Positions 1 to 64,000 of a stretch of DNA of 64,000 nucleotides are shown here, in pieces; position 1 is the stretch's first letter, and each line of letters starts with the position of its first letter. This stretch comes from Buxus sempervirens (lineage: Eukaryota > Streptophyta > Magnoliopsida > Buxales > Buxaceae). A program made the translations under genes and the position numbers. The DNA lies in the NCBI GenBank assembly GCA_947561395.2, contig OX387183.1, positions 37,554,901 to 37,618,900 of the forward strand, read 5' to 3'. Below the pieces are notes generated by a model, which saw nothing but the letters and a program-made list of their open reading frames with translations, was not told the origin of the DNA and made no database searches.

Positions 1-1545
1 GAGGGTCCAGGTTGATGGCCGTAGGTGGAGTCTTGACAGGGGTAGGAGGGTCCACGGTGATTTTCTTGGCATCAATGAGATCCTAGATTGCGTGCCGGAG
101 TGCCCAACACTGATTGGTACAATGCCCTAGCGACCCCATGTGATATTCATAGATTTCTTTAGGGTCGTAGTTCCTCCCAATGCTGCATTTGGGTTAGGAG
201 ATATCATCTTCAAATAGCTCTTCTTGAGCAATGTGGAAAGAAGTTCTGTTGGCGTATAGGGAAGCTGTGTGAACACCATGTTTCTTCTTTCCTCCCTTTG
301 CTCTTTTGTCAGTCCTGTGGGCCTTGTGTCGCTTGGATGATTCCCTTTCTGTAGGTGAAACGGTTGTTGCCCCTGTGTTGAGTCAACACTTACCACTTCT
401 TTCTGGCCCTCAGCCTTCCTACTTCCATTCGTGGGCCTTCTTGATACTGTGCTAGGTGCCCTTGCCTCTATCAACCCTGCCTTAATACTGCCCTCAACTC
501 TATCAGCGATCTAGACCAGGGCGCTGACGCTTGTTGCCTGCTGGCCAATCAGGTGGGAATAATATGGTTGCCCCAGGGTAGAGATGAAGAGAGTGGCCAT
601 ATCTTCTTCTGTTAATTGTGGACGTACCATCATTGCGTGCTCATGCCACCTCCGGGCGTATTCCCTAATGGTCTCTCCAGCCTTCTTGCTCATCCTCATC
701 AGTTCCATCCTTGTGGGTACCACTTTATAATTAAACTTAAATTGCTTTATGAAGAGGTGGGCCAAATCTGCCCAGGTGCAGATTTGTGCCGGGTTCAACG
801 TGGAAAACCAGCGATGCGCTTGCCCGGTTAGGGATCTTTGGAACAACTGTATCATCAGCTTCTCGTCACGATTGTACCCAACCATGGCTCCACAGTACGC
901 TCTCAGATGCGGGATCGGGCATCCTGTCCCATCAAACTTCTCAAAGTCGGGACACTTGAACTTTTCTGGGAGTTGTATGTCTGGGAAGAAACAGAAGTTA
1001 TCCACTGTCATCTACCCGGGCACTGTCCCTTTTTTCAGCTCTCACACTTCTGCCCTGAGGTCATTAATCTCGGTCCTGACTTTAGGCGGGATGACCCTTG
1101 CTTAATTTCTCTACCTGTGCCATTCTTCTTCCTCTTCATGGATTACTTCAGGGACATGTGGGAGACACAGAGCTTCTTCATGAGGTGGTTGATATTGCTG
1201 CTGACCTTGAGGGGCAACAGGAGGTGGTATTTGTGGAGGGTGGGCAAGTAGAGGGATTGCATGAACTGGTGGTGGGGCTTGTGGCAGCCCTTGCAATTCT
1301 TGCGGCAATGGCTGCTGCTCTCCTTGCGGTTGGGGGATGACTGGCTGTGGCATCTGACTGATTAGATTTTGGAGCATCTGAGTGACTTGCCCCATCTGTT
1401 GAGTAAACTATCCCATTTGCTGGGTCAGATTCACAACTACTGGGTCATCCTCAATTTTGCATTGAGGCAGCTGTGGTGCTGGAGGTTGTGGTGCTGGAGG
1501 CGGTGGCACGGGTGGCTCTTCCGAATTCCTTCTTGTATAAGACAT
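1..1545 (-). pseudogene. Ty3/gypsy retrotransposon gag, decayed, runs off left edge
   Basis: Read right to left from an ATG at 1545. A Pro/Gln-rich N-terminus is followed by a retrotransposon gag core (about 1011-520) with motifs such as RAYCGAMVGY, LTGQAHRWF, DLAHLFIKQFK and AGETIREYARRWHE. Further left, after a frameshift near 190, comes a zinc-knuckle-like tail (YEYHMGSLGHCTNQC) and then DLIDAKKI. The first Cys of the usual CCHC appears to be Tyr. In-frame stops lie at 1408-1410, 1111-1113, 1102-1104, 1042-1044, 1012-1014 and 511-513; another (83-85) is in the shifted frame. Gag would package element RNA into virus-like particles; this copy cannot make it. Protease and pol would lie left of the window. 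The lineage looks like a large non-chromoviral gypsy (Tat/Ogre-like), which is inference. Confidence 0.85.
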
Positions 1546-1736
1546 TAACAGGTATGCTTCGATTAGCAATGATTGCAACGTTCTCCAACCCTAGGGAAAA
1601 TAAAAATAAAAAAAGAAAAACAAAAGAAAAGACATGTTAGTTTTTTCAAAAGTGGTTTGCTCTCATACGAGGGAAGCCGTGGTTTAGCAGGAATGAATTT
1701 CAGGTTGTGCATATCATTGAAACAGTCAATGGAAAA

Positions 1737-1928
1737 AAGAATCTTGACACTGAGAACAGCGCTGCAGCCGTGAAAGGCAACCGCCGTGTATGGCTATGAA
1801 AAAGAATCTTGACACTACGAACAGTACTGTAGCCGTGGAAGGCAACCGCTGTGAATGGCTATGCATGAGAAAGAATCTTGACACTGCAAATAGTGCCGCA
1901 GCTGTGGAAGGCAACCACCGTGAATGGC
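1737..1928. repeat. Three-unit tandem repeat upstream of gag
   Basis: Three imperfect units begin at 1737, 1802 and 1871 (periods 65 and 69 bp). Each starts AAGAATCTTGACACT and contains GGAAGGCAACC. The array lies just upstream of the minus-strand gag, so it probably belongs to the 5' untranslated region or LTR of that element. Confidence 0.8.
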
Positions 1929-1935
1929 TTCCTTG

Positions 1936-2308
1936 AAAGCTGTGCTATCCTGTGTGTGGGAAAGGTAGCCCCAAGGGTGGTCATCTTGAAAGCTGTGTTA
2001 TCCCGTGCATGGAAAGGGTAGCCGAAGCTGTGTTATCCCGAACACGAGAAGGGTAGCCCAAGGGTGGTCATCTTGAAAGCTGTGCTATCTCGAACATGAG
2101 AAGGGTAGCCCAGGGTGGCCATCTTGAAAGCTGTGCTATCCCATGTATGGGAAGGGTAGCCGAAGTTGTGTTGTCCCAAACACGAGAAGGGTTGCCCAAG
2201 GGTGGATGTCGTGGATGGCTTATGGTGAGCTATGCTATCCCGTGTATGGGAAGGGTAGCTCAAGGAGGAATGCTGTGTATGGCTTATGGTGAGCTGTGCT
2301 ATCTCGTG
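1936..2308. repeat. Second tandem array (GCTATCCC...GGGTAGC units)
   Basis: About eight imperfect units begin near 1936, 1989, 2023, 2075, 2127, 2160, 2227 and 2290. The common core is GCTGTGCTATCCCGTGTATG followed by GGAAGGGTAGC. Several units carry a small dyad: TCCC...GGGA at about 2138 and 2237, TCTC...GAGA at about 2086. The same unit reappears at 15566 after the A1 and chromovirus insertions, so this is the flank that was interrupted. Confidence 0.8.
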
Positions 2309-3328
2309 TGTGCGCGCGTCGGAAACGCTGCATGGGAAAGTTCGAAGTCTCTACCGCTTGATGGGGTGCAGGCGGACACCTGGGTGCCTAATCTTGTCTA
2401 ATTTGGGCTTTGGTGTGCGGTTTGAGATTCTAAGTAGGGTCTCGGTTGAGGTCTGGGGAAGTCCGTAGACACCCCAGTCCACCCCGTCCGATGACAGGTC
2501 CCATGGGTTCCCTGGTTTGAGTCAGCTTACTTTGGTCTCACCCGATTCCTAATTCGATAGGCAAATTTGGTTAAGTCTGGTGGGACCACCTGAGTGGTGT
2601 GGGTCCCTTTAATTGCTTTTATCTTGCTTAATTTAGGTGATTTGAGTCTGACTGGGTGGGCCCCGTTGGAAGGCCCACGGTGTCCCTGGTAGGCTTGGTT
2701 AAACCCACAAATCCCTTGGTGGGCCTCTGTCTAGTCCTAGGAGGCCCTTTGGGCTTAGGTTAGTGAGTTGATTTTACTTAATTGTTTAAGTTGGATTTTT
2801 AGGTGATTTTCATGCAAAAGGTTGGTCTGCATTGGTCGAAGGGCCCCAGGGTGGGCCCCCATGATGGTTGTCAAATCTTTATTTATCTTTGCAAAAGTGC
2901 GCTGGACATTGGGCTTGGGGCCCGCGATCCAGTTTTGGGCTTGAAAGCCCATCTCTTTGAAGTCTAGGGTTTGCACCTTGACTTGGTTGCTTGGTGGGCT
3001 TTGGTGGGCCCGATAGGCCCTAACCCTTGGTCTCGGCCAAACCACGCAATTTAAACATCATTCCACAAGATGGGTTCGGGTGGGCCGCATTGGGTTTGGC
3101 CCACTCGGTTTGGTTGATTTATTTATCTTGCTTATTTACATGCAAACGGATTTATTAGGCTTGGTGGGCCCCATTGGAAGGCCCACTAATATTCCGAGTT
3201 GGACCGGCGGTCTAGGTCCCAAGTTGGGTTTCCGGGTGACCCGGAAACCCTATTGGTTTGCTTGGTTTGGTAAAAGTCATCACAAAATTCGGCCAAGGAC
3301 ATAAAATCCTGAAAATGGCATTTCTGCC

Positions 3329-3393
3329 GTGTATTCGGCCTTAGTTTCCGGATACACACAAGCTTTAGGAGATCCGGCCTGAGTTGCTAGATC
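3329..3393. repeat. Distal hairpin pair of A1
   Basis: GTGTATTCGG (3329-3338) faces CCGGATACAC (3348-3357), with one wobble-type mismatch. GATCCGGC (3371-3378) faces a decayed GCTAGATC (3386-3393). The loop CTGAGTT recurs in other copies. Confidence 0.65.
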
Positions 3394-3617
3394 ACCACAG
3401 AATTGCATTTTCTGTGGTTTTGCCAATTGGGATGCATCTGTGGGCTTCTTGGGGTCTTTCTATAAGTCATGTGGGCCCCTGGGAAGGCCCGCGTTGATTC
3501 AGGTTTGGGGAGAAGCCTCGTTTGGCTTCCTTTTGGGGTGTTCCAGCAAAAGGCAACTAAGCATACCGATGTACATGCAACCTCATGGCAATTAGATGGA
3601 CCAAACAGCAACATAAA

Positions 3618-3641
3618 GGGGGGAGGGGGGGGGGGGGGGGG
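3618..3641 (+). repeat. Poly-G tract
   Basis: Six G, one A and 17 G in a row, on the strand antisense to A1. A run this long may be an assembly-sensitive microsatellite. Confidence 0.9.
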
Positions 3642-5250
3642 TTAAGCATGCCCAAAATTAGCACACGTTCAGTGGGACAAGATCATGCATTCTCATAAAA
3701 AAGTAGGTCATGGGGGGAGGTAACATGCTCACACGCGTATACAAAAAAACAAATGCTAAAGCCAAGGTCAGTACACCTACCCCATAGCATGCATGGTTTT
3801 TTTTTTGTAAACGAAAACAGCAGCTGTCTATGTGGACTTACAGGGCTTATCGTGCATAGATGTGGCCTATAAAGGGCGGGGGAGCTGCTGCTGTTCCCAG
3901 CAGCAGCTCAGGTGTGCCTATAGTGTGTAAATCAGAGAACAAAAGCATGCATAAAAAACCAAACCAAAGCCAATAGACCTGCTGTAGAAAGGAGAAAACA
4001 GCACCAATAAAGGAAAAATCTGGTGGGCTCTAGCATGTTAAAGGGGTTGGACATCATATAGTTGTTAGGGATAGGGCAGCATGCATGCACAGGTTGGAGG
4101 GCTGGGCCTGGTCTGGGGCTGTAGGCTTGCTGAGACAGCAGCAAACAGTGAGAGTTTGCTGCTGTCTCCAACAACCACTCACCTAGGACAAAGCAAAGGG
4201 AGTTGGGGAGTGAAGGGCTGCCTTCTTGTGGGTGCCCAGGGGCTTGGTGGAGCATGCATTTCATAAAAAAACAAGTGACAATCAGCAACGAACCTACCAA
4301 ATAATCATTGGCAATAGCAATTCGTGAATGACATTTGCTGGTGCTTTACTTGTGTCCAAAGAGATATGCATACGTGTAAGGCATGGTCCTTGGGGACTGA
4401 TTTTTATGATGGAAAACAGTAGCTTGCATGCAAGAGAATCTAATCCAACATGCAAGCATAACAAGGAATAAATGCCCACCAGATCCTAACATGCATGACA
4501 CTACCGCAAGAGGACCTTGTGCAAAACAAAACAACAACCAAATACATGTAAAATCAACACAAGTATGATCTAGCGTGCATCACCTATGACCTCCAGCAAG
4601 GTCTGATCCCCAGCCTCATGATCAAACAATGAAAAGAAACAACGAGAGAAGGGGGCTCATAGGGGGTACATTGGATAAAAATGGAGGAGGAACATGCTCT
4701 TCCTTGAAATAACTGACAAGAACCCAAAACAGTAGCTTGTGAGCACCAAAATGAGTAAAAAAGAAAACCTCTCATGCTCCTAAGGACTCTAACGTGGACC
4801 TCTTACCCTCTTACCTTTGCAGCACCTCATGCCACGAAAAGAAAATCAAATGCAAGCTTAATATAACAAGGAAATGAGCCCATGCCAAGAAGAAAGACAA
4901 GAGTGAGAAAGGTAGCAGAAAAACCTGATTTTAATATATGAGTACAACACTATGATAAGGAGCCTTACCTGGTGATCCTTAGCTCTTTTTGGGGAGGTGT
5001 ATGACCTCTTTGCAACAAAACACCAGCTGGGAGCTCCACCTCAGGCCAGCTGCAGCAATGGTTCCACCTTGTGTTGGGGTAGGAATGGAGAGGGAGGAGG
5101 AAAAAAAGAGGTGGGAGCAACCTAGGGTGGTTGGGGGAAGTAATGGAGGTGAAGGAGGCTGGAGAGAAGTTGGTCCGGACCAGCTAGGGTGGGGGAAGAA
5201 GGCCTAAGACTAGCAAAATAAGCCAACCCCCGGCCAGAGGTGGCTGCTGT

Positions 5251-5260
5251 GCTTTTATAG
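5251..5260 (-). promoter_or_regulatory. TATA box of A1
   Basis: CTATAAAAGC on the minus strand. It lies immediately downstream, in sense orientation, of the hairpin cluster at 5271-5536. The same hairpin-then-TATA order is seen in A2-A6, which supports it as the LTR promoter. Confidence 0.6.
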
Positions 5261-5270
5261 ACAATTTTAA

Positions 5271-5536
5271 TGTATCCGGCATTATATGCCGGATACACTA
5301 TCCACTGTTCATAGCCGGCTACACATATGTCCCTTTGTATCCGGCATTAAATGCCGGATACAAAACACAATTATTCGAAAATTAAATGCCCCAAAACACA
5401 ATTATTCGAAAATTAAATGCCGCCGCGAATTTGTTGGGCGTCCGGCTCAAATCTCGCTGATTGATCTTCTTGTATCTAATGAATAGTGTCAGTTATACAC
5501 TGAGATATGTGTATCCGACATATTTGGTCGGATACA
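5271..5536. repeat. Promoter-side hairpin cluster of A1
   Basis: Three perfect hairpins. TGTATCCGGC (5271-5280) pairs with GCCGGATACA (5288-5297). TTTGTATCCGGCATT (5334-5348) pairs with AATGCCGGATACAAA (5350-5364), a 15-bp stem around one base. TGTATCCGAC (5510-5519) pairs with GTCGGATACA (5527-5536). The last differs from the others by a matched G-to-A and C-to-T pair in the two arms. A degenerate fourth lies at about 5308-5325. Confidence 0.85.
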
Positions 5537-5689
5537 AATCGAAAAAATTACGGATTTGCCCCTCGACTTGACCGATTCGACCGATTTGACACTTTTGGAT
5601 ATCTACGGATTGCCCCTGTGAATTTTGGTTTAGTCCCTGAGATATTTGATGATTTTTGGATATTTAAGATTTAGTCCCTGAGATATTTT

Positions 5690-8151
5690 TGTAACGCCCC
5701 GGATCCGTGTTGTTCATTAAAGATATAACACGTCTCACGGAGGTTAGGCAAGGATCGTTAATCAATTTATGATCGCTAGATAATCATACATCTATAACCT
5801 AACAGAGTGCACATTCCCATTTATGCAAAATTTCAACATTTAAACTGAACTGAAATTCATATGGTTCATTCCCAATTACTTTAATACATCTCAATTCATT
5901 CAAGTTCTCAAATTCGGAACAGATAACCTACAAGTCTAAGGAAGGTAATAGTAGTCTTCCTCCCTATATGCCTCAGCAGGATCTACCCCAGAAATCGCCT
6001 CACCACGAGTATCTGAAAAAATAGAACAACAACATAGTGAGATACGAATATCTCAGCGAGTAGCACATGCATGCAGAAATAGTTGAATCACATTTTAAAA
6101 CTATGCATCGACAACACTACAATACGTTTAAACAGTCAACATCAATTTCCCAAGTTCAATTCAAACAAATCACATCTCAATTAAATACAATAACGCATCG
6201 ATTCGTCAATGTCATGACTATCGTTTGGTTGATAAATTAAACATGCCAAGTAGACACTCCACACCTCCATGTACACAGTTCCGGCCTACTCAGGGTTTCG
6301 GATACTCTGAAATGACGGCCTACTCAGGGTTTCGTCATCCAATGCAGGCCTACTCCCCGGGTTTCTGCATTGACAACCAGGCCTACTCAGGGTTTCTGGC
6401 TGCTCTACACCGGTCGTGGCAACACACAAGGCCATGCAATTCCAACAACCAACAATAACATCACATTACTAAGCTTAAACATCTGGATCCAGGACAAGCT
6501 AGACCAAAACAGTAAACATCGTATAATCTCGATTTCAATATCAAAACAAACCATTTATTTCCACATCATGTAATTTCTCATCACAGTTCATCACCTGTCC
6601 CTCTGGACCACGCAGTACCCCAAGTACATTCAGTACTTTCTCATTTCCATAACACAAGTCATATGAAAGTAAAACTCAATCCATTCATACCAAAGAAAAC
6701 CATTCAATACGCATAAAGTTTCCAACAAGTGAAACCAGAAATACAAGAACTTCTCAATCAAAGCAGTGTATAGAATAAGGAAAAGTGACTGGTAACTCTT
6801 ACTAGTTCGGTGTCCGGCACAATACTCATAAGTAACCTAAAACCCAACTTGAAACTCATAAGATGTTCACAACATTTTCCTCTATTAATTTTATAGGCAA
6901 AATGGTTTCCCAGGTTCCTAACCAAGTGAATAGTGAAGTGGTTTAACCCCTAAGAAGTGCAATTACTCTTGGTCAAGTCAGAAATTCCATTTCATTAAGC
7001 AAAATAGGTCTACCGCTCACCTACCGAGGTGGGCGCGAGGTGGGCGCCGGTCGGCGGTGAAGAAAACGGTTAAAAACGACCTGCCGCTCACCCGACGCTA
7101 GGTGAGCGCGAGATGGGCGTGAGGTGGGCGTGAGATTCGCGCGAGATGAGCGCCTTGTTTTCCACTTCGCGCGAGATGAGCGTGAGGTGGGCGCGAGATG
7201 GGCGGTAAGTCATTTTTAACAGGGCGCCTACCTCCGAGGTGAACGCCGGTGAGCGCGAGGTAGGCGGATACCCCCGTGATTTTTCATTCTCTGTTATTCC
7301 AAGATCTACAAGTCTGGCCGGTTGGTTTAGGTCTGTAATTGCTCCAATACACTCCTAATACCCCCAGAACACTTCCCAACCATATTTGAAATTAATCTAA
7401 ACACTTTCATTTTTAATTAAAACTTAACTCCGGATACTCTGTTCATGCAACTTTCCGAAAACCCAGAAACCAGAAAACCTTATACTATCACTAAATATTC
7501 AAACATGCATACGAATAAGCTCGATAAAACCCAAAAGACAAACCCAGTGATAAAACAGTGCTACTCACCTGTGCTTCTTCCCGAACGAGAAAACCCCCGG
7601 CCGATCATTTCTCGGCCACGCGCGCGAATGAAAAGACTATCGAACTACACTTCTCGAGCTGAGGGAAATAACCCAAGTAAAATCAGCTCCGAAATCCTTC
7701 TTCCAGCACTTGCGATAGAGGGTTCTTCACGAACGAAAACCCTAGTCGCCCTCCAGCCGAAATCGCCAGTTTCCTTATGTCCAGACTTAACGAAATATTT
7801 GCCGAAATTATGCTAAGCGCAATTTCATAAACCCGAACCCTACTTTCCATTTTCGTCTACTTACCTATTACATGCTCGCTCGAATACTCTCCCATTTCTT
7901 GATCCTATGCATGTTCGCCTACGGAAGACACTACCTATTCAGCATCTATTCCCGTTTAAAATCACATAACTACACCTTAAGAATACCAATGATAATAATA
8001 CTATTTTTCGGAAAAATGGCTATATAACGCCTGTACATATGAGTATGGGCTAAGCCCTCAAACCACAAAATAACCTGATAAACACAGTTTATACATCAGA
8101 ATAAATAACTAAATAAATAAATAAATATTCACAAAAATTCAGGGTCTTACA
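5690..8151 (-). repeat. 3' LTR of the chromovirus
   Basis: 2462 bp, matching 13020-15481 except at five substitutions, with no net indel. It holds a short repeat of CCTACTCAGGGTTTC (about 6290-6400), a TATA-like TATAAAA on the minus strand at 6889-6895, a GC-rich cluster upstream of it (7018-7275) and a small hairpin, TGAGATA (6038-6044) with TATCTCA (6049-6055). Small ORFs here occur in both LTRs and are not genes. Confidence 0.95.
7018..7275. repeat. GC-rich repeat and inverted-repeat cluster in chromovirus LTR
   Basis: Many copies of GCGAGRTGGGCG or GCGAGATGAGCG are interspersed with inverse forms such as CCGCTCACC and GCGCCTACCTC. It lies about 130 bp upstream (sense) of the LTR TATA motif. 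The same cluster is at 14348-14605 in the other LTR, and a related one is in the solo LTR at about 52019-52225. Confidence 0.75.
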
Positions 8152-8163
8152 TCCTCCCCTCCT
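8152..8163 (-). promoter_or_regulatory. Polypurine tract
   Basis: On the minus strand AGGAGGGGAGGA abuts the start of the 3' LTR. This is the expected primer for plus-strand DNA synthesis. Confidence 0.85.
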
Positions 8164-8191
8164 ACAAGAAATTTCGTCCTCGAAATTTACC

Positions 8192-11100
8192 TCAAGAAGG
8201 AGCAAACAATTCCGGATACTTCTTCTTCATCTCTTCCTCACCTTCCCAAGTGCATTCTTCCACAGTATGATTCTGCCATAGCACTTTCACTAAGGGAACA
8301 ACCTTGGTGCGAAGAATCTGCTCACGACGGTCTAGAATCTGAACTGGTCTCTCTTCGTATGTCAGATCTTCTCGGATCACTAAAGGTTCAGGATTTATCA
8401 CGTGACTAGGATCCGCTATGTACTGCCGCAACATGGATACGTGGAATACATCATGGACTCCTGCTAAATGGTTTGGCAAAGCTAGCTTATAAGCTACCGG
8501 GTTAATCACCTTCACAATCTCAAATGGCCCAATAAAACGTGGAGACAACTTCCCTTTCTTCCCGAATCTCAGGATTCCTTTGGAAGGCGATATCTTCAAG
8601 AACACTTGGTCTCCCACTTCAAATTTCAGCTCACGTCGTCGGGTGTCTGAATAACTTTTCTAACGACTCTGTGCAGTCAACAATCGCTGTCTAATCAGTT
8701 TCACCTTTTCCATACTATCTTGTATAATCTCAGGCCCAAAGTACTGTTTCTCTCCTACCTCCACCCAACACACAGGAGATCTACAAATCCTGCCATAAAG
8801 TGCTTCGTAGGGTGCCATCTGTATACTAGCCTGATAGCTATTATTGTAAGCGAATTCGGCTAAGTGTAAATACTTACTCCAATTGCCACCCCAATCCAGG
8901 ACACAACATCTCAACATGTCCTCTAGAGTCTGAATAGTTCTCTCAGACTGGCCGTCGGTCTGTGGGTGGAAACTAGTACTGAAACTTAACTTAGTTCCCA
9001 TGGCCTCCTGGAAACACTGCCAAAAATGTGAGGTAAACCGAGAATCCCTATCCGATACAATGGACACTGGAACCCCATGCAACCGGACTATCTCTCGAGT
9101 ATACAGCTCTACCAATGATGCCAAAGTCTGTGTGGTCTGGTAAGGCAAAAAGTGAGCTGATTTTGTTAGCCTATCCACAATCACCCATACGCCGTTGTGA
9201 TTCTTAGCTGTAGGCGGTAGCCCACTCACAAAATCCATCGATATATGTTCCCATTTCCACTCAGGAACCGGCAAAGGTCGCATCAAACCTGGAGGTCTCC
9301 TATGCTCTGCCTTTACCTGTTGACAAGTGAGGCACTTGGCTACATACTCCGCAATGTCTTTCTTCATTCCTGACCACCAATATACTGATCTTAGGTTCTT
9401 GTACATCTTGGTGCTCCCAGGGTGAATTGCATATTTGGACCTGTGACTCTCGTCTAGGATCAATCCCTTGACTTCAGCATTATTTGGAACACAAGTCCGC
9501 CCTTGAAATTTCACCAATCCATCCCGAACATCAAAATCTTTCGTGGCCTCATCACCCTTCTCTACTAACCCCTTGATGCGTAATAAATCGGGATCTACCA
9601 ACTGACCTTCCCGAATGCTCTGAATCAACTCTGGCTCTGCTTGAACTCGTGCCATAATCAATCCATGCCCATGAGTGCTGAACTCCCCAGGCCATTCTAC
9701 AACAGTATCCACAAGAGTGCACTGACTAGCCATGAAAGTAGCTAGTGTGGCTACCTCATCTTGAGAAACAACTCTACGACTCAGTGCATCTGCTACCACA
9801 TTAGCCTTGCCCGGGTGATAATGTAGTGTGAAATCATAATCCTTTAGAAGATCCATCCATCTCCTTTGCCTCATATTCAACTCTCTCTGGGAAAATATAT
9901 ATCTTAAGCTCTTGTGATCTGAGAATATCTCGAATTTGGCTCCCATCAAATAGTGCCTCCACAACTTAAGTGCAAACACGATCGCTGCCAACTCTAGATC
10001 GTGCGTAGGGTAATTCTTCTCATGAGTGCGTAGCAACCTTGAAGCATAGGCTACCACATGTCTCTGCTACATCAGAACACAGCCCAACCCTACTCGAGAA
10101 GCATCACAATAGATCGAAAATCCCTCACTCACTGATGGCACAATCAAGACTGGAGCTGAAGACAGTTTACCTTTCAACTCCTGAAAACTGTTCTCACACT
10201 TCTCACTCCATTCAAACTTCACTGCCTTTTTAGTGAGATTGGATAGAGGTGCGGCTACTCGTGAGAAATTCTCTATGAATCTCCTGTAATATCCAGCCAT
10301 CCCCAAGAAGCTCCGAATCTCTGTCACAGATGAAGGTCTAGGCCATTCTGCAACAGCCTGCACTTTAGTGGGATCCACGGCTATACCATTTCCAGAAATC
10401 ACGTGTCCCAAGAAACTCACCTCTCTCAACCAGAACTGACACTTGCTGAACTTGGCATACAATCTGTGCTCTCTCAATGTCTGCAATACAGTTCGGAGGT
10501 GCCTTACGTGATCCTCTCTACTTCGAGAATACACTAGGATATCATCGATGAACACAACTACAAAGCTGTCCAAGTGTGTGTGAAACACCCGATTCATCAG
10601 GTTCATGAAAACAGCTGGGGCATTAGTCAGTCCAAAAGGCATAACCCGAAACTCGTAGTGCCCATATCGAGTACGGAATGCCGTCTTCTCTACATCCTCT
10701 GGGGCTACTCTCAACTGGTGGTATCCAGATCTTAGGTCGATCTTAGAAAACCAAGACGCTCCCCTCAACTGGTCGAACAAGTCATCAATCCGAGGCAATG
10801 GATACTTATTCTTGATAGTGACTTGATTCAATTGGCGGTAATCTATACACATCCTCATCGTCCCGTCCTTCTTCTGGACAAACAGGACTGGTGCACCGCA
10901 TGGTGATACACTGGGCCTAATAAAACCCTTTGCTTCCAATTCATCCAACTGTTTCTTCATCTCATGATTTTCAGGTTGTGACATCCTGTATGGTGGTTTG
11001 GATACAGGTGCCGTGCCAGGTAAAAGTCGTATACTGAACTCAACCTCCCTAGGTGGCGGTAATCCCGGTAGATCGTCTGGGAATATGTCATCAAACTCTG

Positions 11101-12865
11101 CTACTATAGGCACACTAGAAAGACTAAGTGTCGTAGACTCTGCCTCCTCAACCTCAATGGATGCTACTAAACTGATCCGTGTCCTCAACCCTTCACATCG
11201 GAAACAGTGCACTGGCTGGTCTGGTTGACATACCATAATGGTACCCCTATAGCAATCTATGCTCACATGATGCCGAAAAAGCCAATCAATACCTATGATC
11301 ACGTCAAATTCCCCGAATTCCAGTTCTACCAAGTCCCCTGGCAACTCCAAAGAACTCAATCTGATCATGCAATCCCTAAACACGGTCTGTACTCTAGTGG
11401 TTTCCCCCAATGGTGTGTGTACAAGTAGCTCGGACTCGAGTGTGGAAGGAACCAAACCAATACGGCATGCACATAAAGGAGTAATGAAAGATCTAGAAGC
11501 ACCCGAATCGAATAAGCATACGGCTGATCTACCATGAATGAAAAGAATACCTCCAACCAACTGTGGCGCCTCTGGCTCCTCCTCACGAGCCTCCTCGACA
11601 TGCCCTCCCTCAGGCTCATCCTCCTGAGCTGCTACTGCGTATACTCTAGTTTGCTGGGGACGTGGGGGTGGTGCCTGCCGTCTCTGAGGTGCCTGCTGCC
11701 TCTGCGGTAACTGCTGCCTCTGGTATCCCCCACTGCTCTGACCCGGAAGTCTCGGTGGTGCTGGAAGTGCTGGCACGGGTCTAGAGTACTGAAATCTCGA
11801 AGCCTCGGCCGGTCGGGTGTCCATAGGTGCAGTAAGGGCTGGCTTGAGTAACTGGTAAGTGTTCGGGTGGGGACAGTCAGCAACCCGATGCCCATGCTGG
11901 CCACATCTAAAACACGCGCCTGGAGGTGACACGCACGGACCTGGGATGTGAAATCGGCCGCAACTGAAACAACCTCCTGAGCCTCTCCTATCCCTCTGTC
12001 CATAGTCGAACCTCGGTCTCTTGTCCCTATCCGGGACCCTCCGTGTCTCTGTGCCACTCGGCTGTGCCCTAACTCTGCTCTGCTCAGTCCCTGAATCTCT
12101 AATCTCTCTCTCAACTCGCAGAGCTCTCCCCACTAAATCTGAATATCTGGTGCACATCAGCACCGAGACCATGCGCCTGATGTCTGCCCTCAGTCCTCTC
12201 TCGAAATGCTGGGTGCGCCTCTGCTCATCATGCACTATATGGTGAGCAAATCGAGAAAGAACCGCAAACCGAGCCTCGTACTGTGCTACGGTCAAGGATC
12301 CCTGAGAGATATCCATGAACTCTCTCTCCTTCTGCAACCTCACCTCTGCAGAAAAATACTGCTCATAAAAGACCTGCCTAAACTGGTCCCAAGTCATCTG
12401 GATCCCATCTACCGCCTGCCTCCGTAACGACTGCCACCAATGCTGTGCCTCGCCCTCTAGGGTGAAGGTAGCCAATCTCACCCTCCGGTCCTCTGGACAG
12501 TCCATCGTATCAAACATGCGCTCAACTCTAGCTACCCAGCTCTCCGCCTCCAACGGATCTGGAACTCCATAAAACGGCGGGGCAGTCAGCTTTCTGAACT
12601 GATCAATGTCCCTCAAGGACAACTCCTCTCTCACCCGCTGCTGATCCACCGCAGCTCCATGACCATTTCGCTGGCCATTACCATTCCCAGTCTGACTCAT
12701 CCTTTCCTCCCTCTCCATCGCAAGGAGGTGGGCAAGCGAGCCAACCGCAGCCCAAATGTCCTCTACTGGTGGTGGGGCTCCCCGTGGTGGTGCAGGTGGC
12801 CGCTCCTGTGGTACATCCCTCTCTGGACAATCCACAGTCCTCGCACGTCTGCCTCTACCGGCCAT
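8192..12865 (-). pseudogene. Chromovirus gag-pol polyprotein, two nonsense codons
   Basis: One continuous frame of 1558 codons starting at the ATG at 12865 (MAGRGRR); an earlier in-frame TTG is less likely. Order: gag core (about residues 90-255), CCHC knuckle with [14 protein letters not shown] (about 319-331), aspartic protease DSGA (about 453), reverse transcriptase with FIDD (about 772-775), RNase H (YCDAS), integrase with an HHCC region (CLTCQQ) and DDE residues ([24 protein letters not shown]), and a chromodomain-like tail (VLWQNHTVEECTWEGEEEM). Two TAG codons interrupt it at 10067-10069 (RNase H) and 8660-8662 (after integrase). Both lie where a Gln CAG is plausible, i.e. single C-to-T changes. 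The frame is otherwise intact. Confidence 0.95.
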
Positions 12866-13000
12866 GTATACCTGTAAGCACAAAATACCACATTAGTTAA
12901 GAACTCTCTTCTAATCCTCATGGTCTTATCTAGCGTACGCACAACATTTCCCCAGGGTTTTCTATGGTCATACTACCTAAACCTCAAATTTTTCCAGCTT

Positions 13001-13015
13001 AAGTCTTTGATACCA
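13001..13015 (-). promoter_or_regulatory. Primer-binding site, tRNA initiator-Met type
   Basis: The minus strand reads TGGTATCAAAGACTT, four bases inside the 5' LTR. TGGTATCA matches the complement of the initiator-Met tRNA 3' end; the next bases depart from the canonical GAGC. Confidence 0.85.
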
Positions 13016-13019
13016 TCTC

Positions 13020-15481
13020 TGTAACGCCCCGGATCCGTGTTGTTCATTAAAGATATAACACGTCTCACGGAGGTTAGGCAAGGATCGTTAATCAATTTAT
13101 GATCGCTGGATAATCATACATCTATAACCTAACAGAGTGCACATTCCCATTTATGCAAAATTTCAACATTTAAACTGAACTGAAATTCATATGGTTCATT
13201 CCCAATTACTTTAATACATCTCAATTCATTCAAGTTCTCAAATTCGGAACAGATAACCTACAAGTCTAAGGAAGGTAATAGTAGTCTTCCTCCCTATATG
13301 CCTCAGCAGGATCTACCCCAGAAATCGCCTCACCACGAGTATCTGAAAAAATAGAACAACAACATAGTGAGATACGAATATCTCAGCGAGTAGCACATGC
13401 ATGCAGAAATAGTTGAATCACATTTTAAAACTATGCAACGACAACACTACAATACGTTTAAACAGTCAACATCAATTTCCCAAGTTCAATTCAAACAAAT
13501 CACATCTCAATTAAATACAATAACGCATCGATTCGTCAATGTCATGACTATCGTTTGGTTGATAAATTAAACATGCCAAGTAGACACTCCACACCTCCAT
13601 GTACACAGTTCCGGCCTACTCAGGGTTTCGGATACTCTGAAATGACGGCCTACTCAGGGTTTCGTCATCCAATGCAGGCCTACTCCCCGGGTTTCTGCAT
13701 TGACAACCAGGCCTACTCAGGGTTTCTGGCTGCTCTACACCGGTCGTGGCAACACACAAGGCCATGCAATTCCAACAACCAACAATAACATCACATTACT
13801 AAGCTTAAACATCTGGATCCAGGACAAGCTAGACCAAAACAGTAAACATCGTATAATCTCGATTTCAATATCAAAACAAACCATTTATTTCCACATCATG
13901 TAATTTCTCATCACAGTTCATCACCTGTCCCTCTGGACCACGCAGTACCCCAAGTACATTCAGTACTTTCTCATTTCCATAACACAAGTCATATGAAAGT
14001 AAAACTCAATCCATTCATACCAAAGAAAACCATTCAATACGCATAAAGTTTCCAACAAGTGAAACCAGAAATACAAGAACTTCTCAATCAAAGCAGTGTA
14101 TAGAATAAGGAAAAGTGACTGGTAACTCTTACTAGTTCGGTGTCCGGCACAATACTCATAAGTAACCTAAAACCCAACTTGAAACTCATAAGATGTTCAC
14201 AACATTTTCCTCTATTAATTTTATAGGCAAAATGGTTTCCCAGGTTCCTAACCAAGTGAATAGTGAAGTGGTTTAACCCCTAAGAAGTGCAATTACTCTT
14301 GGTCAAGTCAGAAATTCCATTTCATTAAGCAAAATAGGTCTACCGCTCACCTACCGAGGTGGGCGCGAGGTGGGCGCCGGTCGGCGGTGAAGAAAACGGT
14401 TAAAAACGACCTGCCGCTCACCCGACGCTAGGTGAGCGCGAGATGGGCGTGAGGTGGGCGTGAGATTCGCGCGAGATGAGCGCCTTGTTTTCCACTTCGC
14501 GCGAGATGAGCGCGAGGTGGGCGCGAGATGGGCGGTAAGTCATTTTTAACAGGGCGCCTACCTCCGAGGTGAACGCCGGTGAACGCGAGGTAGGCGGATA
14601 CCCCCGTGATTTTTCATTCTCTGTTATTCCAAGATCTACAAGTCTGGCCGGTTGGTTTAGGTCTGTAATTGCTCCAATACACTCCTAATACCCCCAGAAC
14701 ACTTCCCAACCATATTTGAAATTAATCTAAACACTTTCATTTTTAATTAAAACTTAACTCCGGATACTCTGTTCATGCAACTTTCCGAAAACCCAGAAAC
14801 CAGAAAACCTTATACTATCACTAAATATTCAAACATGCATACGAATAAGCTCGATAAAACCCAAAAGACAAACCCAGTGATAAAACAGTGCTACTCACCT
14901 GTGCTTCTTCCCGAACGAGAAAACCCCCGGCCGATCACTTCTCGGCCACGCGCGCGAATGAAAAGACTATCGAACTACACTTCTCGAGCTGAGGGAAATA
15001 ACCCAAGTAAAATCAGCTCCGAAATCCTTCTTCCAGCACTTGCGATAGAGGGTTCTTCACGAACGAAAACCCTAGTCGCCCTCCAGCCGAAATCGCCAGT
15101 TTCCTTATGTCCAGACTTAACGAAATATTTGCCGAAATTATGCTAAGCGCAATTTCATAAACCCGAACCCTACTTTCCATTTTCGTCTACTTACCTATTA
15201 CATGCTCGCTCGAATACTCTCCCATTTCTTGATCCTATGCATGTTCGCCTACGGAAGACACTACCTATTCAGCATCTATTCCCGTTTAAAATCACATAAC
15301 TACACCTTAAGAATACCAATGATAATAATACTATTTTTCGGAAAAATGGCTATATAACGCCTGTACATATGAGTATGGGCTAAGCCCTCAAACCACAAAA
15401 TAACCTGATAAACACAGTTTATACATCAGAATAAATAACTAAATAAATAAATAAATATTCACAAAAATTCAGGGTCTTACA
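13020..15481 (-). repeat. 5' LTR of the chromovirus
   Basis: 2462 bp, the partner of 5690-8151. It has the TATA-like motif (minus, 14219-14225) from which transcription of gag-pol would start, the GC-rich cluster at 14348-14605 and the TGAGATA hairpin at 13368-13385. Confidence 0.95.
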
Positions 15482-15563
15482 ATTTTGCTGCATTCATCGC
15501 CACGTGCGCAGTTTCTTCACCACGTGTGCAGTTTCAGGTTTTGCTGCACGGAAACTTCGACAA
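15482..15563 (-). mobile_element. Giant-LTR family A, copy A1, right remnant
   Basis: It resumes A1 after the chromovirus. GCCACGTGYGCAG and the GGAAACTTCGACA block match A3 near 37080 and A5 near 46735. The sense 5' terminus (TGTAAGCACC) and about 0.5 kb expected beside it are missing. The next base returns to the tandem repeat that flanks A1 at 2308, suggesting a deletion between array units. Confidence 0.7.
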
Positions 15564-15565
15564 AA

Positions 15566-15965
15566 CGAATGTTGTGTATGGCTTATGGTGAGCTGTGCTA
15601 TCCCGTGTATGGAAAGGCTAGCTCAAATTGAATGCCGTAGATGACAAAACGCATTTGGCAATCGTGAATGATAGGGTGATTTTTGAAATCTTGGTTTTGG
15701 TACCGTGGATGGCAGAATGGATTTTTGGAAAAGCTTTATGATTTGTCCCGTGGCTGGCACAGTGGTTTTGAAAATCTTGGGATTGTGTTTTGAAGGTTTT
15801 TGGTGATTGTGCTGTGAATAGCACAATGGTTTCTTGAACATTTCCGTGAGCATGCCATGGATGGCACAGTGGTTCTAAAAGATTGGTTTGGAAGAACCTG
15901 AAATGATGCCATGACTGGTAAATTTTGAAATCAAATGCTATGAAATAGCCAAGCCGAGGAGCCAA
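15566..15965. repeat. Continuation of the gag-element tandem array
   Basis: The first unit (TGTGTATGGCTTATGGTGAG) matches 2274-2293. Downstream are looser repeats of TGGATGGCA followed by CAGTGGTTTT (about 15700-15875). I see no gene. Confidence 0.65.
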
Positions 15966-17240
15966 GTGCAGTGGTTTCGAATGTCATGTCGTGGATGGCC
16001 TTGTTCATGAAAAAAGTAGTTCAATGTATGCCCTAAGGCACTTGATGTACGCTTGGTGGTGATTTGGTTTTGAAAGTTCTTTTTGTGCATTTTTGAAAGC
16101 AGTTTGACCTAAAGTGTCGGTGTGGAAATGGGTGCACTTGTGATGTGCAAATGATTCATGCATGTGCAAGAAGGTAAGGGCACGTGTTGCAAGGCTTACC
16201 ATCCTCGGACATTGTATCAAGCGAAATATACAAACATAATTGAAATGTGTGTGCAATCCTAAAAGGGGTCGGTGCCAGTGAAGGCACGACTCCTAGATGT
16301 ACTTGTGTAAGGAAGCACATCTAGATCCAAATCAGCCTTTTCATTTGTTTCGAAGAGTCTCTGCTGTCTGATTGAAGAGCTATTTACAACTTTCCAGCAA
16401 GGGCGAAAAAAGCTAAAAAAAGGGTTTGATCCCAAGGTTGTTGGGAACCCTAGGAAAGGGTACAATTTATTTCACAAGGGTAGGCTGAAAAAGTCCTAGA
16501 TCTAGGGTTTTCATGCCCCTATTCTGATCTGGCCTGCTTTCATTTGCCTTTTTTGATCTGGTCGACTTTCATTTGCTTGAAGAGTAATTTGGACTTAGTG
16601 TGCCTCCTGCGGACTCAATGGGTCAAGGCCCACGGCTCTCGGGACTCGATGTATGGATCTAGGGTGGTTCCCTTGATTAAGGTTAGGCTGGCTTCCTAAA
16701 TTAGGGCTAAGACAGCCCATGGTCTAGGGCTTACTCCGTTCGATGTAAATGGGTGGGGATTGTTGCCCCTAATGGACTCTTGAGTTTTAAATCGATTTTA
16801 TTCATTATTCAAACACATTGATGCACTGCAGGGTATTCAGAAGTAATAGGTGGGGAAGGGTACCCAGCCCGAGGCATTCGCCTACAAGGGTTTGAGCCAA
16901 GTACTAGACCCTCGCGTACCACGGCAAGAAACCAGTGGCGTTAAAGAATCTAGAAACTTGAGGAAATGGGTTTACCCTGATTTCCTCGGCAAGCCACAGG
17001 AGTGTGGGGCTAATACCATCCCAAAAATAGGTTCATCAGAACAGAAGGGTGGCTGCTAGAGAGGTCTAGGTTTTGGTGAAGGAGAACATTCATAATCATT
17101 CAGGTCAGATCATCCACGCAGTCTCCTTCGTGCCCGTCACCCCACGCAGCTATTAGCAAGACAAAAAAGATCCATCCACGGTGTGGTGGGTACATGTGTG
17201 TGCAGTTGGGCTGAGTGCTGTGTCTAATCGGGTGAGTTTA
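15966..17240. other. Non-coding stretch, probably upstream LTR/UTR of the gag element
   Basis: No recognisable protein on either strand; the ORFs are under 85 codons with no motifs. By position it should be the 5' region of the minus-strand gag element, but I could not find its PBS or LTR boundary. Confidence 0.4.
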
Positions 17241-17871
17241 GTATGGTTTTTTCATTCCGCAGTTGCGGGTTTGTTGTTATTGACTTGGATTGTACACGCC
17301 AACCCATCCGTGTTTATTGGGGGTGATCCGCATTGATGGTTAACAGAGGAAATGGAAGTGACTGTATGTGCAGGCTCCATTTATCATGTAAGTCATGAGG
17401 TGGCGACAATGGGGGCAGAAATATCTTATTAAGTGGTTTTAGTTCATGAGTCCTGTCATGTCACATATGTTTGGATTGTTAATTGCTTTATATATGTTAT
17501 TATCGTAATTTTGTTTTATTGTATTACCTCATGACTTATTTTGTAAAAATTATGGACTGTTTTACCTCATGCACATTGCTACTTGTTGAGATTTATTCTC
17601 ACTCTAGTTTTCCCCATTTTTTTCAGGTATTCTTGGAGAGGTCGACAAGCTTGGGAATATTTGTAAAAGGGTAGTCTATAGATGTGAATCGGTCTTGAAT
17701 TTAAAAGTTACTTGTAAATATTGAGTTTATTATAATTGAAATTGTTTCCGCATAACAACTTTGATAATAAAAGGAATGAAAAGTTTTAAATTATTCGGGA
17801 TTTAGATGCTTTTACCTTCATTCACTAACACCTCGGGTCTGGGGAAAGTGACTCGAAACCGGGGCGTTACA
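17241..17871 (+). mobile_element. LTR fragment, family C copy C1 (3' part)
   Basis: Aligns with 20600-21195, sharing GGTGATCYGCATTGATGGTT, ACTTGTTGAGATTTAT, a pyrimidine tract ending CAGGTA, and the terminus GGGGCGTTACA at 17871. The left end is unclear (17241-17285). It looks like a 5'-truncated LTR, sense plus. Confidence 0.7.
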
Positions 17872-17874
17872 GCG

Positions 17875-19207
17875 CTCGGCCAAATTTCACTATATTTTCT
17901 AGGTTTTCTGATTTCTGAAAAATTAATTACTTTTTATAGTTCTAATTGATTCATATCTTCATTCTAAATTACTTCTAAGACAACATAACCTATTTTCAGT
18001 AATTATAAGTTGATCTAAAGTTTCTTACTTAATTAATTCTCTTGAGATCATCACTTTTCTTGATTTCTTTAAAAGTGTATGAAAGCAAACCATCTTATAA
18101 AACTCTTAACTTTTCAAACCAAGATCTGAATCAAAACAAACCATGATAAAGCATCTAAACCATACGAAAAGCATGCAATTTCTCTAGTTTTCAAAGGGTT
18201 TGCTACTTGCCTCAACATGTGAAATCCTTCTTCCAAGAAACCCGAATGTCCACCGATTTGCTGAGATTATTCGCACTACTCTAGACTTCTCTAAATCAAA
18301 TATCCACCGTTCAGATTGAAGTCCTACGAGTCAAGAACATAACCTCCAAATTTGAGGCCAATCCAACGGTTGGATCTCTCTAGATCTTAATTTGAATATT
18401 GCTGGTCGGAGTTCTGCAGAACTCCTTCATAAAACATCTTTCTATTCTCTCTATCTCTCTTTCTATTTTTCTCCAACCCTATGCACGAATTTTCCCTCTT
18501 CTTTCCCTCTCATGATTGACTTAATGGAAACCCAAAACCTTCCCTAAAGACAATTAAGAGGAGAAAAGAAGAGGGAAATTTCGTGCATAGGGTTGGAGAA
18601 AAATAGAAAGAGAGATAGAGAGAAGAAAAATGTCTTTTATGAAGGAGTGCTGCAGAAATCTGACCAGCCATGTTCAAATTAAAAACTAAAGAGATCTAGC
18701 TGTTGGATTGGCCTTAAATTTGGAGGTTATGTTCTTGACTTGTAGAACTTCAATCTAAACGGTGGAGATTTGATTTGGAGAAGTCTAAGGTGGTGTGATT
18801 AATCTCAGAAAATCAGTGAACATTCGGGTTTCTTGGAAGAAAGGTTCTACATGTTAAGGCAAGTAGCAAACCCTTCGAAAACTAGAGAAATTGCATGATT
18901 TTCGTATAGTTTAGATGCTTTATCATGGGTTGTTTTGATTCAGATCTTATTTTGAAAAGTTAAGAGTTTTATATGATGGTTTTGCTTTCATACACTTTTA
19001 GAAATCAAGAAAAGTGATGATTATAAGAGACTTAATTAAGTGGGAAATTTTAGATCGAACTATAATTACTGAGAATAGATTAGGATTGTCTTAGAAGTAA
19101 TTTAGAATGAAAATAGGATGATTAGAAACAATTTAAAACTATAAAAATTATTGTATATTTCGAAAATCAGAAAACCCATAAATATAGTGAAATTTGGCCA
19201 AGAGCCC
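17875..19207. repeat. Large imperfect inverted repeat, arms about 640 bp
   Basis: Left arm about 17875-18510 and right arm about 18558-19207, around a spacer of about 47 bp. For example CCAAATTTCACTATA (about 17880) is inverted as TATAGTGAAATTTGG (about 19188), and CCAACCCTATGCACGAA (about 18473) is inverted near 18580-18595. The arms match along their length with scattered mismatches and small gaps. No coding potential. The sequence resembles an LTR leader in head-to-head arrangement. Confidence 0.85.
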
Positions 19208-19475
19208 AAGTGGCCGCTCGAGCATTATTGCAGGCGCCTCGCCTGTGTATTTTAAAACAGAAATAACAGAACCAATTCACCCAATGCCTGGGAGGATGCT
19301 CGAGTACACTCCCGAGCTCGAGCGCGCTCCCGAGTAACTAAGTAAAATATCACCCAGAAAGGAACGCTTGACAGGCTGCTCGAGCACAGTGTTAAGCGCC
19401 CTCTGTCAGATTTTTTCAGATTTTGGGATTTTGTGCCCAAATCTATTTTTAATGATTTTTTTTGAATTATAAAGT
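19208..19475. repeat. GCTCGAGC-rich palindromic cluster
   Basis: Repeated self-complementary GCTCGAGC or CTCGAG cores at about 19215, 19298, 19317 and 19378, with CCCGAGCTCGAG at about 19312. The same motif type is dense in the family B LTRs at 33225-33415 and 40730-40883. Confidence 0.6.
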
Positions 19476-21195
19476 TGTAACACCTGTAATTAGGTTAATT
19501 TGAGATGTAGGAAGTTGCGGAATTCAATTTGGACGAAAGAATATTAAATTGGGACGATGAATGTAAAGATGGACTATAAAGAGGTATTATGAAGTAATAA
19601 GTGGATTTAACTTATTTAGAATTGGTTTTGGTTAATATACCATATTCCTAAACTTCACTAAGACTAAATTACCTTCTGGATGTACTAAATATCAAAGTTA
19701 ATAAGTTTTGATACCTTAGGTTCTTTAAGAGGAGAATTTGGACATTATTGAGTAAATTTTTTGAATAACAACCAACTAGGAGATGAATCTATGTAAGAAT
19801 TAATATATTGATTAAGTAAGTTATCTAACACTTAAATATAAGTAATCTAAGAATGTTCACGTTAATAAATAACTGTTTAGGCAATTAATCAAGGAATTGG
19901 GCATATTTTGGTAAGATACCATGGTTTTAAGATTTGGAATGGTGTTTTCTATTTAATTTCAGTTTGAGCAATTTCTTACTTTCGATCTTATATTTCTGAA
20001 TATTTGCATATGGTTTCATCCATAAATGGGCAGAATCATTGTTTTTCCTCCGTGTATCTCGGAGTGGTAAAAAAAAAATCCTCTCTCATGTATCTTGGGA
20101 TGAGATGTTTATGGTTGATTGGGAACTTATTCTATTGTTAAGAATATCTTACTTTTGAAACAAGTCATTATTAAATATATTTTGGTTGTGTATTGTGTCT
20201 AGCGGGCAGTGCTTAATGTGGATCCATAGTTAGCTAGGAAGTGAAACGGAATTATCTTTGTAAGTTAAGCTTGTCTTCCACTTATGCTCCCATCGTGTAT
20301 CTCGACGAGGCCTTCCTGTATTTGGTCGTGCTGCAGCAATCTTGACCCGTCGTGTATCTCGACCTGGTCTTTTGCCGTGTATCTCGGCATTGGTTTTACT
20401 TGGGTTATCACTGTGCGCTTAATGAGACATCAGCTTACAGGTGCTCTATATTGGACATGCTTATAGTTTACTTGTGACTCACACCTGAGAGCTATATTTT
20501 GACCGTGCTTGTATTTCACTTGTGGCTTACACATGTACTGGTATCCACCGTGTATTGTTTAGTGTCCATATATCTATGATCGGATCGGTATTCCCCTGAT
20601 TGGATAGATTGGATTGTACGCGCGAGCCCACTGTGTATCTCGGGGGTGATCTGCATTGATGGTTGACGGAGGATGGATGACCGTGTATCTCGGCTCCATA
20701 TCATGTAAGATCGTGAGGTGGTGAACTTGGGAATAGGAGTAGCTTATCAAATGGTTTCAGTTCATTAGTCCCGTGAAGTCATATATGCGTGGTTTGGTTT
20801 GATGATTGCTTTGAATATTATTATCGTGATTTAGTTTTATCGTTATACCTCATGACCTTATTTTGCATATAAAGTCGACTGTTTTATTTCATGCATCTTC
20901 CTACTTGTTGAGATTTATATCTTACTCTGGTTTTTCATATTTTTCAGGTACTTTTGGGCCGACAAGCATTGGGGTATTATGAAAAGAGTAGCCAATAGAT
21001 GTGAACCAGTTATGAGTCCAAAAGTTACTTGTAAAAGTTAAGGTTGATAGTAATTGAATTTTATTTTATGTTCCGCATAATAGCTCTGATGAAGGCATGA
21101 ATAAAAATTTTAAATTATTCTAGAATTTAGTTGCTTTGGCCCACATACAATAACTCTTCAGGGTTGGACAATTGATCCAGAACCGGGGTGTTGCA
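19476..21195 (+). mobile_element. LTR, family C copy C2, sense plus
   Basis: Begins TGTAACACCTG and ends GGGGTGTTGCA (TG...CA), 1720 bp. It contains seven or so copies of CGTGTATCTCG between 20049 and 20690 and the chromovirus-like ACTTGTTGAGATTTATAT...CAGGTAC block. The flanking 5-mers (AAAGT and TTTCC) do not match, so a simple solo-LTR origin is not shown. Confidence 0.75.
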
Positions 21196-21197
21196 TT

Positions 21198-21697
21198 TCC
21201 CATGGAGTGTATGTTGATTCTCATTATATGAAATATCTTACAGATGATAGTTCAGACACACTTAGTGTATAACTCAAGTTCACTACTCTAATTTCATTCT
21301 CATTAATACAAAACTCACATTTGGCATGCATTTAAAACAGACAACGTGAATTGTGGGTTTATTCACCTTCGATCATAAAATATAATATAGTGACCTCATC
21401 TTGATTTACTATCAAGGCAATTCTTATTTTAAGCTTGAGCTTACAGTATATTACGTTTAAAATTGTCTCATCTCTAAAAAACACAAACTCATAGAGGCGA
21501 TTGCCCGTGTGAGAAGGTCAATCTAATGTCTGTCCAATATAAATTTCTAAAAAAAATGAACTAATCATATGCACTAAGCATTAATGCATAAATATATGCA
21601 TCTGTGCGTATTAACTACATTAAATTAAAAACATGCAAATGTGAACACCAAATGGGAAATTGAAAAAAATATTTTATTGTTCAAATCATTAAGTACA
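21198..21697. other. AT-rich stretch downstream of copia pol
   Basis: No gene seen. It lies just past the stop codon of the minus-strand copia pol, so it should contain that element's 3' untranslated region and perhaps LTR, but I could not place boundaries. Confidence 0.35.
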
Positions 21698-22729
21698 TCA
21701 AAGTCTACGAAGACCTAAAGATTTCACATGTCTAATAAATGCTTCTCTTGGATTAGGTTTAGCAAATAGATCCGCGATCATATTATCCATAGAAATGTAT
21801 TGTAGTTCACTTCCTTTTGTGCAACCATGTCTCTCACAATGTTAAACTTTGCATCTATGCGTTTGGTCTTTGAATGATCTTTGAGATCTTTTGTATAAGC
21901 TATCGCTGCCTGATTATCACAATGTACCAGCACTGGATATGCAGCATTTTTCATAATCCCCAAATGATTAAGAAATCTCTTTAACCAAATTGGTTCTTGT
22001 ACTGCTGTTGAAGAAGCCACAAATTGAGCTTCCAATGTGGACAAAGCTATAAAAGGCTGTTTCTTACTACTCCATGAAATTACCCCATTACCAGAGGTTG
22101 GTTTTCTTTCATCCAAATCACCTCCCCAATCAGCATCAGTATAACCTTCCAGAATTATATCATTTCCTTGGTAGCACAGGGAATAGTTCACAGTACCTTT
22201 TAGATATCTCAGTATGCTTTTGACCGCTTTCCAATGATTATAACCAGGGTGTGACTGATATCTACTTATTATACCAACTGCAAAGCAGATATCAGGTCTT
22301 ATACACATCATAGCATACATAAGACTTCCAACGCACTTGAATAGGGAACTCTTTTTATTTGCTCTTCTTCTTGTTGAGTCTTCAGACACATTCTTTGACT
22401 TAATGCTTCACCAGTTACAATGGGAGTATCCATGGGTTTATAATCTTGCATTTTAAATCGTTCCAGAATTTTCTTTATACAAGACTGTTGTGAAAGAGCT
22501 AATAACTTTTTCGAATGATCTCTTTCAATTTTCATCCCAAGAATATAGTTAGCTTCTCCTATGTTCTTTATTCAAAATTTGAGGATAGCCAATTCTTAAA
22601 TAATGCTAAGAATTCGTTATCATTAGCAGCCATTAATATATCTTCCATATAAAGTGATAAATCACAGATTTGTCTTTGGATCTTTTAATATATACACAGT
22701 GGTCTTCATCAATCATAATAAAAGCGTAT
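21698..22729 (-). pseudogene. Ty1/copia pol, C-terminal reverse transcriptase and RNase H
   Basis: Reads leftward from the A2 insertion point. Reverse transcriptase remnants include DHCVYIKRSKDKS and YMEDILMAANDNE in shifted frames. These are followed by the connection region (LLALSQQSCIKKILERF) and RNase H with DADWGGD, SKKQPFIALSTLEAQF and LVHCDNQAAIAY. After a final frameshift near 21780 it ends in MIADLFAKPNPREAF with a stop at 21698-21700. Frames change at about 22640, 22360 and 21780. Its N-terminal part continues at 28016-30115 on the far side of A2. Confidence 0.9.
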
Positions 22730-23451
22730 TGTAAGCACCCAAATTTTGATCAAACCAAAAAATGTGCTAAAAGTAGCAAAACAGGTCAAACCTTAGGGTG
22801 CAAAAATTGACTTTTTGATCAAGCTCAAATTGACTGCCATGCTTCATCCCAATGGATAGGAAATCTCGACATGATTCTAACGCAATTGAGTTTGCCAAAA
22901 TCGGAGTCCAGATGGAGGAGTTATGGGCAGATCAAGTCCCGCGGGAGCAGAAATTGACTTTTTGCTCAAACCCAGATTAACTGCCATTTCTGTCCCAAAA
23001 GAAAGGAAATGCCGACACGATTCTGACGCAATTGAATTTGCCAGAATCGGGGTTCGGATCAGGGAGATAAGAGCAGATTAAGATTTCGGACATGGGTTTC
23101 GGCTTTCTGCAAAAAACTTGAATTCGCTGTAGAACTCTGTCCCGGTGGGTAGAAAATCTCGACTCGATTCCAACGCAATTGAGTTTGCCAGAATCTGAGC
23201 TCAGATGAAAGAATTATGAGCAGTTCAAGCCCTAGGGCAAAACCACAGAAAACTGCCCACGTGGCGAAGAAAGGACAGTAAATGGAAATATCTCAAATAA
23301 AATATTAATTTTTAGGAAAATATCTTGTTTTTTCGAATTAAATTAAATAGAAAATCAAGAGCAAATCTAGTCAAATCAGGGGCAAATCAGGAAAAAAATC
23401 ATTTTTTACAAAAAGATCCGAAAATATATGTCGGATACAAATACTTTTATG

Positions 23452-23640
23452 TGTATCCGAAATATAATTTCGGATACAGGATAAGGTTCTCGGATTTTTT
23501 GTCAGGATTTCCTGACATTATCCCAGCGAAGAAATGATTGCTGTCGAATTTTCTTGTATCCGAAATTATATTTCGGATACAATTACATATATATATTTTG
23601 GATACACTATGTAGTGTATTCGACCTGAGTTGTCGGATAT
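23452..23640. repeat. Promoter-side hairpin cluster of A2
   Basis: TGTATCCGAAAT (23452-23463) pairs with ATTTCGGATACA (23467-23478), a 12-bp perfect stem. TTGTATCCGAAAT (23554-23566) pairs with ATTTCGGATACAA (23570-23582), 13 bp. A third, GTATTCGAC...GTCGGATA, lies at about 23615-23639. A further half, TGTCGGATACA, is at about 23429. Confidence 0.85.
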
Positions 23641-23652
23641 AAAAATTTTGCC

Positions 23653-23660
23653 TATAAAAA
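23653..23660 (+). promoter_or_regulatory. TATA box of A2
   Basis: TATAAAAA about 15 bp after the hairpins, followed by a pyrimidine-rich leader with several CTCTCCCC blocks. Position matches the TATA in A4. Confidence 0.6.
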
Positions 23661-24041
23661 GAAACAGCAGCCTCTTGGCTTGGGGTTGGTTGGTTTTAGC
23701 TCTCCCCTCTCCCCTCTCTCCTCTACCCTGCTCATTCACCTCTCTTACACCTCCTCACTTACTCACAAGCCCTCAACCCCATCCAAACCCCATCAAACCA
23801 CCTCCCCACCTCTTCTCCTTCAACTCCAACAAGGAAGGAACACTTGAAAAACCACTTGGAGCTCAAGAGGAGGACTCCACTTGCTGTCCAGGCTTCAAAG
23901 GATCTCCAAGCACACCAAGGAGGCTCTCCCTCCCCCAAGGTAAGCTCTCCTACTGTAGACACCCCAAATTGCACTAGGAAAATGATGAATTCACTTTATC
24001 CTTTGTAACCAGCACAAAATTTCAGATTGAAATATTCCTCA

Positions 24042-24187
24042 TTGTATCCGACACAAGTCATCGGATACAAGCAAGCTTTTTGTATATCCGACACAAGTCA
24101 TCGGATACAAGCAAGTATTATTGTATCCGACGACATGTGTCGAATATAAATATGTTCCCTTATATCCGACCTGAGTTGTCGGATACA
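24042..24187. repeat. Four-hairpin cluster in the family D LTR
   Basis: TTGTATCCGA (24042-24051) pairs with TCGGATACAA (24061-24070). A near copy is at about 24082-24110, a decayed one at 24121-24148, and TATATCCGAC...GTCGGATACA at 24161-24187. The same stem type occurs in the neighbouring family A element. Confidence 0.8.
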
Positions 24188-24354
24188 AGGTTTTTGCTCA
24201 AAATTAGGGTTTTTTTCGAAAGTTTTCACTTTTTACCATTATATTCTTTGTTTAAGGAGTGGAAATCTTGGAAATAACCTTAGGGTTAAGTGTGGGGATG
24301 CTAGACACATCCTTGTGTCTACCATTAGGGTTCTCCCTAACCCTAGACTTTGCC

Positions 24355-24364
24355 TATAAATAGG
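24355..24364 (+). promoter_or_regulatory. TATA box of family D LTR
   Basis: TATAAATAGG, about 170 bp downstream of the hairpins. Confidence 0.55.
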
Positions 24365-27211
24365 AGGCCTCTCCTCAAGCAAATGGCCAAGAGTTTGAGA
24401 GCTAGAAGCTGGAGATTGAAGAGCTCCAAGTAAAGAAGGGAACCGTTGCCGCATTGCTCCCAGAAACCCAGGTAAGCCTGGAACTTCTTTATTTTTCTGT
24501 TTTACATTCTAGGGTTAGATCTTTCTTCTACCTTTCTGAAGAATGATGGCCTACTCTTTGTGCTTGAAACCACTTTCCCTACTCAAAGTACCTCGAGACT
24601 CCCTCTAGCCGTAAAACGTGAGAGGGATCTAGGGGAAACAAGACAGGGAATTGACCCTTAGTGTTAGAACCCTCTTGAATAGCCTATGATTGTGTGAAAC
24701 ACCATTCCCTACTCAAAGTATCCCAAGACTATCTCGAAACCGTAAAAACGGGGAGAGAGAACTAGGGGAAACGAGAATGGAACGGAACCCTAGTTATAGA
24801 ACCCCCATTTTATTGATATGCTTTGAATGCTATATGTTGTGATGATTGAAGAGATGATTTTTACACGTGCACACATAGCACTTGTTTTGTTGGAATCGGC
24901 TTGTATTTCGGATCTATCGTATTCATTGTGATAGATCCAAAATAAATGGCCCTAAGCAGTTCCGGGACATTTCTTAATGGTTTTCAAAATGATTTCAAGC
25001 AGGTTATCTTTGAGTATTGAAGACCTCATGGTCTAACCTCTCGGTTTTGGGCGTTTTTGCTCCATTTTAGGGTTTTTGGCATATTCTCTCCAATCGAAGA
25101 GAATGGTGAGCCAAACTTGTGCTCTATTTCTTCCTAGAGGTTTTTCAATACTTTTTCAAATAATTTTGATTTGGATTGCATGGATTACACACACTTGATC
25201 ACTGTTTTAGATTGATTTTACTTAAAAATGGCAAAACTGGACAGCATCTGTACCCTAACTTCGGACACTCATAACTTCATCATCCGGATGAATTTTGGAG
25301 TGATTCTAAAGACATGTGAAAGGTGAGGCTGTCTAGTTCTTGTCTGTAAAATTTCATTAATTTTTATGAAGTGGATTTTTCACACCATTCAATCAAAGTT
25401 GACAGGTCAGTTCAAGCCAGATTGCTGAACCTGTCACTTTGAATGAGCACCATTAGCTCGATTTAAGTCCGATTAGAGTGATTTTGGTTTCTGTGTTTTC
25501 TTTTGTGAGTCTACTTTCAAATCCAGTTGGTTTCACAATTTTTTGATTTCATTTGTATCTTGTGTGACTGATTTACTCAGGACTGCCCTATTGCACAATT
25601 TTGTGCTGATCTGTGATCCTCTATGCATGTTCATGAGGTCACCCAAGTCACGTCCGAATGGAGTTTGATGTGAGGCCTATTTCATTTGAAATATGGCACT
25701 ACATACTTCATTCAGGCAAAATTTCACTGATTTATATGGAGCCAATCTCCCAAAATGAATTTCCAAAGTTTCCTACTTTTTACTTTTAACAATTTCCAAC
25801 AGCAGATTTCAAATGAGCATAACTCTTAGGATTTTCACCGGATTTAATTGAAAATTTTCATGAGTCTTCTATTTATCATAATCTTTCAAATGGATATGAT
25901 TTGATTCAATTTGAATTTGATTTGAATGATTTATGGTCAAATGGCTCCATCTTTTACCGAATTTTCCGGATTTGTCTTAACTTGTTTGTGTCCAAGTTTT
26001 GCTTTGATTTCCATTTAAATGGTGATGTCCTAGAAGTGATACTTCCATAAAAGAAAGTCTAAGATTCATTGGACTTCTCATGTGGAGGAATCATACATGT
26101 GTTTAATTTTTTTAAGCCTTTTTTAGTACTTTAGCAAGCCTTCTTATTTTGAACATGAACAACACTGGGCAACCACCTTGTGTGGGTGAATGGGGGTGCC
26201 TAACACCTTCCCCCGTTCATAATCTAATCCCCTTACCCGTCTCTGGATTTTATTTTCAAAGTAGAGTTATTTTTACTCTAGTTTTTGCCTTTTTGTTTAT
26301 TTTGATGATTTTGGTGTCCATTCACACCTAAAAAGAATGGTGGCGACTCTCCCAATTTTACGAATCCAGTGTGATGACCGGAAAAGTCACAGGATTAATT
26401 TTTCTCCATGTCTCACACCAACCAACCTTGTATAACATATATGAGTTTCAAATGAATGCTAGCATGTTTTGGCTCACTTGTTGATCTTTCATTCTAGCAT
26501 GTTTTTCTTTCACTTTAGCTCTACTTTCTTTCATTTTCCTCTTTAAGAGGGGACTCCCATGGTAAGGGGAGGAAGGCCAAGTCGAAGTGGGAGAGGATGG
26601 GAGATTGGAAACCACCCAAGGTCTCACCATGGTTCACTTCTATGTCTATTTTCATCTATGGGAGAGAGTGTTCTCCCTCTTCCCCTTTAAATCATTGTAC
26701 CCCATTTAAACCCCACGATCCCTTCTTTTATTTGCTCTCTAGATTCTTTTCTAGCATGATTTGCCATTGATTTATGTCATAGAGAGGATGCATAAGCACA
26801 CACATTCCATGCTCGCACCCACCCACACACATGCATGTGTTCTCTTTGAAGCATCTAGAATCCCCTTTTATCTCTTTGAATGCTTGTTTATTCTATTACC
26901 ACAAGAGCATGCAAATGGTTTAGCCGTATGGACTGAGGTTTAGACCATCCGGGTTACCTCCTCTCTTCTCCCCATAGAAGAGGGTAGGATGCCTCCAATA
27001 CCCAAATAGGGACACCTAAGGTTTCTATTTGAGCTTCTGAATTTTGAATGAAGGGGGGAGGGAAGGCGCCAAGCCTGAAACCCCTCTCATTGGCTTGAAG
27101 GTGGTGAAATGAGCAAAATAGGGCTCAACCCCTTTACCTGAACCATTGTAGGCCCACACAGTCCCTAGTTTCCCCGAGAAACCAGAGAACCCAAGCGCCA
27201 ATAAAAATTGC

Positions 27212-27231
27212 AAAAAAAAAAAAAAAAAAAA
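27212..27231 (+). repeat. Poly-A tract of about 20 bases
   Basis: An uninterrupted A run within A2, just before the distal hairpins. Confidence 0.8.
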
Positions 27232-27243
27232 CAGTTTTTTAAG

Positions 27244-27347
27244 CTTGACTGACAACTCAGGTCGGTCAAGCAGGTTTTTTAATGTATTCGAAATCATATT
27301 TCGGACACACTTATTTTAAGTGTATCCGAAATATAATTCCGGATACA
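27244..27347. repeat. Distal hairpin cluster of A2
   Basis: CTTGACTGAC (27244) faces GTCGGTCAAG with one mismatch. TGTATTCGAAAT (27283) faces ATTTCGGACACA. TGTATCCGAAAT (27321) faces ATTCCGGATACA. The stem family is the one used in A2's promoter-side cluster 4 kb away. Confidence 0.8.
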
Positions 27348-28015
27348 TCCAGAAAAATACAAAAAAATGCATATTTTGTTTTCCTTGATAATATTTAACC
27401 TTTTTCAATAAATTCAAATAAATCCCATAGGTTTCGGGTTGACCTATGACCCAAGATGGGTTTCGGGCCCAATAAGCCCAAATCAAGTATCCGTGGGCCT
27501 TCTAACGGGGCCCTCCCAATCCTAACCAAATCAACCAAAGTCGAAAGGGGTTATTCTGCATAACCCCAAACGGGACTTGAGCTTTCACTGAAGCCCAAAT
27601 TGGCATCTTGTGGGCCTTCCAACGGGGCCCACCCATCAGACCCAGACCACTCGGGACAAAAAGATAAAATCAAATATAAAGGGACCCACACCACTTTGGT
27701 GGTCCCCACTAGACCTAATAAAAAATGCATGTTTTTGTTTAGGATTCGGGTGAGATGAACCAAAAATGAATTGACTCAAACCAGGAAAACCCATGGGACT
27801 TGTCAACCGACGGAGCGGACTAAGGTGTCTACGGACTTCCCCAGACCGTAACCGAGACCTTACACTCAAGCTGCAAACCACCAAATAGATTGACCTAGGT
27901 ACACCGGTGTCTGCATGCACCCCATTAGGCAGTAGCGACTTCGATTTCTCGATTTACCCCAATATGAGGCACGCACTCCACGTGCGCCCCGCCGTACGAC
28001 CTAGCACACACGTAT

Positions 28016-30115
28016 GATATGATATCTTGATGAAATTTTATATTCCACTGTATAGAAGATTGTTTAAAGCCATAAATTGACTTCAAAAGTCTACACAATT
28101 TGTGCTCTTGGCCTTCTTTTATGAATCCAATAGGTTATTCTATATAGATTTCTTCTTTTAATTCTCTATTGAGAAAAGCTGTCTTTACATCCATTTGATG
28201 TAACTCAAGATCTAAATTAGCTACTATGGCTAAAATGATACGAATTGAGTTGAATCTCACAATAGGAGAAAATGTCTCTTCATAGTCAATCCCTTCTTGT
28301 TGCATATAGCCTTTTGCTACAAGGCGAACCTTATATTTTTCTATTGTGTCATTTGCCTTGCGCTTTATTTTGAGAATACATTTGTTCCCAATTGCATTCT
28401 AGCCCTTCGGAAGATCAACTAAGTCCCAAACTTTGTTCGATCTCATGGAATCCATTTCTTCTTCTAATTCCTTCATCCATTGTTTTTTCGCAAGACATTT
28501 AAGAGTTTCATCAAAATTTCTCGATTCACCTTCCTCTTGAGGTGCAACAAGAAATGGTTCTCTTTCAATCTCAAATCATCGACGTGAAATTAATCCACAG
28601 TTACTACGCCATATTTGAGATTGTTGTGAAACAAATTCATCATTTCTTGAATCTCTCCCACTTGAACTAGATATTGTTGATGGATTATCAAAATCTTCCA
28701 TCATTTGAATTTGATAAAACAAATTATCATAATCAGCTATCTCAAAGAAAGATAAATCTTTCTTAATTTCACCTTGAGACTGAAAATCATTTTCTAAGAA
28801 AATGGTATCTCGAGATTCAAACTCAATAACACTCCCACTATATGTGTCACCAATGAACACATATCCTTTGGAGGTGTCAGAGTATCTAATAAAAATACTC
28901 TTTTTACCCCTTGGACCCAATTTTCCATGTTTATGACATGGATCAATAACATATGCAGCACAAACCCAAGGTCTCAAATTGCTTAGATCAAGCTTTCGAC
29001 CTGTCCATAGTTCATAAGGGGTGAAAGTTACTGATTTTGAAGGCACTCAGTTAAGTACATATGCAGTTGTTAATAATGCATCACCCCAATTGGCGATTGG
29101 TAAATTAGCTTGTGCCATCATGGACCCAACCATTTCTAACAAGGTTCTATTTTTTCTTTCCGCAACACCATTTTGTTGTGGAGTACTGGGAATAGTTAAT
29201 TGTCTACCTATTCCCTTTTCATCACAAATTTGTTTGAACTTATTAGACAAATACTCACGTCCACGATCAGTTCCTAACATTTTAATCTTCTGGTCTAACT
29301 GATTCTCAACAAACTTTAAATATCTCCTGAAGCAATTTAATGCTTCAGATTTGTGAGATATCAAATAGACAAAATTGAAACGTGAATAACCATCAATAAA
29401 TGTGATAAAATATGAAGCTCCATGTCTCACCCTTACATTCATTGGCCCACAAATGTCAGAATGAATTAATTGCAATGGAAAATAAGCTCTAGTTCCTATA
29501 CCAAATGATTTTCTTGCAGTTTTTCCTGCTAAGCAAGATTCACATAAGGCTAGATTAACTTTTTCAACAGGGCCTAATAATTTGTCTTTGGCTAATCTTT
29601 GCATTCGTTATTGCCCATTGTGGCCTAGCCTAGCTTGCCAAACAGTCACATCTACATTTGAAATACTAGTACACACATCAAAGGAAAAAATAGTACTTGT
29701 CACATTACACATACTATAATCAGTATCAAGTACTATAAAACCATTTAGTACATAACTTGATCCATAATAAGTTGTCCCTATAAATATTTCCACACCATTA
29801 CCATGAAAATTTAATACATAACAAAACTTAAGTAGTAAAACTATAGAAACCATGTTTTCCTGAATTTCCGGAGCATATAAAACATCATGTTGGATTAAGG
29901 TTTGGCCACCTCTCATATTCAACTTGCAGATGCCAATACCCTTCACTTAAACTCTTGAATTATTGCCCCATGTATCGATCTTATTGCTTGTGGAATTCGA
30001 CGATATTCTACAAAAGCATCTCAATCTCTTGCTACGTGGTCTGTGGTCCCTGAGCCTACAATCCACAAAGGATGAGATTTAGTTAAAAACGCATAACTTG
30101 AAACATAAGACATAC
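28016..30115 (-). pseudogene. Ty1/copia pol, protease to reverse transcriptase (N-terminal part)
   Basis: Reading leftward: a protease/pre-integrase remnant (29946-29608, ending VWQARLGHNGQ); integrase (29604-29047) with CESCLAGK, LIHSDICGP, TDRGREYLS and TPQQNGVAERKNR; then PYELWTGRKLDLSNLRPW (29046-28576); then reverse transcriptase with [32 protein letters not shown] and MDVKTAFLN, up to FHQDI where A2 interrupts. In-frame stops and shifts occur at about 29606, 29047, 28576 and 28400. This element would copy its RNA and integrate the cDNA; this copy is dead. Remaining pol is at 21698-22729. Confidence 0.92.
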
Positions 30116-30993
30116 TTATATGAGGACTAAGGGATTATACCTTCTTTGTCTCGGAACATTTATGAGCAAAGTGACCTTCTTTCCACAGTTGTAGCATTTC
30201 ATTTTCATTTTGTTCCACTTAAAAGGACACTTTTTTTTACCTGGCTGGTTATGCCTTGGCTTCCCAGAGATCTTGCCATTACCTTTGCCTTTCTTAAAAT
30301 GACCACTAAAATGCTTTTTCTTAAAACCCAAAGATCCTTGCGCACTAGTGTTAGCCATAAACACTTCATTAGTGGTTTTACTTGCCTCATGACGGTCTTC
30401 TTCCAATTCCAAATGATGACTTGTATCATTGAAAGTTTTAATACTTTCATTATGTGTCAAGTGAACTTGCATGTGCTCCCAACTGTGAGACAAAGATCGA
30501 ATCACTACTTGAACTTGTTTTTCATCAGTCAGCACATGTCCAGCATCTTGCAGTTCACTTATCATGCTTGAAATTTTCCTTAAATGTTGTTTCATAGTAT
30601 TGTTAGGGCTTTTCTTATACGTGTCGAACTTGATGGTCAGCTACCTAAGTTTGGTAATAGAAGTTGCACCAAACTTTTCTTTCAAAGCCTCTCATATGTC
30701 TTTTCCCGTCTCATAAGACTTGAACTCATGCATGATATCATTGTCCATGCTACTCAAACAATGTAATTCAAGAAATTGTGTTCTTCTTTTTGTAGGCAAT
30801 GTAAGCCTCTTTATCTTTTACTTGTTGAGCCATTGTACCATCTTCAGGCTCTTTCATGGTACGGTTAAGCGCTTCAAGCACCTATTGTTCCTCCAAGACA
30901 TATTGGATTTTCATTTGCATATCTCAAAATTTTTACCATTAAAATTTTACCCTTATTAAGTTTAGCTACTATATTTTCAGATTCTAAAGGCAT
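30116..30993 (-). pseudogene. Ty1/copia gag
   Basis: Starts at an ATG at 30993 (MPLESEN). It has the copia gag features MKIQYVLEEQ, KDKEAYIAY and VIRSLSHSWEHMQVHL, then a basic region and a zinc knuckle (CYNCG) that loses frame by one base before the EGHFAHKC half. A TAG follows EEQ near 30880. Long frame changes near 30930 and 30600. It belongs to the pol at 28016-30115. Confidence 0.85.
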
Positions 30994-31384
30994 GAAGAAT
31001 AACAAGATATCTACACATATACATATATTCACATAATTAATGCTAAGCACAACACATATTTACTTTGTTACTCAATAAAAATAATGTTAATTCATATAAT
31101 GGCATGGAATCGAAAGTTCACTAAGTTCCCAACCATCATCCAAAAACCAAAAGTGCAAGTAACATTAATTTAAATTCAGTAAACAAAGTTCTAGTTCTTA
31201 AGACAAATCACATATTAACTCTTAGAACACCCACTTGAAACATGTATACTAAAATATGCAATTTAAATATATAATCACAAAGACATTTATTTTCATTCAT
31301 ATAAAATCAATAATAAAAAAATATATAACACATTCTCATATACAAGCCATTCTATAAGATAAAACAATCTATCTATATTTCCAA
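30994..31384. other. AT-rich region between copia gag and the ORF relic
   Basis: No gene, PBS or LTR terminus identified on either strand. Confidence 0.35.
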
Positions 31385-31848
31385 CAAAGAACCCGAACCC
31401 TCCTTGGAATAGTATCCTCAATTTTATTTCGAATCAAATTTGATACTATTTCTTCAACCTAAGGAACCATTATATTACTAATGGTATGACCTCCAGCTCT
31501 CCTTAAAATGCCAATTATTTTATGCATTAAATACTCTTTTATAAATGCTTTCACAAATCAATCATAATCTCTTACAATTAAAGAATTCCAAATATCCCTT
31601 TAAACTTGTTGCCATGATCCAAATAAAGAATCATATAGTACTTGGTATTGTTGGTGTTGACTTAAAGCATATCCTCGATGAATGACTTCTTCCATTACAC
31701 TATTAAGTGTTTGTACATGCATAATCATATCATTTCTAGGACCTGTCCTTATAACTTTCAATGTGTGCAATCACTTTCTAAGCCTTGCCCTTTGTTGAGG
31801 GGTTCTTGCCACCATCGGAACCCTCATTAAGAGTGGTACTTGTGACAT
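31385..31848 (-). pseudogene. Unrecognised ORF relic with four in-frame stops
   Basis: From an ATG at 31848 one frame stays protein-like for about 155 codons apart from stops at about 31771-31773 (TGA), 31603 (TAA), 31561 (TGA) and 31460 (TAG). Readable stretches include VARTPQQRARLRK, GPRNDMIMHVQTLNSVMEEV, SQHQQYQVLYDSLFGSWQQ and FVKAFIKEYLMHKIIG. Three stops replace positions where Trp would fit and one where Gln would. I do not recognise the family. It lies upstream of the copia gag, same strand, so it may be an extra element ORF or an older relic. Confidence 0.5.
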
Positions 31849-32165
31849 TATTTCCTAACAAATGTGGGAAATTTGCTTAGACATTATATTATAAAATAAA
31901 AACACACAATTAAAGGATACTAGATATTTACTTTCAATATCCTCAATTATTAACTCATATCAACAATTAGATATGACAATAATTGTTTGAAAGAGACTCA
32001 CAATAGCATAAAAATAAGTTTTAGGTGTGCAGATCAGTATACAATTACTTTAATCTGATTAAAACCCCTTAAAAAAACACTTATTTTGACTAAAAAACTC
32101 AAAAAATAGCCAAAATGGGTCAAACCGGGCTGGGTTGCTCCAGGTCGGTCTGGGCATGTGGCAAG
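31849..32165. other. AT-rich stretch between the ORF relic and the LTR at 32166
   Basis: No recognisable gene or boundary. Confidence 0.3.
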
Positions 32166-32412
32166 TGTAAAACCCCAACCCGGATTATATCTTAATTATT
32201 AAGATTAATTATCTAAAGTGTGATTATTAGACTAATTAAATACTTGTATTATGAAGATGAGGTAAATGTGGATTATACTTGAGGATTTATGGAAATCAAA
32301 TTGAACTTTATTGAAGTTATTAAGTTAAGGTTAGTTAGTGTTATATCTTAATTACAATTGGCTAAGGTATCCTTCAATATTGGAAATCAAATTCTGAAAA
32401 ATTAGAGTTAGG
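32166..32412 (+). mobile_element. Start of an older LTR (host of B1 and B2)
   Basis: Begins TGTAAAACCCCAACCCGG, a chromovirus-type LTR start. B1 interrupts it after 32412, and it seems to resume at 39363-39465 with repeated GTACCTAAAGTACC-like text before B2 interrupts it again. Its 3' part is not in the window. Confidence 0.5.
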
Positions 32413-33224
32413 TGTGAAACCCCGTTCCAATATCCCTAGCACACCCTAACCAGTGAGTGTGATGTGTAGGTGAAATTGTAGAAGCCCAAGCTTGAAGCTA
32501 GCCAAGTGGCTAAGCCCCGGCTCGACAGTGACTTATGAAGGTGCAACCTCTATTTTGTTAAATGAGATTTCCTAGTGTGAGAAAAATTGGCTAAGTGTGG
32601 TTGGTATTGTGCAATAGGAGGAGAGTGGCAAACTTTTGAAATTGGTGTTTTGTGATAAATTACTTAAGTGAGAAAAGAAAAGAAAAATAAACCCAAAACC
32701 CTCATTCAACAACACCCGACCCTTCACTCTTCTCCCCTCTCTCTTCATCTCCCTCCTCCCTTCCCACTCCCATTATTCACCTCTTTCTCTCCCCATTCTG
32801 TTCCCATCACTTCCCCACTTACTTTGCACCCTTTTGAAGAAAACCCTAGCAAGAAGAGAACCCAAGTGCCATTTTCGTTTGGTGAAGAAGCTTGGAGATT
32901 TTTAGTGGAACCAACCAAGAGGCACCCCAAGAACTGTTCGTGAGTTGCAAAGGAAGCAAGAAGACTTGCTTAAGTGATTGCAAGAAGTAAGCAACACCAC
33001 CCCTCCCATAGTTCGAGTTTTGGCCATTTTCGTATATAAATGTTAATGTTAGGTTTGAGTATGAAAATGCTTATTTGTCTAAATAGAGGGGATTTTTCTT
33101 GTGGGTTTTGTGAGTAGGAGATAACTACACATGTTAGGAACAATTTAGAGCCCAACAACAACCAAAACGAGTGAGATTTGAGAAAACCCCAAAATCCCAA
33201 AAGTTCGGATTTTGCGAACTGTCA

Positions 33225-33415
33225 AAAAGCCCAGCCGCCCGAGAAGTCGCTCGAGCGGGCATCAGGCGGTAGTTATAGGTAGTGTTATGAAGTGATTTAA
33301 GTCATGGCCACTCGAGCGACTGTTCTAGCGACTAGTTTAACAGAAGAACCCAAGAGCAAATATTTGGCCGCTCGAAGCCGGTTCGAGCGACCTATCGAGC
33401 GCTCCTACAAGAAAT
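33225..33415. repeat. CTCGAG-rich palindromic cluster in B1
   Basis: Repeated CGCTCGAGCG, CACTCGAGCGAC, TTCGAGCGACC and TCGAGCGCTC cores. Matches B2 at 40730-40883. Confidence 0.65.
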
Positions 33416-35250
33416 TCCAAAATTTGAGTTTTTAGCCCAAATTGAACTACCCTTTGTCTTTATTCAAATGCAACCTATGTATGAGTGAGATTTAGGAGTC
33501 TAGGAGGTGTTCCAACTGGAGTTATCACGAAATTCCAAATAGTGAAGATTTTGGGTACGTTTTGCTTACAATAGGTCTTACAAAGAATTCATGTCCCAGA
33601 TTTTTATAAAAGTGGGATAAGTTGATTTCACCAATTCAAATGCTTCCCAAATGACCTATAGAAGTAGAATACAAGAACCAAACTCAAGTTGCATGAGTTT
33701 TCAAAGGAGTTGAGGCATGAGTTGCCAAAATGGGTCAAGGAATGTGAGAAGCTTCCAAAAGTGTGACTTTAACCTAGATATTACCACTAATTGGTTCTAT
33801 TCAAATCCAACCTACGTGTAGGTGAGAATTACGTGTCTAGTAAGTGTTCCAAGTGAAAGTACCTCGAAATTCTAAATACCCAAGGATGTTGGGTACATGT
33901 TACCTAGGAAGGCCTTACATAGGGTTTCTATCCCAGATTCCTATAGAGGTAGAATAACTTGGATCCACCACTTAGATCATCTTTCAATTAACCTTTAGAG
34001 ATGGATAATAATTCCATAAATGAAGGAGCAGCGGCCCCATGACATTGGTATAGGGATATTAAAAAGAGGGCATAGGTTACCTAAAATTATGTACAAGTAT
34101 CAAAGAATTAAGGTGTAGGTTACCCAAAATGAGTCTTGAAAGATAGAAGTTTCTGGAAAACCAAACCTTTACCCTTGTCTAGCAATGTGAGTACCCTACA
34201 CCTGAAATTATGGGCTTCGGCCTGGTGTGCGCACCCGATTTCGGTTGCACGACGAGGCGCACGCAAAACGATGCGTGCCTCGGGATTTTTTGGAGTCGCC
34301 ACTGCCTGATCGGGTGTAGGCAGACACCTGGGTGCCTAAGTTCTTCTACTAAGGCTTGGTCTGCGGCTTGAGATTCTAAGTATGTTCTCGGTTGCGGTCT
34401 GGGGAAGTCCATAGACACCCCAGTACACCCCGTCAAGTGACGGGTCCCATAGGTTTCCCTGGTTTTGAGTCAACTCAGTTGGTTTCTCACTCACCCGATT
34501 CCTATTCCAGCATGTAATTTGATTAAGTCTGGCGGGACCGCCAAAGTTGTGTGGGTCCCTTTACTTGATTTTATCTCCTTAATTAAAGTGATGTGGGTCT
34601 GATTGGGCGGGCCCCGTTGGAGGGCCCGCGAATTCCTGGGTGGGCTCGGTTGAGCCCACGTGTCTCCTTGGTGGGCCTCAATCTAAACCTGAGAGGCCCT
34701 TTGGGCTTTGGTTCAAGTGAATTGATTTTATTTAAATTCCAGTTTGATTATTTAAGTGATTTCTATGCACAAGTGGGCCGGGACTGTTTGTGGGCCCTTG
34801 AGTGGGCCTCACCCTGGTTGCCAAGTGTTTTGAGTTATTCTTGATTAACCTTTGCCAAAATGGGCCAGGCCTTGGGCTCGGGGCCCTTTACCTGGGCTCG
34901 GGCTTGAAAGCCCAAGACTTCTTGAGTTAGGGTTTTGAAACCTTAACCTTGGTTGGTTAATGGGCTTGGTGGGCCCGATAGGCCCTGCCCTTTGCCTTGG
35001 CCAAACCATATCTAAGTCTAGATCAACATGCTTCAAAATTGGGCTTGGGTGGGCCTCCAATGGTGTGGCCCACTCAAATGGATTGATTTTATCTTTATTT
35101 AACAAAAGGAGTTTGTCGGGCTTGGTGGGCCCCGTTGGAAGGCCCACCGGGAATCAATTTGGGCCGGGTGTCCAAGGCCCATCGGGTTGATCAAACACAT
35201 CAAAAAAAATAGCACAAAATCACAAAATGACACAAATGGCATTCTGGCAG

Positions 35251-35392
35251 TGTAGCCGGCCTGAGATGCCGGTTACACACATAAGTTAGTGTATCCGGCC
35301 TTCTTTGCCGGTTATAAACAGACCTCAGTGTATCCGGCATTTGTTGCCGGCTACACACATGACTCTGTTGATCCGGCCTGAGTTGCCGGATC
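35251..35392. repeat. Distal hairpin cluster of A3
   Basis: TGTAGCCGGC (35251-35260) faces GCCGGTTACA (35268-35277). GTATCCGGC (about 35291) faces GCCGGTTATA. TGTATCCGGC (35329-35338) faces GCCGGCTACA (35346-35355). GATCCGGC (35370-35377) pairs perfectly with GCCGGATC (35385-35392). Confidence 0.8.
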
Positions 35393-36700
35393 ACCATACA
35401 GAGTCTAATTTTTTGGATTTTTTCAATGGGGTTGGTTTCTTGGGTCTCCTAGGATGTTCTGGGGGTCGTGTGGGCCCCTGTGTGGGCCCACAGTGGTTCC
35501 AAAATAGAGAAGAATGAGCTTCTCTTTAGGGAAAACTAAGAGGATGGGAGGAGGTTAGGGATTTGCCTCCTCTCTCTAAACCAAATCAACACACAAACAG
35601 GGACTCAAGTGTCCCTGTTTTGGTTCCCTTCCTTCTTCTAAGAACCCACCATTACTTTACATAGAAAAAGCGAAACGAGGCATCCATAAGCATGTTCAAG
35701 TCACAACAAAACTGAAGAACAAGGTAGGCCATTAAGAGTTAAAAAAAAACAAGTTCTCCGTGCATGCAAATCATATTAAGCAGTAGCACATGTATGGTAC
35801 CTAGATATGCTTCTAATGAATGAAAAAATAAGCATGCTTACGAAGCCGGCACAAGGCCGAATGGGCTGGTTTTTTCATGACCCGAAATAATGACTAACAA
35901 GACAAAATCATGATTAACACATACAAAACAGCAAATAAGATGGGATACTCACATGATCCTAAAGAGGGCAAAACATATATTTTAGACAATAATCAATCCG
36001 TGCCTGCGTACGACAATAACTAGGCCTTATGTGAATAAACAAATAGAGGATACACTTAGCATGCATCAGGTGCTATATTCATCATCCTACCCACATACAT
36101 CATCCATTCATCCTAAAAAGGAAGCACTTGAAGAAGGGAAGAGGGGGGTTACTCGTGGGGTACATTAGACGATTAATCAAGACGGACAAACTCCCACTTT
36201 AAATGAAACAAATTAATAGACCAAAAGAACCATTAAGAGCATCTTATATGTTACCCTCTTCCTCCCTCGGAGACATGCTTGAAATGGTAAGACATGCTTG
36301 AAATGGGGAAGACAAAATAGAGAAAGAAAAGGCAAGACATGCTTGAAATGGTAAGAAACACATGGTTGAAAACACATGCTCATATGGAGCTCATTTTTAT
36401 ATATTATGAACAAAATACCATGGGGAACATTACCTTGGGGCCTTGTGACCTTCGAGTGGTGTGCTCACCCTTTCTTGAAGCTTGAACACCGCTGGAACAC
36501 CACCTTCAAGGCACCACCAGCAGCTCCTTTGAGTTTCTTCTTGGGTGGAGATGAAGAAGGCAAAGAGAGAAGAGGGCTTTGGGAGAGAGCAAGAGAAGGA
36601 GAGTCTTGGGAGAGAGCAAGAGAGCTTGGGGGAGATGGGGGATCAAAACAAAAATCAGCCCAACACAATGAGCCGACCCCCCTTTGTGCTAGGGTTTTTT

Positions 36701-36710
36701 CTTTTTATAA
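36701..36710 (-). promoter_or_regulatory. TATA-like box of A3
   Basis: TTATAAAAAG on the minus strand, about 100 bp downstream (sense) of the hairpins at 36813-36880. Confidence 0.5.
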
Positions 36711-36812
36711 AGAATGACCAAAAGTCAATTACTTTTCCCTTTCACAACCAAAACCTTAACCCTTTTTCATTTGTGCCCTTTTTTAAAGAAAACTCATGAT
36801 TGCATTCTTTTC

Positions 36813-36880
36813 TTAGCCTCCAAGTAAACTTGGAGGCTAAGTTTGCTTGGACGAATTCTCCACATGGAGAATTCGTCCAA
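36813..36880. repeat. Promoter-side hairpins of A3, unrelated stems
   Basis: TTAGCCTCCAAG (36813-36824) pairs with CTTGGAGGCTAA (36829-36840), 12 bp. TTGGACGAATTCTCCA (36847-36862) pairs with TGGAGAATTCGTCCAA (36865-36880), 16 bp around two bases. They sit where A1, A2 and A4 carry TATCCG hairpins, but the sequence is different. Confidence 0.9.
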
Positions 36881-37891
36881 CCACATGTTTTTTATTTTCT
36901 TTTATTTTCTTATGTACTTTTATTATTATTATATTAGGATTTTTTTTGTTTCAAGCTTTGGATGCACATGCATCTTTTAATTTTTCTTCTTTTATTTTAA
37001 ATACTTTAATTAGACTTTTAGCAAAAATATTATTTTTTAATTCAAAACTTTTCATTTTGCTGCTCCTTCACTATTTGCCACGTGTGCAGATTTTCGAAAA
37101 CTTCAACTGCCCACAACTCACTCATCTGATATCCGATTTTAGCAAACTTAGTGGCGTTGGAATCAGTGCGAGATTCCCAATCCACTGAATTTCAGTTTAA
37201 CAGCAAACTAGAGTTTTTTTAGCAGAAGTGCCGGGCCGCGTCCGGGAGCCGATTTTGCTCATATTTCCTTATCCGGGACTCCGATTCCAGCAAACTCAGT
37301 TGCTTTGGAATCATGTCGAGATGCTCTTTCTGCTGGTATCAAATGAGGCAGCTGATTTGGGGTTTAGCAGAAAGTCAACTTCTGCTTTTCTCAGATTTGA
37401 CCAGTCCATAACTTCTTCATCTGGACTCCGATTTGAGCAAACTCTGTTCCATTAGAATCGTATCGGAATCCTCTTTCCAATGGTAGGAAGCATGGCAACT
37501 GATTTGCACCAGATAAAAAGTCAACTTTTTGACTTTCTCAAGTTTGACTTTTCAATTAAAATATCATTTTTTGCATTTTGGGAGGTGCAAAAATGAGGTG
37601 CTTACACTTGGTATCATACACATAGTATGAAGGGCATTGGACCCATGTTACACTTGACATGAGTTGCTTGATAGTGAGGGCATAGGCCCGTATTACATAT
37701 GCATGACAACTAGGCTTTGGCTTGTTACTAGCACCAGGAGATAAGAAGGGCAGTGGCCCCAATGGCATTGAGTGTTATTGAACAGAGGGCTTCAGCCCCA
37801 CGTTTGACATGAATTGTATGGAAAGCGGTGGCCCAGAGCTGCATGAGATTTATTTAGGGCATTGGCCCATATGTTTAGCATTCTATACGTG

Positions 37892-38720
37892 CAGTTCACT
37901 TCAATTGGGGGTAGTGAACTAGTGTTCACCTCAATTTGGGGGTAGTGAACTGGCTCCTTCTCCAAAGTGATATCGGCTAGTAAAATGTATGGTTCACCTC
38001 AATTGTGGGTAGTGAACTAGTGTTCACCTCAATTTGGGGGTAGTGAACTAGCTTCCTTATAAAAGTGGGTATTGGTAAGTAAAATGTATGGTTCACCTCA
38101 ATTGGGGGTAGTGAACTAGTGTTTACCTCAATTTAGGGGTAGTGAACTGGCTTCTTCTCAAGGTGATTATTGGTAAGTAAAATGTGTTGTTCACCTCAAT
38201 TGGGGGTAGTGAACTAGTGTTCATCTCAATTTAGGGGTAGTGAACTAGCTTCTTCATAACAGTTGATATTAGTTAGTAGTATGTGATGTTCACCTCAATT
38301 GGGGGTAGTGAACTAGTGTTCACCTCAATTTGGGGGTAGTGAAATAGCCTTTTCATAAAAGTGAGTATTGGTAGGTAACATGTGCAGTTCACCTCAATTG
38401 GGGTAGCGAACTAGTGTTCACCTCAATTTGGGGGTAGTGAACTGTTTCCTTCTCAACAGCGATTATTGGTCAGTAGTATGTATGGTTCACCTCAATTGGG
38501 GGTAGTGAACTATTGTTCACCTCAATTTAGGGGTAGTGAACTAATTCCTTCATAAAAATGAATATTGGTTGATTACTTAGTATGTGCTGTTCACCTCAAT
38601 TTGGGGGTAGTGAACTAGTTCTGCTACAACAGTAAATATGGAATTTTAGAGTGAGAGGTACACCTCATTTGAGGTCGTAAACTATGGTTCACAATGGCTG
38701 GGGGTAGTGAACTAGCATCC
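37892..38720. repeat. Tandem array of about 98-bp units with internal dyads
   Basis: Unit starts are near 37893, 37992, 38091, 38189, 38288, 38387, 38484 and 38589 (period 97-105). Most units hold two copies of a dyad in which GTTCAC and GTGAAC face each other across CTCAATTGGGGGTA or its close variant. The last units decay. Located in the 3' half of LTR B1. Confidence 0.9.
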
Positions 38721-38939
38721 CCCGTATAAGCTAGGAAATCTGAGGGGTCAAGTATGATAAATTAATGATTTATGATTGTATGAATAGTTGACCTGTACAC
38801 CTATGCACATGCATGCACTTGTTAAATGACACTATGTTGCCGTTGTTTCTACAATATTTCAACTAGCCACATCTCATGGTTTTATCGAGAGATAGTTGCA
38901 TAAACTGTGTTTTCACCAAATCATGCATGTGTTGCTTAC

Positions 38940-38955
38940 TGAGACATTCGTCTCA
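38940..38955. repeat. Small conserved LTR hairpin
   Basis: TGAGAC pairs with GTCTCA around ATTC. The chromovirus LTRs carry TGAGATA/TATCTCA at the comparable place. Confidence 0.6.
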
Positions 38956-39465
38956 CAGTTGCTTCTTATCTTGTTTTTCAGATCCATCGTCGTCCGGTGT
39001 GAAGGACCGGGTTGGGGAATAGAGGCGAGGAGAAAGCCTTTGGGTGTTGAGAGGCAAATGTCTTTAGGCCTTAGGTTTATTTCTTGTTTGTACATGTATA
39101 GTTTATTTTGGATTGTACACCTTGTATTTTGAGAGGAGTGATGTAGTCACCCGTCGTTTTGTAATCAAACTCGTGTCTTATTACATTTCTTTTATATATA
39201 TAGAAACCACTTTTGATATGCACAGCATAAATTGTCTTATCACTTGCACTTGTTAGGAAAAAGTTTTAATTCCTTTGTGTTTTATCAAGTAGAATGGCCC
39301 ACTTGCCATAGTCTGGAACGGGTTGTGCCTTGGAGGGGCAGACCTAGTTCTGGGTTGTGACATTAAGTGTACCTAAAGTACCTCATAAGAAACCGAAAGT
39401 AACTCCTAAGTATACCCAAGGTACCTCTTAAGTGTATCTAAAGTACCTTCAAAGTATACCCAGGG

Positions 39466-40883
39466 TGTGAAACCCCAATTCCAATACCTTTAGCACACTC
39501 TAATCAGTGAATGTGTTGTGTAGGTGAAGTTGGAGAAGCCCAACCCTGAAGCCAGTCAAAGTGGCTAAGCCCCGGCTCATCAGTGATGTATGAAGGTGAG
39601 CCTTCCTTCACTTGTGAAATTCCTAAATGGTTGGACAAATTATTTTAGAAATGGGAAAATAGCTAATTGTTGGTGTTTGTTGTGTGCAATAGGAGGGGGA
39701 GTGGCAAAGGTGTGATTATTGTGCTTTTGTGGAAGTCACTTAAGTGAAGAAACACCAAGGGAAAGCCCCATTCGACCAAAACCCTTTCCCAGCCCCTTTC
39801 CCTCTTCACTTTCTTCTCTCCCACTTTTATTCTTCTTCATCTTTTCCTTGTTCTTCTCCCCTCATCACATCCCATTCAATTTGAACCCACTTGAAGGAAC
39901 CTTGCAAGAAAAGAGAAAGAAGAACCCAAAGGTTGGGCCTTTTCGTGTGGATCATTTGCTTGGAGATTTGTGGAGGAACCATCCATAGAGCTAAGAGGTA
40001 CTACTTGTGGGTTGCATTGGAGGCTAGACAACTCGCTTGAGTGATTGCAAGAGGTAAGCAATAAAGCTGGCAAAATGCGAACCGACCGGACGGGTCAACC
40101 CGAACCGACCCGAGGTAAACGGGTTTGGGTTGACCCGTTTATTAATTGGGTTGGGGAAATAGTAATCGGGTCAACCCGATTATGACTCGGCAACCCGATT
40201 AAAAAAAAATGGTGACAAAAGTGTCCCGTCCCGACCCCATTAACCCCAACCTGACCCAAACCCGGTACAACCTGATCCAATTAACCTCCAACCCTATTTT
40301 AATCATATTTTTTGAAAAATAAAAAATAAAAATAATAATATACGGGTTGGTGGGTTGAACCCTTTTATTGGCGAGTTGGGGGTTTTCCAACTCGCTTTAA
40401 ATTAGTCCAACCCAAACCCAACCCGATTATGACCCGACCCGAACCCGACACGTTGCTAGCTCTAGCTGCCTCTAGTAAGCAACACCACCCCCACCAATAT
40501 TTCAAGTTTTAGCCATTTTCGTATGTAAGTGAGAAACCTAGGGTTTGAGATAGGAAATGGTTTATTTGTACAAATAGGAGTGAATTCTTTTAGGGGTTTT
40601 GGAGGGAGTAGATAACTAAACATGCTAGGAACAATTTAGAGCCCAAAAACACCAAAAATAAGTGAGATTTGAGAAAAACCACAAATCCTAAAAGTTTAGA
40701 TTTCGCGAACTGTCGAGAAACCCAGTTGCCTGAACCACCGCTCGAGCGCGGTATTGAGCGCCCCTTTAAGAGGTAGTTTAAGGCATGGCCGCTCACTGAT
40801 CACTCGAGCGACTGATCGAGCGACCTGCCTGAAATAGAGAACCGAGATCTATTTTCCAGCCGCTCGATGCAGGCTCGAGCGAC
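39466..40883 (+). mobile_element. Chromovirus-like LTR, family B copy B2, 5' part
   Basis: Begins TGTGAAACCCC and follows B1 through the leader, the GTAAGCAA site and the CTCGAG cluster. It is interrupted by the hAT-like element (40062-40474) and cut by A4 at 40884. The remainder would lie beyond the window. Confidence 0.75.
40062..40474. mobile_element. Non-autonomous hAT-like element (MITE), 413 bp
   Basis: Flanked by the 8-bp duplication GTAAGCAA (40054-40061 and 40475-40482), and missing from the same place in B1 (about 32986). It begins TAAAGCTGGCAA and has TTGCTAGCTCTA near its right end, an imperfect terminal inverted repeat with about 10 extra bases at the edge. The interior is rich in GGGTCAACCCG-type dyads. 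An 8-bp duplication is characteristic of hAT elements. No ORF. Confidence 0.8.
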
Positions 40884-41481
40884 TGTAAGCACCTCATTTT
40901 TGAGCTCCCGGAAGAGCCAGAAATGCAAAACCTGGCTAAAAAGTCAAACCCTGAGGGGTCAAAAATTGACTTTTTGATCAAGTGAAAATTGGCCACCTTG
41001 CTTTATCTCAATGGATAGAGAATCCTGACACGAGTCCAACGCAATTGAGTTTGCTGGAATCGAAGTCCGGATAAAGGTTCTACAAGCCGGTCAAACTTAA
41101 AGGGGAGCAAAAAGTTGAATTTTTGCCGAACCCCGTGCTAGGTTCTTAGCCCTATGACATTGGATAGAGAGCTCCGATACAGTTCTAACGCAACTAAGTT
41201 TGCTCAAATCGGAGTTCGGATGAAGGAGATATGAGCTGTTGAAGTTTCCGAGCAGCAAAACCAGAAACTGCACACGTGGCAAAGAAACTGGGCACGTGGC
41301 AACAAATGCAGTAAAATATCTCAGGGACTAAATCTCAAATATCCAAAAATTGTCAAATATTTCAGGGGCTAAACCAAAATTCGCAAGAGGCAATCTGTAG
41401 ATATCCAAAAGTGTCAAATCGGTCGAATTGGTTAAGTAGAGGGGCAAATCCGTAATTTTTTGATTTTTATATTACCAAATA

Positions 41482-41714
41482 TGTCGGATACACATACCTT
41501 TGTGTATATCTGACACTATTCATCGGATACAAGGAGATCAGCTAGCGAGATTTGCGCCGATTCACCGACAATTTCGCGGTGACATTAAATTTTGCAAATT
41601 ATGATGTTTTGTATCCAATATAAAATATCGGATACACTGTGGGCTTAGTGTAGCCGACCTTGTAGGTCGGATACACATGGCCTCTAGTGCATCCGGCCTC
41701 CAAGGCCAGATACA
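41482..41714. repeat. Promoter-side hairpin cluster of A4
   Basis: TGTCGGATACACA (41482) faces TGTGTATATCTGACA with a bulge. GTATCCAATAT...ATATCGGATAC is at 41610-41636. TGTAGCCGACC (41649-41659) faces GGTCGGATACA (41665-41675) with one mismatch. A decayed TGCATCCGGCC...GGCCAGATACA is at about 41688-41713. Confidence 0.75.
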
Positions 41715-41725
41715 TTAAGTTGGGC

Positions 41726-41733
41726 TATAAAAG
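41726..41733 (+). promoter_or_regulatory. TATA box of A4
   Basis: TATAAAAG about 12 bp after the hairpins, inside a small GGGCTATAAAAGCCC palindrome. Confidence 0.65.
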
Positions 41734-43852
41734 CCCAGCAGCCACCCCTTGCCGAGGGTTGGGTTCTTTTGCTGTTTTTCAGCTTCCTTCCACCACTTGT
41801 TTCCATACGAATCCTTCCTTCTTCAGCTCCTTTTGCCCTCCACCACCTCCCCACACCACCTCAAGTGTTTCTACCATTCTTCTTCCTTCCTCTTCTTCAC
41901 CCCCACTCCAACAAGAAGAAGAGCAAGTGCTATTGCTGTCAAGGAGGATAGTCTCCAGCTGCTGTACCACCTCAAGGGAGCATCACAACCCTGCACAAGA
42001 GGTCAAGAACTGTCAGGTAATATTCCTCACCATGTTTTACTGCATATATGATTAAAGTGAGAATTTTCTGAGAAGTTTTTCAGGGTCATCTCCTCCCTTG
42101 GGCATAAGTCTGCTCCCATGCCATTTTACCATGCATTTTCTTCACTTTTCACCATGCATAGGGTCTCTAAGTAAGGGAGAATCCTATGCATGAGCTCAGG
42201 GGAGGTCTAAGAGAGTTCTCTACATCACTCAGGCATTCTTGTGTTTACTGCTGTGTCCATTTTCGTTTGCTTTAAAAGGGAGCCTGTTCCCTCATATCAG
42301 TTCACCCTTTGTACCCCATATAAACCCCCCTTTCCTTTCCATTCTTTAGAGTTTTGTTTTAAGCATAGAACCCAAAGTTCAGACCTGGTTGAAGCACACA
42401 GGTAAGGCATGGTAACATTCCTCCATTTACTTTCCCAGCATGTGTGCCAATGTATGGGTCTTGCTTTCTTTGCATATGGATGAGTGAAAACTCTCACATA
42501 ATCACTGTTTTGGGGTAGGCTTTCTTGTTGGTTCCTAGATATTGTTTGGATATAAATCTGGTCCATTTTTATGCATGCAAATCTCTGTTTTTTTTAATGT
42601 CTTCCCTTACTCATGCCGTTGCTAGAAGTGTCAAGCATGACTTCATTCTTTAGTTTGTTGTTTCGAAGCACAAAAGCATGCTCCCTCCTCCCCTTAGCTT
42701 GCAATTTCCGCCATGATTAATATGTTTCCCTCCCCCTTTTAACCTACTGTTTGTGGTTAAGAAAAAGCATGCTTCCCCTTATCTTGTAACCCTCCATTGG
42801 TGCTTGCATGAGCTGCTGCTGGGAATAGCAGCAGCACTACCACCCACTTCTTGCTCCCCCTTTCACCTGGTGTTTTGGCATCTCCGAGTGCACCACAACC
42901 CACATTGAGGTCTGCCCCACTTGTATGCTCCCTTTTACCCCACAACCCCCTTCAGCCATGACCCAAGTGAGTTGCTACCGGAGACAGCAGCAAGCCTCCA
43001 CTACTGGCTGCTGTCCTAGCAGGTTGGGAATCTCAGAACCATCCCCGTATTAACCCACAGCCATGCTTCGTTGTATATTAACATTCTGTACCTTTTTTTA
43101 GATAGGAATGCATGTTTCCTTGCTGTGGTTATTTGTTATTTATGTAACCCAAAGCATATGTTTCCTTCACCCCCCAACCCCCTTGGCAGTGGTGCATATA
43201 GGTTGCTGTTGGGAACAGCAGCAAGCTCTTGAGCCACTGCTGTTCCCAGCAGATTTGTGCTAGCATGCATGCTCCCCCAGCCCCCTACTACCCATTGTTT
43301 TGACCACTTGGAAATCCCCAAAACCTCCTGAGATAACCTGCTGTTCTAGTAGGCATGCCCATAACCCAACACCTCTAGGATGGCCTCCCCTCAAGTCCAG
43401 GCATGAAGGCCATTTCCCCCACAATCCACATGCGCCCCACACTCATTTAGTAATGCTTTAACCTTTGCATATTAACTGTTGTTTCTTTTATTTACTTGTT
43501 GCTGATTAATGGTCTTGTGTCTTGGTATTTGTGTTAGGGTAACGTAGCACAGGGTGTTTGGTTATTACATCTGAGTTGCCATGGATCGATGACCTGGAAA
43601 TACCCCGGTAGGAGTGCTAAGACCCCTACCTCGTTGCTGACTGTTGTCGGAGAAAAGGGGAGGGCAGCAATCCCATGCCCTCTCCTCTCTCCCATTGCCT
43701 TTGCTGGAAACCACAAAGGAAGGATCAAAGTGGATTCCTTCCCAAACTTGAACCAATGTGGGCCCTCCTAGAGGCCCACATGACTTGTAGAAGCCCCTAG
43801 GAAACCCAAGAGAGCATCCCAATGGTCAAAGCCCCGAAACAGGCAAATTAAG

Positions 43853-43919
43853 GGTGATCCGACAACTCAGGTCGGATCACCTAGGACTTGTGTGTAGCCG
43901 ACAAGTAATGTCGGCTACA
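43853..43919. repeat. Distal hairpins of A4
   Basis: GGTGATCCGAC (43853-43863) pairs with GTCGGATCACC (43871-43881), 11 bp. TGTAGCCGAC (43893-43902) pairs with GTCGGCTACA (43910-43919), 10 bp. Relative to TGTATCCGAC/GTCGGATACA the second has a T-A pair replaced by G-C. Confidence 0.9.
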
Positions 43920-45264
43920 TGGCAGAAATGCCAATCTTGGGTTTTTCCGATTCTTGTCGAATTTGAATGATATTTCCACCAAACCAAGTAAACCAATAGG
44001 GTTTCCGGGTCACCCGAAAACCCCACATGGGACCTGGACCGCCGGTCCAATTTGGTACATTAGTGGGCCTTCCAATGGGGCCCACCAAGCCCGATAAACA
44101 CTAAAGCACACTGTGCGCGCGTTGGAAACGCGGCACGAGAAAATTCGGAGTCGCCACCGCCTGATGGGGTGCAGGCGGACACCTGGGTGCCTAATCTTGT
44201 CTATTAAGGCTTTGGTCTGCGGCTTTGAGATTCTAAGTAGGGTTTCGGTTGTGGTCCGGGGAAGTCCGTAGACACCCCGGTCCACCCCGTCGGGTGACGG
44301 GTCCCTTAGGTTTATCCTGGTTTGAGTCAGCTTACTTTGGTCTCACCCAATTCCTAATCCGATATGTAGCTTGGTTAAGCCTGGCGGGACCACCTGAGTG
44401 GTGTGGGTCCCTTTAATTGCTTTTATCTTGATTAATTAGGTAATCTGAGTCTGGTTGGGTGGGCCCCGTTGGAAGGCCCATGGTGTCCTTGGTGGGCTTA
44501 GTCTAGCCCATTTACCCTTGTGGGCCTCTGTCTAGGCTAGAGGCCCTTTGGGCTTTGGTTAAGTGAATGGATTTTACATTAGGGTTCAGATTTTGAAGCT
44601 TAGGTGATTTTCATGCTAAAGGTAGGCCTGTATTAGTTTGCGGGCCTCTGGATGGGCCCCCATGATGGTTGCCAAAAGTGCTTTAGATTTATCTTGTTAA
44701 GTTTGCCAAAGTGAGTTGGACACTGGGCTTGGGGCCCGTAGTCCAAATTTGGGCTTGAAAGCACAGGTTATGTGAAGTTAGGGTTTTGAACCCTTACTTG
44801 GTTGGTTCGTGGGCTTTGGCGGGCCCGATAGGCCCTTGCCTTTAGTCTTGGCCAAACCACACATTTCATACATCAATTCACCAAGTTTGGTTCTGGTGGG
44901 CTGCTTTTGGGGTTTGGCCCGCCCGGGTTGATCAGTTAATTTACTTATCTTGATTATGTCACATGTATGTATTCCATTGTGTTCATTGGGCTTGGTGGGC
45001 CCCGTTGGAAGGCCCACTGGAAATCAAGTTGGACTGGGGGTCCAAGTCCCATGTTGGGCTTCCAGGTGACCCGGAAACCCTATTGGTTCATTTGGTTTGG
45101 TTTGGAAATGCCACCCACATCCAGAAAAAATCACAGGAAATATCACAGAGAACATACAAAAAAAATGACATTCATCAGAGGAGATCGGCTCACTATACTG
45201 GGTCCAAGGAAGGGCATTTTTGCGTTTCCAAAAAATATAGCAATTCGGCATTTTTTAAGAGGGT

Positions 45265-45292
45265 GCGCTGACCTCAAGCGCTAGGTCAGCGC
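45265..45292. repeat. Distal hairpin of A5, unrelated stem
   Basis: GCGCTGACCT (45265-45274) pairs with AGGTCAGCGC (45283-45292), 10 bp, at the place where A1 and A3 have TGTATCCGG hairpins. Confidence 0.85.
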
Positions 45293-46445
45293 GAGCCTGG
45301 TGGAACCGGAAAGGCCCTTGCGAGCAAAAGTGCCAGCTCGGTGGACACCTTGCCGAAACCCGATTCTCTGTTTTTTTTCTTTTTCTCAAAGTCTGGCTTG
45401 ATTTTCAGTCTCTGTAACACCTCCCAGGTGTTACTAACATCCCCAGGAGACACTTGAACATGCATCGAAGCTATTCTAACCTACTTCAAAATTAATCTAA
45501 CTTTACAGAGTCATGATTTACACTTCCAACAGCAAACAAAGAAGGGGGATGGGGGCATGCTTGACTCCTACGACAGTAACCAAATAAACGGGAGATAAAA
45601 CAGAGAGGCTACATGCATAAGAAGGGGAACCGGACCTAAATCTAAACATGCATTTAACCTTACCTTATAACACTTGCAAACAAGGGAGAAGAAACGAAAA
45701 AAGAAAAGAAAAGCACCAGTAGAAAGAAAAACAGTCATGCCAGAAGAAAAAAAAGAACACGGCAACATGTCTAAGCTTGCATCTCCATGGAGCCCCTAAC
45801 CGGAACTAAACCTAACCTCCGCATTCGCATCAATAAACCTTCAGGGAAAGGAGAGAGAGGGGGGGTTTACAGGGGTACACAGGACATGTTCGAAGCGAGG
45901 GAACAGGCTCCCTTTACTGCATGATCCACAAAAAAAAACTCTCCGAACAGTGGCCTTGGTGGCCTAAGGTGGGATGGCCAAGCTTCCCATCTTCTCATGG
46001 AGTCTCATGGGGGCTCCGTTACCCTCGGAGACCTCCGTGTTACCAAAAATATAAGAACATGCATGGCATAACAAGGAAAGAAAACAGATTTGATAACATG
46101 CGCATACGACTCCCATTTTCATGTATGTAAAATAAAAAGGAGTGAGGAACAATACCTGAGGTTCCCTACGCTCTTGTGCGAGGCGGCGGCTTTTCCTTGA
46201 GATGACACAGGTGCCGGAACTCCCTTCTTCTGAACCTCCAACAGCATCCCTTCTTTTCTTTGGACCTTGGTGCGATGGTGGAGAAGAAGAAGAGGAAAAG
46301 GAGTGATAACGGCGGGTGGGGTGTTTGGGGGGCTAAGGAGTAAATGGGAGCTGGGGAGAGGAGGTTCCCGGAAATTGAAAGCCAACTGAAGAAAGCTTTT
46401 CTCCAAAAAAAAATTTCTGAACCCTTTGCACGAAGTATGGTGCGT

Positions 46446-46516
46446 CTTTTATAGAAAGAGGGATCGGGTATCCGCTGGGTTGGCACCTGGCTGGCACCGA
46501 GCGCGTTTTGCGCTCG
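46446..46516 (-). promoter_or_regulatory. A5 TATA box with adjacent hairpin
   Basis: CTATAAAAG on the minus strand (46446-46454). Upstream in sense, CGAGCGC (46498-46504) pairs with GCGCTCG (46510-46516). A5's distal hairpin has a related GCGCT core. Confidence 0.55.
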
Positions 46517-47771
46517 CCCCGCTCGCGCGAGAGGCAAAATGATGAAAAAACAATAAATGCGGCCGCTAATTGGTTGGAAAATCTGATTTTTTGGATTTAG
46601 TCCCTGGATATTTTCAATTTAATCCGATATTTTTGGATTTTTACAGATTTAGTCCCTGGGATATTTCGTACGTTTGGATATTCACGGATTTGATCCCCGA
46701 GATATTTTCCTGCGCAACTCGCCACGTGTGTAGCTTTTTGCCACGTGTGCAATTTGCCAGTTTTGCTGCTTGGAAACTTCAACAGCTCATATTCTCTCCG
46801 TTCGGACTCCGATTTGGGCAAACTCAGTTGCGTCGGACTCGTGTCAGGATTCTCTATCCAATGACATAGGGGTAACCATCTGGATCGGGGTTCAGCAGAA
46901 AGTCAACTTTCGGCTCCCCTAAAGTTTGATCGCCCGCAGAACCTTCATCCGGACTCCGATTCCTGCAAACTCAGTTGTGTTGGAACCGTGTCGGGATTCT
47001 CTATCCAATGATATAGGGGTGTGCGCACCTAAAAATGGCCTAGATCGCACACGAAGCGCACGTGGAGGGTTTGTGCATGCCTCGGGACATTCGGAGTCGC
47101 CACTGCCTGAGAGGTGCAGGCAGACACGGTGATTGCCCTATTCGGGTCTAAGTCTGGTCTGCGGCTTTTCAGAGTTCTAGATAAGTCCTTGGTTACGTCC
47201 GGGGAAGTCCGAAGACACCCCGGCCCGCCCCGTCGGTTTGACGGGTCCCTCGGGTCTCCCTGGTTTTTGAGTCAATCTCACCCTTCCTAGACCAGCACGA
47301 TGTTTATTGGGTCTGGCGGGGCCCTCTGAAGGTGTGGGTCCCTTTTACTTTGATTTTATCTTCTTATTTAGTGGAATGGGTCGGACCCGGGTCCCGTTGG
47401 AAGACCCGTGGGTTGCCATGATTGGGCTTGGGGCCCAGTTGGGTTATTGGGTAACTCGTTTGGTTATTTAAATTTTATTTATTTACAATTTATTTGGGCT
47501 TAATGGGCTTGGTACGGGCCCATTAGCCAAGGGTCAAGGGGCCTGGGCCTGTTTATTGAAAACAGGCCTGGTATAGGCCAGTCGAAGGTGGGCCACCCAA
47601 GTGGGCCCAAGGTGCCTTGGTGGGCCTATTTAGGTCCGCAGTCCATTATTGGGTTGAAAATAGCCCAAAATGTCTAAAAGGTCGGTTCAAGCCGGTTCAG
47701 GTCGGATCAAGTCCAACCGGGCCAAAAAGTAGGTTTTTAAAGTTATATTTACACTGGCCTGTGTTTATTAT

Positions 47772-47833
47772 ACGGGTTGCCATTGCCCGTAAATGAAATT
47801 TGGTTCAAGCTCGCCCGTGAAGCAAATACGGGC
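47772..47833. repeat. Distal hairpins of A6
   Basis: ACGGG...CCCGT (47772-47790) and GCCCGT...ACGGGC (47812-47833), the stem type of A6's promoter-side cluster. Confidence 0.7.
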
Positions 47834-48617
47834 ATGCTTGAACCGTTCTGAGTTTACGGGCTCAACCAACTTTGCATATTTGGTGCCGATTCAGCTTGGG
47901 ATCAGTTTGATTAATTTCCTGGGGCTTTCAACAACCTTCGTCAAACTTCCAGCATCCCCGTGATTCTCCATTCCCTCCATTTGGCTTAAAAAAGCCATCC
48001 TTCTCCTCTTTTGCATTTTCCAAGCAAGTATAGCTTCCTTTTAACCATTTGTGATCATTGCTAAGAAGGGAATAAGAGGGAGATTACAGGGAATATCAGA
48101 TATTTAAAGAAGTTCCAGGATTGTAACCAAATTAGGTAGGGTATTATTCTTTTGATAACCCTTGATTATTCTCTCCTCCTTTTCATGGAAATGACCACTT
48201 TGGATCAAGTTGCTCACCGCATACAGCAGCCAAAACATGTTAGAAACGACATAATGAAAATAAAATAAAAAGAAAGTAAGTGAAGAAGAAAGAAAAAGTA
48301 ACTAAAACTTACTTAATTCAGTGAGCATACTTACAATGTAATTTCTAATTGATTTTGATGATTCCTCCAATTCCGAGTGAATTCGGTAGCGCTTCCGCGT
48401 CCCCTTGAGTTTCCAAATTGGGTTTTGAAAGGGCTTGGCTGGGTTTCCTATGTTCAAATGGTGATCAAACAGGGTTTAGACAGAGTTTGGGCAATGCAGG
48501 GGCATTTCGGGGATTTTTGGAATTAGGAATTGGAGGTGGTAGAACCTGGGTAGGGTTTTGGCTCTGCAAAACACACAGACGGAGAGGGGAGAGGCCAAGA
48601 GGAAGGCTTGTTCGAAT

Positions 48618-48635
48618 GGGGGGGGGGGGGGGGGG
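48618..48635 (+). repeat. Poly-G tract, 18 bases
   Basis: An uninterrupted G run within A6, just downstream (sense) of its TATA, so the transcript would carry C. Confidence 0.9.
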
Positions 48636-48643
48636 CTGGCCTC

Positions 48644-48654
48644 TCTATTTATAG
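48644..48654 (-). promoter_or_regulatory. TATA box of A6
   Basis: Minus strand CTATAAATAG next to the hairpins at 48668-48853. Confidence 0.6.
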
Positions 48655-48667
48655 GCAAAAATGTCGT

Positions 48668-48853
48668 GCCCGTACTTCAAGTACGGGCGTGCCTTGCCCG
48701 TAATTCAAATACGGGCGAAAAACGCACATTTCCAAATCTCGCAAAATCGGCCGTACGGGACGCGTGTCCCGCCGTACAGCGACACGCGCCCCCTTCTAGA
48801 AGCTTGCCCGTATTTGAAATACGGGCATGCCTTGCCCGTATTTTAAATACGGT
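48668..48853. repeat. Promoter-side hairpin cluster of A6
   Basis: GCCCGTACTT pairs with AAGTACGGGC (48668-48688). GCCCGTA pairs with TACGGGC (48696-48716). GCCCGTATTT pairs with AAATACGGGC (48806-48826). A slightly decayed copy is at 48834-48853. The first and third differ by a paired C-G to T-A change. Confidence 0.9.
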
Positions 48854-48982
48854 CTAGCACGTTTTTAAAATGTCTGGATTTCAAACCTTTATTCAATTTG
48901 ATTTTTTGCAAGATTTTATTCCGATTTTATGATTATTATATTTATAAAAACGAGATTCTTTTATTAAAATACTAGCGGAATG

Positions 48983-49002
48983 CACGTGCAGTACTGCACG
49001 TG
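48983..49002. terminator. Helitron 3' terminal palindrome
   Basis: CACGTGCAGTACTGCACGTG, a perfect 20-bp palindrome. In Helitrons such a hairpin just before CTRR marks the end of rolling-circle transfer. Confidence 0.85.
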
Positions 49003-49009
49003 TTTGGAT

Positions 49010-50754
49010 CGGAAGTGGGTGAAATTCATGTGCATGGTTAACAATTGGCAAAAGTTAGAAGTTATAATTGATGTTATTGTATAGTATAGATATAAAAGTG
49101 ATGTTGTCTTCGTTTACGGGAACTTTATCCAAAAAGAAAAGAGAAAGTAAGAAATAAAAGAAGATAGGGAAAATAAAACCCTAACATTCTTTATAAGCAG
49201 TCACGCACAATGCCTTGTAAATCATATTGTACACCAAACACCAAATTTGTTGACATAACGATAGTCTACTGTCCTTGTAGCAACAACATTTGGATTCACA
49301 ACTGAGACTACAATTAGTCTTCCCATTGTAAAATAAGTAAAGGGTGAGCCCAAGCACAAATGAATCACAAACAACAAACAAATTCCACCGAGTAAAACTT
49401 GAGAACCATGATGCCATTTTGAACATCCATGAGAATACGACAGAAATAAGTGATTGCTATCCAAATAGAACAATTTCTTGCATGATATGATAAACCTGGG
49501 AAAATTGACAGGATTAAGTCCATTCGTTTAGCTGCAAGCGGCAAGGGTATGATAGCAATTGGCAACCCTCAAGTTTCACGTCAGTACACCATAAAAATTG
49601 AAAGAATAACTTAATTAAATAGGATATGCTAGTAAAACTCTGGAAGCTCAAAAGAAAATGGGTTAAATTCCTGGCTTAATAGTTACCATCTGCACACACT
49701 TTATTGCAATAAGGAACAAACAAATTATCGATGAGAACAAAGAATAAGAAAGTTCACATGGTCACTTATTCGAATAACATCCTGTATTATGCACCCACAC
49801 TTCATGTTTGTATATTAAAAATGGACCATATACGAAAACGAACTATGCTGGTTTGATCCTAACCAGATTTCGGAACCCGGGAGAAATTCCCACTCGTATT
49901 GACCCAAACAATAACCCTGGGGCAGTCAAAATTCTCAGCCAAAAAAATTGTATAAATTATAATCGTGGCTTGGACGTTTGGATTCTCTTTTTGAATTAAT
50001 CGCTTTCACATGGTATACGTTGGCACCAAACAGCTCCAGCCACTCATTCTTACCTGCATCATACATCATAAGCTTAAAACAATGATAATTATAATATATA
50101 TTTTGAGAACAGAGGCTTCTTAATATAGAAAGGAAAATTGTGTTCCTATTACTGCAGTCTCCCATCCTTGCTTTCTCTTATTGTCTTCTTCTTCAAGATG
50201 TGTATTGATGCAAGAACTTGTCGGAGACGGTGTTATGGGGAAGAGCCAGATTTACACATGCTCTAGCAGTATATGTGCACGTGAATGTGCTTTTGTGTGA
50301 GAGATTCTGTGCATGTGTTCAAACCCGAAACACCTAAATTAGACAAAGCTGAAGTTTGTAACAGAATTTCAAGTAATAAAAGGTAAACTCAGAGGAATGA
50401 ATCATTGATAGTAAAGCTGACAGGTGTCATTTCAGTTACACATGCCTTTCTCTTATATTTGAACCCAGTTTTCAATTCTTACCGAAAAGCTTAGGTTCAT
50501 GTGCACGCATATCACTCAATGTCATTAGTACTTAAGGTAAAATTTTAAAGACAACATGCCATCCAATTTTAAGTTTTTTGACTACCAGTCCAATTTTAAG
50601 TTTTTTGACTACCAGGTATAATTCAAAATGGTCCCAAATCTTGACTTGTATTTAACATGAACATTTAACCATGAACATGATCCAGTTCCTGAGTTTTTCT
50701 TGATCTATCTTTGATACCAAACTTGCAAATAACTAAATCTTAGATCAATAAAAT
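49010..50754. other. Helitron body without recognisable gene
   Basis: Short minus-strand ORFs exist (for example 49181-49473 and 49935-50165) with no family I recognise. They may be captured exon pieces: AGKNEWLELFGANVYHVK near 50010-50060 looks protein-like. Confidence 0.35.
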
Positions 50755-51574
50755 TGTAACGCCCCGGATCCGTGTTCTTCACTAAAGATATAACACGTCT
50801 CCTAGGGGTTAGTTAAAGATCTCAATAATGGTGATCGCTGGATAATCACCCAAATTTTATATCACATCAGAGTGCACAATTCAAGATTCCTATCCAGGCA
50901 AGTTATGAAATCATCAAATACATCAAATGGTCCCAAGTTTACTATCTTATTACAATCCTCAAAATTCAACTTAACAGTTTAAGACCAAACAACCTGCTGG
51001 ACTAAGGTCAGCAGTAATAATCCTCCTCCCTATATGTATCAGCCGGATCTACCCCCGTAGGCACCTCACCATGAATATCTGAAAAACAAACAACAACGAG
51101 GGAATGAGATACGAATATCTCAGCGAGTGACACATGCATGCAGAAATAGTTAATACAGTTATAAGACATGCTTCGACAAATAACCAACGATAATAACAAC
51201 GTAATTCCGATAACAACTCAAACCAGGTCAATGTCATGCATATGGTTACATTGATTAATTTACATGCCAAGTAGACACTCCACACCTCCATGTACACAGT
51301 TCCGGCCTACTCAGGGTATCGGACACTCTGAAATGACGGCCTACTCAGGGTATCGTCATCCAATGCCGGCCTACTCCGGGTATCGGCACTGACAACCAGA
51401 CCTACTCAGGGTATCTGGCTGCTCTACACTGGTCGTGGCAACACACAAGGCCATGCAATTACACCAATAAACACATACCATCACATTACTAAGCTTAATA
51501 AGGATCCATGGGAAGCTAAACCCAAACCGATAAATAATCGTTTAAAATTTTGCATTTAGTACACATCACCCGTT

Positions 51575-51694
51575 GTTCCAACCAGAACATCAACTCACAC
51601 AAGTGTTCCAACCAGAACATCAACTTACACCAGTGTTCCAACCAGAACATCAACTCACACCAGTGTTCCAACCAGAACATCAACTCACAAGAAA
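51575..51694. repeat. Four-unit 30-bp minisatellite in solo LTR
   Basis: Units begin at 51575, 51605, 51635 and 51665, each GTTCCAACCAGAACATCAAC plus about 10 bases. GTTCCAACCAGAAC is itself partly dyadic. Absent from the related LTR at 5690. Confidence 0.9.
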
Positions 51695-52018
51695 TCAAGT
51701 AAATAATCTTTGCAATTCAATTCAAAACTTGCCATCGAAACAGGGTTTAATAAATCTAATCAAGTACCGAGCAGTGTACAATTCAAGAGAACTAACATAA
51801 AGCCCCAGTGTTTTGATATCCCGAACATCCTCGAATTATTTCCCAACATCTACTTCATAAGCCTTTACGAAACCTAGGATCTATCTTCAATGTTCTCATA
51901 AGCAAATTTTTATCTCTAATGTCGTAAAAAAATATTTTGGTAAGTGGTCGAAGACCCTCTAGCATCCCAAAACCCCTTTGTTTTACTAAATTTTGGGATT
52001 CGGCAAGAAAACGAACTG

Positions 52019-52225
52019 GGCGCTCACTTCCTGAAGTGGGCGCCAAGTAAGCGCCAAGTGAGCGGTGCTGGATTCATAAAAATAAGGTTGGCGCTCACTC
52101 GTGGATGAGTGGGCGCGAGCTCGGTGCCAAATGGGCGCGAGAATTTTAAGTGGGTGCGATCTTGGCGCCGGGTCAAATTTTCTGAGCGCCTACTTCCCGA
52201 AGTGGGCGCCAAGTGGGCCACCCAC
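52019..52225. repeat. GC-rich inverted-repeat cluster in solo LTR
   Basis: GCGCTCACTTC faces GAAGTGGGCGC (about 52020-52043), GCGCTCACTC faces GAGTGGGCGC (about 52091-52116), and GCGCCTACTTC faces GAAGTGGGCGC (about 52186-52209). Corresponds to 7018-7275 in the intact element, where the stem core is CACCT/AGGTG instead. Confidence 0.75.
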
Positions 52226-53244
52226 TGCGATTTTCAGTTCTCTGTTAATCCCAGAACTCCAACTCTGGCTGAATTTTTCCGGTCTGTAACTACTTATCTA
52301 GTCTCCCAATACTCCCAGGACACATTCAAACCTATTTTGGATTTAATCTAACATGATTTCCAATTATCCCCAATTCCACTGTACAAAACCCTCCGTAACT
52401 GTTTTTGCCCAGAAAACACCGAGAATACTTCAATCATAAACAATGCATTCATTCAACCAAATACACGAATAAACCCGAAAACTCGGTTGTAAAACAATGC
52501 CACTCACCTTTTGATGCTCCCAAGTCCTGGAAACGAGAACCCCAGAAAACCCCAAACCCGATCGGCCGTCGGCTTGCTCTAGTCGAACAGAGGTTCGCTC
52601 GCGAGGGAAAGACTCCTCCGACTTCTGATCCGCGAAACTCACTGACCGTAAATCTTCTCCACCTCGACTCTCCCACAGCACTTCTTCTTCTCCTTCTCTC
52701 GAAGAGCCCTAAACGAAAACGCAGCCGCAACCTTTCAATATGAAATACGCGTATTTAGGGCAAAACAAAACCTAATTTTCCTAAACTATTTGTACCTTCC
52801 GCAAAACGCTTGGTTGCTCGACGAGTCCTTTTATTCTGATGTAGTGCACGCGCGACCACCGAAAACTCCTACATCCACACCCTATTTAGTAGATAGTTAT
52901 TATGAAAATAACTTTACAATTTTTTTTTATCTATTATATTATTATTTATTTATTTATTTTTCTTTTCCATAAAACCTGAAAATAAACGGGGTTTTACAAA
53001 AATTTACTTCAATTGTTTGACAACACAATTAAGCCACAATGGATGGCTAAAGGAAGTGTGCATGGTGGGAGACGAAAAGAAACTTATTTTAGAATATAAC
53101 TAAGTTGTACATGCATCAGCATAAATGATTAAAGAAGCAATTTCATTGAGAGTTGAAACAAACTGGGTTTGTGAATTACATGTATCAAGGAAAAGATGAT
53201 GAGTTTGATGAAGTGAAATTGACCTAAAAATAATTATAACATAT

Positions 53245-53665
53245 CTCATGGGCAGGGCGACCATAATCTATGGGATATCTGCCAGTAATTGCTTCCAAAA
53301 GCACAACCCCAAAGCTGTAAGTGTCACTTTTTTCATTCAAGAGGCAAGTATTTGCATATTCTGGAGCTACATATCTGAAAGTTTTGGGGAATGAAAAATG
53401 ATACCATTAGCATTTCTATCTTTGTGTCTAACTCAAAATGTGAAGGCAAGAAGAAAAGATGAGTTTATAAGTAATGTCTTTTCTCTTCTGTTCTTTTGCT
53501 ATGGTTTTCTCTTAATGTGCATATTTCCTCCTTCATCTCCATAGAGGTTTTTGACGCATCAAAAAACAAAAAAGGGAGAATGACAGCATAGCTGAAGTAG
53601 AAGAGATTTGTGGATTGAAAAGAATACTTACCCAAAGGTACCCATTACTTGATTTGCAAACATAA
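53245..53665 (-). pseudogene. Receptor-like protein kinase fragment, two exons
   Basis: Exon pieces 53632-53665 (VMGTFG) and 53245-53374 ([17 protein letters not shown], then [13 protein letters not shown] and DYGRPAHE) join across a 257-bp intron with GT...AG ends (53375-53631), in phase. These are kinase subdomains VIII-IX (activation-loop end, APE, and the DxWSFG-equivalent). Similarity stops after RPAHE and upstream of VMGTFG, so catalytic and ATP-binding parts are missing. Together with its place inside the Helitron, this suggests gene-fragment capture, which is inference. Confidence 0.75.
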
Positions 53666-55637
53666 GACCACTACTTGGATGTCTTAGAAGTTAACTACAT
53701 CCCCCGGCCGAGTCTTGTGATTTGATTCCTCAATGTTTCATGTACCGGCCAGCTGTTGTGTTCTGCTCATAGAGTATAAAAGGCCATACAGCTGCATAGT
53801 AAATGAAAGTTTGAAAGCAAAACAGAAAAAAAAAAATCACACCAATAACCCCATCCTCTTTGCATTATAGACCTCAAACATAATTCAAATACCCTACATT
53901 AAACAGTAAGAGAAAGAGAATCTCATATGCACAAAGAATAAATAAGGGAACAACTGAGGAAGAAAAAAGGGGTGGAATGAACTGAAAGAAAAGATCCAGA
54001 AAAGGAAAAAAGACATCATACGAAGTCTTAAACCATCAAAAAGACATCCAGAAAGGGGTGGAATGAAGCCTCTTGATACCAGAAATTTTATGGGCAATTA
54101 CATCAATTCATCCAGCGAGAGGCCCCATGAAAAAAAACAAAGACAGAGCTCTTAGACTTGAACCATTTAATCCAAGCACAGAATCCAAAAAACATATATA
54201 GAGCAATAAGAACACTATATATGTAGAACCATGAACACACACCAACAGCAATAAAGTGCACCTGAATGCTACCAATGAATATAATGTTGTAATAAGAAAG
54301 TTAACAAAAATGCAGTAGCATGGATGAATATATTTATAGGCTGCAAAAGGCAAAAAATGATAGCCAGTCCTATATAGCATTGTAATATAATAAAGTAAAC
54401 TATCAATCCTGTTTTGGGATATATGAGAAGATTGTCTTGTTTTCTCACCTTTTGAATTTACAGCACTACATCCACTCCCCGTCTGATAAAGCTAGCATAA
54501 ATTCAAACGTGTTACGAACTCTTTACAATACTGTCTGCATATGGGGACCCATCTTCAAAAGCACAAGTTTATGTATTAGACAAAAAAATATAAGAACGGA
54601 GATATTGTGTACTTTGAACAAACATGATTCAAAACTCATAACAGAGTTGTCCTTAAATACTGGGGAATAACAAATTAAATCTTAAACCGAGAATTATAAC
54701 ACCAATACACCAGTTGTGCAGCTAAAATAGAATTGAGCAAGCAATGAAATTTTAAGTATACAAAAAGAAATATAAATAGTTTCCTTTTCATGTGATCCCA
54801 GACGTGTTAAGTTGATAGCCCGATTGCAACTAATTAAATTTTGAGATGACATTATGTGAAACACTCACATGAAAATGAAAATTTCAGAAAGAAAATGAAT
54901 ACTGGCATTATAACATGGCGGAGGATGTTAAAGTTGAGTAGGCAAATTCTGCTAGGTTAAACATAAAAAAATGAGAGCCAAGGTTTGAGAAAAGTTTCCA
55001 TTTTAGGTTGCACTCATAAAATCTTAAGCTGCAAGAGTTGAGGAAGGATCCATATGCTATTACATGTTGGTATATGTATGCCACATATGGGGAAAACGGT
55101 GATAGCTATGCATGAGAAAATGAAGAAAGCCATCTTCACCTCTTAAAAAAGGTATCAGATTATCGGAAGACAATAAAGAAGCTAAAATTTTCACCACATC
55201 CGTTTCATGGATAAAGAATTTGTTGATAAGTAGCAAAAATTACTCAATGCAATAGAAATGAAAAATGCAATTCATAAAGATGAAGACTACCTAATTAAGA
55301 TACCTGAATCTGTAAATATGGCCTTTGTGCCTGGTTACACTGGCAGGTAGAAATTTTTTGAACCAGACTGATTTGGATTACGAAGGATCATCAGTAGCAC
55401 ACCATCGGATGTTGATATGACTACCATGAGGGCGAACTACTTTTGTAAAAAAAATTCACTTGGACTGCAAATGAACTCACACTAATATATTACATTATTT
55501 ACATCTTTACCTGATAGATAAAAGATAGGGGGAAAATTAATCAACAATATACTGAAGTACAATTTTTTTTTTGATGAAATGTAGTAAAACTATCATGAGA
55601 AATCATACCTACACAATGTATTGTGTTATTCTCATGG
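53666..55637. other. Helitron body, nothing recognisable
   Basis: AT-rich, with short ORFs on both strands but no motif. More captured exons are possible but not shown. Confidence 0.35.
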
Positions 55638-56036
55638 TCAAGGACGCCAAGATCCCATTCGTTGAGGACTTTCCTCTATAGAACCATAGCTTTGTAATAC
55701 CATATATACAAATGTACACCACGGAGGAGTCACGCCCTGCAATATCTTTTTTGATGTTATACGCCACCACTCACTTGCGTCTCCCTGTAACATGATGCTT
55801 GCCAAAATAGTCTTGTAAACCTCAGAACATCTCATGCGCATCAAAATATGATCAAGAATCCGAATCCATTCATCAACAGTAAGCACATTTTCCGTAGCTC
55901 CACTAAAGGTTGGAGGCATTTTATCCAAAAATAGCCTCAACTGCTCGAACCCAGGGTGTGGGGGACGACGATGAGTCCTCGTGGCATAACTGGATGATGC
56001 TTTGCACTGTCCCTTTAGATCCTTATTAGTTGGCAT
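55638..56036 (-). pseudogene. Ty3/gypsy-type gag fragment
   Basis: 132 codons from ATG at 56036 (MPTNKDLKG). The core PPTFSGATENVLTVDEWIR and ASIMLQGDASEWW is the start of a retrotransposon gag domain. It ends soon after, with no zinc knuckle. It lies 150 bp beyond the helicase stop on the same strand and could be transcribed with it. Confidence 0.65.
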
Positions 56037-56187
56037 TGTCCTAAATGGTCAAAGAACCAGGTAAGTAACTAAAAATACATTTCTAAAAATGAACTTAAAA
56101 AGTTTGTACATTTCAATTAATGTGCATTTACATTTGTAGTACTACACGTGCATTCTGCGTGCCGTAATTGATAAAAGTTGCATACCT

Positions 56188-59100
56188 TCAGTGACCTTCC
56201 ATATGATTGAGTAGAACTTCTTTGTAGACAACATTCCTTGTGTAAGTTCCAATTTGTCGTTCTATTTTTCCTTGCTTAACCATGACTTTGGTACTATTCT
56301 TTGAAACTCCACGGGACAATGCAACATAAATTTGTCCATGACTAAAAACATTAGCAGACAAATATACGCCGACATGTGGTATGGTTTGTCCCTGGGCTTT
56401 ATTAATTGTAAGTGCGAAGCTCAACCGAACAGGAAATTGCTTCCTTATTAAGGTGAAAGGCAACTGAATGTTCTCAGATGTTCTCAGAGGTATTCGTGGT
56501 AGGAAGACCCGTGTTCCAATAAAATGACCAGTAACAATTTCTGCATCAATTAGGTTTAGCTGGAATCCCCGGCATAGCATCCTTGCCCCATTGCAAAGGC
56601 CAATTTTCGGATCAATGTTTCTCAATAAAATGATTGGCGATCCCAGCTTCAACCGTAGTTTATGAGGAGGTAATCCACCTGGTGCGATTGAGTTAAGAAA
56701 CTCTTGTTGATACAGGTTTTAAGTATCATCTTCAACTGTGTCGTATGAGTGGTACATGATTTCTTCTCCTGGAAATACAGAAATGACAGCTTCATTAAAT
56801 CGCTCCACACATTCATTTGTTGGGGCTAATACAGCCCTTTCTGTCATGTACGCACGATCTTGTGCATTGCTAGTCAAAGATGGGAAGATGGAAGCAATTA
56901 GAGCTGACATTTCCTCGTTATCGCTCCAAGGGATTACCATGACTTCAGGAATTCTGACGAAGTTGTCATCCAAAGTTGGCTCGAGCCCCTCATCAATTCT
57001 CAATAAGAACTCTGAAAATTGAGGATCAGTTACGGCACACATATTTTCGGTCAAGTGAATGATTTGTACATCTGCCAAAATTTGTGACCTAATAATGCAT
57101 GCATTGACTGTTTCTGAACGTGTCCCACGCGGAACTACAGGAAGAACTTGTCTTAAATCTCCGCCCAGAATAACAATCTTACCTCCAAAAGGATGGTCAA
57201 CACCAATGAGATCTCTAAGCGTCCTATCTAAAGCCTCAAATGCATGTCTATGTGTCATTGTAGCTTCATCCCAGATAATAGCAGATGCATGGCGCAACAA
57301 TTCAGCCAATTCAGATTGTTTGCTTATCGTACAAAAAGAATCACTGGTTAATCGAATTGGGATCTTAAATCTTGAATGCGCCGTACGACCTCCTGGAAGT
57401 ATCATTGCAGCAATTCCTGATGTAGCAGTTGCGAGCCATATTTTATGCTCTTTTCTAAGAGTTGCTAGTACTGCACGATATAAGAATGTTTTTCCTGTTC
57501 CACCAGGACCATCGATAAAGAATACCGAGGCATTGGCTTGGTGCACAGCGTCGATAATCTTATCAAATGCATATCTTTGTCCACGATTCAATGCAGACAC
57601 AACAGCCAAATCTTCTTCGGATACAGAGATTGCTTCTTCTTCATATATCATTCTCTGATTTGTCATTCCTTCTTGACCATCATCATGAAATGCAGGTAAG
57701 TCATATTCAAATACAGATTTTGCATACTGTCGCAACACATCATTAATTTCACTTAGAAGACGATTTGTAACAGATGCGGTGCTTCCACGGCTTGATGAAC
57801 CGAAATCTTCGGTTAAGTAGGGATAAAAATCATCCCAAAGTTGATGCACACCTGTAGGCTCACAATAAACTAATATTGTTGCGAACAGTCTACGCAGTGC
57901 CGTAGGAATATGTACACTCGAAGCCTCTTGCAAACAATCTCTGATGCTATGATCACTTTCTAGCAGTCCCATTTGCTCAGCCGCTTGCTTGAATGACGAA
58001 CATATATTCCCATGAACAGTTAGGAGATCATCAAATGATGTTGGTCCTCTAACATGATTTAGAAGGATGCGTAAATAATATCGTTCACCTTCTACTGGAG
58101 AAACTGTATATATCCTTCCTACTACACGTTGTGTAGTACATCTTCTTCTCCAACATTTTTGTCCTTGCATCCATCGGTATTTTTCTGGAAGTTCACGGTA
58201 TAATGACGATCGAGCTTCTGCATCTATTGAATTTGTATGGAAAAATTCAGTAAGCATCGTTCTTGATAAGTTCTCATCGGATAAAACAGCTTCAATAGGC
58301 TGATGACTATAATATGTCACTTGCTGCCTATTGGGAAGGTGAATCTGCATTGCGTAAACAGAAGGATATATCTTTGAGGTTGGGAACTTAAAAATCCTCC
58401 ACATGGCCTCCTGTGGGCAAACCCAACGTGCATCAACGAACTGCATTATCTCATCATTATAAGAATTGATTCTAGGACGAACTGCCATTGTTACACGATC
58501 TGGACCCTTGTGAATGTACTTGTACAGATACTTAACTGATTTGATGCTCGAGCAAATTTCAACATTGAGGTGACAGTTGTACTTCTTCAAGAGCCAAGGA
58601 TTATAAGGTACAACCCATCTGTTGTCAAGTTGATAGCTATTTCTTGTAACAAAAAATCCGTTATCACGTCTTCTGTAAATTGGATATGAGTCATTGCCTT
58701 GCATTGTTGAATGTGAAAATTGACGTGGATAACCTTTGCTACACTTGCCATCCCTCATACATGAGCACCTTGAATTAAGCTGTCCGCACGGGCCATGAAT
58801 CATATGTCGTGAAACTGCAACATGTAAACTGGGTTCGATATTTGCATCAGGAATTTCAGCTCGTACAACACCATCGTAGAGATCAGGATTATTGAGTTTA
58901 TCAGTCTCAGCCATAATGATCAGCATGTGTACGTGAGGAAGGCCTCGTTTTTGAAATTCAATGACGTGAACATGTGCAATTACGACACCAAGTACCTTTC
59001 TGTCTAAAACGTCCTTCTTGAGTTCTTCACACTTTGCACGGAATATCCTTGTTGTTAAATCAGGACGATCCTAGGCTGTTTGGCCTGGAAGGAGATCTCT

Positions 59101-59892
59101 CGTTATTTCATCCCATGTTGGATTGCATGTCATTGTGATGAATATGTCTGGCTTGCCGTATCTCTGGACTAAAGCCATTGCATCTTGATAACGATGGTAT
59201 TTATCCCTTGGACTCCCAATGTAAGAAGAAGGAAGAATGATGCGTCGTCCAACATTGCCTAAGGGAAATTTAATTATTCAAGGCCTAAAATATCATGTAG
59301 TGCTTTGAAGGAAAAATTTCTAAATATACCTGCTATAGTTTCACCAGCTTGCAGTGAATCTTGTAAGCCTTGATACAATTCTGCACGTATGGTATTTTGA
59401 TTGTCCCGAATATACCGCAGCTTTTGGGTTTCAATCTTAACCCAGTTTTCAACTACATATTGTTGCAGCAAACATCCTCCTCGCAATAGTAATGACTCAT
59501 ATCCATTCCGTATCTAGGTAAATTTTTAATGCAATTAGTGGTATGGATGCAACAATATGTGTGAAACACAAATGTTAGCAAGTAGATGATAATGTACCTG
59601 AAGCTTATGAGCATAGAAAGCTCGACAGCTAATGTTTTGGCCACTGTATGTCGATGTGTTTACATCCCAACCATAACTTCCATAAGGTAATAGAAGTGGA
59701 TACTGTAATGGATCATAATAGCATGTGGTATCTGGTACATTTTCCAACATATCTCCGTGTGTTTGTACGATGATATCCCGTCGTGCGCATTCAGATAAAT
59801 TATTGTAAGTGTGAAAACTCACACTCCTGTTATGGCAAATGATTGACAAATTATGTCTTCTAATGAAGCTTCAAGATGTGCAGATTAAACAA
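56188..59892 (-). pseudogene. Helitron Rep/PIF1-type helicase, three exons, two nonsense codons
   Basis: Exon 1 from about 59892 to 59598 (CYYDPLQYPLLLPYGSYGW), intron 59514-59597, exon 2 59330-59513 (GGCLLQQYVVENWVKIET), intron 59259-59329, then exon 3 (59258-56188); both introns have GT...AG ends. Exon 3: RRIILPSSYIGSPRDKY, MTCNPTWDEI, the HUH motif GLPHVHMLI, Rep tyrosines in YLYKYIHKG, then PIF1 helicase with Walker A GPGGTGKT, Walker B IIWDEATM, GGDLRQVLPVVPRG, and a C-terminal NKAQGQTIP...YVALSRG. TAG at 59071-59073 (plausibly Gln before) and TAA at 56719-56721 break exon 3. The N-terminus is cut off by the copia at about 59893. It would nick, unwind and transfer the Helitron strand. 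Confidence 0.92.
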
Positions 59893-60838
59893 TGAAAATT
59901 CAGTGAATTTAGTAAAGAAGAAGAAGTTGATGCCACCACACTGCTACCACGCCGCTGCCACCCTGCTGGCAGCGCATAAGGGAATTCGTGTTTCGAAAGA
60001 AAGGTTCGTGCACCTGCCGTGTACTCTCCCGCTAGCAGCTCGCTAGCAGCGCGCTTTTAACTGATTCAACTTACTTTGAGCGGGACTTGAGTTCGCTACC
60101 AGCCGTCTACATCGATCGCTTCACGACGCTACCAGCGCTCGACGCGATCTGTGTTTTATTCTGTAAATAGACGAGTTGTAATTTTTAATTGTGACTTTTT
60201 TCTTTGGATCATTTGGTTTTCGAATCTTGAGGTGTTTGACATTCGATCAAATTTTCTTAAGAGAGTTGGCGATTGAGTGAGGGGGAGATCTGAGAGAGAT
60301 CGCCTGGAATTGAAGATAGAGGATTCTTCTTCAATTCGGAACTTCATCTGATCGTGTGATCGCCTGGACTGGTGATCGGCCTTGATTGATGCGTAGGTGG
60401 ATTCCTACTGCATTAGATCGTCTCAGTGGATTCTGAGAGGATTGCTGCGATCTGGATTGATCGTGTTTTGCAGCTTGTGGATTCAAGCTGTGTTGCAGTT
60501 CGTGGATTCGAACTGTGGATCACTGGTGAGTGATTGTTTGCGATCTGGACTGATCGTGTTCTGCAGCTTGTGGATTCAAGCTGTGTAGCAGTTCGTGGAT
60601 TCGAACTGTGGATTGCTGTTGAGTGAGTCAAATTGTAAAGGTTAAGTATGTACTCCTTTGTAATTGTCTTCTCATTCAATAGTGGATTTTGAAGGGTTAG
60701 TCGCCTCATATAGACTCGAGGTTTTTCCTGGATCTGGATCCAGGTTTCCTCGTATAATTCTTTGTGTACTGTTTCCGCATTGTTCAATTCTGAATTGTTA
60801 TAGATCGTGGACCTTAAGAGTAGTACTCTACTCTTTCA
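59893..60838 (+). repeat. 5' LTR of the copia element
   Basis: About 946 bp, ending CTCTTTCA two bases before the PBS. It contains the 93-bp duplicated hairpin block at 60447-60632. A start at 59928 (TGATGCC) is an alternative. Confidence 0.65.
60447..60632 (+). repeat. Two 93-bp units, each with two hairpins
   Basis: Units start at 60447 and 60540 (GCGATCTGG). Each has CAGCTTG/CAAGCTG (60471-60490 and 60564-60583) and CAGTTCG/CGAACTG (60496-60515 and 60589-60608). All four hairpins share the loop TGGATT, and the two stem types differ by paired changes. Confidence 0.92.
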
Positions 60839-60840
60839 AG

Positions 60841-60853
60841 TGGTATCAGAGCC
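60841..60853 (+). promoter_or_regulatory. Primer-binding site, tRNA initiator-Met type
   Basis: TGGTATCAGAGCC, two bases after the LTR end; complementary to the 3' end of initiator-Met tRNA. Confidence 0.9.
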
Positions 60854-60898
60854 TATTCACTTTGAATTGCTATACATAGTGTGATCTAGATCTATAGC

Positions 60899-63800
60899 AT
60901 GGATTTTGGAAAAGAAGGAGGATCTGCCTCTAGACCTCCTTTATTTGAAGGTAACAATTATTCTTACTAGAAAGCAAGAATGAGAGCTTACCTGAAATCA
61001 ATCGATGAGTGTGTCTGGCTCTCGGTTTGTAATGGTTATCATCCACCTGTGATCACAACAGAAGTAGGTGTTGTGATTCCTAAACCTCATGATCAGTGGA
61101 CTAAAACTGAATCTGATCATTGTGGATGGAATAACAAGGCAATGAATGCCTTATTTTGTGCTGTTAGTGTTGAGGAATTCAGGAGAATTTCCTCATGTGA
61201 AGTTGCTAAGGAAGCTTGGGACATTCTTGAGGTCACTCATGAAGGAACCTCAGCTGTCAAGCTTTCCAGACTTCAGAGACTTACTACATCTTTCGAAACT
61301 CTATATATGAAAGATGATGAGTCTTTTGATGAGTTTTATGCTAAACTCTCAGATATTGTTAATTCTAGTTTTAATCTTGGAGAAAAAATCTCTACATCAA
61401 AGGTTATTAGAAAAATCTTAAGATCTTTGCCTGAAAGATTCAGACCTAAAGTAACTGCAATACAAGAGGCAAAAGATGTAGATAACATGAGAATTGAAGA
61501 TCTGGTAGGATCTTTACAGACTTATGAGCTAGATCTGAATATTCCAAAAAGAAATAAAGGAATAGCTCTAAAATCTGTAAAATCTGTAAATACTGAAGAA
61601 TCAGATAATTTTGATGTTGATATGGATGAACTTGTTCTCTTAGCCAAAAAGTTTAAGAAAATGTTTAAAAAGAGACAATCCAATTCTTCATCATCCATGG
61701 ACAGATCAAATAGGAGACCTGATAAGAAAATTTCTGATCCAAGAAAGGAAAAGAAATTTTCTCAGAATGATGAAGTCCAATGCTACAAATGTAGAGGATT
61801 TGGACATGTTGCATCTGATTGTCCCTCAAAGGATAAAAAGAAAAAGACTAATTATCAGGTTACTTGGGATGACAGTAATACTGATAATTCTTCACAATCT
61901 GATGAGGATATCTCTGCAAATTTTACTGCTTTCAATTCTTTTTACTCATCCTCTTCTGGTAGTTCAATCTCTGGAATTGCAGGAGATAATAAAGAGACTT
62001 TATCAGATGATGAAGAAGAACTACAAGAAGCCTACAATCAGCTCTATAAGGAATTTAATAGAGCTCAGAAGAAAGTCAAGAAACTGAGTAAAAAATTGAA
62101 GGAATCAGAAACAGAGAAAAATAAAGCTATTGCAGAAATAGATTCAATAAATCAGAAGTTACTTGAAAGACATGCCAAAGAAGATTTTCTGGTAACTTCT
62201 TTAACTGAAAAAATTGAAAAACTAAAAGAAAAGGAAGTTCAGATCTCTGTACTTCAAGGTAAAGTGAGTGAACTTGAGAAAGTTATAAATTTAAGTAAAT
62301 CTGATGTTTCTGCAGGAAATCCTCAAATTAATGAGGAATCAATTTCAAAGGAAGTTCCTGAAAGCTCAAAGTCTGCTGAAAAAAGAATGAGTGTAAGTAA
62401 TCAAAACATGGAATCTTCACAGAAAATTTCTGCTGGAGAAGTAAGACCAACAGGTAAATCTTCAACTTCTGAGAAATCTAAATCTGTTCAGTTTAGAAAA
62501 ACTGACAAGTCTAGAAATGCTGATTTGTCTGAATATAGGTTCATACCTGTATGCCATCACTGCAATAAAAAGGGTCATATAAGACCAAAGTGTTATGCAC
62601 TATATGGTTTCCCTGATGGATATTTTGATAATAAGAGAAAGGTAAACCAAAGTCAATCCCTGGACTTATACAACAGATTTGACTCTCTGTTAAAAATGAC
62701 TGAAACATTAAATCAGGAAGTCTCAAAGCTGTCAAAAAAGCTTTCTTCAAAAACTCAAGTAGTTGATGAAAGTACTGTTCAGAAGACTCCTGAAAAACAG
62801 ATTTGGGTAAGAAAAGATTCATTAGTTGCTAATGTGGTTCATGTAGCCTTAGAAGCTCATGATGTCAACATGTGGTACTTGGACAGTGGTTGTTCAAGAC
62901 ACATGTGTGGTCATAAGGATATGTTCAGTACCTTTGAAGAATATTTTGGTGGAAGTGTTACTTTTGGTGATGGAAGCACTTCCCAAGTTAAAGGTAAAGG
63001 AACTGTTACAGGTCCAAATGGAGTTTGCTTAAAGAATGTTCTATTTGTATCTGGTTTGAAGGCAAATCTTATCAGTATTAGCCAATTATGTGATTCCAGA
63101 TTATTTGTTAATTTTACCAGAAAAGAATGCAAAATATTGGATAAATCTGGTAGAACTGTTCTTGTAGGTGAAAGAACAAGTGATAATTGCTATGGGATTA
63201 TTGGAAACAATGAGTGCTCTTTAAAATCCTCCATAGGCAATGAAATTGATTTGTGGCATAGAAGACTTGGCCACATTAACTATAGAGATTTGTCAAAAAT
63301 CTCTAAGTCTGAGCTGGTTAGAGGAATTCCCAAGTTTGGGAAAAATAAAAAGAAAGGAATGTGTGGTCCTTGCAACCAAGGAAAGCAAATCAAAGCCACA
63401 CACAAGAAAACCAACATTGTAGGAACATCAAGACCATTAGAACTGATTCATATGGATTTAATGGGACCTACAAAGACTGAGAGTCTGGGAGGAAAGAAAT
63501 ATATATTTGTTGCTGTAGATGACTACAGCAGATATACCTGGGTAGACTTTCTAAGAGAAAAATCTGAATGTTTCAACTGTTTTAAACATCTGTGCTGTCA
63601 AATTCAAGTTGAAAAGAACTTGCAAATAGGAAAGATTGTTAGAATCAGATCTGACCATGGGACAGAATTTGAGAATCAAATGTTTTCCAATTTCTGTGAA
63701 GAACAAGGAATCAAACATGAATTTTCTGCTCCTAAGACCCCACAACAAAATGGAGTTGTGGAAAGGAAGAACAGAGTTTTACAAGAAATGGCTAGAACCA

Positions 63801-64000
63801 TGATGATAGCCAAGAAAATTTCAACAAAATTCTGGGCTGAAGCTATAAACACTGCCTGTTACATCAGTAACAGAGTTTATATCAGATCTGGGTGGAAACA
63901 AACTCCCTATGAACTTTGGAAAGGAAAACAGCCAAACTTGAAATATTTCAAAGTATTTGGAAGTAAATGTTATATCTTAAGGGACAGAGAAAATCTAGGA
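60899..64000 (+). pseudogene. Ty1/copia gag-pol, one nonsense codon, C-terminus outside window
   Basis: ATG at 60899 (MDFGKEGG). The only stop in 1034 codons is TAG at 60968-60970 (codon 24), in NNYSY-stop-KARM where Trp is expected. Order: UBN2-type gag with WDILEVTHEGTSAVKLSRL; CCHC knuckle CYKCRGFGHVASDC (residue about 295); a charged coiled-coil stretch (about 375-465); a second, CHHCNKKGHIRPKC (about 552); protease YLDSGCSRHMCG (DSG at 662); integrase HHCC (WHRRLGH about 786, CGPCNQGK); and DDE residues (HMDLMGP, IRSDHGTEFE, VVERKNR). Reverse transcriptase and RNase H should follow beyond 64000. With a downstream Met at codon 28 the stop might be bypassed. Lineage (SIRE/Tork-like) is uncertain. 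Confidence 0.93.

Follow-up and report, generated by a model that had tools for sequence, protein, structure and literature searches.

Putative operator dyads of fixed length in the LTRs of Tat-like Ty3 retrotransposons of Buxus sempervirens

Transposons can carry sequence motifs that their own proteins read: VANDAL transposons contain short motifs to which their VANC proteins bind, and the motif is family-specific and expanding. Palindromes in the LTR cis-regions of maize Sireviruses, the subject of Bousios et al. 2016, reportedly could form hairpins and evolve quickly. Citing Bousios 2016, PMC10760457 and PMC5311732 describe them as hotspots of small RNAs, and the available text of PMC10760457 states that maize Ty3 elements generally have no obvious peak of such palindromic structures. 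The RM boxes of Sireviruses (Ty1/copia; Bousios et al. 2010) are palindromic and CCG/CGG-based, and many copies cluster 5′ of the LTR TATA box; extra copies precede the accessory env gene, and a regulatory role was proposed but untested (PMC2829016). By our own reading of Table 3 of that paper, the RM core is CGG-N4-6-CCG, with Tnd-1 lacking the core. Ty3 elements of the Retand/Grande/RIRE2 type carry antisense ORFs between pol and the 3′ LTR, for which a regulatory role has been suggested (PMC11963269); according to a reference cited there, the accessory gene of Grande has a promoter of its own from which it is transcribed. In the parts of this literature available to us, plant LTR palindromes have so far been discussed largely as small-RNA hairpins or as untested cis-elements, and we recognised no description of CCG-N11-CGG arrays in Ty3 LTRs.

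We analysed a window of 64,000 nt from Buxus sempervirens (GCA_947561395.2, contig OX387183.1, positions 37,554,901-37,618,900 of the forward strand); all coordinates below are those of the window. It holds 33 perfect hairpins (arm at least 10, loop 3-40), compared with 2-4 in five local shuffles, and every hairpin listed in an earlier note lies where that note had placed it. The note described clusters of hairpins of 10-16 bp. The clusters are real, but stem and loop are not variable: its examples beginning TGTA (5271, 5336, 5510, 23452, 23555, 24043, 43854 and 43893) are a single 27-bp dyad. Indeed, the hairpins are one object, NNNNN-CCG-N11-CGG-NNNNN, built of a 10-bp half-site with a CCG core on each side and a 7-bp centre, with a strict total length. 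There are two classes, a TGTATCCG class (class 1) and a GCCCGTA class (class 2, GCCCGTA-N7-TACGGGC). The CCG-N11-CGG core is common to both, and the 48.7-48.85 kb hairpins, labelled A6 in the note, have the same core as the TGTA dyads. The features in the window are as follows.

3330..3356, no strand assigned: lone class-1 dyad with one mismatch
5253..5259, minus strand: TATA box, starting 11 bp past D1 in the sense direction
5271..5297, minus strand: class-1 dyad D1, adjoining the TATA box in a family A LTR; exact 16/16 outer match
5336..5362, minus strand: class-1 dyad D3
5471..5497, minus strand: decayed class-1 dyad D4, 39 bp from D5
5510..5536, minus strand: class-1 dyad D5
23413..23641, plus strand: class-1 array with dyads at 23413, 23452, 23555 and 23615, then a TATA box at about 23653
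24043..24187, plus strand: class-1 four-dyad array in an E1-type LTR (start TGTAGACACCCC near 23954), TATA box at about 24355
27283..27347, no strand assigned: two class-1 dyads, 38 bp apart
35251..35394, no strand assigned: four class-1 dyads with a 39-bp period
41466..41714, plus strand: class-1 array in a 2+3 layout, with dyads at 41466 (decayed) and 41505, then 41610, 41649 and 41688; TATA box at about 41726
43854..43919, no strand assigned: two class-1 variant dyads, GTGATCCG..CGGATCAC and TGTAGCCG..CGGCTACA, 39 bp apart
47754..47864, plus strand: decayed class-2 dyads at 47754, 47810 and 47838
48646..48653, minus strand: TATA box, 11 bp past the last class-2 dyad
48665..48857, minus strand: class-2 array GCCCGTA-N7-TACGGGC with dyads at 48665, 48693, 48803 and 48831; 28-bp period

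The middle dyad between D1 and D3, D2, is partly deleted in the family A copy that carries them. Across the 676-Mb genome, with reversed patterns as controls, two exact forms of the dyad occur in 24,001 and 11,323 copies (controls 12 and 89), and the form with G-C at pair 5-23 occurs in 1,079 exact copies (control 3). When gaps of 3-30 were allowed, a single gap appeared among the matches listed (about 100 each for the 11,323- and 1,079-copy forms). Matching to fixed-length patterns recovered 23,660 of the 24,001 copies, a lower bound for copies of exactly 27 bp. Variable-loop hairpins are ruled out by these two results. Of the 27 CCG-Ng-CGG occurrences in the window with g = 11, 16 have at least four of five complementary outer pairs; for the 32 other gap lengths tried, the figure is 7 of 166 in total. 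Class 1 in its G-form is the only one that can also be read as CGG-N9-CCG. NAC/VOZ transcription factors bind as dimers to N7-spaced palindromes with half-sites such as CTT-N7-AAG and GCGT-N7-ACGC; the 7-bp centre is alike, but the half-sites here, CCGRN and CCGTA, do not match those of NAC/VOZ.

How do these dyads compare with the Sirevirus RM boxes, as far as the available part of PMC2829016 describes them? Several palindromic copies lie upstream of the LTR TATA box in both, and here too extra copies lie 5′ of an accessory gene, although the gene is PMD and not env (19 of 20 PMD2 loci examined; PMD1 in E1). The hosts, however, are Tat-like Ty3/gypsy and not Ty1/copia elements, the core is CCG-N11-CGG within a strict 27 bp and not CGG-N4-6-CCG, and the dyads have a 39- or 28-bp phase and a recurring distance to TATA. 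Membership of the Sirevirus group was rejected on lineage and geometry. Palindromic boxes upstream of an LTR TATA box were known; new relative to the Sirevirus boxes are the Ty3 lineage, the CCG-N11-CGG geometry and the phasing of these putative sites. The earlier note knew of no described function. This has to be corrected: palindromic LTR boxes upstream of TATA had already been described in Sireviruses, with a proposed regulatory role (PMC2829016).

The dyads are arranged in arrays with a period of 39 bp in class 1 and 28 bp in class 2, where neighbours are spaced 27-28 bp apart. Complementary 27-mers around 60 seeds peak only at offsets of −78, −39, +39, +78 and +117, with 4.8-7.2 pairs compared with a background of 3.3 (sd 0.44; some neighbours are themselves seeds). 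Where the layout is split (2+3), TATA starts 10-12, usually 11, bp past the last dyad. A distance of 9-10 bp to a C(C)TATA match was found in 34 of 51 array-TATA pairs (26 family A copies and 8 others) and in 6/6 class-2 split-layout loci examined. The 11-bp distance is not universal, because 15 of the 51 pairs are 152-176 bp apart and some arrays sit 3′ of TATA; at class-2 loci of other layout, 7/10 examined had no TATA box in reach. The layout recurs in class 2 with a different sequence and a 28-bp period.

Could this regularity be neutral? It is conceivable that a 39-bp unit was duplicated in tandem long ago, like a satellite, and has since hitchhiked with successful LTRs, as the regular period and the shared descent of copies within families would allow. 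We regard this as very improbable. Spacers diverge freely while the arms hold: non-CpG change in 28 copies is 0.024 in arms, 0.057 in the centre and 0.100 in spacers and flanks, a four-fold difference between arms and flanks. In addition, an equal layout is found with other sequence and another period. In PMD2 promoters, the arms are only modestly constrained (0.030 in arms vs 0.045).

The arms were said in the earlier note to change together, and this is true between lineages but not within a family. Between lineages, arm matching is far above independence and is limited to 10 bp per side, with none in the 7-bp centre. Among the inner pairs tested, matching exceeds shuffles only at 9-19 (155/181 vs 96) and 10-18 (124/181 vs 80), and the same comparison gives no excess at 11-17, 12-16 or 13-15. 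The T-A to G-C substitution that the note had picked out is indeed a paired difference between lineages, at pair 5-23 (1,079 exact G-C copies; 1,061 mismatched), and pair 9-19 differs as G-C to A-T. Half-site identity falls from 0.65 inside a dyad to 0.48 across the dyads of an array and 0.23 across arrays. Within family A, in contrast, 1,431 cells hold 106 single-arm changes and just 1 paired one (2.0 expected by independence); PMD2 promoters have 14 and 0 in 608 cells. In inserted copies the two arms decay separately, which argues against regeneration of arms in dead copies, a possibility the note had raised. A tree-aware analysis, as it had proposed, finds a weak excess: when 18 E1-type arrays are placed on a tree, changes at pairs 9-10 number 40, of which only 6 coincide (controls 0-4), so the case for concerted change along a single branch is weak. 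The centre is flipped in two cases (L062 D1; L034/L035 compared with L020).

Symmetry of this kind could in principle be mutational and not selected, if template switching or gene conversion within a dyad rewrote one arm from the other. The mechanism has been reported (available text of PMC8794818), and it would account for the flipped centres and for matching within dyads above that within arrays. For inserted copies it is largely refuted by the single-arm decay just described, in family A and PMD2 promoters alike, and it leaves the 27-bp length, the phasing and the TATA distance unexplained. We give it very little credence.

A further possibility is that the dyads act as RNA, with read-through or antisense LTR transcripts folding into hairpins of a 10-bp stem and a 7-nt loop that would serve as input to small-RNA silencing or as binding sites for a protein, as proposed for the maize Sirevirus palindromes. 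The stem is long enough, arrays downstream of TATA would be transcribed, small RNAs concentrate at Sirevirus palindromes (Bousios 2016, cited in the available text of PMC10760457 and PMC5311732), and the 78 A.C mismatches on the sense strand would be G.U on antisense RNA. We nevertheless consider RNA hairpins improbable. First, the array lies just upstream of TATA in 34 of the 51 pairs, and the phasing is fixed at 39 or 28 bp. Second, complementarity ends at the fixed 7-bp centre, with no pairing excess inside it. Third, sense G.U mismatches (50) are not commoner than A.C (78). Fourth, compensatory changes do not exceed single ones among homologous copies (1 vs 106; 0 vs 14), and an Rfam scan of the window gave no family at gathering score. 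Hence, of the two forms of selection suggested in the note, an RNA fold is not borne out, and a protein-site dyad is supported by fixed length, phased arrays, recurring TATA distance and constrained arms. In contrast to the maize palindromes, these dyads change in a way that speaks for a DNA site.

We therefore return to the dyads as DNA sites. They are likely to be operator or UAS sites for a dimeric DNA-binding protein, and not RNA or cruciform hairpins. The geometry (27 bp, 7-bp centre, 39- or 28-bp phase, ~11 bp to TATA) points to a DNA-binding dimer and a readable operator code, as does the separation between single-arm decay in dead copies and matched half-sites between lineages. A symmetric dimer would read both half-sites of a dyad, neighbouring dimers would keep a constant phase on the helix, and together they would activate transcription, repression being less likely. 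Paired differences between lineages may mirror which half-site the cognate factor prefers, with mismatched dyads as intermediate steps. Matching within dyads above that within arrays is not predicted by a single fixed specificity and counts against an operator, as do the array-TATA pairs at 152-176 bp, the class-2 loci with no TATA box in reach, the weak concerted change on the tree and the modest constraint in PMD2 promoters.

The elements that carry the arrays are Tat-like Ty3 retrotransposons. A second, archaeal-type RNase H in a Ty3 pol is diagnostic of Tat-like elements, and it is present in the E1 pol pieces and in a class-2 pol piece. E1 has gag (PF03732) and a pol with RVT_1, RVT_3/PF13456 and rve in Ty3 order, with RT_RNaseH also present; class-2 elements have gag (PF03732), one with RVT_1 and RVT_3. 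Between one class-1 and one class-2 element, RT/RH identity is 91% across 350 aa. In related elements, the half-site codes TGTATCCGRN and TTGCCCGTA take equivalent places in LTRs and leaders; close relatives differ in these putative codes in a concerted way. In E1, arrays occur in the promoter region of the LTR, 5′ of gag and 5′ of antisense accessory genes. Like Retand/Grande/RIRE2-type elements, E1 has antisense accessory ORFs, but these match PMD (plant mobile domain) and DUF7745, and none of the six E1 ORFs scanned matched Transposase_28 (PF04195) at E 0.01, unlike the Retand lineage; the available text of PMC11963269 does not describe dyad arrays at promoters. A search of a public protein set with the PMD2 ORF gave 217 candidates, none at E 0.001.

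What reads the dyads? The cognate factor is probably encoded by the host, the least certain step in the proposed mechanism, because several array-bearing elements have no accessory gene in the stretches read. The alternative is a retrotransposon-encoded protein, most plausibly the antisense PMD/DUF7745 product, which we consider possible though unlikely. Dyads lie upstream of both antisense PMD genes of E1, with a TATA box at PMD2; 19 of 20 PMD2 promoters examined have four dyads and a TATA box 11 bp on; and 132 of the best-scoring 150 PMD2 copies have no internal stop. The concerted code difference between close relatives would also fit, and antisense Retand ORFs have been suggested as regulators (available text of PMC11963269). 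Against this, PMD was not found in five antisense frames of a type-A element (L078) or in the scanned frames of class-2 L113 and L114, nor on visual inspection of the ORFs of L074, L078, L113 and L114; the interiors covered are incomplete, and for the L113 element they stop ~1.5 kb short of its 3′ LTR. A fuller version, which we find doubtful, is a self-encoded regulon: an antisense PMD-type dimer would read a family-specific 27-bp operator before the promoters of its element, and rival families might evade one another's regulator, or capture it, through a simultaneous switch of all operators, the half-site code from TGTATCCG to GCCCGTA and the phase from 39 to 28 bp. VANDAL/VANC is similar in that a transposon family carries a motif read by a trans-factor, but VANDALs are DNA transposons and the factor here is putative. 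The code found in the LTR recurs in front of the antisense accessory genes, so one probe would serve to test the role of these genes and of the factor. For the family A element of the window, no accessory gene was recognised in the left-flank pieces L076 and L077, each with one frame of at least 120 aa and neither retrotransposon-like as judged by eye. The same left flank carries a further four-dyad array.

The window holds 33 perfect hairpins (arm of at least 10, loop of 3–40), compared with 2–4 in each of five local shuffles, and every hairpin quoted in an earlier note on this DNA is present. The hairpins exist, but they are a single kind of object and not hairpins whose stem and loop differ from case to case. 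Aligned from the outside in, the TGTA-type examples are one 27-bp object with the core CCG-N11-CGG, and their “stems” and “loops” vary in length because the centre is palindromic to differing extents. The hairpins at 48.7–48.85 kb that carry GCCCGTATTT likewise have the core CCG-N11-CGG. When gaps of g = 3–35 were tried in the window for CCG-Ng-CGG, four or five of the five outer pairs were complementary in 16 of the 27 cases with g = 11, versus 7 of 166 for the remaining gaps combined.

The genome (676.5 Mb), whose Pfam content, plant mobile domain included, points to a plant, was searched for such dyads; the matches listed for each pattern are about the first hundred, all on contig C1. TGTATCCG-N{3,30}-CGGATACA has 24,001 matches versus 12 for the reversed control. 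Of these, 23,660 fit fixed 27-bp patterns with G-C (14,723), A-T (6,031), and G-T or A-C (2,906) at positions 9 and 19, so that a single 27-bp length holds for at least 98.6% of the matches; it holds for all among those listed. For TGTAGCCG..CGGCTACA there are 1,079 matches versus 3 in the control, all of 27 bp among the matches listed. The second dyad type, class 2 (searched as GCCCGTA-N{3,30}-TACGGGC), has 11,323 matches versus 89 in the control; among the matches listed, all are of 21 bp, with the same CCG-N11-CGG. An additional 27-bp dyad, whose arms differ from these and read AGTTTCCG-N11-CGGAAACT or nearly so, lies ~223 bp off the array of family A, one of the LTR families with class-1 dyads in the window. 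It is found in these fetched stretches of the genome:

L003:2004, AGTTTCCG-N11-CGGAAACT-type dyad
L004:2011, same type
L006:1337, same type
L007:1341, same type

How are the dyads arranged? With 60 exact seeds at C1 loci as starting points, complementary pairs per 27-mer (mean for each offset; background 3.3, sd 0.44) peak only at −78, −39, +39, +78 and +117, some neighbours being themselves seeds. The CCG/CGG core occurs in 46 of 99 distinct neighbours at ±39. Class-1 spacers vary freely in sequence between families, with their 12-bp length mostly kept. Class-2 dyads repeat every 27–28 bp. The 39-bp and 28-bp periods are 11 bp apart, about one helical turn, and rotational phase would therefore be nearly equal. 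There are two recurrent layouts. In the first, the dyads of an array are split into 2+3 (class 2 has 2+2 and 2+4 as well), and a TATA box starts 10–12, usually 11, bp past the last dyad. In the second, four dyads are followed by a TATA box 150–200 bp further on. Among 51 array–TATA pairs, 34 are of the split, near-TATA kind; 26 of these are family A copies, and two of the remaining 8 are promoters of PMD2, an antisense gene described below. In 15 pairs the distance is 152–176 bp, at least one of these being an opposite-strand AT run, and the last 2 are spaced differently. Class-2 arrays with the split layout have C(C)TATA at 9–10 bp in all six fetched loci, and also in L073 and L075. At the ten other fetched class-2 loci, TATA lies at 195–206 bp in three and is absent from the short stretches scanned in seven.

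What kind of element carries the arrays? E1, an element with class-1 arrays at C1:3.680–3.702 Mb, has LTRs of 2,287 bp (99.6% identical), a gag matching PF03732 plus a G-patch (Pfam), and pol pieces matching RVT_1, RNase H, a second RNase H (RVT_3) and integrase. A second RNase H of this kind is characteristic of Tat-like Ty3 elements. Antisense ORFs close to the 3′ end match plant mobile domain (PMD) and DUF7745:

L031:2649–7570 (C1:3693149–3698070), minus strand, two antisense PMD/DUF7745 genes (PMD1 and PMD2), dyads before each

E1 has dyad arrays in each of its LTRs and ahead of gag; further arrays stand upstream of PMD2, which has a clear TATA and ATG, and ~1.1 kb upstream of PMD1, which probably has a leader intron. 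At 19 of 20 PMD2 loci (18 picked from the best 150 of 7,760 candidates, and 2 more), four dyads at 38–39 bp are followed by a TATA box 11 bp on; the fetched stretch of the twentieth, L088, holds a single dyad. Relatives of the PMD2 ORF score E ≤ 1.4e-111 in all 150 scored places (the best 150 of 7,760 candidates), and 132 of these best 150 copies are free of internal stops. In L078, a type-A element, the frames of gag and pol are long, and over 561 aa the pol is 73% identical to that of E1. In partial interiors, no PMD ORF was found by Pfam in five antisense frames of L078 or five frames of the class-2 elements L113 and L114, nor by eye in the remaining ORF lists of type-A and class-2 elements, L074 included. 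L074 (C1:8112001–8119500) is a class-2 element with gag and no pol frame of at least 110 aa in the stretch read, and is likely non-autonomous. Upstream of gag and outside the LTR, class-2 and class-1 arrays occupy matching places (L113:661–771 and L030:1002–1106). A tandem array of ~147–150-bp units lies on both sides of E1 (L025:1668–3128, L032:3540–4500).

Do the two arms change together, as had been claimed? Between lineages, they do. With the outer arms fixed, pair 9-19 is mismatched in 2,906 cases (1,415 + 1,491) versus about 10,200 under independence, and pair 5-23 is T-A in 24,001, G-C in 1,079 (about 99 under independence) and mismatched in 1,061 (537 + 524), counts that alone are no test because copies share descent. 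Among 181 distinct dyads, pair 9-19 matches in 155 and pair 10-18 in 124. Shuffling gives 96 and 80, and none of 2,000 shuffles attains either observed count; pairs 11-17, 12-16 and 13-15 do not exceed the shuffles. When the set is thinned to 47 representatives separated by three or more inner differences, the matches are 36 and 30 versus 24 and 17 (reached by 0 and 1 of 2,000 shuffles), with no clear excess further inward. Because the excess stops after pair 10-18, the symmetric part is 10 bp per side and the centre 7 bp.

Within families, the arms do not change together. Family A (28 copies out of 40 scored places, counting only pairs that pair in the majority) gives 1,431 cells, of which 106 show a change in a single arm and 1 shows a paired change, and 2.0 double changes would be expected were the arms independent; CpG transitions make up 45 of its 108 substitutions. 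The 19 PMD2 promoters have 14 single and 0 paired changes in 608 cells, after 152 cells whose majority does not pair were dropped. Dead copies thus lose their arms one side at a time, which speaks against the suggestion that the arms are actively regenerated. A tree covers 18 of the 25 E1-type arrays collected, leaving aside 3 with fewer than four dyads and 4 second LTRs of one element; many of its forks are weak. At pairs 9-10 it has 6 coinciding changes out of 40, versus 0–4 in slid and cross-dyad controls, and at pairs 1-8 it has 1 out of 41. This excess is weak, so paired states arose mostly via mismatched intermediates, and the tree tells against a strict compensatory reading. Some centres are flipped to the reverse complement relative to relatives: that of the dyad nearest TATA in L062 (D1), and that near 111 in L034/L035 versus L020.

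The arms were constrained while the lineages were active and afterwards decayed like the rest. In family A copies, the arms (11 columns per side) have a non-CpG change of 0.024, the centres (5 columns) one of 0.057, and the spacers and flanks one of 0.100, whereas CpG change does not differ (0.091 and 0.089). PMD2 promoters show a smaller contrast of this kind (0.030 in arms vs 0.045). Across 41 arrays and 147 dyads, the dinucleotide at positions 9-10 agrees between the two half-sites of a dyad at a frequency of 0.65, between the dyads within an array at 0.48, and between separate arrays at 0.23; the within-dyad excess over the array is real, since none of 5,000 shuffles within arrays attains it. 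To a large degree the half-site matching belongs to the array as a whole, which is what would be expected of a single factor reading every site. A class-1 and a class-2 element are alike in RT/RH (91% identity across 350 aa) and in gag-pol DNA (74%); even so, their LTR and leader arrays differ in dyad class and period.

The best-supported reading is that the arrays are operator or UAS sites for a putative dimeric DNA-binding protein acting with the nearby TATA box. The anatomy, the arm constraint and the code difference between close relatives are shown here, and the first two back the protein-site option raised in the earlier note. The predicted dimer would probably activate transcription and may be of host origin. 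That the dyads work as RNA structure, another option raised there, is less likely. Arrays are mostly upstream of TATA among the scanned pairs, although some stand downstream; pairing ends at the 7-bp centre; and sense-strand G.U (50) is no commoner than A.C (78), although antisense RNA would turn the A.C cases into G.U. The phasing, too, is at DNA scale.

The nearest kind to these operator-like arrays is the Sirevirus RM boxes described in PMC2829016, palindromes with CGG-CCG that lie upstream of TATA and also ahead of env. Two of their defining features are a copia host and CGG-N4-6-CCG geometry, and the present arrays have neither; they belong to a different retrotransposon lineage and have a much stricter geometry. 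PMC10760457 places hairpins mainly in copia LTRs, with Ty3 elements of maize lacking an obvious peak. A regulatory role has been proposed for Retand antisense ORFs (PMC11963269).

The window also holds a young chromodomain Ty3 element inserted into a family A LTR, and two further features:

5690–15481, minus strand, chromodomain Ty3 element, LTRs 5690–8151 and 13020–15481 (99.8% identical)
37894–38720, tandem array, units of about 98–99 bp
56188–59070, minus strand, long frames resembling Helitron helicase (translation read by eye)
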